From assembly GCA_018902385.1 (NCBI GenBank), contig JABSSW010000073.1, forward strand, positions 1-64,000: DNA of 64,000 nucleotides, given 5' to 3'. Position numbers and translations under genes: made by a program. This document shows positions 1-64,000 of the stretch, in pieces. The notes under the pieces were generated by a model, which was given only the letters and a program-made list of their open reading frames with translations, was not told the origin of the DNA and searched no databases. Position 1 is the first letter of the stretch. Each line of letters begins with the position of its first letter. The DNA is from Physcia stellaris. Lineage: Eukaryota > Ascomycota > Lecanoromycetes > Caliciales > Physciaceae.

Positions 1-212
1 AAAATTTGTCAATTTATTATACAAAATGCTCGATGTTTTTTGCATTCATTTGAAATTTTTTGTCGAGATTTTTTTTTTCATTTTCATATTTTTTCGTTTT
101 TTTTCGATTTTTTTTTTTGTTTTCGCATTCGTTTCGATCATTTTCGTTGTAAAAATGAATTGTATTAACGTTTATCAACAAATCATTTCGATCATTAATC
201 GTGTCAATATTG

Positions 213-255
213 AATTAATCGTTTCGAAACGAAATTGAAAAAAAACGAAAAATAA
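213..255 (+). repeat. 43-bp direct repeat, copy 1
   Basis: A 43-base segment starting AATTAATCGTTTCGAAACG and ending in CGAAAAATAA recurs identically at 2239-2281. Exact identity inside heavily mutated DNA suggests a recent duplication or a terminal or subterminal repeat of one element enclosing the zinc-finger ORF. Confidence 0.85.
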
Positions 256-299
256 AATGTTCGAATATTCAATCACGAAACATTTTCATGAAAAATGTT

Positions 300-665
300 T
301 TGCATACACGTTTTATTGAATGAATCGTACACATCGATTATCGCATACGTTCAAATATCGATACGTTAATCGTTGTTACGTCGATTTTGTTAATACAATG
401 AAATTGTTTGTTTCATGATATAATCGATTTAAAATTTTCAAAAATTTTCAAAAATGTTGACACGTTATTTGTTTACTAATAATCGTCGAAACTATTCGTA
501 AAAAATTGTATGAATTGATCATTTTTCAAAAAATTTATTACATTTATGTTTTGTTGAATGCAATGTACACATCAATTTTCGCATATGCGTAAATATCAAT
601 CATTAAACGTTGTTGCGAAATCTTTATCAACATAACGAAATTGTTCGTTTTATCGTAAAATTCGT
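300..665 (+). repeat. Degenerate tandem repeat, about 240-bp period
   Basis: The segment at about 300-420 is similar to 540-660: both carry a TTTTGTTGAATG/TTTTATTGAATG start, GTACACATC, CGCATA, and a shared run ending near AAATTGTTYGTTT. The copies differ by many substitutions, consistent with repeat-internal tandem duplication before or during decay. Confidence 0.6.
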
Positions 666-1250
666 CTGATGTTGCAAAAATTCAACGTTTATTTTTATAT
701 TATTCTAGATTTTTAAATTCAATCGAAATATGTTTTCGTACATGTTTCATCATAATCGCAAATAAGACATCGAATTGAGCATTGAAATTCGTCGATCAAA
801 TTTCAATATTTGAATCATCAACGAATTTCAATATTTCATTTCGTACATTTATTTTCGATTTTATTTATTCATTATTTTACATTCTCGTCGAAATACGCGA
901 ATTTTAAATAAAATTTTTTTTCATTTCATTACGTCATCGAAAAACGACTGTATCAAAAATTCTGTTACAACATCAAATTTTTGTTCAATATCGAAATCAT
1001 TTTGTTTGTTCGAATGAATTTTTTGCAATATTTTCAACAAATTCAACATCAATATCGAAAATCAAATGTGTTCGATTTATTGTTCAAATGCGTTCGAAAT
1101 TTTGTTTTCGCATAATTCAATAATCAATCAAATTTTATTATTATACAAAATTTCGACAAAGATTTAACATGTGCATTTTCGATTTTCATTGAATTCGTAT
1201 CGAAAACATTAAATCAATCATTTATTACATTTATTTTTATTTCAAATTTT

Positions 1251-2222
1251 TTGTCGCAATATCATTCGTGCGTTGAATGTTTCGTTCATTTTTCGTCAAT
1301 GAATCGTTTGTTACAACATATTCAATTTCATTGTACGAATTCGCAAGTTATTTGCAAACATTGCGATGCAAATTTCAATTTCAAAAACAAATTTCACGAA
1401 CACATACGCGAACATCATGTTCAGAATTTTGTCATTTCGATTGTCATATCAAAGAATTCGAATTTTCGAATTTTCACATCAAAATTCACGTACAAAATCA
1501 TGAAAAAATCAACAATCGTTTGTTCGTTTGTTTCGTTTGTTTCGTCGATTTTCGTTGCAACATTTATATCGATATTTGAATCAATATCATCAAAATGTTC
1601 GCATTTTTTTATTGCGACATTCAATATCACATCGAAATCGATGAAAAAATTATCAATCAATTCATTTACATTTACGATTTTATTTTCTCGAACATCTGTA
1701 CGAAAACATCAAAAATTTCACATTCAGAAATTTTATTTCATTATCGATGATTTGATTCGCAAATTTCGTGAAAAATTTAAATCATTTGATTTACATTTGC
1801 ATCAAAAACGTCGTTTTTTTTTACGAAATTTTGACATTTTTTTCAATCACGAATTATCGTTTATTTCATGTTTGCAATCAATCAAAAAATATCGATTAAT
1901 CAAATTTCGAAAAGTTCAAAATCGAAAATTTCGAAACAATACATGTTCGCGAAATCGATTCGCATTGCTTTCAACAAGAATTTTTTTGAAAAATCGATCA
2001 TTTTATCATACAAAAAGTCAAACATTTTTTACATTTGATTGCAATCAAAATTTTCATTCGCATGATTTCGATTTACGTTTTCGTTTACGTTTTCGTCGTT
2101 TTTTCGATTTTCGATTTCAAATCACGTTTGTTGCATTTGTTTCGATCATTTCAATTTTCGCAATAATTCGTTCAATTATTCACGTTTTAATTAACGATAT
2201 TTTTCGAATCGTCGATCGATGA
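1251..2222 (+). pseudogene. C2H2 zinc-finger transposon ORF remnant
   Basis: A 323-codon reading frame lies inside the AT-rich island. Near its start are two C2H2-like fingers: CVECFVHF...HIQFH and CKHCDANF...HIREHH (residues about 7-55). Further on comes KFYFIIDDLIRKFREKFKSF (about 163-182), which is repeated in the inverted copy at 4101-4990. The remainder is rich in F, S, I, K and R, as expected from mutated codons. The frame probably derives from a transposable-element protein of unknown class. The call uses an internal start that is not a standard ATG context and the ORF has no supporting promoter, so I treat it as a relic rather than an expressed gene. It may stay open because CAA and CAG codons are not converted to stops by the mutation pattern here. 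Confidence 0.55.
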
Positions 2223-2238
2223 AAAAAATGAAAAAAAT

Positions 2239-2281
2239 AATTAATCGTTTCGAAACGAAATTGAAAAAAAACGAAAAATAA
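2239..2281 (+). repeat. 43-bp direct repeat, copy 2
   Basis: Identical to 213-255. It lies directly after the stop codon of the zinc-finger ORF at 2222. Confidence 0.85.
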
Positions 2282-2644
2282 TGTGACGAACGTGCATCGA
2301 ATTCAACATTTGACAAAATTAATATTTTTATTTTATCACATCGAATGACAAAATCGAAATTCGTTTATGATCAAATTTTTTACATATGTTTTTGCAAATT
2401 TTCATGTATTTGCTTTTCATTTCGATATTTTCGTGTAATTATGTATTAATATCATATCAATGCATGACATTTCACAGAATTTTCGATATTATTGATTATT
2501 TGAATAATATTCATTTTGTGTTTCAAAACGAATTTTCGATTATATGTTTTATTTATTGAATGCAAATGTTATTAAAATACGAAATCGATAAAATCGCAAA
2601 TCGAATGCGAAATTATTTCGCAATTTTTATTGAAAAAAAATCAT

Positions 2645-2820
2645 AAATGATTATCATTTTATTGTTTTGAATTTCGTTATTTTTGTAACATACATGCAAA
2701 TAAAATACAAAAAATGTGCGAATATCAAAACGTTAAATTTCATTAATCGATTTATATCAATGAATTTTGATTGCAATATTTGTCAAACACATTTGCGAAA
2801 ATTGTATTTTTAACATTTTT
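2645..2820 (+). repeat. Dispersed repeat, copy 1 (partner 5846-6040)
   Basis: This about 175-bp segment is closely similar to 5846-6030 in the same orientation. Shared landmarks include ATGATTATCATTTTATTG, GTAACATACATGCA and the block ending TTGCGAAAATTGTATTTT. The translation around TTTGATTGCAAYATYTGT reads FDCNIC, so it may derive from a zinc-binding coding segment. Confidence 0.75.
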
Positions 2821-3555
2821 TCACAACAATCGTTTGTGTTTTTTGTTTTGTATTTTAACGAATTCAATTTGAAATTTTCGTGCAAACTTTTTCAACGCGA
2901 CGAATTTTGAAACTTTTCAACGATGCGTTGTTTGAAATTTTCGAACAAATTTTTTCAACGTGATATGACGTAAATTTTAACGATAAATCATGTATCGATG
3001 CGAAAATTGCAAAATCGAACGAATCGAAATTCGATGATTTATTGATTTCAAATATGACGTAAAATCGATTTGTAAAACGTGCGATCGAACATTTGAAAAA
3101 TTGCGACGTTTTGAATGTTTCGACGAAATGAAACATCGATGTAAAATTTGATATTTAAAATTGATTAAAAAATACATCATGAAACAAATATCAATTGTTT
3201 GAATTTTGCGATGACGAACGAGAATGCAAATCACATCATGTAACATCATTGTAAATTTCAAAATTTTCAGATATTTTTGCAACATCAATGAATCGATATT
3301 TATACGATTTGATTATAACAAATTCATGAAATATGTCAAATATGTAAAACAAACAAAAAATGATCGAAAAATCGATAAGAAAAATAATCGTCGAGTGTGC
3401 GACAAATTTTGCGAACATACATCGATGCAAAAATGCAAATTCGAATTTTTCTGATTTAATTAAAATGTGTCAAAAAATCAAATCGATTAATATGCGAAAA
3501 AATCAAATATTTTCAGTTTTTTTGTTCGAGTTTTTGCTTTGCAAAATCGAAATGT

Positions 3556-3735
3556 AATAATTGCATAATACGTTTTTTCGAAACTGTATTGTCGAGTATG
3601 TAATGATTGCATAATACGTTTTTTCGAAACGATATTATGTGATTTCATCGAATTTCGAATGTGTAATTGTTTTTTTCTAACAATCGTGCGTACAGTATGT
3701 CAATACGTTTTTTCGAAATTGTATTGACAAATTGC
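3556..3735 (+). repeat. 43-bp tandem repeat
   Basis: TAATAATTGCATAATACG and the following GTTTTTTCGAAAC are repeated at about 3558 and again at about 3601, a 43-bp period. A third partial copy (AATACGTTTTTTCGAAAT) is at about 3702. Noncoding. Confidence 0.7.
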
Positions 3736-4100
3736 ATTGTCATTTTTCTTTTTCGTATTTATCGAACGATTAAGTCTCAAAAATAATAAAGAAAAAAAAA
3801 AATAATTAGTCGTGTTAAATCAAAACGAAATCACAAAAATAAATTTTTATTATAGTGAAATAAAACAAAACATACAACAATTTTTAAAGTTTTTTCAAAT
3901 CACAAAACGAAAAAAACGAAATATCGAATTCATTAAAACAACAACAATTTTTAATCTTTTCAGATCGATCAACGATTCATAAAAAAACGAACGAACAAAC
4001 AAACAACATGCTAATTCTCTCGAAATAATGATTTTTTCGAAGAAAAATCAATATTCTTTCAAACTAAGACGAGAAAAAACGAAATTTCAATAACGCTGTC

Positions 4101-4990
4101 TCATGAATATTTCATTGTTTTCAATTTTTGAAACATTTGACGTAACTCAATCAATAAATCAATAAATGACAAAACGTTTTTGATAATGTTTGCAAACAAA
4201 AAATGAACGCGAAAATGTCGAAAAAAAAAACGCATCGAAACAAATCGAAAAAAAAAAAATCGAAAATCATCGCGAAATCGAAAATTGACGCGAAATGAAT
4301 TCGCGAACATGTGTTGATTTAAATGTTTCGAATTCGATCGATTTCGAAACAAATAAAATCGTCGCATGAAAATATAACGTAATACGATTTTGTATGAAAT
4401 CACATTTGTTTTTGAAATTGCATTTGTCGAAATTGCGCGAAAACAACGATTTGTTTTGACGTGTTTGCAAATCAAATGAATTCGATTTTTCAACGAACAT
4501 GCGAAACAAATCGTTCACGATGAAATAAAATTTCGATGATGTAAAAATTCGAAACGAAATAAACGAACAAACAATGTTTGCATTTTTCAACGATTTGCAC
4601 ATCGATTTGAATGTCGCAATCGAAAAACGAAAAAATTTCGACGCAACAAATCGTGAGACGATTTTTGTTCAAAATATCGATTTTTTTGATGTTTCAATCG
4701 ACAAAAAAAAAATTTGAAAAAATAAAAATAATTGATGATTCGATTATTAATTTCGACGACGTAAACGATGAAAAAATTATCGATTGAAAAAATGAAACAA
4801 ACGATTTTGAAATTTGCGCAAAAAACGAAACAATTGATTTCGATTTTTTGACGTGACGAATACGAATATGTTCGTGAAATTTAATGTTGTTATCGAATTT
4901 GATCGAATGTTTGCAACGTTTGCACGTATATTTTTCAATTCGTTTCGTTGTTATTCGAATTTTTTTTTTTTGTTTCGTCAATTGTTTCAT
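4101..4990 (-). pseudogene. Second zinc-finger transposon ORF relic, inverted
   Basis: On the minus strand the frames at 4694-4990, 4267-4602 and 4101-4493 together resemble the product of 1251-2222. They contain a finger-like CKRCKHSIKF...HEHIRIRHV, then KFYFIVNDLFRMFVEKSNSF, the same block as KFYFIIDDLIRKF in the plus-strand copy. The coding sequence changes frame at least twice, so it is a broken copy. The two copies are in opposite orientation, about 2 kb apart, which makes part of this island an inverted duplication. Confidence 0.55.
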
Positions 4991-5277
4991 TTTTTTTTTT
5001 GAGTTTGTTTTTGATTTTCAATTCATATTTTCGTAAATGATAATTTTTTGTGCTTTTTTCGTTTGAATGAATCAATTGCATTTCGAAACATTATTTAGAC
5101 TTGAATTTGTATGTTCGTGATACAACGAACGAAAATTTTGCGTTATTTTTGAATTATTCGCATCGAAACAAATGCAAAAAAGAAATGATCAAAAAAAAAT
5201 AACGAATGCGAATTCGAAAATGAACGATGCGAAACTCGCAAAAAATATAAATTTCGCAAAAATAAAAATAATAATAA

Positions 5278-5590
5278 ATGCATTTTTTGAATGTTTGCAT
5301 ACGATTTCTGATGCACGAATCGAAAAAAACGAAAATTCTAATGACGAAAATGAAAAAATTATCGATTGAAACGATGAAACAATCGAAATAAAAAATGAAA
5401 TCACATGTTCAACAGATTGTTGAACAAATTTCGATTTCGATGATACGTTTTCTGAACGTTCGCGTACAATTTCTGATACAAAAATCGAAAAAGTTAATAA
5501 TTTTGATGAAAATGACATGTTCGTCAAATCGAATGCAAATGTTGAAATCGTCAATCTGATTAAATAATAAATAGACGAATTCGTGAAAAA
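5278..5590 (+). repeat. Degenerate tandem repeat, about 165-bp period
   Basis: The block at about 5283-5350 (TTTTTTGAATGTTTGCATAC...ATTTCTGATGCACGAATCGA) recurs in diverged form at about 5448-5515 (GTTTTCTGAACGTTCGCGTA...ATTTCTGATACAAAAATCGA). Both continue into an AATTYTRATGAMGAAAATGA block. Confidence 0.6.
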
Positions 5591-5845
5591 TTCGTAAATA
5601 AATGTTATCAACGTAATTGAAAACATACTGAATAATATTGATTTGTATTAAAATATTGAATATTGTTCGATTGCAATTGAATCGTTTTGATTTAATTTGA
5701 TTGAATATTTTCAATAAAATTGATTATTGTTGAAATATTGCAAATTGATTGTTGTATTGTTCGACGATTAAATATTACGTGTTCATGTTATAATTGATAT
5801 TAAATGTAACGAAAATTGTTAATTCGATTTTCATAATTTATTGAA

Positions 5846-6040
5846 AAAATCATGAATGATTATCATTTTATTGTTTTGAATTTCGTTATTTTTGTAACAT
5901 ACATGCAGATGAAACACAAAAAATGTGCGAATGTCAAAACGTTAATTTCAATTGATCGATTTATACAAATGAATTTTGATTGCAACATCTGTCGAACACA
6001 TTTGCGAAAATTGTATTTTCAACAATTTTATCAAATTTAA
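5846..6040 (+). repeat. Dispersed repeat, copy 2 (partner 2645-2820)
   Basis: Direct-orientation partner of 2645-2820. The short open frame 5852-6040 includes FDCNICRTHLRKLYFQ, with an adjacent CxxC pair. It is interpreted as relic coding sequence of a transposable element, not a gene. Confidence 0.7.
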
Positions 6041-6254
6041 ATTTAATTTTAAAAATTTTTGACAAAGTTTTTTTTTAAAAAATTTTCGAATCTATAAAAT
6101 TTTTCTATAATAAAATATTTTGTAAATTCGTTTAACGCGAATGATCGATCGAAAAAATTCTGATCAATATTGAAAACGTATTTTTAAATTCGATAATTTT
6201 CATCAATTGAAAATTCAAATTTTCAAAAAAAAATCTAGAAATGAATATCAAAAC

Positions 6255-6700
6255 AATTTTCGTAATGTACAATTGTTTCGCAATTTGCACATCAATCAAT
6301 AATTACATATAATTTTCATTTATTTAGTCAAAATTCTAAAACAACATAAACGCATTTCAAAATTGCAAAAACAACAAAAATTCGTTCATTATCGCAATAA
6401 TTTTGAAATTTCGAAAATTTTATAATTGTCAAATGTGTGTCAAATCGCAATTGAAATAATTGCGAAAAAATTTCGTTCATTTTTTCGTCGTTCGTACAAT
6501 TGTTTCGCAATTTGCATATCAATCGTCAATCACATATGATTTTCATTTTAATATTCAAAATTGTAAAATTAAATGAACGCATTTCAACGTTTCAAAAATT
6601 ATTGAAATCGATTCGTTATCGCAATAATTTTGAAATTTTCAAAATTATATCGTTAAACGTTTTATTTTTGAAAATTTCATTTTTTCAAATGTTTGCAACG
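6255..6700 (+). repeat. Tandem repeat, about 240-bp period
   Basis: The unit at 6262-6420 (GTACAATTGTTTCGCAATTT, then TATCGCAATAATTTTGAAAT) is repeated at about 6495-6640. A further dispersed pair, 2475-2580 and 6735-6860, shares TTTCGATATTATTGATTATT and ATGTTTTATTTATT. Confidence 0.7.
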
Positions 6701-7024
6701 TTTTGATGCGATTTCGATTATAATTCAATGCGCATTCGATCGATTTTCGATATTATTGATTATTTGAATAAAATTCATTTCGAATTTCAAAACGAATTTT
6801 TGTTTGTATGTTTTATTTATTAAATGCAAATGTTATCAAGATGCGAAATCGTTAAAATCGTAAAACAATTTCGAAATATCGATTTTTGCAATCTTATCAG
6901 ATTTAAATTTAATTTTGAAATTTGACATGAAATTTTTTTGAAAAAATTCACGAACAAACTTGTTTGTTTTATAATAACAAAATCGAATTGTCGAAATTTC
7001 GAACAACAATAATAAAAAAAAATT

Positions 7025-7380
7025 GATAATAATATTTTGCGTTTGTTGTTTGTTTTTATTTAAAATAATATTTAAAAAAAAATCGTATATCGTTGATTTC
7101 AAAATTGAAAAACGATAATTGAATCGATTTGATTTCAAATATTTTTCATCGTACGTCAAAAATAATTTTTAAACAAAAACAAAAAAACATTATATACGAA
7201 ATTGATTGTAATACAATAAAATTCAAAATATTTGTTACAAAAAATATTTTCGTTTAATGTATGTTTTTTTTTGAAAATAATATTTTCAAATATAATCGTA
7301 TCGCGTTGATTTCAAAATCGATAAATTGTAATCGAATCGATTTAATTTTAAACATTTTGCATTGTACGTTAATTATATAA
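7025..7380 (+). repeat. Tandem repeat, about 225-bp period
   Basis: The segment 7035-7165 is similar to 7260-7375. Shared landmarks are AAATAATATTT, TCGTATMKCGTTGATTTCAA, ATCGAATCGATTTRATTT and TTTTYATYGTACGT. It forms the right-hand end of the island. Confidence 0.65.
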
Positions 7381-7865
7381 TATTGACGAAATCAACAAAA
7401 TATTGATTGTTAAATCAATAATATTGCGATAAAAATGAAAATGTTTGTTACGAAAAATGAAACGACGACATTATTACAACATAATTTGTTTACGCGATTT
7501 CATTTTCGCGATTACACGTGTCAAAATTAATCAATAAAAATCGAATTTCTATTGATTATATTATAACGTGAAACGTTAAACGTCACGCGCGATTTGCATT
7601 TTCAGATTTCGAAACTGTCAATCTGCAAATAGAATTATCGATTTCAAAATCGAAAGCGAATGACGAAATTTTGATTTAGAAAACGTGCAATGATCGTGAG
7701 AACGAGATATGAAGAATGTAACGCGATTCACGATCAAAGAACATACGAGAGTACGAAGAGCGACATCGAATGCTGCATAGAGAGATGTATCGTTCACGTC
7801 AGATCATATTTGTTCTATCAATTTCTTCCGTTCTCAGCTGATACAGTCTCTAGATCCGCGATCCC

Positions 7866-8490
7866 CTACAGAGCCCAAACAAGTAGTAGAGCTAGTCCTC
7901 CGACACAAACACTGCTCACCAAGCCAATCATCCCCTTTACTTTCCCAGCTCCTCCCGTAAAAGGTACTATGCCTCCAGATGAGCCATTCCCTGCAGAAGG
8001 CGCAGGTGTAGCCGTAGGCCCGACCAGTGCTGAGGTATTGGCTCTGAAGGCGAAGCCCGGAATGGCCACACCACAGACGCCAAGGGCGAAAGCATTGGTA
8101 ACTAGATGTCGCGAGGTCACTATCAGCTTCCTGACTTTGGGCTGAATGGAACGGAGAGCTAGTGGATGTATGTACTTTCTTGATCAACGATGCCGCAATT
8201 CGTCTGCTCGCAGGTGTCGAAGATACGCGCGTACACTGGGTCTGTGCAGACGCAAGTCAAGTTGGTAGGGGTGCAGATACTGCCATCAATGGCTTGTTGT
8301 TGGCATGCTACCTGATGCTTGGTTAGATATGAGGAAGACAATGGGAAAGGGGGTGTCTGACAGCGCAGGGAGGGAGAGGGTTTGGAGGAAGAGTGAACGT
8401 TGTGGCCTTTGCTGTTATCGTAGCGGAGTTCAGTGTCTGTGCCTTGCTCAACACGGCAAGAGCCAGGAGGGTGTTGAGTGCGAATAGCAT
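7866..8490 (-). CDS. CFEM-domain GPI-anchored surface protein
   Basis: The predicted 166-residue protein is secreted and probably anchored in the fungal cell wall or plasma membrane, where CFEM proteins are known to bind haem or act in surface interactions. Three exons fit in phase: 8362-8490, 8176-8311 and 7866-8101, with introns of 50 and 74 bases. The chosen ATG at 8490 gives a signal peptide (MLFALNTLLALAVLS). The CFEM core follows: LPPC, then AC three residues on, SIC, LTC immediately followed by VC, a TDPVY segment, DTC and EQTNC, with a final cysteine in exon 3. The C-terminus has a Ser/Gly/Pro-rich stretch, a small-residue region suited to GPI cleavage, and a hydrophobic tail ending VGGLALLLVWAL. 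It lies within 200 bp of AT-rich island 1. Confidence 0.82.
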
Positions 8491-9353
8491 GATTGGTCGG
8501 TGGCAAACCCAAGAGAAGGATACTATGAAAGGTAATGGTAGATGGAATGGGAGAAAGTTGCAGCTCTTATATGCTCCAGGGCGGTATCAAGATGCACTGC
8601 ACGATCTCGTCATTGCAACGTGTAGCAGCGGCAATGAGACTAGCATCGAACCACTGAATAATTAAAGCAGTATTCTCAATGACACATATTGTATGCATTA
8701 GCGCAGGCGAGGCTCAACACCGAGATTCTCCGGTCAACCCTCGTCCTTTGATTGACGCATGCGGAAATTTGAAAATCTATCGCTCCGTCTGACGGTAAGT
8801 TCTGAGATGACTCCGCTGATGAAGAAGTCGTGCACAACAAAGCAGCTGAGACACTCCAGACTTTGACATTGTTTGGGACGGCGGCGCAAATGAACGACCC
8901 ATCAACAGCGTTGCGAGTCGCATCGGAACAGTACACTTTTCGATCCCTCACAGTACACATCAGCCACCGTCACAAACGCGTAGACGGCCCTTTACCGACT
9001 TCATAATCATGATGGTGTGAGTCGTATTTGATGACCTCACATGGGCGAGATCCCTCATTTACTGCTTCAGTAGATTCGAAACGTGTTAGCGCCGAACATC
9101 CTGATTAGCGCCCCAATAGGAGATTTACGAATACGAGTTTCCAGATTCGTAAGCTGGTACGTAAGCTTGTAAAATGGGCCAATGTATATAAATCTCCTGA
9201 TAGATCTGTTAATTAAATCAAGTCGTTGGCATTTTTCATGTATTATGCGCTGAAATAGGGTGATTATTATGTATTGGCACCTGAATTGTATGGTTATGGT
9301 GTCTCGCAGTTCTCCACGAATTTTAATATGAGAGTATGACGACTCTCTGCACT

Positions 9354-9377
9354 GCACCGTATCATTCGGTACGGTGC
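9354..9377. repeat. Perfect 8-bp-arm hairpin
   Basis: GCACCGTA at 9354-9361 and its reverse complement TACGGTGC at 9370-9377 are separated by an 8-base loop. There is no run of T after it and no adjacent gene, so no function is assigned. Confidence 0.6.
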
Positions 9378-9499
9378 AAGAAATGGACCGCGTACGCATC
9401 ATTCGGGGTCAAAACCGTTGTGCACCGATAGTTCAGTGGTTTGGTGCACCATTGGGCGCCTTGAAACTTAGTCTGCTGACCTGGATCCTCCCTACAGCA

Positions 9500-9545
9500 C
9501 AGTTCATGGTGGCTGGCCAACCACCAGCTGAGCTGCACCCTCGCC
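9500..9545 (+). repeat. Dispersed copy of the 47-bp repeat family
   Basis: CAGTTCATGGTGGCTGGCCA followed by ACCACCAGCTGAGCTGCACC matches the tandem units at 21,054-21,240 and the copy near 21,390. Weaker similarity to 21,490-21,760 extends downstream (GACTGCATCTGC and ATGCTCTRGAG landmarks). Confidence 0.6.
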
Positions 9546-11316
9546 ACGCCCCCACCGCAAGATACACAAGAGGTCTAATCCACATATAATTGGCTTCACG
9601 TCTGGACAAAATCCAGCTAGGCCTAAAGGCATGACTTATCAATGTGCAGCTGTCCGTGACTTGCGGGTCCAGCCTCGAGTCCTTGGACTGCATCTGCCCG
9701 ATTCAGTCGTCTGGTGAGCACTGAGGTTGAAATTTTAGAGCGGGTATGCACAGAGTCTCTGAGATCAGCGTTGCTCAATTCGCTTACCTTGAAGCTGGTA
9801 GCAGCAGTGGAACAGGTGAAGGCGTGCAGGAATCCTTGGCAGACATATGTAGATGACTAAAGAAACCATGCTATGAGAATCCGATCATGTATGAAACGAT
9901 GTACGCAGTACGTATGCTCTAGAGAATGATTACTGAAGTACAGACATCCTAACAAGTACGATGATCTGATCGATTTTATTTCACCTTATTCTCCCGGAGT
10001 CAAATGCAGTAGTGTCGTCACAATCTCTTCGGGGTAAATGGCTTCATCGATCAAGGCATTTGCTTTGAAAGCATGGAGAGTGTCGAGTCCGCCAAGCCTA
10101 CCATGCTGCCCAAAGTCGTCTTCATGATCGATTGGATCTTCTGTATGCTTTGAGGAAGATTTGCTAGACCTGTCATTTCCACCAATGTTTTTGACATCTT
10201 TCACCTAATGGGGTTTCGATTCAGTGCCTACGCAAAGATCACGTCAAATACTCCAGAGATTCCTTCTCGCATCTTGCACAGAAACCAGCCAGGTCAGGTG
10301 GTTTTTACAACAGCTGGGCGCCTCTGCGCGGTCTTAATCGCCTCACTATTGTCTAAGTAATGGCGCTCTGGTCATGGGCTCTCACTTCGTCTTGGCCATC
10401 ATAAATGCAGAATGGAAGCAATCATACGCGGCCGCCGAAGGCACATTAATACATGTGTACGGTCCTCAATCTGAGTAATAGCACTGAATCTTGTAGCTCG
10501 TACAGCACTGAACGACTTGAGCGCTGGCAAGAAACGGGGGATTAAGAGAGCTAGGTTTGGTAGCTGGTTGAGTAATACTGTGTAAAGTGTGCCTCTGAGT
10601 TGCCATCGACGTATTCGAAGCACTGATAGTCGGCAACGTCTAAATAATCATCACAATCGTGAACGCAAACAACTAGCCAGAGCCGGTCACCATATAACTG
10701 CAGTACCAGAACAGAGCTTTATCATTTCAGAGCACAATTGAAGGACATGATCTCAGGGTATTAATATGTAACCGAGCTCATGGATTCTTCGTATACACTT
10801 TCAGTACCAGATGATAAGGTACCTGTGGTATCTCTATTTCAGGAAGGATCATCGTTCCTTGGTAGCTAGGACTAAGTCAGGCTATGGAGAGACTTGCATT
10901 GTTCAATCCTCCTTGGACGGTCAGAATGGGGACCTCATAGTCTCGAGCAGGCCTGTTGTTCAGGCTAGCAATCAGGTAATCCTTATCCCCTTCACCATGT
11001 ATCAAGTTAGTAGATAGCATTCTGATCAAATCGGCTCTACGTACCAAGACCGAGAAAGAAACCTCCAAGTCCGTGCCTTGCGCAAACCGAGTATATAGCT
11101 ACCATAGCTTCTGATGAAGCGTCCAAGTCAGTATTAACACCGCTTGGGAAAGAACATTCCGAGTCGAGAACGGCCGGGGAAGAAAAAACACCCTCCAGGA
11201 GACTTGCCCCATATTTCGTACCAAGTGCTCGTATCTGATGTTCCCTTTGTTAGGATGCGAGCGACGCAATTGTTGCCACCTGGCATCCATGCATTAGCTC
11301 TCCGATATCCTGCGAC

Positions 11317-12105
11317 CTAATTTTCAGAGCCCTTACCAGCACTCAGAGTTGCCGGTAGGCCTACATCGGCACGAGGATCAGAAAGTGGACCGAAGACTTT
11401 CTCCAGCCGATCGGCATCCATCCCAAAGATAATCAAGAGACAGGAACCCCATTCAGGTAACGTGCCACGACATGTCACTGATGGTCGATATTTGCCAACG
11501 GTTATGGCGATGTTGTTATCGCCTCCTAAATTCATCTAAATCAGAAGGTTGTGCATACGGAGAATTATCGCTTGTAACTCGCTGACAGACCAGCGTTGAT
11601 GGCGATGCCTCCAGAGCCAGGAGATAAGGAGCATTCCGTCACTATGCGGGAAGCTGCTGTCTTGATTTGATTGAGCGACATTTTGCCAGATGTGGTTAAG
11701 TGTCTCAATTCTGGCTGGACATAGCAATGTGCCGTGTCTGCGTGACAGATGAGCAGTGCTCTTTTCCAAATTGTAGGGGCGCCCGTGGAAGGCGCAATAC
11801 ATACTGCCCATCGTTCTGACGGGCAATGGTAGCTTGAAATCGCCAGGTTGCATTGTCTCCCGAGGCTCAAAAGTTATAAATGTGTCTGAATTATCGATCT
11901 GTCTGATTGCGTTCCAGCAGTCCAAGACGTCAAGGTTAAGGCCATAGTGCGAGTCGCATCTTATGCTGAGCCTGTTTAGTGGAGGGGTTGTGGTAGACAC
12001 TCGGGAAGAGTTGGTACTTGGACTTGTCAAGGGCTGAGACGATATTCGTAAGGCTTTTCCGAAATTGTTACTCGTACAAAGCAGATAGAGAAATAACAAA
12101 GACAT
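11317..12105 (-). CDS. Secreted cysteine-containing protein, putative effector-like
   Basis: Three exons splice in phase. Exon 1 runs from the ATG at 12105 to a donor AGTATGTA near 11,810; exon 2 begins after CACGCAG near 11,745 and ends before GTCTGTCAG near 11,585; exon 3 begins after GAATTTAG and stops at 11317. The start is hydrophobic (MSLLFLYLLC), consistent with secretion. The mature part follows a pattern I recognise from small secreted proteins of many ascomycetes: RCDSHYGLNLDVLDCWNAI, a CYVQPEL segment, an AASRIVTEC helix, GGDNNIAITVGKY, and a final VTCRG...GSC...DADRLEKVFGP block. The function is unknown. A shorter protein at 46,204-46,740 appears to belong to the same superfamily. 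The start Met is the first in frame; the pre-cysteine linker is long. Confidence 0.65.
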
Positions 12106-12796
12106 GTCCTTGGAATCGATCGATGGATCTGTGTAGGAAAATGCCGAGGATGCTCTCGTACCTCTGGTTCATCATCAGAAAGGCTGGGAGTGCGGATATG
12201 AAGAGACCCTGCGCTATTTAGTTGACTACTATCGTATAACCACGCATTACCGTCAAAGGCGGTCGCCAGAAACGTCGGCGACAGAGTATCGATCTAAGCG
12301 ACACCCGAAAACACAGGAAAGTGGTGTTTGAACGAGAGATGCTTTTCATTGCAGGATGAAGTGTCAGCTAGCAAAAGACACATGATCGAAAGCCCCATGA
12401 ATAGATGAACTTCCGATGGTTTAGTAATACTGAAAACCTAGAAGAAGTCTGTGAGGTAATATACCCTCTCGGAACCGAGCCAAATATAAATAAATTTTGC
12501 TATCATCACATGCAGCTGCTGGTCTTTTACTCAACGTGAGATGTTCTCACAAAGGTCTGTACTAGCACTATTTTGTTTCCGACTGGTACCCAACTTCGGT
12601 TCTAGGTGGTGTTTAGTTGAAGACCAATCGGAGCGAGACCCGGAATGGCCCCGAGAGCGTTCCGCTGCCGCTGCCGGGAACCCCGTAGGCGCGAAGTCAG
12701 AAGTGCCACCCTCGACCTGGCAAATCAAACGTATCTTGGTCTTCACTGCACTGCGTCCGGTTTTCCTGTGTACAACATCTGCATCCAGACAACACA
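12106..12796. other. Intergenic interval with MITE-like repeat
   Basis: No gene is seen apart from the possible last exon of the adjacent truncated transporter. A diverged copy of the MITE-like element at 35,563-35,675 occupies about 12,590-12,712. Confidence 0.5.
12590..12712 (+). mobile_element. MITE-like element, degenerate copy
   Basis: Similar over about 115 bp to 35,563-35,675: shared AACTTCGG/CACTTCGG start, AGCGAGACCCGG/ATCGAGGCCCGG, GAGCGYTCCGCTGCCG, and GAAGTGCCAC at the right end. The right terminal inverted repeat is intact; the left has decayed. Confidence 0.55.
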
Positions 12797-13720
12797 TTAG
12801 CGTAGGAACCATTCCGATTGCGATATTGGCAAGTAGGAGTTGATCAGCAAAGCCAATGCATAACATTCACTTACAACAGGCAGAGCGCCACTCGCACAAA
12901 TAATCGCCAGCGTCAGACTCATAACCCACCAGTTGGCCACATGATAGATAAATCCCGCCCAAACAGGTCCGAATATCGTCCCTAGCGCAATCGCGGCGTC
13001 AAAGAGACTAAATGCCTGAGCATAGGCGCCGCCAGTGGTAAAGAGATGTGGGTTTGCCTCCGTGATGCTGTCAATGGTAGCACTCATGTCTGCCCCTAAG
13101 GGGGCGTAGACAGCGCTGTTGCCGATGCCTGTGGCAACCCATTACATGAGCCAAAAAAGCTTTAAGAGCCATAAGATTGTAGATGGTCAGGGGAGGGGTC
13201 AAAGAAGTAAACAAGCGTACCGACTATAGTCAATAAAACACCTAGCAACGCCTGCATCCCCACATTCCCATCCCTGACCAACCCTAGCAAAGCTAATGCG
13301 GGAGTTGCAATTGCAAACCCACATAAAGCCACGGGCCTAGGCCCGAATCGGTCGGCTATTGCGCCTGCCAGCGGACCTAGGATCGAGGGGAACGCAATGG
13401 TAAGGAAGATCAGACCGGCAGCAGTGGGGTTCCAACCGAAGGTCTTCTTAACGAAGAGGGGAAGCACGCTATCGAAGGCGCAGGTGAGAGTGGTGTTGAT
13501 GAAAGAACCGTAGACGGCGGACATGAGACGCTTGGAGCTGAGGAGAGCCGTCATGATGGGAAAATGAGAGGCCAGGAAACCGTCGGAAGTTTCGGAGGTT
13601 TGGGAGGAAGCTATTGAGGGCGTACTGTATTGGGCAAGGAGAGGGGCTTGTTCGCTGTAAGGCTCCGGTTCTATTGCAGAGCTTGAGGGCCCTTTTGCCC
13701 CCACCTCGGTGGTTTCAAAA
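12797..13720 (-). pseudogene. C-terminal half of an MFS (DHA1-like) transporter
   Basis: Two exons survive: 13,720 down to about 13,217, and about 13,136 down to 12,870, joined in phase by GTACGCTTG...CCACAG. They encode the central loop and the second six-helix bundle of a drug:H+ antiporter-type permease: FDSVLPLFVKKTFGWNPTA, ADRFGPRPVAL, then a YAQAFSLFDAAIA block and FGPVWAGFIYH. The same features occur in the intact paralogue at 24,516-26,390 (FDGVLPLFAKETFGWSST, SDRFGPRLLTL, YAQTYSLFNCALA). Everything N-terminal to the central loop is missing: beyond about 13,720 the DNA is coding on the opposite strand for a monooxygenase. The last exon is uncertain. Probably nonfunctional because it lacks half of the transport core. 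Confidence 0.75.
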
Positions 13721-13721
13721 T

Positions 13722-15714
<1,993 letters not shown>

Positions 15715-16017
15715 AGGATGGCCATGATATGGGTCGTTCGGCGTTTGCATCTGATGGTAATACATGATCGTATGACGAGGACAGGTACCGTCGTACGCCG
15801 TCAGAAGATATTGATATGAATGTGGATCTTTTAGTGCTATTGTATGTCATGTAGACCAAGTTTTTCTTAACAAATCTTCCGAAATCTTTTTCGTCGCAGT
15901 CTTCAATCTTTTCTGCCGCGCGAACATTGGGACTCGGCCACTTCAAAGTGACAACACAATAAGTCATCCGATGATCCCAATCCAGCTCCCTTCTCAGATT
16001 ATACAAGGTTCAGCACG
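15715..16017. other. Short intergenic interval
   Basis: Nothing recognisable is seen between the monooxygenase stop and the lectin-like ATG. Confidence 0.5.
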
Positions 16018-16558
16018 ATGTCCACCAACATGGATCCCAGTACCTATTGCCTCCGCCGCGGCGGCGTGGCAGCCGTCCGAACCCCTATCGGCGAGAAAAC
16101 CTTCTTCCAAGACTTCGACGGCAAGATTCGCGAGACTCGATACGAGTACGCCAAAGGCTACTTGGGCGGCGACAAGGGGAGCGTTATCGCTGCCGCGCGT
16201 GGCGCGAAATATCATACCCCTCTGGCCGCATTCTCCACCCCAAAGGCCACAAACGCTGTGAGTGCAGCGAGCCTTCTCCTCCATGCTCACTGTCCTAATG
16301 TCCACATTCGATCCATCGTCTCCAGCGAGACATTGAATTGTACTGACTGTTGCTGTGTGTTCCAAGGTCAGATTGCTCTACATCAGCAAAACAGACACCC
16401 TTCGCGGCATCACTTTCTCCTCCCGCACCTCAAACGAGGCTCTCCAAATCCGCTCTTGCAAAACCGATGACAAAATCCTTCGACTCTCCAAGCCTTATAG
16501 ACTTCAAAAGCTAGCCAGTAATCACACTCCCTGTTGCAAAAATCGCATTCCCACTTAA
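16018..16558 (+). CDS. Fucose-specific lectin-like fragment
   Basis: Two exons (16,018-16,257 and 16,367-16,558) join in phase through GTGAGT...CCAAG. The product resembles the first one to two blades of the six-bladed AAL/FleA-type fucose-binding beta-propeller: GVAAVRTPIGEKTFFQDFDG then KIRETRYEYAKGYLGGDKGS, a TPLAAFSTP segment, and after the intron VRLLYISKTDTLRGITFSS. Such lectins normally exceed 300 residues; this frame ends after about 144, with a C-terminus (LQKLASNHTPCCK) that does not look like propeller sequence. It is therefore likely a truncated copy, or a gene whose later exons have decayed. No signal peptide is seen, which is usual for this family. Confidence 0.6.
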
Positions 16559-19036
16559 GAAATTACAGATCCTCAAACCCCTTAGATGCCTCAGCGAGTT
16601 TGACTAAATTTGAAAGAACAATGTCGACACCGGTATGGAGGAGCTTGCAGCGAGTGTTCAGACGCCCCCTTGAGGGTCCTTTGATCCGCATAGAGGTTGC
16701 TTGGGATGGATCGAGTGTGTGGTATTTAAAAGCCGGGAATGTATCCGGTGGCTTCTGATTTGTACCTTGAAAACTATGCCATACCATCCCGTGTTCTCCA
16801 TTCACTGTCACTTATTCGCTCTTCACCCTAAGCATTGTCTCGTTACATCACCACAGCAAACTCAAGGCAGCCACTCGTAATTTCCCCGCACAGACGCATG
16901 AACGTATGACATGTTCTTACCCGGTCCCCCTCTCCACCCTCATGAGAGGTGTCATTCAACAAGATATGGTCTGCAGTTGGCGCGGTAAACTCTCATAGAT
17001 GCAGGATTCCGTGTTCGAAAAGTTGAAATTCTGCATTTGTTCTGATCGGATGGTTCTCGATCCATCTGCGCAGAAGTTGCATTTGACAAGGACGACTTTG
17101 ACGTGCTGCGAGCTGGCTGTGCTTTCATAAAGTTCCATTCATGTAAGTGGCTCATCCTGCATGCGGAATAGCTAACTCAAAACGATGTAACTCCGTCGCA
17201 AATCAGCTCTTCTCATCACATGAATCTAGACCTTACCGACTGAAAAAGCTTTGACATCGTTGTAGCTAACTGTGTTTTCAGAAAAACTGCGTACATCACT
17301 CTGCATGCAGAAACGCTTACTCAAAAAGTTGCAACCTCGCTTCGTAGATCTTCGCACGCAACCGAGGCTGTTCCCAACGTGTTTCTTTCGAATGTACCTC
17401 GTAAAGCTGCTTTTGAGCCAATCTCAAACCTAAGACTCGAAATTAACATAGTCTTCGAAGCAGAGACATCGGTTGATGAGGCTTTTATTCACAGTAATTA
17501 TGGCGACATTCGTTTGAATTCGAAAGCAGAGGAGGGCAGATAGCCTATCATCTTATAGGTTAGCTCTGTGTCGAATGAACGTCATTAACGCCATTCGAGA
17601 TACGGCATGCGTTCTGCACACGTCTTGTTCGGCTGTTGCTTCCGAAAGCTGGTACCGAATCCCATTCCTGATACAAGAGTTTGGATTATTCATTCCAGCT
17701 GCGGATTCTCTTTACCCGAGTGGCGAAAAGTCTTCTGTTGTATTAAGTCTGCACATTCTGCTACACACACCGAACAATAACCCCACCCTACCTGCATGTC
17801 TGCATGCGTGACGAAGAAGCGAACCGCTGTCAGAGTTCTCGTGGGAGTTTCTCGTACGAACCTTTTATTTCAAGCCTCGTTTTTCAGTGTTCGAAGTGCT
17901 AGGTATTTACGGAAGGTAGCGATGTGATTATCCAGGACCCAGTGCCTACCCTCATATTCTATACACTAAAATTAATAAGTACAGTACGAGTTAGGTTTCG
18001 GCGACAGTTAGGCGAGGATACACCCACCAGCGGTAGATCTACACGGCGCATGGGCTAGGAAGCGGGGAAAGACGGGCAGTATGGAATCATGAGGTCCGTC
18101 GGGAGAGGTGTCATGCATGATTGTACATTCTCTTACCACAGCGGGTGGACAGCATGGATTAACGTTGTGTAACTCTAAGAAGCAATCTTTGCCCAAGATT
18201 ATCGTTGCTGGAAATTTTTCCTTGAATCGCTAGTGAGAATATCCACCCGGTGTGGTAGGGGACTGCACGTGGTGAATGGTAATTATTGAAGAAAAGGATG
18301 AGTCTATATTTAGTTGCTGAGATTTACATGATGAGAGGATAAAATGAGTTTTGGAAATGGAGACGCTCGTCGCCGACCTTCTTCTTTGAGACGAGTGGAT
18401 ATCGCTAAAGAATCATGTCATTGTGCTTAAAAAGATAGCTTACTGTACTTCCTTCCTATTATAGTGAAGTACTATCGGTACGAGGTGGCGTAGATGAAAA
18501 TCGTGTACTTTCGAAAGCTGCAACAAAATCAGAAGGCAGAGTGAAGTGTTGGAGATTGATCACTCTTTTTCAATGCTCAGTGGCGATCTGAATCTTCTAA
18601 TAGCTGCTCCTTTAAATTTTCATTATCTCTTAGCTTGTTCGTCTGGCAGCATTTCGGAAATGCCTCAAACCTTTGATTATATCGGGGTGCTACCACACGG
18701 ACGAGCGAAGGGATAGGCACAACCTTCAATGCAAAGGGTTAAAAATTAGGCTTTGCGAGGAGGTAGCATTCACTTACATCTCGACTTTTACAGGAGATTG
18801 CCCCTCGACTCTCTCTGCTAAGTTGTTTATACTCTCAGAAACCCATTTATGTCAGCTCACTTCCACTAGGCTGGTTCACCTCAGCAAACCTCTTTCATGA
18901 CTTAGTATAGCTCTCCCCTTTTTCCAGAGCAGCTTAGGAGGATGATCTTGTAATTAGACTTCGACTTTTGACATTAAATCTAGATGTCTGGTATGAATTA
19001 TTTGCATCCATGGATTCGCCGAGTAGGGTAGCCCTC
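16559..19036. other. Gene-poor interval
   Basis: No gene is supported. Short frames lack domains and splice partners. Weak internal similarity is visible at about 17,030-17,110, 17,120-17,215 and 17,280-17,360 (TGCATGCGGAATAGCTAACT against TGCATGCAGAAACGCTTACT), suggesting an old degenerate tandem repeat. Confidence 0.5.
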
Positions 19037-20336
19037 TCAGTGTATTTGCTCTCCTAATCCCCCTAACATGTAGATATCTGTATGTGTCAGCAGCTTGAAC
19101 CTAAGACATTTGCCCCAACAGTTCGGTCGTCCGGTGTTTATACATATTGTTTTATTCATTTCAACATCGATAGAATATAGAATCAAAATACAACACTCAC
19201 AATGCTTTGGTCCCTTATCTCCTCTCCCATCTACTCCCATTCTCGTTAAACACCTCATCCCACTCGTCCCCCACAAATCCTCACACTCTCTCACATCATA
19301 GTTCCAACTCAGTATCCCCAGTATCGTCTCCCCCTTCATCACCTTCACACCTTCCCACTCCCAATCATCCTGAGTGTCTCCGCCCCTAAATCTATAGCCC
19401 CATTCATGCCTCCCCTGCTCTTTATTCCACATCCCAACTGTATCCCACTCGCCATCCTTGAACAGCTCTTCACCTAGAATTACATTCGCATGATCAAGCG
19501 CGTTTGCATTGAACGCCCTGTTGATACCTTCGCTGTCGTTGTATGCATTCGAGATTAACGCGGGGTCTTGTGTCCCGTCAAGAGATACGAGCATGAGATC
19601 CCTCTTGTCCAGGGTAGATGCAAAGCGGGAAAGAAACTCTGCACATCGGTCGCGGGGGATATTGCCGAGGGTGGCACCGAGAGACAAGAGAAGTTTCTGC
19701 GGGGCGGGACTGAGAACATCAGTGTTCTTTAGTTCTGTAGACCCGAGGGTAGAGATCCAGCGTAAACCATCATCAAAGGTGCCATAGAGACCGTGGAGAG
19801 TAACGTGGTTGTATTTGGGGAGGAGGGAGAGAGTGCGCCGGAGGTTGGGTAGGCCAAGATCTAAGGCGTAATAGTGGAGGGGTTGGCACGCGGATTCGAA
19901 GGCTGAAAGCAAAATTCCAACTTTGGTGAGGTCCCTAACCAAATAAGAAAGACGCAATATTAGTATTGGCTGCCTCCTTTGTGGATTGGGTGGATACCTG
20001 GCAAGATAATGTAGCATTGATCACGATTACATACCCACTGCCTAGCTCGATGATCATAGCTCCTGGCTCGAGTTGCTGTACGACTGCCTCCTTGTGCTTC
20101 TCCAACAATGTGAGTTCATCATGATGCACGTAGTACTCTAGACGAGCGTTGACCTTCTCGAAAAGCTTGTGGCCATTTTCGTCCCAGAGTAACATTTCTG
20201 GCATGTACTTCTCGCCCTTGCCACCTTTGCCGAGACTGGAGATAAGATCATCGCGAATTGAGGTAGCGATGGAGGTGTCGCTCTTATCCTGGCGAATATC
20301 TATGATACGACCTTCAGGATTGCTGTAAGGGCTCAT
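19037..20336 (-). CDS. SAM-dependent N-methyltransferase, EasF/EgtD-like
   Basis: This family (histidine-specific methyltransferase fold) includes EgtD/Egt1 of ergothioneine synthesis and EasF, which N-methylates dimethylallyltryptophan in ergot alkaloid synthesis. Exon 1 starts at 20,336 (MSPYSNPEGRIIDIRQDK) and carries PEMLLWDENGHKLFEKV, ARLEYYVHHDELTLLEKH and the SAM-binding MIIELGSG. An intron GTATGT...TTGGTTAG (about 19,935-20,030) joins in phase to DLTKVGILLSAFES, HYYALDLGLPNLRRTL, LHGLYGTFDDGLRWIS, LLLSLGATLGNIPRD and SWNYDVRECEDLWG. It has one catalytic domain and no FGE-sulfatase or PLP partner, so it resembles EasF more than full Egt1. The end is uncertain: the frame runs to 19,037 through unlikely sequence, while another frame starting near 19,265 ends cleanly at a TAA at 19,215. 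The substrate is unknown; the neighbours suggest an amine or amino acid. Confidence 0.8.
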
Positions 20337-22043
20337 TCTGTGATGATTAGATGATTCTTAGGTTCCGCTACGTCAGAGAAGCGATCGAAAGGAGGCCCGA
20401 ATCCGATCATATGTAGTCACCAGCAAGCAGGCGTGGACAATAACTCAAATGCTCGACTAGTTTTGCAGTCGGATTTGGCTAATCTGATCCTCGAAAACAA
20501 TACGTGATGATTTTTTTTCGTGTTTAAGTTCTTATGCATGCTTTGACTTTTAAACATGTATTTTTTACACAGTTCAGCGCGTGATTGAAATTTTCATCAC
20601 GCAGTAAGACTCGTAAAAGCTGAGATGAAAAGGGAGTCTGCCGTGAAACTCGAAATATGTAACCCCCGAGAGTGATCGACGGCAGATCTATATCCTAGTT
20701 ATCTCTGGTCGTCAAGCTCCCTCTTCGTCTCTGCATGAGGTCTGCTGGATGTGCTGATCATTCGTCGAAGATCATTCGACCGAAATCATGTGCATCGGCT
20801 AACCTCCTACTACGTCCATGCTAACATCCGAGAGGCGGACGCATGAGAGTGACGCAGCTAGTCATGCATCAGATGAAACATGATTATGTAGTATATTTTA
20901 AATTTATTCAAGTCAGCTCAGATAAACTCTGAGGGCTGGGGAGGCTTGCGCCATAGTCGGTAGTTGAGGTGGCTAAACTTTATTCAAAATTCCGATCTGA
21001 TTATCGATACAATTGATGGCTGAACTTTCACGAGTTTGGTTCTCGTACACTCTGTGGTGGCTGGCCAACCACGAGCTGAATCTTCGCTGCAGTACAAATC
21101 ATGGTGGCTGGCCAACCACGAGCTGAATCTTCGCTGCAGTACAAATCATGGTGGCTGGCCATTCATGAGCTGAACTTTCGCTGCAGTACAAATCATGATG
21201 ACTGGCCATCCACGAGCTGAATCCTCGCTACAGTACGGAGACCCGCATCAAGAGTTCTGCTGTGCGCTAAAAAACAGGGGATAATTGGAGAGCGCATATT
21301 CTAGGGGTATGCCTAAGCTGTCAAAGACGGGCTGTTCAGTGCAGCCGTCAATAATCTTGGCGCATCAGGACTTTTGGTGTGGGTCTCCATACAGTTCATG
21401 GTGGCTGACTTGGCTGCCATCCATGAGCTGAACCCTCGCAGAAAAACACGCGCTAATCAGAGGTCAAAGCATGATGCACTGAGCAGCTGTTCGAGAGCTG
21501 CAGGTGCAGCGCCAAAGTCCTCGACTGCATCTGCAGGGGCTGATATTGAGCCTGATTCGTTTTTCATGTGAGGTGGAAGCGAACGGGAGGACCAGGTGTG
21601 CGCAGAGAGCTTTCGCAATTGACTTCCCTTTGGTCAGGGTGGCTGCAAGATCTCAGCTGAAGCAGGAAGCATCGAAACACACCACCTTCGGCAAATGATT
21701 AAAAGACTGTATCACGAAAGCCCAATGAGCTATGTAATGAATGTATGCTCTGGAGGGACACTATCGAGGTACGACTGCCGCTACTACATGTACATGTAAT
21801 TCTGGGGAAACTTGCCAAGCAGCTAGTCCGATCACGTGCTCCACGGTTTTAAATTACTACGGCGCCCTCCTCCAATCTCTCCTTAGCCCAAAGTCTTCGT
21901 CGCAGCAGATGCCTCGCACAGTCAATCACTCGGTATAGCAAGCAAATTTTCGTTTGGCTAACTTTTGGTAATCTCCCATCTCCAGACTCCACCGCCAAGA
22001 CACCGACACGCATGGTCGCATACCATTTGTGATGCTACGCCCG
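20337..22043. other. Intergenic interval with tandem repeats
   Basis: No gene is supported. It holds the 47-bp tandem array (21,054-21,240) and a related dispersed copy near 21,390-21,560. Confidence 0.55.
21054..21240 (+). repeat. 47-bp tandem repeat, four units
   Basis: Four head-to-tail units start TGGTGGCTGGCCAACCACGA and end near GCAGTACAAATCA; unit length is 47 bases. Units 1 and 2 are nearly identical, 3 and 4 diverge by transitions. Each unit contains an imperfect palindrome around TGGCCA (GTGGCTGGCCAACCAC). Related single copies lie at about 9,505 and 21,395. A half unit precedes the array at about 21,014. Confidence 0.85.
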
Positions 22044-23884
22044 TCAAAGCGATCGTAGCACCATTCCGTCCGGGATTTTCTCCCACTGCCCACTTGTCGG
22101 GTTTAATAGCTCTTTCGCCTTCTTCCATTCTCGCTCAATCACCTTAGCCCTCTCAATGGATCGAGGCTCGATCCTAGCCTGATACTTTGCGGGCATAACC
22201 ACAAAGCCCTGCGTATACTCGTCTGGATCCGGCAAAATCTTCTTTCCATCTGGGGACTCCATGGGCTTGATGTCAAAGCCCCACAATAGCCTAGAAATCC
22301 CTAAGAAGAGGCTACGCTCTGCCACATGCATGCCTTGACAAATACGCCGGCCAGATCCGAAGGTGAAGTGGTCTCGTTCCGCCACGTCTGAACTGGCCGC
22401 AGAGTCATACGCGCTTTTGCGGTCGTTTCGGTAGCGGTCGGGGTTGAAACATCGGGGATTGGGGTATCGAGAAGGGTCCATGTGGATCGTATAGACATTC
22501 TGCATAACGCCCGCCCCTTTGGGCAGGTGGTAGCCCATGTATGTGTCGTCTTCAGACAGGGCGTGTGGGATGCTGCCGATGATGGCGGTTGGCATCCAGC
22601 GTAAGCTCTCTTTGACACAGCCTCTGATGAATTGCATATTGGGCTCGTCTTCCATGGTTGGTAATCTGTCGGCGCCGACCACAGCATCTATCTCTTCCTG
22701 AGCTCTTTCTTGGACTTCGGGAAAAAGTAGCATTGCCTGGATGAAGCCGTAGAGGGTGTTCGAGGTGGTGTCTGAGCCTGCTTCCAGCAGAGAACCAGAA
22801 ATATATGCGGCTCTGTCGTCGCTGAAGCCCAGGAGCTTCTGTTGCCGAGCCATGTCCACACAGAAGCATGGTTTGGTCGCTTTTGTTTCGATACCGTTCT
22901 TGGCTTCTAACCAAGCATCGAGGTACAGTTTCTTCTCAGCTACGTGCGAAGTTATTGCCTGTTGTTTCGTGGGATTCAGCCACGGAGGCAGACGTTGTAG
23001 AATTGGAAAGAAGTCTGTCATTTGTGAGACACCTGTCTGGTTGAGCTTCGCAAACCTGTTAAATCCAGAGAACAGCTGTACAAGTCTCGGATCGTCAAAT
23101 TGGGTTGTCCGCCACCTGCGCAGATGCTGATAAGTATTATGAAAAGTGATGGTGGTACCGAGTCTTACCCAAATACGATACTGGTAGTGAGTGAATTGGA
23201 GTAGCGACGAATACTTTCGAGGAACAGAGACGGTTGGTCCAAAAACTCATGCAGCATTTGTTTATTCTCCAAATCTTGATACGGGACATAGGACTGAGCC
23301 GCGGTGACATTTAGCAAGGCATGAATCATTTTTCTGCTCTACGAACAAGGTCAACACTATCGATCGTAACAACCTTCTAGAATGCCTAGATAATCTTACC
23401 ATTCGCCAATCTGGGCCATACGGCTATGGGCTCATTAGATTATCAACATACTGAGAGGGATTCGAGATCGACTTACCATCATCAGGAATCGTAAACCCCC
23501 ACTGCACAGATCGTGCCCAATATAGTGATCCTGTCGACTGCTATAGATGGCCCCTCGCTTGTCAAACAATTCCTTCACTGCAGCATCACTGGAAAGCACA
23601 ATTAAAGTCTGTGTGCCGAGGATCAGACTGTAGACTGCTCCATATTGCTCCGCCCATTTCTGAAATTGCCTATGAGGATCTTTTATTGGGATCTGACGTT
23701 GTCAGAATATTGATTCGACCATCTCTCTAGCTCGTACCTGATGTATATTTCCTAGGACCGGTAGTGTTGGAGGGCCTGGGGGGAAGCTCTTGGGCCTTCG
23801 TCCTATGAGCAGAACCCGGATGATAATCGTAAAACAACCAAGGAGGTAGAGTGCTCCTAAAGATGTTGAAGGCCAATAAGCCAT
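22044..23884 (-). CDS. Cytochrome P450 monooxygenase
   Basis: A microsomal haem-thiolate oxygenase that would hydroxylate or otherwise oxidise a small substrate. The N-terminus has a membrane anchor (LYLLGCFTIIIRVLLIG) and a proline-rich hinge (KSFPPGPPTLPVLGNIH). Internal exons carry FQKWAEQYGAVYSLILG, KELFDKRGAIYSSR and a HALLNVTAAQSYVPYQ segment. The large last exon (23,021-22,044) contains the I-helix EAGSDTTSN, the ExxR motif KESLRW, FNPDRYR and the haem-binding loop FGSGRRICQG with the cysteine ligand. About five introns are needed; all junctions seen have GT-AG ends. The protein looks intact. It resembles fungal class II P450s of the CYP64/OrdA-like type, but I cannot assign a subfamily. 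It is divergent from the transporter at 24,516, with a TATA box 86-92 bases upstream. Confidence 0.9.
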
Positions 23885-24515
23885 GTCGAAGGGTACAACT
23901 AAATTCTTGCAGGTTCAGATATGCGTTTTTGTAAAACATACGATTGCAACGTGCTTTCTCACGCAGCCTCTATATAGAATCTTGGGTCTGGTTCTCCTGT
24001 AGATTGCTCGGTTTTCTCTACGAGTAAGTCAGGGCTAAACAACCCCTGCAGCCGACTTCTTCAAGCACAGCCAATGGACTTCAGGGAGACCTTTTAAGCC
24101 TTGAGATCCAGTAGCGTGAGTAGAAAGGACGCCACATCTGCGTCTAGACTCGCGAGACTCGTCCAGACGCGGATGAGCTGCAAGGTAACGATTCACAGAT
24201 TACCGAACACTACGTCTGGACGGGCTATCGGTATTCGCTTAGAGGATCCTACCGTACTACTACACCAGCTGCAGCTGAAGAATAAGGCCCCGCTCGAATA
24301 ATAATTGGGTCCCGGATTCCCCATCGCATCTCGCATTAGGTCCTGCAACTTGACTCTTGTGTTACGATTGTTTCCAGGGATAGCGAATGCTTACTCTCCA
24401 ATCCACTAGATCGGCGATCCTTCTAGGGGGGGTTCTTCTTCACCCCAGATCTTCTGTCCCTTGATTTTCTATGGAATAATCACCAACAGCGGACTTGAGC
24501 ATGCATGCAGACGAA
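23885..24515. promoter_or_regulatory. Divergent promoter between P450 and MFS transporter
   Basis: The 631-bp spacer separates two divergent genes of the putative metabolite locus. A TATATAG box for the P450 is at 23,970-23,976 (minus). A motif CGTCTRGAC occurs three times: 24,141-24,149 (plus), 24,161-24,169 (minus) and 24,213-24,221 (plus). The first two form an inverted repeat GCGTCTAGAC / GTCCAGACGC. Shared regulation is inferred. Confidence 0.5.
24140..24221. promoter_or_regulatory. Inverted-repeat motif, candidate regulator site
   Basis: GCGTCTAGAC (24,140-24,149) and GTCCAGACGC (24,161-24,170) are inverted with an 11-base spacer and one mismatch. The same half-site CGTCTGGAC recurs at 24,213-24,221. 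No cluster-specific regulator gene is seen in the window. Confidence 0.45.
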
Positions 24516-26390
24516 ATGGAACCAAAGAAAGATGGGAAACCATTTCTGCTGGATTTCCGCTCATCCAAATGGCTGATAGCCATCACCGTGTACTGCGCAA
24601 CATTTACAGTAAGCTATCGGATACATCTCCAGTAGGTTCGCTGATCATATCTCTTAGGATGGCTTTATCTACGGGATTGTGAGATACAACGCTGCTACTC
24701 AGCATGTGTCATGATCTAAGGACTCCTCCAGATTGTTCCAGTAACGCCATTCGTTCTTGTAAACAAGATGGGTGTTCCTGAGAACGAAGGTACGAATATA
24801 CGTTCTATTCTTCCTCTCTCGGCTCGTCTTTGGGCTAACGTCGTGTCTCAGTTCAGTTTTGGTCCTCTACCATGCTAGCAGTCTTCGGAGGTAGCAGTCT
24901 GATTATCTCTCGTAGGTCTTCTACCTTACACAAGGTGAATACAGCTGCTGAATGTTCTTTGAAAGCTTTCATTGGATGGTTCGCCGACCGTAGCTCATCC
25001 CGCCAGGTACCATTCTTGTTAGGGCTTCTCCTAGCATTTGCAGCAACGCTTCTGTACACATTCGGAAAGAACCCCGCAACGCTGGTTGCAGGTCGTTGCA
25101 TTCAGGGCTGCTCGGTAGCCACCGTCTTCACGGTCGGATTGGCTCAACTGGTCGATAGTGTGGAGCGCAAAGAGTTGGGCCAATGGATTGGTTTCGTGTT
25201 GTCCGGTATGAATATGGGCGTTATGATCTCGCCATTTCTTGGGGGCTTGGTCTACGACAAAGCGGGATATTATCCGGTCTGTGCAATGGGGCTGAGTGTC
25301 ATCGCCTTTAACTTCTTATTGCGTCTGCTTGTTGTCGAACGCAAGCAGGCTCAGAGATATCCAGGAACAGCCTCACAAGAGGAATCATCCAGCGCAGAAT
25401 ACGGTACTTTTCGAGATTCCAGTACCACCACCAAGCAATGCATAGACCAGGACGAAACCTCCGAATCTCAAAATGGCGAAGGCAACAATGACTACAGTGG
25501 CTCTAAACACGACTCCGATATGAATGCCGGGGCGAGGGAAGAAGATAATCTTTTGCCCTATCGACAAGCTACCACTCCGCCGTCAAATGGTGCTTCAGGG
25601 ACCGCTTCTGGCCTAACCAAGTATTTCCCCGTCGTAGGTCTTCTCCTTACATCACCCAAGGTTTGGACTGCGCTGTACGGAGCTCTGTTGCATTTGAGTA
25701 TTATCACCGCCTTTGATGGTGTACTTCCTCTGTTTGCCAAAGAAACCTTTGGATGGAGTTCAACGGGCATCGGTCTCATCTTTCTTGCAATAACTCTGCC
25801 ATCGCTGCTTGGAGGTGTATTTGGTATGCTATCTGATCGCTTCGGGCCTCGGCTGTTGACCCTTTTTGGTTTTGCTGTCTCTGTACCAGCCCTTGGATTC
25901 CTAGCACTTGTCAGGGATGATCAGATCGGCCATATCGTCCTTCTTTGTGGGTTGCTTGTATTGACCGGTACCAACTCCATGTTCCAGTATCCGACTTGCA
26001 CTAATGGTGGCAGGAACTGGATTGAACATGTTACTGGCGCCTCTTGCGTCCGAAATGAGCTTTGTAGTCGACGATTATGCCGGAGAATTTCCGGGAGCCA
26101 TGGGAAGCTCAAAGGCCTACGCACAAACTTATTCGCTCTTCAATTGTGCATTGGCTGGAGGACAATTTATCGGACCGGCATTATCTGGCCTCATTTACCA
26201 CAAGACAAATTGGGGTATTACTATGGGCGTATTAGCGGCTTTCTGTGCCTCAGGAGCAATTCCTGTAGTACGTTGCCAACAAGTCTACGTCGAGCATTGC
26301 ATAAAAGCTAACGTTGTTTTAAAGGCGCTCTGCACAACTGGTCCACTGACTCCACGTTTTCGGAAATCTGAACCGGCATCTCCCGAGTAA
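24516..26390 (+). CDS. MFS transporter, DHA1-like (intact)
   Basis: A twelve-helix plasma-membrane permease, likely exporting a small molecule. The ATG at 24,516 begins MEPKKDGKPF; later exons encode TVYCATFTDGFIYG, VTPFVLVNKMGVPENE, GWFADRSSSRQVPF (the loop 2-3 motif) and ATLVAGRCIQGCSVAT. A long charged central loop (about residues 200-285) is followed by FDGVLPLFAKETFGWSST, SDRFGPRLLTL and SSKAYAQTYSLFNCA. Introns fit in phase, including GTAGGTCTT...TTGAAAG near 24,914-24,969, GTACCAAC...GGTGGCAG near 25,969-26,012 and a last one ending TTTTAAAG before the exon that stops at 26,390. The truncated paralogue at 12,797-13,720 is its closest relative in the window. It is divergent from the P450 and upstream of the decarboxylase, which suggests product export or self-protection. 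Confidence 0.87.
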
Positions 26391-27617
26391 ACTGATTACC
26401 AATTTTAATTGGTCGTGGCCGTTGCAGATGATGTTCTGGACATCTAAATCGGCATCTTCCCAGCTTTGGGGCACCATGTGAATATCGAAGACTGGCAGAT
26501 TCAGCTGGCTTAAATATCCACATGATGCCAGTTGTTGAGTCGTAGGTTTGTGTTGAAGCCGATACGGAGTTCGATGGAGGGTTCTTTTCTCGACCTTTGA
26601 ACCATTATTGTGTTTGTAGCACGTTGGATCGTTATTGGAGTTATCATAGAGATTGGATATATCTCAAATGCTATGTTCAACCTGATTGTTTAGTAATCGA
26701 TAGATTAGCTGTCAAAGCATTATCATAGAGGTAGGATCAACCATGGCCATCTCAGGTATGGTCTGATATTGGTCAACGTTCGCCACTTTCGTCAGCAAGC
26801 CTGCGGGCGAATTCCTAGATATTCTTCATGAGTCAGTGGGTACATTCGACAGACTACATATGATTCTGGATATCTACAGTCGGCTATTGACTGAGTTCGT
26901 CACATTGCATACACCATTACCCGAGTGCTTAGCGAGATTTAAGCATATGTAATGCAGCAGAGTGGCGCACGCCGCAAAGTAGACTTGTACTCATGGGGGA
27001 ATACGGGCCCATGCCGAGTGACTCCAAAGTGATGGTCGTGCTGCGTAGAAGCGATTGGTGTGAATGGAACGCCAGAGATCCGCGGTCGACCGATGGGCTA
27101 GTGTATGCAGACGGGCTAGAGTATGCAGGTCCCTGGATCTTGCTGACTTTTCTATATCGCTGCACATATGAGGAATGTGAATTTGCCAGTGTAACTGCGG
27201 ACGGGTGACCGACAGGCCACTGTCGGCAAGTCATTTTTTGGGACTCTGGGCCGCCCAGAACAAGCAAATACTACCAAAGCTTGGGCACTCCTCACAGCGG
27301 TGTCTGACCCCTGTCGAATTCTCAGCTCTCCACGTACTTCGCATAAGACGCCATGGTTCTAGTCCGATGGACGATCTATCGATACGCATTGCATCGTCAG
27401 GAACACTTGATCTTCCTTTGCGGTCAGTATCTTTGGAAAGGCAGCTAGCTCGCACCATCTGCCCCCTCTTTGGCACAATGGACGGCAGCTGCCGACCTGG
27501 CTATGGACCTGGGCGTTATTTGGTCTATCCCACATTAATGGGATATATATAGACAGTCTGCCATCAAGAAAGTGGACAATGTCAACATCGTGCTACTCGA
27601 CGGACTGATCCCAAACA
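26391..27617. other. Intergenic interval
   Basis: No gene is supported. A short direct repeat flanks the transporter stop (CCGGCATCTCCCGAG near 26,373 and TCGGCATCTTCCCA near 26,449). A TATATATA box at 27,544-27,551 lies 67-74 bases before the decarboxylase ATG. Confidence 0.5.
27544..27551 (+). promoter_or_regulatory. TATA box of the decarboxylase gene
   Basis: TATATATA in GGGATATATATAGACAG, about 70 bases upstream of the proposed ATG at 27,618. Confidence 0.5.
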
Positions 27618-29460
27618 ATGGACGCGGAACAATTCAAACAAGCCATACAGCTTGCAGGGAACGACAGCTAGTCTACCGAGACCTGGAGACCTGGTATACG
27701 GCTGACATGTGAACAGTTACTGACTACCTCGACACTATCAGCTCCCGACGCGTTCAAGCCGAAGTCTCGCCCGGCTATCTCAAACGCATCCTACCTACAC
27801 ACGCACCAAACGATGGACAAACCTGGAATGAGATCCGTCAAGATTTATTTTCGAAAATTATGCCAGGGATGACCCACTGGTAAACTTTCGCTGCGCCTTT
27901 GTTGCTTCGCCTACCTAACACCATCCGCAGGAATTCTCCCAATTTCATGGCCTTCTTTCCAGCCCCAACCTCTTACCCAAGCATGCTGGGCGAGTTGTAC
28001 TCAGCTGCATTAACGACTGCGGCCTTCAATTGGGAGTGTGCACCAGCGGTAACTGAACTGGAAACTACAGTGCTGGATTGGTATGCACAGATGTTGAATC
28101 TGCCTGACTACTACCGTTCGACATCCACAGGTGGAGGAGTTATTCAGGGTACGACATCGGAGGCAGTCGTTGCCGTGATGGTGGCCGCACGAGAGCGGTA
28201 CCTGCGCCAGGTTATCCCAGATTTAGATACGATGAAGCCGATAGATCGGGAGGATGCGATGGCGAGGCGACGGGCAAATTTGGTTGCAATCGGTAGCGAG
28301 GCGTGTCACAGCTGCACGCAGAAAGCAGCGTCAATAACTGGCGTGCGATACCGGTCTGTGCCTGTGAGCATCGAAGACGCTTTTAGCATGCGAGGACAGA
28401 TGCTCCAGCAGACCATAGCAAATTGTCGCAAAGAGGGTCTGGAGCCTTTCTATTTGACAGCAACTCTTGGCAGTACAGCGACATGTGCGGTTGACCGATT
28501 CGAGGAGATCGCTGCAGTCCTTGGAAACGAGCCTAATATATGGGTTCATGTCGATGCCGCCTTTGCAGGCAATGCGTTGGTGTGTGAGGAGTACCAACAT
28601 CTCACGAAGTCTTTTGGCTCCTTTGACAGCTTTAGCACGGCGCTATCCAAATGGCTTCTGATCAATCTGGACGCATGGTCAGTTACTGACACCGAGTTTC
28701 CTTTTGTCGTCTTTTGTATACTAAGCTAACAGACGACTCTAGTTGTCTCTTTATCAAGAAGCGCGAGCACCTGACCCAGGCGCTCTCCATCAATCCGGCA
28801 TACCTACGAAACCCATCCTCGGATTCTGGTGCAGTCATTGACTATCGCGATTGGCAAATATCACTGTCCAGACGCTTCCGGGCACTCAAGATATGGTTCG
28901 TTATGCGTACTTATGGGGTAAACGGTTTCAAGAAATATATCCGACAGCACGTCAGACTTGGCGAGGGCTTTGCTAAGATGATTGCTTCCAAGCCCCACCT
29001 CTTCCAGATAATAACGCCGCCAGCATTCGCCTTGACTGTTCTCAGTGTGAGACCGGAGAACAGTGACCGCGAAGAGGCCAACAGGCTAACTCAAGCGGTG
29101 TATGAGTCGATCAACCAGGCGAATGAGATCATGTTAACAAGCACCGTTATTGGGGGATATTTTGTCATACGAGTAGTTGGCGCGAATCCAAAGACCGATG
29201 CAAAGGCTTTGCAAAAAGCCTTTGACGCTCTGGTCTTCACAGCAGAACAGACGCTGTGGGGGCTTCGAACTATCGCTAAAGAGTTGCGTACAGAATCCAA
29301 TTCCGACGGAGAGATGGTAAATTACGAAGTAGTCGAAGATGTTGGGAGTGGAGGTGATGGCAAAGAGATGGAGTGGAGCCAAATTCCAGCTGTACGGCGG
29401 AGTATTCGAGGCAACTTTTCCCTGTGGAGTATGGTATCGAACTGGTTGTTTAATAGATAG
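27618..29460 (+). CDS. PLP-dependent aromatic-L-amino-acid decarboxylase-like
   Basis: Group II PLP decarboxylases remove CO2 from tryptophan, tyrosine or DOPA-like amino acids to give arylalkylamines. The family order is complete: DYLDTISSRRV, PGYLKRILPTHAP, the active-site start IMPGMTHW then NSPNFMAFFPAPTSYPSMLG, GGGVIQGTTSEAVVAV, the PLP-stacking histidine in ACHSCTQKA, ATLGSTATCAVD, the aspartate in VHVDAAFAGNALVCEEY, and the lysine in STALSKWLLINLDA. After a phase-fitting intron (28,678-28,741) come LFIKKREHLTQ, DYRDWQISLSRRFRALKIWF and RTYGVNGFKKYIRQHVRLG. The usual PHK or AHK around the PLP lysine is LSK here. The region between the ATG and the DYLDTI exon does not splice cleanly with a GT donor; a GC donor after GACA would restore phase. 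Substrate is inferred from family only. Confidence 0.87.
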
Positions 29461-30970
29461 ATATTCGTAGCACAGTATATAGCAACTGAACTTTTCCCTT
29501 GCTAGACTCAGACTTATCTGGCATTTCGAGAGCCCGAGCCTCCTCAATTACTTGCTGACTATTGTCAGAACCGATATTGGATTTGGAGTGAATGGTAGAC
29601 TATCAGTAGAAGTGGCACCAAATGACTTCCACAGATCTTAATAGTCTTGCTGCTAGTGCTCCAGTTCCCCCAGAACCCCTTCTCATACATCGTAATGATG
29701 ACGCAGAACCAGCCACGCATGCGTGATAGGAGTAACACGGTCTGAAACGTTGTCTTCCCAGTAGAGCAAACCGGACAAAACCTTCCTTGATCGTGGGCCA
29801 GGACCACACCAAACTCGAGTCCTACAAAAGTAAGGATTGTACAATTGGATATAGGCCTGGACAATGGTGCATACGCCAAACTTGAAGACGGGCTCCGCTC
29901 ATTTGCTTCTCACACTTGCGCCTTCTACGGCGACACAGAGCCCTTCAATCAATTATAGGGGCCGACACATGTCGCATGTTTACAGTTGCCCACAGTAGAA
30001 ATGGCGTATGTATAGTAGGAGGATTCTTCTATGTCGGGCTGTGGCAGGTTCGATATGGGAACAGTGTAATCGTAGCACTCGATATCGCTTTCCGTAGCAA
30101 CCATGAAGTCGAGGTCAACCGGGGTTTTAGGTCAATGAGGATACTTAAAGAAATAATGAGATCATTGAAACCATTGCGCACCTAAGGCCGAATGCCCAAA
30201 CTTAATGAATCACCGAAGACAGCCGAGTTGGTATCAGGAGAAAAGATCTTTAATTTAGTATTGCATTATTGACGATACATTAACTGATCTTTGCGACAAA
30301 TAAGGGCTATTTTCGTCGGGCTATTAGTGGTCCTCGCATCAGATGGGCATCATTTAGTGCACGATCTAGGCGATGGAACCCATCTAGTCGCTAACGGTGA
30401 GCACTGTAACCATCAATGTATCTGCAACAAACTTATCCGTCATGTCGAATACATGCTTTGGGGGCACCATGACTCGAATCTGGTGAATGGCCCGCCTCGT
30501 ATAAGCATTTACAGGAGACCCTTCCTTGAGCGGCCACGCGGTGATCTCCACCTCTTCCTGTAGTTTCCGGGCTTTTGAGCAAAGCACAATCAGGCTTGTT
30601 CGCTAAGGCACAGCGCAAGACCCTGCTGAAAGAGTATAAGGAAAGCCTTACGAGCTAGCTGCGTTGTACGGAGTAGGGGTGCCGCGGATTATAGTACGTA
30701 CAGAAGCGAACTCGTCGACCTGGGTCCTCGTGGTCCCGGCTATCACGTCGCGGGGTTGACACATGACAGCCACAGCTGCGACCATGGCTGCATATCAGCT
30801 TCCTGTTGGGTTCTTACTGCTTAGCCAATCGGACCACAGGGCATTGGGAAGCATTCCAGACTTACTTCAGACTGTAGATGACGACGCACCAGTACGTAAA
30901 GGAAAATGACGGAAGAGTATAACATCCATTTCGCTTATCTTTCCATGCTTGGAGAAAGCGACATTCCTTC
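29461..30970. other. Gene-poor interval left of the transposon
   Basis: No gene is supported. Short frames (29,565-29,879 minus, 30,384-30,587 minus) have no recognised domain or splice partner. Confidence 0.5.
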
Positions 30971-30979
30971 AACAGTATT
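30971..30979 (+). repeat. Target-site duplication, left
   Basis: AACAGTATT directly before the left terminal inverted repeat; identical to 34,295-34,303 directly after the right one. Confidence 0.9.
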
Positions 30980-31034
30980 CGGGATGTCTAGGGGGCGCGA
31001 GGTAGGACCGCAACGCGAGGTTCATTAGTAAGCA
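30980..31034 (+). repeat. Left terminal inverted repeat
   Basis: 55 bases; pairs with 34,240-34,294 at 51/55. Weaker similarity continues inward for roughly 30 more bases (CTAATTTTGGTGGGC against CGATTTTGCTGAGGC). Confidence 0.9.
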
Positions 31035-31125
31035 TCATCCCACCTAATTTTGGTGGGCGGCCCCATCTACATGAGCGGAGACATCGCTGGTCAACGATCT
31101 CGTCGTCGGCGCATCTCGTCGTCGT

Positions 31126-34100
31126 CATATTTTTGTATAAGATTCATGATGTTGAGAAACAAAAATTTCGTTTCGTTTATTTACATGTAATTTATGAATT
31201 CTAATTTACGATAAACGTCGAATTGACAATGCGTTTTTGCTGTGATTTTTTGTTTTCATTTTTTTCGCTTGCACGTTTCGTAGATCTGTTTTGTTTTTTT
31301 TTCGAGTAGGCTGTTTCGTCATGATTTCAAGCGTAACATTTCGTTGACGTCGAGATTTCGACTGATGCGATTTCGATTTTCATTTTTTGAATTCAATCAT
31401 TTTTTTTGTTTTGATCGTTTTCGAAAATGTAAATTTTCGCAAAAATGCAAAAAATGAAAAATTCGTAAAAAAAAATAACGATTGCGATTTCGAATCGTTT
31501 TTTTTATTTTTCGATTTTTCGCGTTTCGATGAATTGCTCGACGAAACGATAAAAACAAAAAAATTGAAAAAAACTTTCGAAATCGAATTTTTCGAATTTG
31601 AAACAATTATCGTTGACGACGATTTAAAGATTGATTTTACAACAAACGATGTTGAAAAAAAAAAATTTGTTAATCAAATCGTGTTTTTTGATTTTTTTTC
31701 AGTTGTTTCGATTGCGATAATCGTTTTTTTAATAATTTTGTCATGTTTTTTCAATATTCATAATTTCTTTTTGATTGAAAGCGATTTCGAAAATTTTATC
31801 GAAATTTTTGTTTTGATTTTAACGAAAATTTCGTGAATAAAAATGACGTTTTTCGTGAAAATTTCGATTTGATTAATTAAAACGTCACGAACTTTTTTGA
31901 ACAATCGTTCAAAAAAACTTGTTGATCGATCGTATTTCGAATGAATCGATTTTTGTTTTTGTTGTGATTGATGTTTTCGTTATCGAAATCGAAATTCATT
32001 GCATTATCGTAATAACGAGATTGTCGATCATGATGTTTGTTTCGAAATCGTCTAATTTTCAACGAAAATGTAACAAAATTACAAATATTGAAAAATTTTT
32101 CAAAATCGTTCGAAAATAATAATGAACGTGTTTGCAAAATAAATCGTAACGAACAACAAAAATGCAATTACATGATTTTGAAACGATTTTTTTCATTTGA
32201 ATTAATACGTTCAATCATTTCAACGATCGTCATTCGTTTCGAAATTTATCGTTTTCATGATTCATATAATAACACGATCAAGCAAAAATTGAAAAGTCAA
32301 AAATCGATTTCGTGAAATCGTTTGATGCGTGATTTCTTTTTCTTTTCGCGAATAAAACGATACATTTTTCGCAATTCAAATCGAATGTTTCGAAAAATCG
32401 TTTCGAATGACATTTGATCGTTGAATATGATTTTAACAACAAAATGCATGATTTATTGCGTTGAATAATATGAATTTCGAAATTAAACAACAAGACGACG
32501 TAACAATTGACAATCATGTATTTTTTGCGCGTTGATTGTTTTCGAAATAGTTTTTTTCGTCGAATTTCATGACGATTAATAACGTGATTCGATTGATAAT
32601 CAAATCGAAAACGATAAAATTTTCGATTCAAATTCAAATGAGATCGTGCAATTCATTTTTTGCGTTTTTGATGTATTTTTTCGCGTTTGTCATTTTGTTG
32701 TCAATTAGTCAAATTAAAATTGAATGTGATTTGAACACAACATTGAAAAAACGTGAAAAAAGAAAAAAAATTGAAAAAAAAAACGACGTATTTGATTTTG
32801 ATATTTTCATATGCATGAAATTGACAGAATTGACGATGTATTGCAAACATAATCACGTTTAACGACGTCAATATGTTTTTGTTTTGATCGATAATAATCA
32901 CACGAAAAAAATTGATGTTTTGAATTCACATTTCGTTTTTAGAAAAATCAAAAAAATCGTCGTAATTATTTCAGATTCGATTAAAGCAAAAGAAAAATAT
33001 CGAAAAATTCATATTGATGTTTGTGATTTTTATGTTCACGAAAAATAACATTTTCAATTTATTGATATTGAAAATAACGTCGAATTCGATAAAAAATTCG
33101 AACAAAAACGTCTGATTCATTTCAATTGTTGACTATTCATTTAATTGATTTGTTTCAAAATTCGCTTGATAAAAACATCGTTGACGTTTCGTTCGTATTC
33201 GTATCGAATGCGAATGATAAATGTCATCGAACTTTTCAAAAACGACAAATAAATTGATATGATTTCGCGTTGATTGCGAATGACAAAAAAAATGAAATTG
33301 TAATACTTTTTCGATCAATATGCAACATTTTATCGAAATTTCGTTCGATGTTGATCAACACGCAATCAAACTGCTCGTAAATGAAAATTGATCGATGAAT
33401 TTTAACGATATTTAAAATTTTGTTGTAATCAGATGATCGAAAACGATGAATTTCATAAAAAAATGAATTCGATTGCAAAAGATGAAAATGTTTCAATTGA
33501 TCTTTTTGCACGCAAAACATTCAAATTTTTGATTTTTCAAATTTTCGATCGATTCGTTTGTAATTGATGAACAATCGTCATTTACAATTCAGAATTCGAA
33601 TGTGAATCAATTCGCGTTGACGATTGATAAAATTTTCGATCGTGCTTTTATGTTCGTTCAACTTTTTGTTGTTTTGAGTTTCGATTGAATGATGTATGCA
33701 ATGATAATATTTACGAAAATTGTTTTTAAAATCGCAAAAACTCGTCACGACGACGAAATTCTGATTAAACGCGTAATTTTGAAATCGTTTAATAGTTTTT
33801 TTTGAAATTTCAAATTGTTCATCGTTTCGAAAAGATTTCAAATGAACGAAAAATATGAAATCAATGATTTTTTGTATTGTCGAAACAAAATTGAAATCGA
33901 AAACGAAATGAAAAATTCAAACGATCATGACGACGATGATATCGATTTGAAATGAAAACAACGAAATCAACAATTGCAACAATAAATTCCAAAAAAAAAA
34001 ATGATTTTGAATGTGTGAAATTCACTCACAAAAACGATGAATTAGTGAATCAATTCGAATTTTTTCAATTTTTTCAAACAATTGTTGCAAAGCGTTTATT

Positions 34101-34200
34101 TCTCAACATCAAAAATTTGATATATTCAAGTTTGATGAAGACGACGACGAGATGATATGCGCGTTGCGCAACATGTGTATGAAGAAGAAAAAATTTGAAT
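31126..34200. repeat. AT-rich island 2 (transposon interior)
   Basis: Composition switches abruptly at both sides. Sampled lines (32,041-32,100 and 32,461-32,520) show C almost only before A or G, as in island 1, with one CT and one AG seen. No intact gene. Confidence 0.88.
33133..33841 (-). pseudogene. FAR1-like segment of a MULE transposase, relic
   Basis: Reading leftward from 33,841, the frame to 33,578 includes KRFQNYAFNQNFVVVTS, then KYYHCIHHSIETQNNKKLNE and RQRELIHIRILNC. This spacing of CxxH/HH, a basic stretch and a final cysteine resembles the WRKY/FAR1-type N-terminal domain of fungal MULE transposases. The continuation is split between the frames 33,236-33,520 and 33,133-33,318, so it is frameshifted. 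The catalytic DDE region would lie further left but cannot be read through the mutations. Call from pattern memory; moderate certainty. Confidence 0.45.
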
Positions 34201-34239
34201 CCTGAATAGATGAAAGCCTCAGCAAAATCGGTTCGCGGG

Positions 34240-34294
34240 TGCTTACTAATGAATCTCGCGTTGCGGTCTCACCTCGCGCTCCCTAGACATCCCG
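34240..34294 (-). repeat. Right terminal inverted repeat
   Basis: Reverse complement of the left terminal repeat with four transition differences. Confidence 0.9.
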
Positions 34295-34303
34295 AACAGT
34301 ATT
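34295..34303 (+). repeat. Target-site duplication, right
   Basis: AACAGTATT, identical to 30,971-30,979. Confidence 0.9.
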
Positions 34304-35562
34304 CCTTTGCTCGGAAAATCGCACTGAAATGACTGGTTCCGTGGGAGTCCGTCCGCGTTGTCTGGAGCACGCGCTCCTGGACTATGCGAGTGGGCTACCG
34401 CGAAGGTTCAATCTGCGATACGATACAGTTATTAGCACGTTCAAGGTGAATTGTAGAGAATCTGGTGGTGAAGAAAGAGTTGAGGCATTCTCCGGAGGAA
34501 GAGACGGCCCGCGGAAGCCGAGCCGCATCCTTTGCGGCTCAATCTACATGTAAGCATAGAATAGAATACATGTAGCGTGGGGTGTCTTGCGTTTGGTTCG
34601 AGTGGTTCTAGGGATCTAGTCGTAGTGTGAGCTCTCGTATTCTTGTTTCTACCACACCAAGATCATTCCCAGCCTGCCCGTTCGCCCATGTCCTCGACTG
34701 TCCTCGACACGGTGCGTGCCAAGTCTCCATCTGATGTACTCGTCCACTTACCGTGACTTGCTTCATAGGGGTATGCTGATAGTGTGGTGGTGATGCAATT
34801 ATATGCCGCCAACCCAGGCATGAGCACTGCCCTGCATCCTCGTGAGTGGCGACGTTCATGGCATACAACCACTTCTTCTGTCGCACGCCTGTCCATGGAG
34901 CTGCCTATCAGCCGAACGCTGGATTGGCCACCAAATCGGAAATGGCTTGGAGGTTCTGTGGGCATTTTGCCCTTGTACTATGGCCGCGTGTCCTACTGTT
35001 GCTGGCACCGCCCTCGATCGGGTCTGTTTGGGTGACTTGGAACCAATAACAATACCGGCTTGTGTCGTGGTCATGTCGAGCGGGCACTGCCACATGGCCT
35101 GGGTCCTTCTCAGAGTAAGTGGACATCACCAACATTATGCGTCAAAGGACGTTTCTGACTTCTCGTTTCGAACACTAGGTCTCTGGTAGGGTTTGGCCTA
35201 CGCGGTTTCTATGATATAAGCGAACATTCAGGCATGAAAGATATAGAGGAAAAGAGATAGTGTTGGATCAAGGCATAACCCTATACTGGTAGAGAGAGGG
35301 CCAACGTGGCTATCGCTGGCTTTCTTTTACTGAGTTAAAGTAGAAGCGCCGTTCTGTTCGGGCCTCCTGCTGGCATTACCTTATAAAAACAAACCTGCCT
35401 GGTTTCCGGTGAGACGAGGAGCTTAAGGAGGAAAGGCTGAGAAGTCAATTATTCAAAGCGGAGATAGGATGCAGAAGGTCAGCTACCACGAAACCTTGCT
35501 CTAGGAACGCTCGCACATAATCGTCAGGAAGCCTATTATCGCACACTATTCCCTACACTCGT

Positions 35563-35675
35563 GTGGCACTTCGGCTAGGCGGTACTTAGCTGACGACCAG
35601 TTGGATCGAGGCCCGGTATCGCCCCTAGAGCGCTCCGCTGCCGAGAACTCGTAGGCTCGATTGCGGAAGTGCCAC
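35563..35675 (+). mobile_element. MITE-like element, 113 bp
   Basis: It begins GTGGCACTTC and ends GGAAGTGCCAC, giving 10-bp terminal inverted repeats. A diverged copy lies at 12,590-12,712. It has no coding capacity. No certain target duplication is visible, so the superfamily is not assigned. Confidence 0.6.
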
Positions 35676-35997
35676 TCTCCACCAGTGCCCGGGATACTCC
35701 CCGCTTGCATAATCTTCTAGCTTTATGTAAGCGGTAGTCTCAGCGACTAATTAGCCGAACATAGGAGTCGATCTGTCGCTTGCAGTATCGAAGTCCTGCG
35801 CGGAAGACATGGAAAAGGCGCAAGGGCGGAGAAAGCATAATTCAGAATTCTGGAGACGTTAGGGAGGGCATAGCGAGAAATATGACGAGTGGCAGTAGTG
35901 AGGCGAGATGGAGAAGTGTAACCGCCCATATCAGTATACATGAATGAAGCAGAATAACAGAAGCTATGTGAGTATTTACAATTGTAAACGAAGCGGA

Positions 35998-36201
35998 ATG
36001 ACCCGGTAAGATACATGACTATTTGCTCGACCGAATATACAGCCTGAGCTACACTCTAGACGAGTTCGAGAGATTGTATAGCTTCCCGCTTGCTCCCGAA
36101 GAGCGGGACCTGCGTCGAGATCTGGAAGAAGCGGGCTTGACAAGGGAGATTTTGGAGTTCTTTGGTATACTAAGGCGAATGAATTGGCGGAGCGCGAAAT
36201 A
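35998..36201 (+). pseudogene. Orphan coding fragment
   Basis: An open frame without ATG reads KIHDYLLDRIYSLSYTLDEF, ERLYSFPLAPEERDLRRDLE and EAGLTREILEFFGILRRM before its stop. Its regular amphipathic, charged composition looks like authentic protein rather than random translation. Family not recognised. Probably the terminal piece of a degraded gene. Confidence 0.3.
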
Positions 36202-36690
36202 AAGTCAGAGACAAAGCCGAGGATTGGCTCGTAGAAGCCGTATTTCCGGTGGTGGGGCTGGAGCGAAAGTTTCAGGCCCAGTGATAGCCATAGTGCTTAA
36301 GGTGGTTATGAAAACTTAGTAAGGTTATGGTGGTAGACGCCGTGCAGGCGGGCGTGAAGATGAAGTCTCTTTCTGTTGAATGACTAAGCTGCTCTTGCTT
36401 AATAGATGGCCACAGCGCTCTAGCTTGCAAGAGTTGAGGACATGAGTAAGAAGGCTTGCATGGATATCGAGGTGCAACAAATGCCGCGAAACCATGCAGT
36501 GGCTATTCGAGGCTCACCAGTGGGTGCAGGAAGTCAGCTTCCTGATTGTTATCGGGGTATGTAGCTTTTGCTGAGTACTGAGTACTTTGTTTGTGCATGG
36601 ATGGACCAACCGAAAGACAAGGGTATCTAGACGCTTCTATCGATCTCTTTACACATTTCTGTTTCTCATCAGTCTCGTAGTGCGTCAAAA

Positions 36691-38113
36691 TTACTAGCAA
36701 TAAGATTAGTAGATGACACATTGGAAGCGATTTAGCCAAACAAGGATATAGCATTACCAGAAAATAGTCCGCCACCGGCTTCTTCGCCGGCATTCCCCTA
36801 CTGTCCTGCGGCGCTGCTTCGAAGACTCTGTACCGCCTTCCTGGCCCAGACTTAATTTCCCCATCCTTCGGCAATGCACTGTCTTTCAACGCTGCAGCCC
36901 TGCCAATATCACCGTTACTTCTACTGATGATACCACCTCCTGTCATATCTTCACCCAATTCCAGTATCGCCGCTACATTTCCACACCTATAGCAGTAGTT
37001 TGGCGCGGACCACACGGTGACGATACTACTATCGAACATCTCTTTGAAACCTTCCATCACGAGTTGATGCGCTCGAGCTATGAGTGATAGATCGTTTATA
37101 TGATTGAATCGCTTAACGATATCTGCGCCGAAGAGGAAGCCTGCGCCTCGAGGAGATAGTCCCCATCCATCAATATCGTCAGGGTCGCTCCAGAGCAGGT
37201 CACACATTGCGCCTTCGTGGGGAACTTCTTGCTTTCGATCCAACAAGCGTATCTTGTCGACACTGTCGATGAGTGGTGAGAGGCCGCCATGCACGCAGAG
37301 GACCGCGCCACCGGAGCTGGAGACGGGTGAGGACGTGCTACCTGCGGCGGATGTGCCTGGTGGACCGGTCTTACTGGGTGTATCTTGGTTCTGAGAAGGC
37401 GATGCGGGCGGGGAGGAGCCCATTTCGTGGTCAAGCAGACGTCGACGGGAGCGCGCAAAGCGGGCGGTAATTTCATTTCTGCTGTTCATAATCTCAATTT
37501 CTATAGAATCGTCCACTGGCGGCATATTGGATTGAGAACCCGGTTCCAAGGGTGAAGGCTCGAGAGTGGATGATGTACCGAGCACCAAGGCCCCGAGCGC
37601 GAGGTAATCGAAAACCTCGCAGCAGTACCGCCATACGTTCGCGCTACCATATTTGCGCAGACATTCGTCGTAGAAGCCGTAGACGGTAGTGATCTGCCTT
37701 GACTCATGATTCCCCCGTATCAGAGTTATGCGATCTGGATAGCGGACTTTGAGGCAGAGGAGGAGGAGGAAGGATTCTAAGCTGTAGAAGCCGCGATCCA
37801 CGAAGTCGCCCATGAAGAGGTAGTTCGTGTCTGGAACATCGCCACCGACGCGAAAGAGTTCCATCAGGTCGTGGAATTGGCCGTGTATGTCTCCGCATAT
37901 TGTCACAGGAGCGTCGACTTGGACGACGTTGCCTTCTTCGATGAGGAGTTCACGGGCTTTGTAGCAGAGTTCGCGGACTGAGAATTCGGGGATGGTGCGG
38001 CAGGCGCGAAGGGCGGCGATCCATCTGCCAGAGTGCCAAACGTCAGCGACCTTGAAGAGCTGAAGGGTGGGAATGATATGGCGGAAGGAGAAGTACTTGT
38101 CCAGGTCGCTCAT
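36691..38113 (-). CDS. PPG1: PPG1-type serine/threonine protein phosphatase (PP2A-like)
   Basis: A metallophosphatase catalytic subunit of the PP2A-like group. Exon 1 is tiny (MSDLD plus part of a Lys codon at 38,113), followed by an intron ending TGGCAG and [20 protein letters not shown]. Catalytic motifs are present: [20 protein letters not shown] and [31 protein letters not shown] is strongly PPG1/PP2A-like. An insertion of about 100 residues rich in Ser, Pro and Gly sits between the [14 protein letters not shown] and [10 protein letters not shown] blocks, as in filamentous-fungal PPG1. The C-terminus reads PVADYFL. Straight translation would run on to 36,503, but a 64-base intron (36,694-36,757; GTAATG, CTACTAATC branch-like site, TTGCTAG) places TAA directly after the Leu, keeping the terminal DYFL that is carboxymethylated in this family. 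Divergent from tubulin cofactor D. Confidence 0.92.
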
Positions 38114-38655
38114 TATTCGGGAGCCGCCACTTCGGGCAGTCACGGCGACAAATATATCCCCGACAAATCCGCAGTTTATAGCTCTTACTATGACTTGAAC
38201 TGCACACTTTTTGAACGGTCGTTGTATGCCGATTCAGGGAGGCTATTGCGGTGTGATGAAAGTCAATAAGCCCATGTCATTTGGTTGTCTCTCACGGTTA
38301 ATGGACGGGCAATCGCGAGTTGGAGGGATCCGAAGGGGCTGTTACTTCGCCGCTGAAGCTCTTCTGCTCGGTCTGTGGCTCGGTCTTCGTCCCTGATAGG
38401 GCTCCCAACAGGTTGCGCCAATGTAGAAGCTTGATGGGCTGGGTAGATTTCAATGACGCCACACTTGGAATCCCCGAGACAAGCGCGCTTGGCGCGTTAG
38501 TTTCGTGCTGCTAAGGGGGAAGAATAGGGCTGAAACGGTATTGGTGTGTTTATTATGTAACTTTTCTCCATTTCTACATCTGTAGTGTCTAACACAAATA
38601 TGTTTGATCCACGCAGCAGCCTGTTCGCTCTAGAGGACCAGTTTATTGCGCCAAC
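38114..38655. promoter_or_regulatory. Divergent promoter between PPG1 and TBCD genes
   Basis: A 542-bp spacer between two housekeeping genes. No clear TATA box or repeated motif is seen. Confidence 0.4.
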
Positions 38656-41600
38656 ATGGACGAAGCTGACCTCAAGCTTCAGAAAGCATCCGAGGAACTC
38701 ATCAGTGACTTCATAAATGCCTTGCCCAAACTAACTAGGCATACACGCGTCAAAACTGAGAAGGTCAATGGCTTAGTCAAGCTACTGGAACCTTTCCAGG
38801 AATGGCCTCAACTGTTAGATCCGCATTTGAGCAGCATCGTCTCGAGGCTGGCAGGTGCTTTCATTTCATTCCTGGATGAGATCACGAAGCAGTGGAATTC
38901 AGAAACACTAGTGGTAGGAGTAATACCTGTATGGAGGGCAATATGCATGCTACTGTATACACTGTGCAAAGTCAGAGGGTACAAAGTCATCATTCGTTTC
39001 TTCAACAATGAACCAAAGTACCTCGAGCCTATGCTAGCTGCTTTCAACGTCTTGACCAAGAAGAAAATATTTCCTCAGAGTTCAGAGACTGCTAATATAT
39101 CCTCATCATCCTGGGAGGAGAGGTATATCGTTCTTCTTTGGTTGTCGCACCTGATGCTCACACCCTTCGACCTGTTATCCATTTCTTCGGAGACACGCGA
39201 ATCACAATTGATTGCACTGTCCGGTGGACCTACATTACCGGATGAGATAGCTTGGATTGCCAATCAGTGTATTCGGCTGTCAATCTACCATCTCGCCGAA
39301 TCAGGTAAGGAGCGTGAGGCAGCTGCGATCTTACTCGTTCGCGTCGCCTTGCGGCCTGATATGCAAAAGCATGCTTTGCTCCAAAATTTGCTTCAGTGGA
39401 CATTATTGTTATTGGAAGGCCAATCATTAGGTGGAGTCTTCAGTGGCAAATCCGCTATATATGTCCCTATCGGTCTCCTTTCTTTCCTTGCTGGGGTGGT
39501 AATGTCGGCGGATACAGCGATGATAGCACCCTATCTTGGAGACGTCTTCAAGACCATTTTGACCATATCTTCTGAAGGGTCCGGATCCACTAGTCGTTTC
39601 GCTTTCTCGGCTCTGACTCGAAAGCTCATTATCAAAACCCTCCGATCTGTTGTTGTCCATTTGCAGAGCCCTTCGCTGACAAAAATCCCGCATGCGGCCA
39701 CAGTAACATGTTCGAAAGAGGAGATGGTAGAAGAAGTCATCGATTATCTACTCAACAGTCTCGCGGACAAAGATACGCCTGTGCGATATGCTGCCAGTAA
39801 AGCTTTGAGTATGATCGCTGCTCAACTCGAACCCGCACTGGCTGCGGACATTGTTGAGGCGGTTGTTGGAAGCTTGGAAGAAAATGTTCTCTGGAATGAT
39901 ATATGCACTGGCGAGACAATCCCGAATTTGGATTCCGACATGTCAAACTCAATGTTGGTCAGACGGAATCTATCAGCCGTGGATGCTCTCCGATGGCATG
40001 GGCTCGTATTGACTCTTTCCCAACTTTTGTTCCGTAGATCTGCCCCCCCAAACCAGCTTCCAGATATCCTAAACGCTCTTATACTTGCTCTAGGCTTTGA
40101 ACAGCGATCCACCACTGGTAATTCTGTCGGCACTAGCGTCCGTGATGCCGCATGCTTCGGAATATGGGCTATAGCTAGGCGCTACACCACCGAAGAACTC
40201 CAGGCCGTCGATGCTTCAACAATCAAGGCTGGAAGTAACGTAGAAACTCCAACATCACTTCTACAGATACTCGCCAACGAGCTCATTTGCGCGGCTACCT
40301 TGGACTCTGCTGGGAATATCCGTCGCGGGGCATCGGCAGCTTTGCAGGAATTGATCGGCAGACACCCTGACATGATCGAGCAAGGGATTTCTGTGGTCCA
40401 AGCAGTTGACTATCATGCTGTGGCGCTACGGTCAAGAGCATTGATTGAAGTGTCTCTTGCAGTTTCAAGCTTGAGCCCCCTGTACTGGCGTGCCGCCTTT
40501 GATGGCCTACTGACTTGGAGAGGGGTTGGTTCTCCAGATGCACAATCCCGCCGTGATGCTGCAACTGCAATCGGAATTCTTTCCGAGGGCGGCCTTCAGA
40601 CCGTTCTCAAAGGAGTTCGACAAGCCTTAAGGTCAACAAAAAAAACCAACATTGAAGAATGTCAAGCTTTGCTGCTTTCAATGGCTGCCATAATCCAGAG
40701 ATTTGATCAGCCACAGAGCATGGAACAAGCGCAGCATCTACCAATCACAAATGAAGGTGTGGGAAATATTTTTGACGATCTATCACTAAATCAAAAACAC
40801 TTTGCGTCTCCTGCCCTTAGACCAACGTTGACCGCTGAGGCCGTCTCGAGCTTGATCAAAGCAGTTGCTCGTGTAGCGCGGGTCTCCTCGGCGATGGACA
40901 GCATTCTAAAGCAAGACTTATTGAAGCGGATCGAAGAACTCCAGTGGTGCCTCAAGCTCAAGGAAGGCTTAATCATCCACACTGCGAGCGAAGCCATCTA
41001 TGAGCTGTTTTTTGCCATGGACGAGGAAACCTCCACTTCGGCAATCCGAAAATGGATGATGTCGCTCGAAGTTACGAGCAGTTCTAGGATCAGAATTTAC
41101 GGTGCGTCGATGGCACTTGCCATGGCGTATCGTCATAAAAGCATCTGTGATCCTCAACAAGCAAATCAGATCAAATGTGCTTTACTGGCTCAAACAGAGA
41201 GCACTGATATCGATGCCAAGATTTGGGCGTTAAAGAGTCTGACGTCTAGTGTGTTGGCTGCTGAAGGTACTTGTTCTTACTCGTCTCCCTTGCAATCGAG
41301 TTGCTGATAGCCAAAGATCCGGATGCTGTTACGATCGAGGCTCTCCTACGGTGTTTGAAGGATCATACTACAGACCAGCGTGGTGATGTTGGCTCGCTGG
41401 TACGGCTGGAAGCAATCAGAGGAGTAGCGGCTGTTGTCAAAAGAGGGATACATTTTCCGTTGTCTGATCTCAAAAGGCTGATTTCTAAAGTATGTGGCTT
41501 GGCCGTTGAAAAGCTTGACAAAGTCCGGCTGCGGGCATCCCGTTGTCTCAATGAACTTCCCGCAGCAGTGATGTACGTACATATAATTCGATCCCTCGGA

Positions 41601-42345
41601 TCTTCAATGAATTAATGTAATATTTAGGATGAACTCTATAACCCTTCATTGCACCCAGGACTCCACATCGTCTGACTATTTTCGACACTTCCTATCGCTA
41701 AGCACGATTCCAGAGTTTCGCCGAGACATATTAGAGGATCTGGCTGTCACAGCAAGCTCAGGCTCGGAGTCTCTTCTTGTTGCTTCTCGAGCTGCATTGG
41801 CTGCGCATGCCGAGGAGATCATGCCAAGTCAACTTGACGAGTTATGCTGTACACTCGTAGATATGATCAAGTCTAACTTAGCAGATGACAAGGTACCAGT
41901 CAATGATAGACTGCTTATTCCAGCAATGGATGCCCTGGGATTCCTATTTGAGATTGGGGTCATGGGACGGCTCATGGATGTAGAAAATTACATTAGCCTA
42001 ACCTGCCTGGTCAAAAGCGCCCATCACAAATCTCTCAATATCCGAAAGCTCGAAGCCGCCATTCAGATCTACTCCGGTATCCTTACCACCGCAAAATTTA
42101 TCCAACTTCATAGCGATACACTCCTCCAACTGACCAGCATGCTACTGCATCAGTATCCCAAGATCCGCAATGCGGCTGCAGACACCTTGTTTCTAGAATT
42201 TTCAGACTGTAATTTACTTAGAAGCGTCAACTGGACTGAGAAAAAGGATGCCAAGAGGGAATATATAAAAACCATCAGAGCGCAAATCGAGGAGATCATG
42301 CTCTCCAGAGCCGAAAATTTGCATGGCCGACTATTTACCGCATAA
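38656..42345 (+). CDS. Tubulin-specific chaperone D (cofactor D)
   Basis: Cofactor D captures beta-tubulin in the tubulin folding pathway and assembles alpha/beta dimers with cofactors E and C. Three exons: 38,656 to about 41,265, about 41,309-41,574 and about 41,629-42,345, joined in phase by GTACTTGTT...GCTGATAG and GTACGTACA...ATATTTAG, giving about 1,200 residues, the normal size. The protein is a chain of HEAT-like helical repeats. Diagnostic segments are LLYTLCKVRGYKVIIRFFNN and VLLWLSHLMLTPFDLLSIS, SDKDTPVRYAASKAL-type repeats (here LADKDTPVRYAASKALSMIA) and a C-terminal cofactor D region. It shows no internal stops. Alternative explanations are unlikely given the length and motifs. 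Confidence 0.9.
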
Positions 42346-42428
42346 AATTTTCACGTATCGGATGTTCCACCATCATGCGAATCCAATTTAGCAGATATGA
42401 TGCCAGATATGCTTTCCCGAGGATTGTT

Positions 42429-43054
42429 TCAGGGCGCTAACGTCGGTTTTGTTCTATGAACGTCAGGCCCGGGTCGACGATGTATAGCACCATTCACGGA
42501 AGCATCATGTGTAGGCTGCGCGCTTTGATGGGGAGATGTCTGATTCGAGGCAAATGAAATACCTGGCACTTCGACGTCGAGCAGGTTTTCCGCTGGGGTG
42601 CAGAGTCCGTCACATGTTGGTTGATATACGTAGTTCGATGTTAAACGTCCAGCCTTATTAGGATCATTATCTCCAGAAACAGGAACGCTTCCACAGTATC
42701 TGCAGCCATGATAGGCTAGATCGTTGATTCTCTGCTTGAGGACAAGGCCGCTGACGCCCTTGATGGGTACATTGCCATCAAAGAACAGGCAGATACCTCC
42801 AATCGCCCAATGTGCATTCTTGGCACAGATGATCTGGTCATGCAGAAAAAGCATGCATTATCGTTGATTTGTGTCCAGATTGTATGGTTGAATGAGGAGA
42901 TAAGTTGTTCACTATTGACGGTATTAAACCATCGGCTGCATTGGCTGCTTCCATTGCAGTTGATTCCTTTGGGTGGATATACCCTCCTAGCTGGTGCGCA
43001 TCTCAAGGTTAGGAACGCCCCAAAAAGGAAGAATCCTTGTCCGTGTAGATTCAT
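42429..43054 (-). pseudogene. KP4 killer-toxin-like secreted protein, frame broken
   Basis: KP4-like proteins are small, disulfide-rich secreted proteins known from Ustilago virus KP4 and many ascomycete genomes; KP4 itself blocks calcium channels of competing fungi. From the ATG at 43,054 there is a hydrophobic signal-like start, then the family's N-terminal cysteine block. The middle and C-terminal blocks, including the CGSVPV motif and the terminal CDGLC, follow in a different frame from about 42,850 leftward. The switch falls inside conserved sequence at about 42,840-42,860, with no usable GT-AG intron that would spare the conserved part, so a one-base indel or sequencing error is likely. 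The second frame continues about 50 residues past the usual end, to 42,429. Convergent with the cofactor D gene. Confidence 0.7.
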
Positions 43055-43524
43055 CTGTGTCCATATTAGTAAAATATCGGCTTCGACGTTCACGACCAAC
43101 TACAATAGTCACTTGCAATTAATGCCAGACCTTAGCGCGTTCCACCGGCAATCATAATAAGGGTCAAAGATGACGAAGAAGACAAAGGCTGAACAGTAGT
43201 ACAGGAAGTATGCCAAACTCATTGGACGTGTGTATGTTAGTCCTGCCGGTTGGTGAGAAAATGATTAATAAAACTGCGCGGCAATAAAATCCCAAGGTCC
43301 ACACATTCACCAAAGGCGTCCCAATGACTGGACAATCCGAAGTGGAGTGGGATACTGCCGATCATCTCAGCATCTGCCGCAACACGATTCGCGCATCGGC
43401 TGTGACCCAAGAATCATCTATCGATGGTTGGAATGATTGGCTAAGAATCTTTGCTCGAAATCGTAAAGCCTTCCGACTTCCTTTTTACTCTCGACCTACT
43501 CAACAACTCTCGTGGTCTGCGACA
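43055..43524. promoter_or_regulatory. Divergent spacer between KP4-like and secreted-protein genes
   Basis: An in-frame upstream extension of the next gene (from 43,324) is open but precedes its signal peptide. No other feature is seen. Confidence 0.35.
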
Positions 43525-44070
43525 ATGTATCTAGCCTTTCTGGTAGTTATACTCAATCTTAGCAACACAGTCGCTCAGAGCCTCGCCATCGCCTTGTCTT
43601 CGGCCGTAGTGGCTCAAACCCCGTCAGTTCTACCTATCTCTTTGAACAGCTCAGCTTTAGGTTTCTCCCCTCGTCCAGCCCTCCCCTACCACGTGCAAGT
43701 TGGTGAAACCGATATCTCGGTCCAGATCATGCAATATTACCCTCTCATGGATCCCCACAAGCTCTGTTCCTGTATCATCTTCGCCCTAATTGAGATATAT
43801 GAGTACGCGCTATATGACCATGGGAACGCACCTGTCCGTGGTGATATCTACAGCATCAGCCTAGATGGCATAATCTTGGATTTCCAGAAATATACAGCGA
43901 GGCGTGGAGCGCGCCTTACTTATATGGCGGTTGTGAGGGCATTGCAGGCGTTGCAGATCTTTGCACATCAATATGGGTCTTTTGGGATGGAGTTAATCGT
44001 CTATGAGCTTGGTGTACAGGTTGGCCACGCTGAGATCAGAAGAGTCCTTGAGCATTCGACCAAAGAGTGA
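43525..44070 (+). CDS. Secreted protein of unknown function
   Basis: I chose the internal ATG at 43,525 because it begins a good signal peptide (MYLAFLVVILNLSNTVAQSL); the frame is open back to 43,324, but that extension looks like untranslated leader. The mature part is about 160 residues, with a conserved-looking ALPYHVQVGETDISVQIM, a two-cysteine KLCSCII segment, RGDIYSISLDGIILDFQKY, and a C-terminal IYEYALYDHG/VYELGVQVGHAEI pattern. No domain is recognised. No intron is needed. Confidence 0.6.
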   Translation: MYLAFLVVILNLSNTVAQSLAIALSSAVVAQTPSVLPISLNSSALGFSPRPALPYHVQVGETDISVQIMQYYPLMDPHKLCSCIIFALIEIYEYALYDHGNAPVRGDIYSISLDGIILDFQKYTARRGARLTYMAVVRALQALQIFAHQYGSFGMELIVYELGVQVGHAEIRRVLEHSTKE

Positions 44071-44239
44071 CTTGAAGATTCCTACTCACGACTAGCAAGA
44101 CCCTTCTTGCACAACCGATTCAAAGTGCAAAGCGTTTGAACCTAGATGCCAGATTGGCGTCCACTTGGAACCGCCCGACCTAATTCCATGATCTTGTCTG
44201 GGGAATCAGTAATTGTGGATCAACCGGTCCCCGCCACAA

Positions 44240-44852
44240 TCACATCTTGACACCCTGGTTAGTACTATTCGTGGCAGCCTGCAAGGCCGGGAGCCCTTCC
44301 ACCCAATGATCTCCCATACTCAGAATGAGCTCCCTAAGATCGGTTATGTTCAGATCCTTGCCACCTCCCGACTGCTTTGCAACCTTCGACTTCATATCCT
44401 TGACCTTGCCGAGCCCCGCCTCTTCCTCTGCATTGGGTGGACGGGGCGTCCAGCGTGGGCTACCGGCATCTAGATGCTCGGAAACGGCATGATTGGGTGA
44501 ACCTGGAGGCGGGCAGAGCAAGACATCGATGCGGGTCTCTTTGATGAGTTTGCTTTCGACGGACTCCCAGAGGGGACCCAACAAGGTGGTGATATTGTCG
44601 GGATTATCCTCCCCAGTGACAATTAGGCGGCGGATTGGATATCTACTCATGTCAGCGATCAACAGCTTTTGGTAAACAATCAGAGATGTAGGGGTTGACT
44701 CACACTAGGCCTGCTTGCAAGCTCTGAAACGTGGTTGGGAATTCCAAGCCGAGACGACTGGCGAGGGCCTGGGCCTCAGGCTTGGTCTTAACAATATTGT
44801 TCCAATAGTAATGTGGATTCTTGTTGCTGTTACGACCTGCACGTCCAGGCAT
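44240..44852 (-). CDS. Conserved-looking hypothetical protein, two exons
   Basis: Exon 1 starts at 44,852 (MPGRAGRNSNKNPHYYWNNI) and continues VKTKPEAQALASRLGLEFPT. A donor GTGTGAGTC and acceptor ATGAGTAG join it in phase to YPIRRLIVTGEDNPDNIT and LLGPLWESVESKLIKETRID. The product is about 185 residues, hydrophilic, without signal peptide or membrane segment. The family is not recognised. The tail (GGGKDLNITDLRELILSMGD) is plausibly helical. The clean splice phase supports a real gene. Confidence 0.6.
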
Positions 44853-46203
44853 GATCGCTCAGTTGGTTGCAGTCAAGGCGAATATTGAAGTTTCTTGTTT
44901 GCGATGGTTCGGGTCACCAAGCTGGAATCGGCGAGATGTCAATGTGCGATCACGCGACCAAACAAACGGAGAAAGTTATAAACACACTGACGTAATAGTA
45001 CTTTGTTTATCACGTGGACATAGAACCCTAATGCATTGACGGCGCGGACGGGAGATGCCGCCCCCACTGCTGGTCTTAAGTCACGATATCAGCTTGTTCT
45101 ACTGTCTACCAGTCACGAACAGCAGCTCGACTTCTACGGATCGGACTCTCGACTTTCTCGCAGATGTCCTCAAATCTTAGGAAAATAGAAGTGTTTCATG
45201 CTGTCCGAGCAAATTCATGAATATCAGCCACTGTGAGGATAGATTCATGTGAATTTTCTGGATCGACCGCGAATCGACGACGAGATCCAAACTCATGGTA
45301 AATCCGTCAGATGGCTCCTCACAAGACTTACCATCAACAACTCTTGAGACATTGCTGGACTTGCAAGAAACATAATGTGTTAGGCTTGATAAAGTTAGAA
45401 CGAGCTCCTTAATCACACTTGAAGATTGTATTTCCAAGTCCACAAGTCTACAAAATCCGATACTAGGAACTCGACGGAGACTTACCTCTCGCAGTCGTTG
45501 CCGATGGAGTCTGACACTGGGAACGCCAGCAATTGTTGTTTCCTGCATGGTACTACCGTAATTGCCACTGGCGGACGCTCGCTTTCGACGGAAGTTGCAG
45601 GACACTCACTGTCAACTCATCTGTAGCTAGTGTATTACATTAGCTAGAAACAAAAACATTTCAATGCTGGATTTCCTAGAAAGACCTGCGGATACTCATC
45701 GCGTGTAAAAGGTGGATAGGTGGATCCCATAAAACTTCAGACGGCGTTCCTGCGTCGATTAGCGCTCAGAACGAGGCGCGCAGCTTTTTCGGTAATCCCA
45801 CAGAATCGACACCCTTGATGCTCGTCATCAGGGTCTAGCGGCGCATCAGCCTTTAGTACATTGCTGGAACGAGCCGAGCCAAGTCGCGCAGAACCGAGGT
45901 GCCTGACACACTTTTCCGGAACTCCCACTTCAACGATGTCGCAAGAGGTTTCTCTTCTGTTCCGACCCCATTATAGGGCCATCGGATATGAGAGGGTATA
46001 GTCCATCTGTTCCTGCTTCTCCACGTTTTCAGGCGATTTGCGCATGTGCGCCATCCCTTGCACCAATCGTTTAGTGCGGCGCTTTCGAAATTGTCATTAA
46101 TTCGCCACTTTCGCCATTATGTATACCAAGGGTCGACGACCTCGGACTGCGCAAGGTTCCTCATCCTCAGTGAACGGTACTTTGGCGCATTCTTGGCATC
46201 AAC
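44853..46203. other. Intergenic interval
   Basis: A 142-codon frame at 45,177-45,605 (minus) has no recognised domain and is not called. A short GC-rich TCGGCTCG-like direct repeat lies at about 45,868-45,895. Nothing else is seen. Confidence 0.45.
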
Positions 46204-46740
46204 ATGAAGATCATCAGTCTGCCTTTCATCTTTTCCTCTTTACTGAGCGTCGCCTGGGCAGCTTCCCGTCCAGAATGCTTCCCAGTCAGCCCAGCATGTC
46301 TCCGACCTCAGGTACACGAGTGTCGCGATGCTATTATGAAGATGCGCCACACCGATCCTGGTTATGTGACAATCTTTGGTCGTCATCCACCACATAGGAG
46401 AAACACCATCGATGTACCGCGAGTATGGCACAGTGACCCCAGGAATTGTGCTGTCAAGCTAGACGTGGTTTTGCCTGCAGCCACCGACAGCTTTAGGCTA
46501 CAAACGCTTACTTTACAAGGAGAGGAGATCATTGCTGCCTGTATTATTGGAGGGAATCACTGTGGGGGGGCCATGAATGTTGGTCCAAATAAGGTCATGC
46601 AGCTTCAAGTTGGATACTATGCGGCGATAGCGCCATCATGGCGAACGATGAGACCGCTGACGAACGTCTCACTCCCCCTCCTACCGATAACTGTCAACTT
46701 TGCTTCCAATAATGGCGACGATGCATCGGCTTCGTCATGA
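46204..46740 (+). CDS. Small secreted cysteine protein, effector-like
   Basis: The 178-residue product starts with a signal peptide (MKIISLPFIFSSLLSVAWAA). The mature part has cysteines at ECF, AC, ECRDAI, NCAVKLD, AAC and HCGG. The order HECRDAIMKM, FGRHPPH, DVPRVWHSDPRNCAVKLDVV, a helix, then HCGGAMNVGPNKVMQLQVGY resembles the three-exon protein at 11,317-12,105 (CWNAI, C-bearing strand, helix with C, GGDNN...VGKY). Both fit a widespread fungal secreted family of unknown function. Intronless here. Confidence 0.7.
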   Translation: MKIISLPFIFSSLLSVAWAASRPECFPVSPACLRPQVHECRDAIMKMRHTDPGYVTIFGRHPPHRRNTIDVPRVWHSDPRNCAVKLDVVLPAATDSFRLQTLTLQGEEIIAACIIGGNHCGGAMNVGPNKVMQLQVGYYAAIAPSWRTMRPLTNVSLPLLPITVNFASNNGDDASASS

Positions 46741-47448
46741 CAAGGGGAACTCCGGATAGATGGACTAGAGCGCAAATTCTCGGGGTGGACATGGCTAAGG
46801 TTATATACCGAAGATGAGGGAGGAAAGGCATGGGTCAATAGCTCTCGAGTGTAGTTTCGCTGGCTGGATCATCGCTTGATCACTCACGAGGAACCTCCGC
46901 TGGACGAGGTACTCGTACTATCAAGCACACCGTCACTTCGGCGCGAAAATCCCATAAGAGCACCCCGTCAATCTTGATTTGAGTGGCTGGCACAAAGTTC
47001 TCCACTGGAATTACTCGGTGATTGGATTAGGCATCCCTTGTATTTCAACCATGAATTTGAATGACCACGCCAAGGTCTTTATCACTTTGTCTTTACCGTA
47101 CGAGGTACAAGAAGTAGTCTCAATTGCGGCGTGGCGTCCGCGTGTCACTCCAAGCAACGTCGTTAGCCTGTCTCGCCTATTCAACAGGGGCTCAAGGACT
47201 AAGAGCTCGCTTAAGTAGCCCCAGTAGATCCATCCCGTCTTCCACCGGTTCAGGTTGCCCCCAAAGTCTTCAGATACCATTTGAAACAAGCCGTCAGCAA
47301 CGGATCTACCGCGTCGAACTTTACTTCATCGACTCCCAGCAAGCACCGCCTACTTCGTTCAGGTCATGAAGCAGCCTCCAGAAGTGTCAGCCTCCGTGCT
47401 GCAAAGGCCACACAAGGCAACCTCGGTGCTGCCAGCGGCGCCCTCGCA
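46741..47448. other. Intergenic interval
   Basis: Nothing recognisable; short frames only. Confidence 0.45.
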
Positions 47449-48383
47449 ATGTTTGCTCATTTCAGATCTTCGTTGAATCTCCTGCTTAATTTCTATTTAC
47501 TGGTCTCTATCGCCTCAGCAGCATGCTACTATCCCAACGGCACCGACGTAGCAGCCTTCACCTCCCAAAACGAGGCTTACCAACCATGCAATGTTACCGC
47601 CCAAGCGAGCATGTGCTGCCGCATTAACATCGCTGATGAATCGGGTCGAGATCACTGTCGCTCCGACGGCCTCTGTGCAAGTCCCAAGCGCCAGTATCTC
47701 TGGAGGGAGTCGTGCTCTGACCCTACTTGGAAAAGCCCGCATTGCCAAAAGCTGTGTTTAGACTACGACGGTACGTTCTCGCTATCGTTGCGCTTTCGAC
47801 CACTGTAGTGGCTGACGCAAGTGAACCGTGTACAGGATTAGATCCCTTCGGCAACAGCGTAGTCAACAACAACGTGGCGCTGACCGTTTGCGATGATGGA
47901 AGTCTGTGCTGTGGGACTAAGACCAATGGCTCGACATGCTGTATCGAAGGTAAGGGGGTTTGGATGGTTGATGGCAAAGAGACAACCGTCAACCCCAACG
48001 CAACCGTTTCCACCTCTACGAGCGCTCTCCCTGCATCCACATCCTCAGCCTCTACTGCAGCGAATGCCGCGGAGTCTACGTCCTCTACACCGAAGTCTTC
48101 CTCGCACAAAAGCAATACAGGCGCAATAGCTGGAGGAGTGGTCGGCGGCGTCGTCGGCCTGGCCGTCATTGGAGGCGCAATATACTGGCTGTTCCATCCA
48201 AGACAATTGGGGAACGGAGATCCGTCGCAGTCGAACTACAATGGGCAGCATACAGCGGTCGGTTCTGGGGCAGAGAAGCGGTACAGGCCGGAACTGCCTG
48301 ATACGGAAATACCGTATGAAGCGGACGGCATGCAGAGGAACGAGCTGGACGGTGGATCGAAGCAGATATGGGTACAAACTTAG
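47449..48383 (+). CDS. Single-pass surface protein with cysteine-rich ectodomain
   Basis: Two exons join in phase (donor GACG/GTACGTTC near 47,771, acceptor GTGTACAG near 47,838). The protein has a signal peptide (MFAHFRSSLNLLLNFYLLVS), a cysteine-rich ectodomain (CYYPNGTDVAAF, SMCCRINI, CRSDGLC, WRESCSDPTWKSPHCQKLC, then SLCCGTKTNGSTCC), a long Ser/Thr/Ala linker likely O-glycosylated, one membrane helix (GAIAGGVVGGVVGLAVIGG) and a short polar cytoplasmic tail. The layout is like fungal wall-sensor or SKG6-type membrane proteins; the function is unknown. The upstream frame to 47,281 is open but the ATG at 47,449 precedes the signal sequence. Confidence 0.75.
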
Positions 48384-49084
48384 ACGGTTATTCTCTTTCC
48401 TGACAGTGAAGTGCGCTGGAGTGTTTGTGCAAAAGCACACAACAGCTCTATCAGGTCTCGTCTTTCCCCAATATGGTAAATCAATAACTCTTTGGATTTT
48501 TCTTTCGTGAATATCACTTCACAGCACCGTCTTATTGTCAACATACACCACGGATATGTTCCCAGCAGTTCTCATTCTTCAAATTTGCGATCCTCTTGTA
48601 CCCGTGGGTTTCCAAGCCTTTCTCTTCCTGCCTTCTTCGCATTTTACAACCGAATGAAACGGTAAGGATTATTGTTTAACAGTATATTTAATGTTTTGGT
48701 TGAAATTCTTTGCCTGGCAATTTCTCCATCTATGCGCATGTCCAGCATGGGTCCAAGAAATTTAGTGAGAGGATGAAGATTTGATAGTGGCGAATTCTGA
48801 GACGTAGTTCCCGGAACTTCATATTTTCTCCTTGCCGAGCTAGCTAGCTAATTTCATCTTTGATCGATGGAATATATAATTGAACATCATATTACTGTAA
48901 AGAATCTCCTTTTCTAAAATTAATCAAGAGTCTACATGGTACGGAGTACATGCGAGACGTTTATCTCTAATGACGCCGTGATCTCGTCATTGTGCATGTC
49001 ACAAATATCCACCTCCAGGTACATATAGTTCGAGCTATCAATGGATGAACTAATAATGAGCCAACAGAACTTCCATAGCAAAAC
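48384..49084. other. Intergenic interval
   Basis: A CTAGCTAGCTAA simple repeat is at about 48,839; no gene is seen. Confidence 0.45.
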
Positions 49085-50005
49085 ATGTCTGGACCTATCC
49101 TCGTGACAACTGCTACCGGGAAGCAGGGTGGCGCCGCCATTCGCGCCCTTCTCAAGCTATCCAACCCACCCAGCACCATCCTTGCACTCACTCGGTCTGC
49201 TTCGTCCTCCGGCGCGCAAAAGCTGGCATCAACCTCCACATCTATCAAGTTAGTCGAGGGCAATCTTGACAATGTTCCCGCAATCTTCGATGCTGCCAAG
49301 AAGCTCGTTGATCAGCCACTCTGGGGCGTCTACTCCGTTCAGTTGCCCCAGGGTATGGACATTGGCAACGAAGAAGCCCAAGGCAAGAGCCTCATCAACG
49401 AGAGTCTCTCCCGAGGGGTCAAGCATTTCGTCTACAGCAGCGTCGACCGCGGCGGCAACGAGAAGAGCTGGTCCAATCCCACGGACATCCCCCATTTCCG
49501 CTCGAAGCACAACATCGAGCTATACCTCCGCGAGAAAACCAAGGGCTCCGAGATGACCTGGACAATCCTGCGACCTGTAGCCTTCATGGACAACCTTGCG
49601 CCGGGCATGCAATCGCGCGTGTTCCTCGCCTCGCTCAATGCTACTCTGAAGAAGGAGCAGTCTTTGCAGTTTGTCGCTGTCCGCGATATCGGTATCTTTG
49701 CTGCCAAAGCCTTTGAGAAGCCTGAGGAGTACAGTGGCAAGGCCATTGGTCTTGCGGGGGATGATCTTACCGTTGAGCAGATATCTGGAGCCTTCAAGGA
49801 AGCGACTGGCAAGGCGGTGACGCCCACCTTCACGATATTCGGTAGTGCTCTGAAGCTGGTCAGCGGTGAGATGCGGGCTATGGTCAATTGGTTCGCACGT
49901 GAGGGCTACGGCGTTGATGTTGCAGCTTTGAGGAATGAGCATCCCGAATTACTTGATATGAAGACGTGGGTTATTGAGGAAAGCAACTTTGAGAAGAAGA
50001 AATGA
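49085..50005 (+). CDS. NmrA-like NAD(P)-binding family protein
   Basis: An intronless 306-residue Rossmann-fold protein. The N-terminus MSGPILVTTATGKQGGAAIR carries the GxxGxxG-type dinucleotide-binding loop of the atypical short-chain dehydrogenase group. VKHFVYSSVDRGG, PHFRSKHNIELYLREK and WTILRPVAFMDNL are typical of HSCARG/NmrA-like proteins, which sense NADP(H) redox state or act as isoflavone-reductase-like enzymes. The length is normal. It need not be the true NmrA corepressor of the GATA factor AreA; family membership alone does not decide this. It lies upstream of the Lst4-like and nirA genes in the same orientation. Confidence 0.88.
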   Translation: MSGPILVTTATGKQGGAAIRALLKLSNPPSTILALTRSASSSGAQKLASTSTSIKLVEGNLDNVPAIFDAAKKLVDQPLWGVYSVQLPQGMDIGNEEAQGKSLINESLSRGVKHFVYSSVDRGGNEKSWSNPTDIPHFRSKHNIELYLREKTKGSEMTWTILRPVAFMDNLAPGMQSRVFLASLNATLKKEQSLQFVAVRDIGIFAAKAFEKPEEYSGKAIGLAGDDLTVEQISGAFKEATGKAVTPTFTIFGSALKLVSGEMRAMVNWFAREGYGVDVAALRNEHPELLDMKTWVIEESNFEKKK

Positions 50006-50882
50006 GTAGTTTGAACTGCACTGATTTGGCGTGGACGATGACTAGGTGTATGGGTCTTCTATGTTAGTCACTTTGTACATACCTCAACATATGTTTATAG
50101 AGTCTTTATTTCTTCTGTCAATGTATGGACAACCTACTACCTTATAATTGGACCCATTGATCTGCTTGTCCGGAGTTCCCGCAGATTAACCATTATCTAC
50201 AACCGCCATTGTCAAAATACCCGATATTGGAACGAATACCTCCAATCCGTCTCATGAGGCCAAATTGAATGAGAAGTGACACCAGGTGAGGAGTCAAGCT
50301 TCAACCCTTACCCTGAGATGATCTCAGATTATCTCAGATTATAGCGCCGATGGTCCATTGGCCAATCAGGGCGAGTGCAGGGTCGGTGGACTGTTGCCGA
50401 CCAGCTCTCTTCCGCCCTCTTTTCCGGACTCGTGTTGACGTGAAGGCAATAGCTTATGTGCACGCGATCGCATCTTCGTCGCCTCCCTCTTAAAACCTCA
50501 CTCGACCCTGTCGGCCATTCTCTCCGTCTCAACATGTCCTGGCAGGCAGAGGTAGATCCTTACACCGCCTTTTCCATCTCCTGCTGTTGTCAAGCTACAT
50601 CTACCTTAAGCTGGAGGTTGTTCACTTGCTAACATTCACTGTGTTATAGCAGCCTTGCTGTGAGATGACCCAGACAGCGAGCCTCACCGAACTCTCTCGA
50701 CCGCATCACCGAGCAGATACGACCTTTGTGCGACTGACGGCGATCAGTCCCTCGGACGTCCCCTCTTGCCTCTGCCACCTGTCGCGCGACCCCTTCATGG
50801 CTTCAATCAATCTATGGGACAAAGCAGTCGCCTGGAGCGGGTGAAGACATGTCAAATACAGCCATCTCTCTGCGATATTAAG
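50006..50882. other. Intergenic interval and 5' leader of the Lst4-like gene
   Basis: ATG at 50,535 in good context (CAACATG) begins MSWQAEVD, like the start of profilin, but no further profilin sequence follows. The main frame opens at about 50,664 without an ATG until 50,883. Confidence 0.45.
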
Positions 50883-53800
50883 ATGTTCCTCGAACTACCC
50901 ATATCTGGCCTGCACCGCCTGTTCCACACTGCTCCTTCACCTTCTCACCCGTCGCGCGAAAAGACATCAATCGAAGCTCTCACCGAGGACACTCACACCT
51001 ACGGCCTCCTCTACCCCGACTCGGAAACCCTGCTTAATACTCCTCACAAAATTTACCCTCTCAGCCAGCTAGACTCTACCGCGGTCGTATCAGCAGCTAC
51101 CAGCTACGACGATCGGGATGACTTGGACATACAGAGCTCACGAGACATACGCGTTCTTGTCGCCCAGGATGGAAATGCTGTAATTCAGCAACCTCGAGTC
51201 CTCTATGATTCCCACCCTCCAGCTTCACCGCGCCCACCCTCACCCTCAAGCGCTGGAGGCAAACCAAGGCGGGAAGAAGCCGAAGTCATCAACGGAGACC
51301 CGATATCTCCAGGATCAGGCAAGGCAAACGGGAAAAGTGGAAGAACTCCAACCTCAAAAAACAAAAAGTCTTTCGCTACACCTCAAAGCTCACCTTCTTC
51401 GCCAGAGAGTGATTCAAGAAGCGCCTTCTGGACCTCACAAACTCGAAGGGCTGGGATCAGGTCATCGGCTCACGAGGAAGAGTCGGCTCAGGCTCGCAAT
51501 GCGAGAGAAAGTCGAGAAGAAACGGATGCATTGTTGGGATGTATGTTTGGGCAAACCGGTCTCCCTCTTGCCTCAAGCACAAAGCTACATATCAATCCAC
51601 CAAGGTCAACACCCAGTCGGCATGGGACTACACTTTCAGAGTCGCCGGATTTGGCGAGCTCCCGACTTTTTTCCAAGAGGAAGACACCGCTTACGCGGTC
51701 GATGACCGTTGAAGATCTCCAGAACACTCCTGTGTCGACCGGTGACGTAGACACACTGGAAACAACCCAGCATATGAAAGGTCCTTCCATCCTCATCACC
51801 CGACTGTTCTCCGTCGAAATACCAAGCCCGACCGTTGCCAAAGCTACGACAGAAGAAGACAGTCCCGAGCCGCCCCAGAAATCTGCAACACTATCAACCG
51901 ACGACAAGACAAAGCAGATAAAGGTCCCCAAGTATGGTGTTGCCGTTTTGATACAATTACCCGCAGTCAAGCGACAAACTGTGCCATCCATTTTGCAGTC
52001 GCATCGACCGCGTTTGGGTTCCTCCCATGAAGAGTCTCACCACTTAATCGCTCTGCGCGATAAATTAACATCTGAGGCATCATTGCTGGCTAAGGATGAC
52101 TCTGCCATTATCGACCAGGATATTGAGCGCATAGTAGCACACTGGAGCGTCCTGACTCGGGCCGTGTCAAAATTTGAAGCGGTTTCTCGTTGTGCAATCA
52201 CCACTCAGCTTCAAGTTCTCAGTAGTCGTGAGCTCTCCCGTCCAACAACCATGAAGGGCAACCCTCAGAGCTCAATTAGGGCCGAGATACCGCAAAAGAA
52301 ATACAAGCAACCCTCGCAGCGTACTGTACAGCTCCCTAGTCAAGCTTTACATGATTCCTCGGATATAACGAATCTAGCATCAGAGATCAGCCAGCGGATT
52401 GCATCTGCTTTGAAGACGCGACGAGTCCTCACAGGTCAAGGGCGCTGGGGCGTATGGCGAGAGGAAGCAAGGTGGGTTGGCCGATGGGCTGGCGGAAAAG
52501 AACAGAATTTCTTCTTCTTTAATCTGTTGACGGCTTTCCTTGGAAATCATACAGAATGGATGGATTCTTTGCACCCGAACTGGTTAGATGGTAGGCGTGT
52601 CGAGAAGACGCCACGGGAAACGCATTCACTCCGACATCGTACGGTCATTGTGTCGGCGGATAAGATGGCAGCTCGACGTCTAGTCTTCTTGCTCTCTGCT
52701 TTCTTACCCTCTTCGTATGCGTCGCTACAACCAGAAGCGCTAGCCCGTCCTTTTACGTCAAGGTCTAGCACTGGACTATCTGGGTCGCCACCAGCTGGTG
52801 TGCTAATTCCTCGAGAAAGATCTTTACGTAGAACTATAAACCGGAAATCTAGGGGCAATCGAACTGGAAGCCCGATCCACCTTCATGAAAGATCTATCAG
52901 CTTCAACACTCAAGACATGTTAAATGAAACCACTAGCCTGACTGGCTATCGAAGCATGCCTGGACACAGCCGCCGTACATCGGATACTCGATCTATTAGG
53001 AGCCTTGCATTACCTATCCCCACTAGCAATGCAGACACACGAAAAAGCAGCATCGCCACTTTGTCCACAATGATTCCTGATTCTGTGGCAGTACCGCACT
53101 TCGCCAGTCCACCCACAGGCATCAGCGGTACAACGGCAGCCCCCAGACCTGGCAGCAGCGGCAGCTTGGCATCACTTTCGCTCCGCCGCACTTTATCGCG
53201 ATCCGAGAGTACTGTAGAGAGCCTCAGCCCTGACTCCCCATCCGCAAGCCGTTGGGGAAGCATGCTCAGTGGCTTTTGGAGTACCCGCCGAGGATCTTCC
53301 ACCGATCATAGCGATCCGATGGGTTCTCCGCGTGATGGTCTGGGAATATCTGGCATGCATTGCTCGAGTAGTCCGGGCAAGCTAGCAAAAATGGTTGAAG
53401 AACTGGATGACCAATCCGCCACAGCACCCAACGATCACGACCGGGAAACATTGCATGGGCCACCTAGTCCAGGTACGATTGTAGAAGGAACATTGGCAGA
53501 ACGAGACGGAGCAACGGCTGCTAGAGACATACCAGAGCGCGTCAAAGCGGAAGAATTTCCAATGAAACTATCTATCGATACTAATGACGGAGTGGTCGAT
53601 GTCGATTTACCGATGTCAAATTCGTACTCTTCATCATTTGACTCGACGATAAGCTCGCCAAGATTTCCCAGATCGGCAGCGAGCAGCTTCAACGACCATG
53701 CTTCAACTTATGGCCGAAGCTCACTCCATAGTCATACCTCATTGCCGGCTGGGTTTTCAGCTACCCTCGATGTCGCAGGATACCTCCAAAACTATCAGCC

Positions 53801-54419
53801 AGATTTCGCCCTACAAGCTGTACGCCCGTACAAGGGCCTCAAGGAGGAAATCACGGCGTCGATGCGCTCTGACACTATTGCAGACGTGACTTCAAGCACG
53901 GCCGCGGGTCCCAGCTGTACTACACTCATTGCTGATGCTACAACGTTCTCGATCACTCGCTTAACCCTGAGTCACCGAGCAGCCCCTTGGTCGGACAGTT
54001 CTACCTGCAAAGAGCATTTGAGAACCCAGAAGGTCACCGAGGAACCGGTGATGGATCTCGACCCCACCCTTATCTCAGCGGTCGAGCGCGTCATCACCCA
54101 CAGTCAACCCTCCTCGGCCGCGCATTCTCGCGCCCCTTCGCCGTCTCACCAGCACGGTTCCAGGCAGGACCGGCACACGCGCCGGAGCATCAGCCCCCAG
54201 CTGGAAATACCGCGCAGCGGATGCCGCACGCTCATCCTTGGCGCTTTGGAGCAAGTGGCCAAGAGCGTTGCAGCAGAACAGCACGCCGCGAAAGGGAGAG
54301 ATGTGGGAAGTAAGAAACATGAGCAGGAGATGGCGGCTGGTGAGGAAGCCGACAGTACGCTGCGGGAAGGGGTGCGGAGATGGTTGTGCGAGGTTGGGAG
54401 ACAGGGAAGTCATGGCTGA
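50883..54419 (+). CDS. Folliculin-interacting protein / Lst4-like
   Basis: Lst4/FNIP proteins pair with folliculin/Lst7 as a DENN-type complex acting on Rag GTPases in amino acid signalling to TORC1 at the vacuole. The 1,178-residue protein starts at the ATG 50,883 (MFLELPISGLHRLFHTAPSP); the open frame upstream has no ATG. The N-terminal region has DIRVLVAQDGNAVIQQPRVL (about residue 88), then a disordered Ser/Pro-rich insert. A second block begins KVPKYGVAVLIQLP (about 345), with DQDIERIVAHWSVLTRAV near 415. The third conserved block is VWREEARWVGRWAGGKEQNF then FFFNLLTAFLGNHTEW (about 523-558). A long Ser-rich disordered region follows, and a C-terminal MDLDPTLISAVERVI segment. No intron is needed. 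The assignment rests on these three blocks. Confidence 0.75.
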   Translation: MFLELPISGLHRLFHTAPSPSHPSREKTSIEALTEDTHTYGLLYPDSETLLNTPHKIYPLSQLDSTAVVSAATSYDDRDDLDIQSSRDIRVLVAQDGNAVIQQPRVLYDSHPPASPRPPSPSSAGGKPRREEAEVINGDPISPGSGKANGKSGRTPTSKNKKSFATPQSSPSSPESDSRSAFWTSQTRRAGIRSSAHEEESAQARNARESREETDALLGCMFGQTGLPLASSTKLHINPPRSTPSRHGTTLSESPDLASSRLFSKRKTPLTRSMTVEDLQNTPVSTGDVDTLETTQHMKGPSILITRLFSVEIPSPTVAKATTEEDSPEPPQKSATLSTDDKTKQIKVPKYGVAVLIQLPAVKRQTVPSILQSHRPRLGSSHEESHHLIALRDKLTSEASLLAKDDSAIIDQDIERIVAHWSVLTRAVSKFEAVSRCAITTQLQVLSSRELSRPTTMKGNPQSSIRAEIPQKKYKQPSQRTVQLPSQALHDSSDITNLASEISQRIASALKTRRVLTGQGRWGVWREEARWVGRWAGGKEQNFFFFNLLTAFLGNHTEWMDSLHPNWLDGRRVEKTPRETHSLRHRTVIVSADKMAARRLVFLLSAFLPSSYASLQPEALARPFTSRSSTGLSGSPPAGVLIPRERSLRRTINRKSRGNRTGSPIHLHERSISFNTQDMLNETTSLTGYRSMPGHSRRTSDTRSIRSLALPIPTSNADTRKSSIATLSTMIPDSVAVPHFASPPTGISGTTAAPRPGSSGSLASLSLRRTLSRSESTVESLSPDSPSASRWGSMLSGFWSTRRGSSTDHSDPMGSPRDGLGISGMHCSSSPGKLAKMVEELDDQSATAPNDHDRETLHGPPSPGTIVEGTLAERDGATAARDIPERVKAEEFPMKLSIDTNDGVVDVDLPMSNSYSSSFDSTISSPRFPRSAASSFNDHASTYGRSSLHSHTSLPAGFSATLDVAGYLQNYQPDFALQAVRPYKGLKEEITASMRSDTIADVTSSTAAGPSCTTLIADATTFSITRLTLSHRAAPWSDSSTCKEHLRTQKVTEEPVMDLDPTLISAVERVITHSQPSSAAHSRAPSPSHQHGSRQDRHTRRSISPQLEIPRSGCRTLILGALEQVAKSVAAEQHAAKGRDVGSKKHEQEMAAGEEADSTLREGVRRWLCEVGRQGSHG

Positions 54420-55202
54420 TCAACCCAAATCCTGTGGTGCTTGGTGCTTTTGCTGCATTTTAGCGTGCGATTTCTTCCAATTCTTCTAGCTTTTGCCTCT
54501 CGAGCCGACATCAGTATCAGTCCTCTGGCGAATACGCTCCATGGTATGGAGATATGCTCAGTAGTATGGAATAATTTTCATAGCTCGATGCCACTCCCGG
54601 TTGATGGCTGATCCTCAGATGTGGAGATGGCTCGGATGGCTTGGCATCCTTATCTCCCGCCATCTTATCTCTTATCTCTTATCTACGCGGAGTGGTTTGA
54701 TAGCTTATGTAAGCCATTCGAGTCCGCGAGAGTTGTGACATTGTGACTGGTGGTGGCCAGGACGGGGAGCTGGAGCTGGAGCCACAGCTACAGAGCTTGG
54801 GTATTGCTTTGATGAGCACGATACACATCAAGTAGGTAACCCGATCAATTGTAGACGCGTGACATCCTACTCGTAGAGAAGAAGGAAAACCAGGGCAAGG
54901 GCGGGCGAGTGCCGAAGAGGCGCCGAGACAAGATGGCATCCTGCAGCAGTAGAGGCCCTTCACGATGGCTGCGAGAAGCTCACCACCATGGCATCTCTAC
55001 ACGTCCTTTTCCCACTCACATCCCACCATCCGGGCACATGCCTTCCCCCGATCTCTGATACCTGCCAGGTACCGTGCTTGGGTCGCAGGCGTGCAGAGCA
55101 ACAAGGCATTTCTCTTACGTTCGTGTATCCGCAGCCAGGATAATCGCACAGAGCATCTCCGAGGAGCTTCGCCAAGTGACGCCATCTGCTCCCAACAGAT
55201 CC
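54420..55202. promoter_or_regulatory. nirA upstream region
   Basis: The 783-bp spacer between the Lst4-like stop and the nirA ATG carries a GATA-site array (54,649-54,684) and no gene. Confidence 0.55.
54649..54684 (-). promoter_or_regulatory. Array of four AreA/NIT2-type GATA sites
   Basis: CTTATCT occurs four times (54,649-54,655, 54,664-54,670, 54,671-54,677, 54,678-54,684), the last three in exact 7-bp tandem. Its complement AGATAAG matches HGATAR, the site of nitrogen GATA factors, which favour paired sites. The array lies about 520-550 bp upstream of the nirA-like ATG. Confidence 0.6.
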
Positions 55203-58201
55203 ATGGCCGAGGACCACCCCCAGCTTGCAAACCCTTCTCCTCCCAACAGTCCCAATGTCCACAGCGACACTCATGACAACAGCCTCGTCAGCCCCATCGC
55301 CTCGCCCTCATCTTCGTCGAGCAAGTCCAAGTCGCGCAAAAAGGATAAAGAGGCTTCCGCCGCTAGTAAGAGGAGGTGTGTGAGCACAGCATGCATCGCC
55401 TGTCGCAGGAGAAAGTCCAAGGTGAGACCATCCTTGCCCTTCACTATCAGCACCAGTGTTCCCGTGAAAGAAACAGAGACACCAAAATAGAGGTCACTTT
55501 CCCAATCGCACATTATTGTCATTTCGCGACTGTCGTCCCTCAGATACCGCACGCTGGCGAAGACCGAGGCTCGATCTTGGATGCATCGACATACTGACAG
55601 GATTCTACCCTAGTGCGATGGTAACACCCCAAGCTGCGCCGCTTGTTCCTCCGTCTACGGCACCGAATGCGTTTACGACCCTAATTCGGATCATCGACGA
55701 AAAGGCGTCTACAAGAAAGACATCGACAACCTTAAGACCCGCAACTCCACCCTCCAAACCCTCATACAAGCCATCCTCAACTACCCCGAAAATGAGGTTC
55801 CGGATCTCGTGAAGCAGATACGGACGTGTGAGAGCTTGGATGATGTCGCAGAGTCTATCCTCGCCAAAAACAATTCTCTGGTGGACGACGATCAAGATGA
55901 AGGCACTACCCTCAGCGATCCGGCGCTCTCAGTAGTCCCGAAATTTGAGAAAGAGTTATCCGGGAAATTGGGCGAGTTACGTTTGGACAATGGATCAGTG
56001 AGCGTGGTAGGAGGCACATCAAATCTGTTATACTTGGATGCGGAATCTACCGAAGGACAGCATCTTGCGTCATCTGCGAATGCCGAGCCATGGCCACAAC
56101 AAGCAGACCCCTTAACATCCTGGACGGAGGTCACAACAGATGTAGAGCTTGTCGTACACCTTCTCAACATGTACTTTGCGTGGCACTATACCTACTTTAC
56201 CACCCTTTCCAAGACCCTATTCTACCGGGATTTCTTACTCGGCAAGCCGCCTCCGGAGACAAAACGGAAAACGGAATACTGTACCAGCTTACTGGTCAAC
56301 GCCATGTTGGCTTTGGGCTGTCATTTCACTTCTTGGCCGGCTGCGAGGCAGGACCCGTCGGACTCGGCCACTGCTGGCGATCATTTTTTAAAGAAGCCAA
56401 ACGGTTGATGCTAGAGAACGACGAACATGAGAAGCCTAAATTGGCGACAGTGCAAGCTCTTGCGCTGATGTCTGTTCGAGAAGCCGGCTGTGGCAGAGAG
56501 GCTAGGGGCTGGGTATATAGCGGCATGAGCTTCCGGATGGCCCATGACTTGGGCTTAAACATTGAATCTGCTTTGACGAATCACGATGAACAAGAGACCG
56601 ATGCTAGAAGGATCACTATGTGGGGCGCATTCCTGTTTGATAAGTACGCTCTCCGTTATGTACGAGTCTTCCGGTTGCGGTGCTGACCCGAACAGATGTT
56701 GGTCCAATTATCTTGGACGCCAACCCCAACTACCACTATCCAGCATCTCAGTACCAAAATTTGACGTCTTCCCAATGGAAGATGCCGACATGTGGTCACC
56801 GTATTTGGACTCAGGTATGGGCCAAGCAAATTCGCAGCCTTCGAGGACACGAGCCGTAGCATTACAGATTTCCGTTCTTTGCGAGATTAGCGGTGATCTG
56901 CTACTTTACTTCTACCATCCGACGCAGTTGGAGAAGCCAATAAGCAAACAGGCGGAGCTGAAGAAACTTAGTGAGTTACACACTAGGCTCGAAGCATGGC
57001 GGAAAACCCTCCCCAAGGAGTTGGAGCCAAGAGAAGGGCAATTGCCTGCTGTGCTTGTCATGCAGTAAGTCCTGAGCAGTCTAACCACCTCCTGAAAACG
57101 TGGGCATCGATAATATCTTTGTCCTCTGAATTTTGTGTTGCGATGCAACATCCCCTTGAATCTTGACCCCTGGAATTGTTCCCCCATCAAGTTTTACTGC
57201 GCTACCGGTATTCTTCCTTCCTCAGATGCTAATGGACTTGCAGCATGTTCTTTCAACTCCTCTTCATCCATCTCTTCCGCCCATTCCTACGATACAAGCC
57301 ACCAGCGACACCTCTTCCCGCCCACGTCTCGCCCCGGAAACTCTGTACCCAAGCTGCAGGTATGATTTCCAAACTCGTCAGACTCTACAAACGCACCCAT
57401 GGCCTTCGTCAGATTGTGAATATTGCCGTCTATATACTACATTCAGCATGCACTATTCACCTGCTCAACTTACCCGAAAAGAACGCGGAAAGGGATATCG
57501 TTCACGGAATCAAACATCTCGAAGAGATAGCGGAAAGCTGGCTGTGTGCGAGGAAGACGCTAGAGATCTTACATGCCGTTGGTAGACGATGGAATATCGA
57601 GATGCCAAAGGAAGCAGAGAAGGTCTTCGCCCGAGCTGAAGCAAAATTCGGTCATTACAAGATCGATCAGCTCTCACCGAAGAGCGAGTCCTCTCCGCCT
57701 ATGGTCGCTTACCCGAGTTCCAAACAGCCATCTCTGCACCAGCAACAGCAATCTCCAGACGGCATGGACACCTCTTACTCGTTACTCATGGACTGCTTCA
57801 ACCCCTCTCCCACCCAGGCGCTATCCCCAAGCACCGGCACCGTTCCTGACATGACTCGCCCTAGCGCATCCGTATCTCTACCCGCCCCGCAGCTCCAATC
57901 CACAGGTCTCAACCCCAAACCGCGACGGCAAAGCTATGTCCTACCTGCATCACAGCAAGAACTCTGGAACCAAGACCGAGCCCAAAGAGGCCCCAGCGCT
58001 CCCCAGGCCAATGCCCAAGTGTTATTTGGCGGCGTGGACAGCTTGGTGCAGGATAGCCAGGACTGGTGGTATAAAGACCAAAGCCAGCTGTTCGCCAACT
58101 GGAATGGGATGGGGTCGGAGCCTCTAATGGGTTCGACTGCGAACCCGAATGGGATGCCTGCTGCGTATGGGGCTGAAGGCTTCGGGAGTTATGGCGCTTA
58201 G
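55203..58201 (+). CDS. nirA: Zn2Cys6 transcription factor, NirA/NIT4-like nitrate regulator
   Basis: NirA/NIT4 activates nitrate and nitrite assimilation genes. Exon 1 (55,203-55,421) ends ACIACRRRKSK; an intron to 55,613 joins to CDGNTPSCAACSSVYGTECV, completing the six-cysteine binuclear cluster, followed by YDPNSDHRRKGVYKKDIDNL, the linker and dimerisation helix typical of NirA. The fungal-specific middle domain has DPLTSWTEVTTDVELVVHLL, LLVNAMLALGCHF and WVYSGMSFRMAHDLGLNIES. Later exons after introns at about 56,644-56,695 and 57,066-57,241 carry WSNYLGRQPQLPLSSISVP and FFQLLFIHLFRPFLRY. The tail is Gln/Pro-rich. At 56,384-56,390 the frame changes by -1 at T TTT TTA; the 0 frame meets TGA at 56,406. 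This is either a lost base in a T run (mutation or sequence error) or a programmed shift. Otherwise the gene looks intact. Confidence 0.85.
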
Positions 58202-59600
58202 ATCGCTGCCTTCCCACCCGAGGTATCTGCTTGAAGGTTGATCATAGGAAGTGGCACCACAAAACGGAGAGGAAGAGGTAGAGTCGTTGGATACTCATTC
58301 CATTAGAAGTGAATTATGATGTCTTGTAATGAAGAACGACAGCACGAAGATACCATGGGATAAAGATCAAGTAGACGGAGGCAGCAAAATGAGGTTTCGG
58401 GACGGATTCTATTTGTATTGGAGACCGGACGGTAGGATCGAAGCAGCGTAGAAATAACATTCAACGAAGACCACGACCTGGCCGTGGCAGGTAGGTGTCC
58501 AGTAATCTGCTACCCCAAAAGTTCACGACCCTATACATGAACCCGGGCACCTTTCAACCGATGGTCTCGCCGCTCCATCTCGCTATGTATTTGACCCCCC
58601 CTCCCCCCTCCTAAGCTCACACAGCTGTAAATGGTCATTTTAACCCCCTTGAACCCTGCCAACTACTTCGGAATCCAGCAACTATTACAGCGCTAGTATC
58701 TCCCAAGCAGACGCTCTCCCCATCCTCGAAAACTCATTCTCCCCCAAAGCTTCCACTTTCCGTGTCCGCTTTTTGGCCTCACGAAGACGAGTTTTAGGGA
58801 TGGTACGATACATCTTTTCCATGATACACACCGGCAGACCTGCAAGTTACCTGACTTGGGACGGTGTCATATTGTCATATATTCTTTGTGCCGGGAATGA
58901 GGACGCGTTTTGTCGGAATGGATATATTAGTAGGATGCGCATGAAAGGCGAAGTTGGCCTGACATCAGATCATTGCGTACATATGTAGGTCTTTTTCTTC
59001 CTTCATTGCTTGGAGGGAGGCAATAAGATGAGATCATCATCTAGGGTTGTTTCGCTCTGCTCTGAAGGTTGAGGTTCTTGTCTACTGATACCGGGTTTGC
59101 CTAATATACTTCCCTGCTAGAGCGGTCTACTTGGTCATTGCATGATAGAGAGAAGATCTGAAAGGGAACCGGAGAATTCAAATATCTGAGGAGACAATCT
59201 GAGAGGGTGCACCTACTATCATAGGAGCTAAACTTCTCCCAGCAATGCTTTGTAACCGGTAGGTCAGAGTTGAATGAGGGAATTCCAAAGGAGTACATTG
59301 ATTAGTATTAAGAGCCGACAAGCTGATTTTGCAGGTGAGTAAACTACATAATTTGTTGGCTTTCTGTTACATGGCTTCTTCATTATCTCCACTGCGCGTG
59401 GAGGTGTATCTCTGCCATTACTCCGACATCTGGCTCCTTTGCTGATCTGTCAACTTAGCAATCTTTCCACGATTAGAGCAAATAGGAGGAGGGACTCACA
59501 ACCATTATCAAGAGGGCGAGCTCATGTTGTGATTAAGTCATACTCCTCCAAATTCTCGTCTACTCTACAATCAGCGTCCTGTCCTCACGCCTCTGCTTCA
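58202..59600. other. Intergenic interval
   Basis: No gene is supported. A polypyrimidine stretch (CCCCCCCTCCCCCCTCC) lies near 58,595. Confidence 0.45.
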
Positions 59601-59837
59601 TCATTTCATGTTCCGACAGCGGGAAAGACCTACCTCATTACTCGTAACATTCGCGACCGTCTCTCCCCCCGACTCCTTCATGCTCACCAACACAATCGTA
59701 GACACGACGACGGCGATTAAGACGCATACAAGCGTCGTGACTGTGACGATGAACGTCGTGCCGGCGGCACAGAATCTATTCCCGGCGATATGGCGGTCCG
59801 GCTTGAATCTGCTGTTGAAGAAGTTTGAGAGGTCCAT
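59601..59837 (-). CDS. Small single-pass membrane protein, hypothetical
   Basis: From the internal ATG at 59,837 the 78-residue product begins MDLSNFFNSRFKPDRHIAGN and has one strong membrane helix (TLVCVLIAVVVSTIVLVSM). The frame is open upstream to 59,936. It has no known domain and no neighbour relationship. It could be a genuine small protein or the last exon of a longer one. Confidence 0.35.
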   Translation of the reverse strand: MDLSNFFNSRFKPDRHIAGNRFCAAGTTFIVTVTTLVCVLIAVVVSTIVLVSMKESGGETVANVTSNEVGLSRCRNMK

Positions 59838-60483
59838 GTGTTGATGTTTTGGAGCCGCCGGTTCTGGAAGTAATGAATGGAGAGCTCTGTCTAGATGATT
59901 GGCCAACTGATTTCCTGACAAGGAGGGCCAGATCAAGAAGAGAAGAGGTGATTGGCTTGGATTCTTGCTGGAGAATAGAGGACTAGTTTGTGGGTGTTTA
60001 GGAGGTTAGGTCACGTGGCCGGTTATCAAATGAAAAAGTGGAGCAGTGTCAAGATATTGGAGTGTCTATAACACCCGGCCCCATTCCGCTATGGTCAGAT
60101 CTTGAAATAATTGTGCAGAGCAGATCCTCCAGTGTTTATCATACAGCATACAGCATTCAGACATTTCAGCCTACATATACCCACTACCCTATGAGAGCGA
60201 GCGAGGGAAGGAGCATGGGGGACTCGGCGAACATATCGCAGATCTCTGGAAAGAACAACCACCTTTTAAGAAGAGTGATAACAGCCCTATCATCAGCAAA
60301 GCAGGGTCAAGAAGTGGCGGGCAGCGAAAGGTGTGTTTCTACCTCCCTCTTCACACCCAACACTCTTCTCAAACACATTTCACGCAGCGATTTCCAATTA
60401 ACCACATTTCTGATAGATCTAAGACAATACGCCCTTTAATTGGCCCTGCTCGTCATATTCCTCCTATTAATCATAAAGTTGCC
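59838..60483. other. Intergenic interval
   Basis: Nothing recognisable beyond short open frames; the repeat-protein frame is open back to 60,331. Confidence 0.4.
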
Positions 60484-61566
60484 ATGAACAGCTACTCCCA
60501 AACTGACACGAACATGCCCAGCCAGACCCCAACAAACGGAAAACAAGCACCAATCTTCGCTTCTCTGTCACGATCCTCAATCCAGCCGTTCACCGACAAC
60601 CACCAAACCGACACGAATATGTCCAGCCAGACCCCAACAACCGAAAACCAGGCACCAACCTTCGCTTCCCTGTCACGATCCTCAATCCAGTCGTTCAACC
60701 ACAACCATCAACAGCGTACTACCCACGAACTTGCCATGAACAGCTACCCCCAAACCGACACGAATATGTCCAGCCAGACCCCAACAACCGAAAAACAGGC
60801 ACCAACCTTCGCTTCTCTGTCACGATCCTCACTCCGGCCGTACACCGACAACCACCCACGGCCCATGATCCACGATCCGTCTGGCGAGCTGCGGGCTACA
60901 TCTGCCCGTGAAGTACATAGCCTCAACCAGCCGCCTAATCCGGATAGTGGCCTCCGTACGGGGATACAAACCCAAGCACCTCCTCCTGCCGCCGACCCTG
61001 CTCCCCATAGATGGATGCAAGCCCGAACAGCGGCCTTCGACCCTCCAAGTATACGAGAGATCCACGACAACGCGCTAGCTGAACCGGTCAACGGTACTGG
61101 GGAGATGCAGGCACCAGCAAACCATCTCTCACCTTCCATACCACAGCAGCGAACAGTGCATTCCACAACAGCGGACTCAGACGCTGCGGACGCTCTCAAC
61201 GATCGAGATCAGCATGTCAGTGTAACCGAGGCCGAAGCACAGCGCCGTATACAGGATCACCAGACTCCTGCGCAGGAGCCACAATTTCCTCGCCAAGCGC
61301 CCCAGAGCCATGAACGCCCGGCTCCGAACCAGGCCCCGGAACTGTGGCCCCAGGTCGCGTATCCGGTTTTCCCTGCTGCGGTTGGTATCCCTGCTACGAA
61401 CGCGCTCGATATGGGCACTGGGGATTCTGATGCGGCTGGATTTTGCAAATCCCGGACTCAGGCTAGGGCGCGTTGGGGCGCGAATGGGACGCCGGCTGTT
61501 GCGGCTGAGAGGGGGAGTTTGAGGGAGGTGAGGAGGAGGGTTGAAGGGGATGAAGAGGGTTGTTGA
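60484..61566 (+). CDS. Low-complexity protein with three N-terminal repeats
   Basis: The 360-residue product starts at the ATG 60,484. Its first 120 residues hold three copies of a roughly 30-residue unit: QTDTNMPSQTPTNGKQAPIF, QTDTNMSSQTPTTENQAPTF and QTDTNMSSQTPTTEKQAPTF, each followed by ASLSRSS(I/L). Copies are spaced about 107 and 146 bp apart; the first two are nearer. The remainder is Pro-, Ala-, Gln- and Arg-rich, apparently disordered, with no domain recognised. Near-identity of the DNA units indicates recent duplication. The function is unknown. Confidence 0.55.
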   Translation: MNSYSQTDTNMPSQTPTNGKQAPIFASLSRSSIQPFTDNHQTDTNMSSQTPTTENQAPTFASLSRSSIQSFNHNHQQRTTHELAMNSYPQTDTNMSSQTPTTEKQAPTFASLSRSSLRPYTDNHPRPMIHDPSGELRATSAREVHSLNQPPNPDSGLRTGIQTQAPPPAADPAPHRWMQARTAAFDPPSIREIHDNALAEPVNGTGEMQAPANHLSPSIPQQRTVHSTTADSDAADALNDRDQHVSVTEAEAQRRIQDHQTPAQEPQFPRQAPQSHERPAPNQAPELWPQVAYPVFPAAVGIPATNALDMGTGDSDAAGFCKSRTQARARWGANGTPAVAAERGSLREVRRRVEGDEEGC

Positions 61567-62872
61567 GGCGGTGGGGGGGATGAGTGGGGGTAAAGGTTGA
61601 AGGGAGCATCTAGAGAGGGAGGGAGGAAGAAAAGATGGAGGTGGGAAGGGAAAGTGTGTACAGATATTCAGCGGCATGACTTCTTGCTGGCGTGAAGTGG
61701 GCACGTATGCATGGATCAGGGTTGGTTTCTATTGAAAACGTAGAATCGTGTTGATAGTAAAAGATGTTGGATCTGCACGAGATACATGTAAGGGTGCGGA
61801 GAATCTGGCTGGATGTGGCGCCTTTGTCGTAGCTGACTCTTTTCCACTGTCGTTTGGGGTGCCTCATGCTCATGCTTTGAAAAGGACCGTGATCATGGAG
61901 ATCCTAGCTTGACTTCAAAGACTTGTTCTGGAGGGTTCGTCAATGACTGCTTGTAGCTGTCCCCAAGGAAGAATCGTATCGCGAATTAAAATTAATTTCG
62001 AAGAAACCACTGATTAGCTGTAAAACGAAGGGATCAAAAGGGCTTTTGGAAGAAGAATAGTAGCTAAAAAGCGATGGAATATCTTTGCTGTCCGTGATTG
62101 TATGTAGTGACGCTTTCGTTGGAGTCACGGGTGGATTATCGTACCTGTGCTGCGCTTCAATGAGGTAGGTTTATGCGAGATACGATTCTTGGGATCTAGA
62201 TCTCAGAATAGAAAAAGCTCAGCGAGTACTTTATAGACCAACCCCTGATCTGATGTGGTGCTAATTGAAATCCCGCCTCTCGTGCATCGCTACTAATACA
62301 TCCAATATGACAAGACGGGTACCCGTCTTTGGCACAAAGCATATGAAAAATATTTGAGCATGAATTGCTGAAAACCTCAGGTCCCAAGTCTGGTATATCG
62401 GAGGTCTGTTGGGGTGTATATGCAAAAAACAACAACAACAACAAAAGAATCGAATCACTTAGCACCAGGCCATGGGATGATCAGAAATCCCTTGGATAGC
62501 CGAAGAAGAATAGATCCACGCTCTGAAGAGTTGCATGTACAGTATCCTATGATCTGGTACTCAGTGGTGCTGAATTCTTTTTAGCTCTGATGGACCTGCA
62601 ATTACCTACGATTACCCGACTTGGGACGCACCCGGAGAAGTAAAATAGCACCGCAGCAGACCATAGGATAGTTTCTATGGATTGAATTCCACCATTAGCA
62701 AATTATGACATAGCAGGCCTGGTCGTAAATTCGAATTATAATCAGACAAAGAAGACTCTGTACGTGTGCATCATATGAAGTAAGGAGCGGGACAGTGTGG
62801 ACAAACCACTAGAATCAACGTGTCAGGAACATTTCTGTGATGCGAATTTGGTCAGATGATGCTGTCAGGTTT
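61567..62872. other. Intergenic interval
   Basis: An AAC simple repeat lies at about 62,427-62,447. The antisense poly-Leu frame across it (62,196-62,465) is an artefact of that repeat. No gene is seen. Confidence 0.5.
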
Positions 62873-64000
62873 CTAAAAGGCTGGACTGGTAGTTGACAGC
62901 CGGTGCCGTTCCGGAGGATAGACTCTGGTAGTTGTCATCCCGCCCGTCGCTACGCTCGGATTTTTATCAGCTGGAGCTTCCACCTCTCCTGCTTCGAGAT
63001 CAGCTTCTTCTTCCAGGCTTCCAAAGATTCCATTCATGCCCTTGATCTTAGTCTTCGAGAAGTCCGGAAATGAATAGCTCTGCGTCTCGGGATTGAAATG
63101 CATGTATTCCATCCCATCTCCGAAGCACACTTCTCGTTGAAGTACCGGATCCCAATACCAGTTCATCGCCTCCGCAAGCGCAGGTCCCTTGTTACTTGGT
63201 TTACTCCGACGATGACCTCCTCTCCGATCAGGAACGAAGTGAAAATTCTCGCCAAACTGTTCGAGAACGATTTTGTCTCTCTGCGATTCGTCCATGGCTA
63301 TGATAGACGCAATAGGAGTACGATTGCGGCCTTCAGGAAGCACCCCATACTCCCCAGAAGAGCCGAAAACTACTGTATGAGGTGCTCGATGCGTGAATTC
63401 GCCGGTGGCGGTTTCGTACCCGTCTGTAGGCCATGCGGGAGCAAGTACCAGCCAGGGCTGACGCTTGCGGTACTTTCTATCGTCCATATCCATCACCAAA
63501 ACATGACCAGTTTTTCTCCATTGCTTCTGGGAGTTCTCCTGCAAGATGTAGCCTAGAGCTGCGAAGCGACGCAGTTTATCGTCGTTAGAAGGATGGATTT
63601 CGGCGAGGTCTTTTCCTGCATCTGATGACGGAAAGAGCTGCTCACTTGTATAAACCTGGTCATCAGAAGGATGAGCATCTACAAAAGATATGAGGTCAGC
63701 ATCTCGGATCTCTTTCAATTGGGTACTCTCAGACAAATTTTAAGCCAAGATTTAGGAAAGTGTTCGAGGATGACAGACCTGGATAGAATATTGCCGTCGA
63801 ATCTGTGGCTGCATATTCGAGGTCACAGTCGAAGCTGGGGTCGAACACCCTGAGGGCACCGATGGCTGGTGCCAACTTCAAAATGTATTTGCCATACAGC
63901 TTTTCAAGGGTTAGAGGCTTCATACGCCCACACCGAATCATCCTAAGCAAATCCACCTGTCCATTCTTTGGATCATGATCATAAGCAGCTTTCCAGAATT
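62873..64000 (-). CDS. Hypothetical protein, 5' end outside the window
   Basis: Two exons are visible: one running in from the right edge to about 63,781 (GQVDLLRMIRCGRMKPLTLE, KLYGKYILKLAPAIGALRVF, DPSFDCDLEYAATDSTAIFY) and one from about 63,731 to the stop at 62,873, joined by GTCTGTC...GTCTGAG. The second contains LISFVDAHPSDDQVYTSEQL, KLRRFAALGYILQENSQKQW, VLVMDMDDRKYRKRQPWLVL and MNWYWDPVLQREVCFGDGME. It is hydrophilic, with no signal peptide or membrane helix in the visible part. The tryptophan- and aspartate-rich conserved-looking blocks suggest a real protein family that I cannot name. The start is beyond the window. Confidence 0.6.

Follow-up and report, generated by a model that had tools for sequence, protein, structure and literature searches.

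Repeat-directed C-to-T mutation before pyrimidines in the lichen fungus Physcia stellaris: a probable RIP-type process with inverted target preference

Two AT-rich islands in normal genic DNA

The window analysed here, 64,000 nucleotides from the lichen fungus Physcia stellaris, opens at the start of a contig (C73) with island 1, a block of AT-rich repeat DNA mutated at CpC and CpT that extends over positions 1 to 7,827. It contains, on the forward strand at 1,116 to 2,222, a mutated copy of a multi-copy C2H2-zinc-finger open reading frame (368 aa from stop to stop). Unmutated genic DNA follows (7,828 to 30,977), then a MULE DNA transposon set within genic DNA (30,978 to 34,296) and identified by its terminal inverted repeats, a PF10551 domain and a second copy. 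The mutated core of this element forms island 2 (31,109 to 34,200), beyond which unmutated genic DNA continues to the end of the window (34,297 to 64,000). The two genic stretches serve as internal controls and have a normal composition, with GC of 0.487 and observed/expected (o/e) ratios of 0.93 for CpC and 1.04 for CpT over 7,691 to 31,125, and values of 0.505, 0.95 and 1.07 over 34,201 to 64,000. Searches of the window for Rfam families and tRNAs gave no matches.

A preliminary description placed the islands at 1 to 7,690 and 31,126 to 34,200 and reported cytosine to be almost absent there before C and T. The islands are real, their limits being refined to those given above, and the deficit is stronger than first noted. 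Over 1 to 7,690 (GC 25.0%), neither CpC nor GpG occurs, compared with about 124 CpC expected under independence, and CpT and ApG are reduced to 50 and 47 occurrences (o/e 0.14 and 0.13); the o/e ratios of CpG, CpA and TpG are 3.68, 1.33 and 1.29. Over 31,126 to 34,200 (GC 27.3%), a single CpC and a single GpG are left, with o/e ratios of 0.20 for CpT, 0.22 for ApG and 3.50 for CpG. An earlier hand count of positions 1,201 to 1,500 was reproduced (CpA 35, CpG 17, CpC 0, CpT 0, TpG 13, ApG 3, GpG 0; CpG o/e 2.98, for about 3.0 by hand), with trivial corrections to TpA/ApT (13/41 = 0.32 in place of 13/42) and to (CpA+TpG)/(ApC+GpT) (48/29 = 1.66 in place of 48/28). Counting the segment itself, the genome contains 43 matches to it. 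As had been anticipated, standard RIP indices rate both islands as unaffected, TpA/ApT being 0.44 in island 1 and 0.34 in island 2, and (CA+TG)/(AC+GT) 1.48 and 1.40.

The borders are abrupt. No CC or GG is found from position 1 until 7,828, and CC+GG per 200 bp across 7,827/7,828 passes from 0 and 0 to 32 and 22. Of the remaining CC/GG-free runs, the longest (2,680, 212 and 201 bp) all lie inside island 2, where the dinucleotides persist only at 31,309 and 33,989; in genic DNA such runs reach at most 143 bp. CC/GG-free stretches are also held by 17/17 loci from 16 other contigs, a non-random sample of loci outside the window, picked by their similarity to island 1.

The MULE allows the border to be placed relative to the ends of an element. 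Its 57-bp terminal inverted repeats (30,978 to 31,034 on the forward strand; 34,240 to 34,296 on the reverse strand) are identical at 53/57 positions, keep their CC/GG and carry no mutation. The transposase domain PF10551 (32,803 to 33,090, reverse strand) has two in-frame stops, both TGA, and with TGA read as W it scores just below the Pfam cut-off. The second copy, on contig C82, is 93% and 88% identical. At the left end, CC+GG counts are 20 in the 200 bp outside, 22 in the 131 bp within and then 0, and at the right end 0, then 11 in 96 bp and 21 in the 200 bp outside. Flanking genic DNA is normal already in the first 200-bp bins and the mutated core sits within the element, an observation made on one element whose left 0.7 kb (31,109 to 31,810) lacks a counterpart in the C82 copy and is thus only putatively repetitive. 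In this transposon, the one with its ends located, mutation halts just inside the ends.

The 323 aa from the first start codon of the zinc-finger frame (P0121) contain no Gly, Pro or Trp. Positions 1,017 to 1,811 correspond at 50% identity to residues 70 to 333 of an intact protein, P0142 (G7Y79_00046g082750); the zinc-finger proteins gave sub-threshold matches or none in Pfam and NCBIfam.

Direction and target order in aligned copies

Half-mutated copies lie at C100:16,000-22,400 and C9:496,200-501,500. Two half-mutated copies, L017 and L018, were compared over 5,312 aligned columns, in which 522 substitutions comprise 507 transitions and 15 transversions. Where either copy has C, its partner has T at 117/165 and 37/74 CpC (64% overall), 217/553 and 106/455 CpT (32%), 6/582 and 7/584 CpG (13/1166, 1.1%), and 5/707 and 6/705 CpA (11/1412, 0.8%). 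The repeat-directed C-to-T process aimed at CpC and CpT that had been proposed earlier is borne out by this comparison, 477/501 such differences sitting at CpC or CpT; changes mainly at CpA, the result named beforehand as speaking against it, were not seen. The two copies mutated independently, at a pace above ordinary divergence. Relative to L017, the window copy has lost C at 14/14 CpC, 140/151 CpT, 28/256 CpA and 13/221 CpG. Clear strand-wise runs of mutation were not found within single copies (z 1.1 and -2.1).

Four intact copies have a GC of 0.48-0.51 and CpC/CpT counts near their CpA/CpG counts, so that the unmutated element shows no pre-existing deficit. Between intact reference copies and 18 island copies, C was lost at 2768/3144 CpC (88%), 2119/2916 CpT (73%), 374/3162 CpA and 221/2584 CpG. 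The changes are transitions on both strands of repeated DNA (C>T 3116, G>A 2378), the next commonest type numbering 192. CpA is partly hit, 11.8% being T against the intact copies and most in L032 (21%) and L027 (24%), where ordinary divergence is also high.

These copies also bear on the notion that the islands reflect ancestral composition, mis-assembly or assembly error such as nanopore homopolymer collapse, whose probability we regard as negligible. The assembly does combine nanopore and Illumina reads, at about 30x each (PMC7513301), but intact copies in the same assembly show normal CpC/CpT, which together with the aligned losses excludes an ancestral deficit, and the losses are substitutions to T in place of deletions and affect CpT as well, which excludes a homopolymer artefact. 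Among database relatives of the island frame, moreover, 57/65 wholly lack Gly, with 63/65 on ENA contigs that may not be independent of this culture. Decay of 5-methylcytosine of the CpG type is excluded by the CpG counts between L017 and L018 and a CpG o/e of 3.7, and MIP (methylation without mutation) by the substitutions that the assembly carries.

Sorting 572 bins of 500 bp by GC gives a dose series. From GC 0.50-0.55 through 0.35-0.40 and 0.30-0.35 to 0.20-0.25, CpC falls from 64.6 to 13.8, 1.4 and 0.1, and CpT from 66.4 to 45.7, 28.7 and 6.0; between the first and last of these classes CpA passes from 68.0 to 58.8 and CpG from 60.9 to 50.8. In 22/572 bins GC is <0.20, under the level of CpY saturation, and CpA and CpG are lowered as well. 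In the copies examined, the target order is CpC > CpT >> CpG ~ CpA, with CpC going well ahead of CpT.

The base that decides is the 3' one (chi2 1,207 for L017 vs L018). AID/APOBEC-like deaminases are known to read the 5' base. A cytidine deaminase of this kind, acting on repeats and unrelated to RIP, would fit the C-to-T changes on both strands, the modest association with the 5' base over all C (chi2 16.9, p=0.0007) and the eight hits in the genome to PF00383, a zinc-dependent deaminase family that includes household deaminases. The 5' association is gone within CpC (p=0.30) and within CpT (p=0.47), and a search for APOBEC_N, run without a positive control, gave no match, so that such a deaminase appears very improbable. 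A different mutator, which the preliminary description gave as an alternative, is still conceivable, though with the 5' base showing no influence inside CpC or CpT.

A CpY spectrum predicts both the GC of the islands and the excess of TGA among in-frame stops. In simulations on four intact frames, CpY saturation yields a GC of 0.25, compared with 0.250 in island 1 and 0.273 in island 2, with TGA as the only stop and 99% of Pro and 99% of Gly codons changed; CpA saturation yields a GC of 0.38-0.40. In-frame TGA, TAA and TAG number 250, 33 and 3 in RVT_1 (best 150 of 527 candidates), 44, 3 and 0 in DDE_1 (10 matches), 15, 1 and 0 in MULE (11 matches) and 19, 2 and 0 in hAT (13 matches), so that TGA makes up 328/370 stops of the four transposon families, the RVT_1 share coming from the best 150 of 527. 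Pure CpY mutation can create stop codons from Trp alone (TGG to TGA), and proteins would accordingly be disabled mainly through loss of Pro and Gly. The zinc-finger family is mixed (26 TGA, 22 TAA, 2 TAG), and 16 of its TAA come from CAA/CAG.

Candidate enzymes

RID and DIM-2 homologues, which the preliminary description had suggested looking for, are both found. A RID homologue (class-I, Dnmt1-like) is present and apparently intact on contig C5, with a 935-aa frame after one splice and intact motifs SPPCQ, EQTSG, PQRRMR and QIGNAVPP; it is deposited as P0001 of Physcia stellaris, and an alignment of 14 RID sequences that takes in P0001 shows P702, P703, C704, E743, Q784, R786 and R788, among other residues, to be invariant. 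The DIM-2 homologue on contig C3 is a 1,118-aa open frame with its motifs present, and a DmtA-type class-I paralogue lies at C6:790,900-792,560. All three genes are in DNA of normal composition.

The most likely reading is a RIP-type, repeat-directed mutation with inverted 3'-base preference and RID as candidate enzyme; for a RIP-type genome defence with inverted target preference as such, we put the probability at about 0.82. Repeats, namely the zinc-finger element and MULE (by alignment) and reverse-transcriptase, DDE_1 and hAT elements (by stop spectrum), are mutated C-to-T on both strands where a pyrimidine follows C, first at CpC and second at CpT, with CpA and CpG nearly spared in the copies examined. 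RID would be the likely machinery, recognising paired repeats before meiosis, with a preference for a pyrimidine at +1 in place of the adenine of Neurospora. The DmtA-type paralogue or DIM-2 might act instead.

For DIM-2, it can be proposed that heterochromatic repeats are methylated at CpY and then scarred by slow deamination of 5-methylcytosine, or that a DIM-2 branch of RIP is at work. A DIM-2-like gene with motifs is in the genome, Neurospora DIM-2 is described in a 2026 review as producing mainly non-CG methylation with CpT preferred (PMC13297926), and in Colletotrichum truncatum, where the authors found a DIM-2 but no RID homologue, several families are CpT-biased (PMC6180176). A methylation scar is opposed by the speed of the process (15 transversions vs 477-481 CpY transitions between L017 and L018, a roughly hundredfold per-site excess) and by the abrupt borders at one transposon, the MULE, and the DIM-2 reading is opposed by a first target of CpC rather than CpT; taken together, we consider it rather unlikely, although a premeiotic DIM-2 branch of RIP may be compatible with the speed, the borders and the CpC-first order.

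That the DmtA-type paralogue, in place of RID, is the mutator and has the CpY preference is doubtful. Its frame is intact (515 aa after two splices, with PPCQ, EETFG and QIGNAVPP), but genes of this type are common to many fungi, and no CpC-first signature was found for them in the literature searched. Of its 2,824 relatives, the 120 listed include several that bear the name DmtA in Aspergillus, Histoplasma and Blastomyces, besides others that come from Heterodermia, Teloschistes and a lichen resembling Caloplaca. In Neurospora crosses, furthermore, Rid1 is given as the enzyme needed for the RIP-induced shift (PMC12543289).

Relation to known systems and consequences

RIP contexts were reportedly surveyed by Clutterbuck in 2011. 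As in RIP of Neurospora crassa and many other Pezizomycotina, C-to-T mutation in the repeats of Physcia affects both strands, the genome has homologues of RID and DIM-2, and AT-rich islands lie amid normal genes. However, the CpA preference, raised TpA/ApT and lowered (CA+TG)/(AC+GT) by which RIP is recognised are absent: TpA/ApT falls rather than rises, stops are few and mostly TGA from Trp, and the target order is nearly the reverse of that of Neurospora, given as CpA>CpT>CpG>CpC (PMC5496416). In Trichoderma reesei, CpA~CpG is followed by CpT, with CpC last, again opposite to Physcia; this variant was shown by experiment, so that preference differs among species (PMC5496416).

Physcia resembles fungi with a CpT signature (Botrytis, Sclerotinia, Magnaporthe, Anisogramma, Colletotrichum truncatum), where CpT is used and is dominant in some families (PMC4352252, PMC10998396, PMC6180176); dominance of CpT has likewise been stated for Tad1 of Neurospora (PMC2621366) and for control fungi capable of RIP (PMC7882544). 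In contrast with Physcia, where CpA is nearly spared and CpC comes first, CpA is described as also used in those genomes, and repeat-family indices of Anisogramma and most C. truncatum families fall on the RIP side. Another lichen fungus, Cladonia rangiformis, likewise has very AT-rich ripped islands, sharp borders, and RID and DIM-2 homologues, but the GC of its ripped regions peaks at around 16%, under the 25% of CpY saturation; neither 'CpA' nor 'dinucleotide' appears in the main text of that study, and no dinucleotide context was found there (PMC12542154). Hypermutation in Basidiomycota (Microbotryum, Pucciniales, Rhizoctonia) is also C-to-T in a context other than CpA, but is read by its authors as CpG-biased, unlike Physcia with CpG spared, although CpC is the densest SNP class in the Rhizoctonia table (214 bp vs 370 for CpG) (PMC4352252, PMC4014442). 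No report of CpC-first or CpA-sparing RIP was found in the open-access literature searched.

On the best reading, Physcia has a variant of a RIP-type process known elsewhere, the new element being the inverted 3'-base preference. Since C-to-T mutation in the repeats examined is nearly confined to cytosines with C or T as the next base and scarcely touches those before A, standard RIP tests score these repeats as untouched, and because the indices move the wrong way, index-based maps of RIP can be wrong. CpY mutation also leaves long spurious open frames, which gene finders will report. It is possible, and proposed here tentatively, that the mutator has a +1 specificity opposite to that of RIP in Neurospora, requiring a pyrimidine and excluding adenine, through either another methyltransferase (DmtA-type or DIM-2) or a RID with switched recognition; if this is true, lichen-fungus clades rated RIP-poor by CpA-based indices would be RIP-proficient. 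Physcia offers a natural comparison from which to learn which features of RID, DmtA or DIM-2 recognise the base 3' of cytosine.

Cytosine loss before pyrimidines in the islands and beyond

Across the 7,827 bases of island 1 (1-7,827), an AT-rich stretch of mutated repeat DNA, neither CpC nor GpG occurs, and within 1-7,690 CpG stands at 3.7 times and CpA at 1.3 times expectation. The hand count of dinucleotides in 1201-1500 made for the preliminary description was correct to within one base on recount, and standard indices of repeat-induced point mutation (RIP), which are built on CpA, would indeed call both islands unaffected, as predicted there. A MULE transposon whose 57-bp inverted repeats lie at 30,978-31,034 and 34,240-34,296 has island 2 as its core. 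A dinucleotide scan placed the loss of CC and GG within this element at 31,109-34,200; its outer 131 (30,978-31,108) and 96 bases (34,201-34,296), including both inverted repeats, are unmutated, and the flanking genic DNA keeps CC and GG. Only one further copy was found at the DNA level, on contig C82. It aligns with the element from 31,811 rightward to the end, leaving the left 0.7 kb of island 2 unmatched, and regains CC and GG about 113 bases inside its own end. In this element, loss of C before C or T (CpY) is repeat-bound and dies away shortly before the edge of the repeat is reached. CAGTA immediately precedes 30,978 and immediately follows 34,296, a possible target-site duplication whose 5 bp are short for a MULE.

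The genome searched comprised 43.97 Mb in 147 contigs, with the window as 1-64,000 of C73. Similarity to island 1 was the basis for fetching 17 further loci, a non-random set from 16 contigs besides C73, and all of them contain stretches with the island pattern; L017 (on C100) and L018 (on C9) are half-mutated in part, and L020, L021, L026 and L032 pass into DNA of normal composition. Such composition was also found in two stretches chosen without regard to repeats and at the cytosine methyltransferase loci on C3, C5 and C6, where all three genes lie in it. When the window and the fetched loci, most of them chosen by similarity, were divided into 572 bins of 500 bp and sorted by GC, losses followed one path with falling GC: CpC first, CpT second, and little CpA and CpG, these being clearly lowered only in the 22 bins below 20% GC.

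Mutation and its sequence context in aligned copies

The CpY deficit is the product of mutation, on which three comparisons of copies agree. In the alignment of L017 with L018 (5,312 columns, 507 transitions, 15 transversions), 477 of 501 events fell at CpY, bearing out the proposal of a C-to-T process aimed at CpC and CpT and not at CpA; the mutated fractions, both directions summed, were 154/239 for CpC, 323/1008 for CpT, 11/1412 for CpA and 13/1166 for CpG. Losses private to one copy numbered 337 in L018 and 144 in L017, and the copies were therefore hit independently. With 481 CpY transitions against only 15 transversions, CpY mutation is fast. The window copy, counted only at columns with an identical 3' neighbour in both sequences, had lost C at 14/14 CpC, 140/151 CpT, 28/256 CpA and 13/221 CpG relative to L017, and at 24/24, 140/148, 29/253 and 14/228, respectively, relative to L018.

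The third comparison used a family of proline-rich C2H2-zinc-finger open reading frames, in which a handful of intact copies with normal composition, among them L039-L041 (C46:382,867-384,363, C20:169,801-171,222 and C42:257,471-258,895), exist beside many mutated ones. The four intact copies L039-L042 have a GC of 0.48-0.51, and the island copies have lost CpC and CpT against them, as the claimed targeting predicts: with the intact copies as reference, C had become T in 18 island copies at 2768/3144 CpC, 2119/2916 CpT, 374/3162 CpA and 221/2584 CpG, with CpA loss as high as 21% and 24% in two island copies. The family is high-copy, with at least 115 matches listed (86 of 445 candidates were scored), and its proteins gave no match above cut-off in a Pfam and NCBIfam profile search.

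The 3' base decides the target (chi2 1,207 in the L017/L018 pair). In the same pair the 5' base showed a modest association over all C (chi2 16.9, p=0.0007), which disappeared when CpC (p=0.30) and CpT (p=0.47) were taken separately. CpCpA was the most-mutated CpCpN class (33/38 and 12/16 in the two directions), and the rate at CpA and CpG, about 1%, was little above that of other changes. The half-mutated locus L036 (C100:21,001-22,500) carries 118 GG and 43 CC on its + strand, as if one strand had been mutated more, these counts describing present composition only.

Stop codons and open frames

If only CpY is mutated, TGG is the sole sense codon able to become a stop, namely TGA. Genome-wide, the matched stretches of four transposon families held 328 TGA, 39 TAA and 3 TAG in frame: 250/33/3 for RVT_1 (best 150 of 527 candidates scored), 44/3/0 for DDE_1 (10 matches), 15/1/0 for MULE (11 matches) and 19/2/0 for hAT (13 matches). 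The zinc-finger family is poor in Trp and has mixed stops (26 TGA, 22 TAA, 2 TAG), and a genome search with the zinc-finger protein lists many untallied TAA stops; these two results speak against CpY being the sole target in the long run. By codon, the CpY contrast still holds in this family: TGG became TGA in 17 of 22 cases and TAA in 4, Gln codons became stops in 17 of 370, and mutation altered 99% of the 889 Pro codons and 99% of the 303 Gly codons.

Simulated CpY saturation of four intact frames gave a GC of 0.25, against 0.250 in island 1 and 0.273 in island 2, each frame acquiring 2-5 stops, exclusively TGA; simulated CpA saturation gave 0.38-0.40 and 30-40 stops. Because CpY saturation yields so few stops, island 1 holds an open frame of 368 aa, a mutated zinc-finger copy. 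CpY-mutated DNA (here 1116-2222) retains long open frames without Gly, Pro and Trp, and such proteins are already in databases: among 65 relatives of this frame, 57 lack Gly and 45 lack both Gly and Pro, and 63 are on ENA contigs that may come from the same culture.

Candidate enzymes, published systems and extent

A PF00145 profile search of the genome gave four matches, representing three genes. The gene on C5 is predicted to be RID-like from its motifs (LSPPCQFFSDAHT, LEQTSG, GVPQRRMR, QIGNAVPP), with one intron spliced in the analysis; the deposited RID model P0001 differs from this spliced frame near the N-terminus. A database search with the RID protein gave a Physcia stellaris match identical (100%) over the portion used as query. 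On C6 lies another putative class-I enzyme; among the matches listed, DmtA of Aspergillus and others are relatives that carry a name, and relatives also occur in Heterodermia and Teloschistes. The gene on C3 is probably DIM-2-like, a name assigned here on the basis of SPCQGFS and ENVLG and of how long the preceding part is. Separately, the genome's strongest match to the cytidine/deoxycytidylate deaminase family, at C64:178,666-179,121, contains four in-frame TGA, so that either an intron was read through or the copy is mutated.

Neurospora favours targets in the order CpA>CpT>CpG>CpC, and for Trichoderma reesei the order is CpA~CpG, CpT>CpC (PMC5496416); of 242 events recorded for a duplicated region when a plant pathogen was crossed, 240 were at CpA (PMC10294615). 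CpT is a main or secondary context, always alongside CpA, in Botrytis, Sclerotinia and Magnaporthe (PMC4352252), occurs together with CpA in Anisogramma (PMC10998396), and is named dominant for Neurospora Tad1 (PMC2621366), RIP-capable control fungi (PMC7882544) and some Colletotrichum truncatum families (PMC6180176). The use of CpT thus has precedents, and Physcia stellaris shares it with the published RIP of Botrytis, Sclerotinia, Magnaporthe, Anisogramma, Tad1 and C. truncatum. The pathogen of the crosses is reportedly Zymoseptoria tritici. Within the part of the literature covered, no published report was found of CpC going first with CpA spared. Among lichen fungi, Endocarpon pusillum (Verrucariales) shows ordinary RIP indices (PMC3897900), and RIP was assessed by GC in Cladonia rangiformis (PMC12542154).

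The copies show rapid C-to-T change on both strands, at C before a pyrimidine, in repeats. Duplicated DNA would be recognized before meiosis, conversion would depend on a methyltransferase, and RID may be the acting enzyme, with odds of roughly half for RID, a quarter for DIM-2 and a fifth for DmtA.

The genome of Physcia stellaris, a lichen-forming ascomycete (Lecanoromycetes, Caliciales, Physciaceae), was obtained from axenic ascospore cultures by nanopore and Illumina sequencing (46.57 Mb in 184 scaffolds; PMC7513301), and in the sections of that paper covered no RIP analysis was found, matches to 'rip' being RiPP peptides. From its overall GC of 43.3% (PMC7513301), with about 49% in genes and about 25% in islands, arithmetic suggests that CpY mutation would extend to roughly one quarter of the genome.
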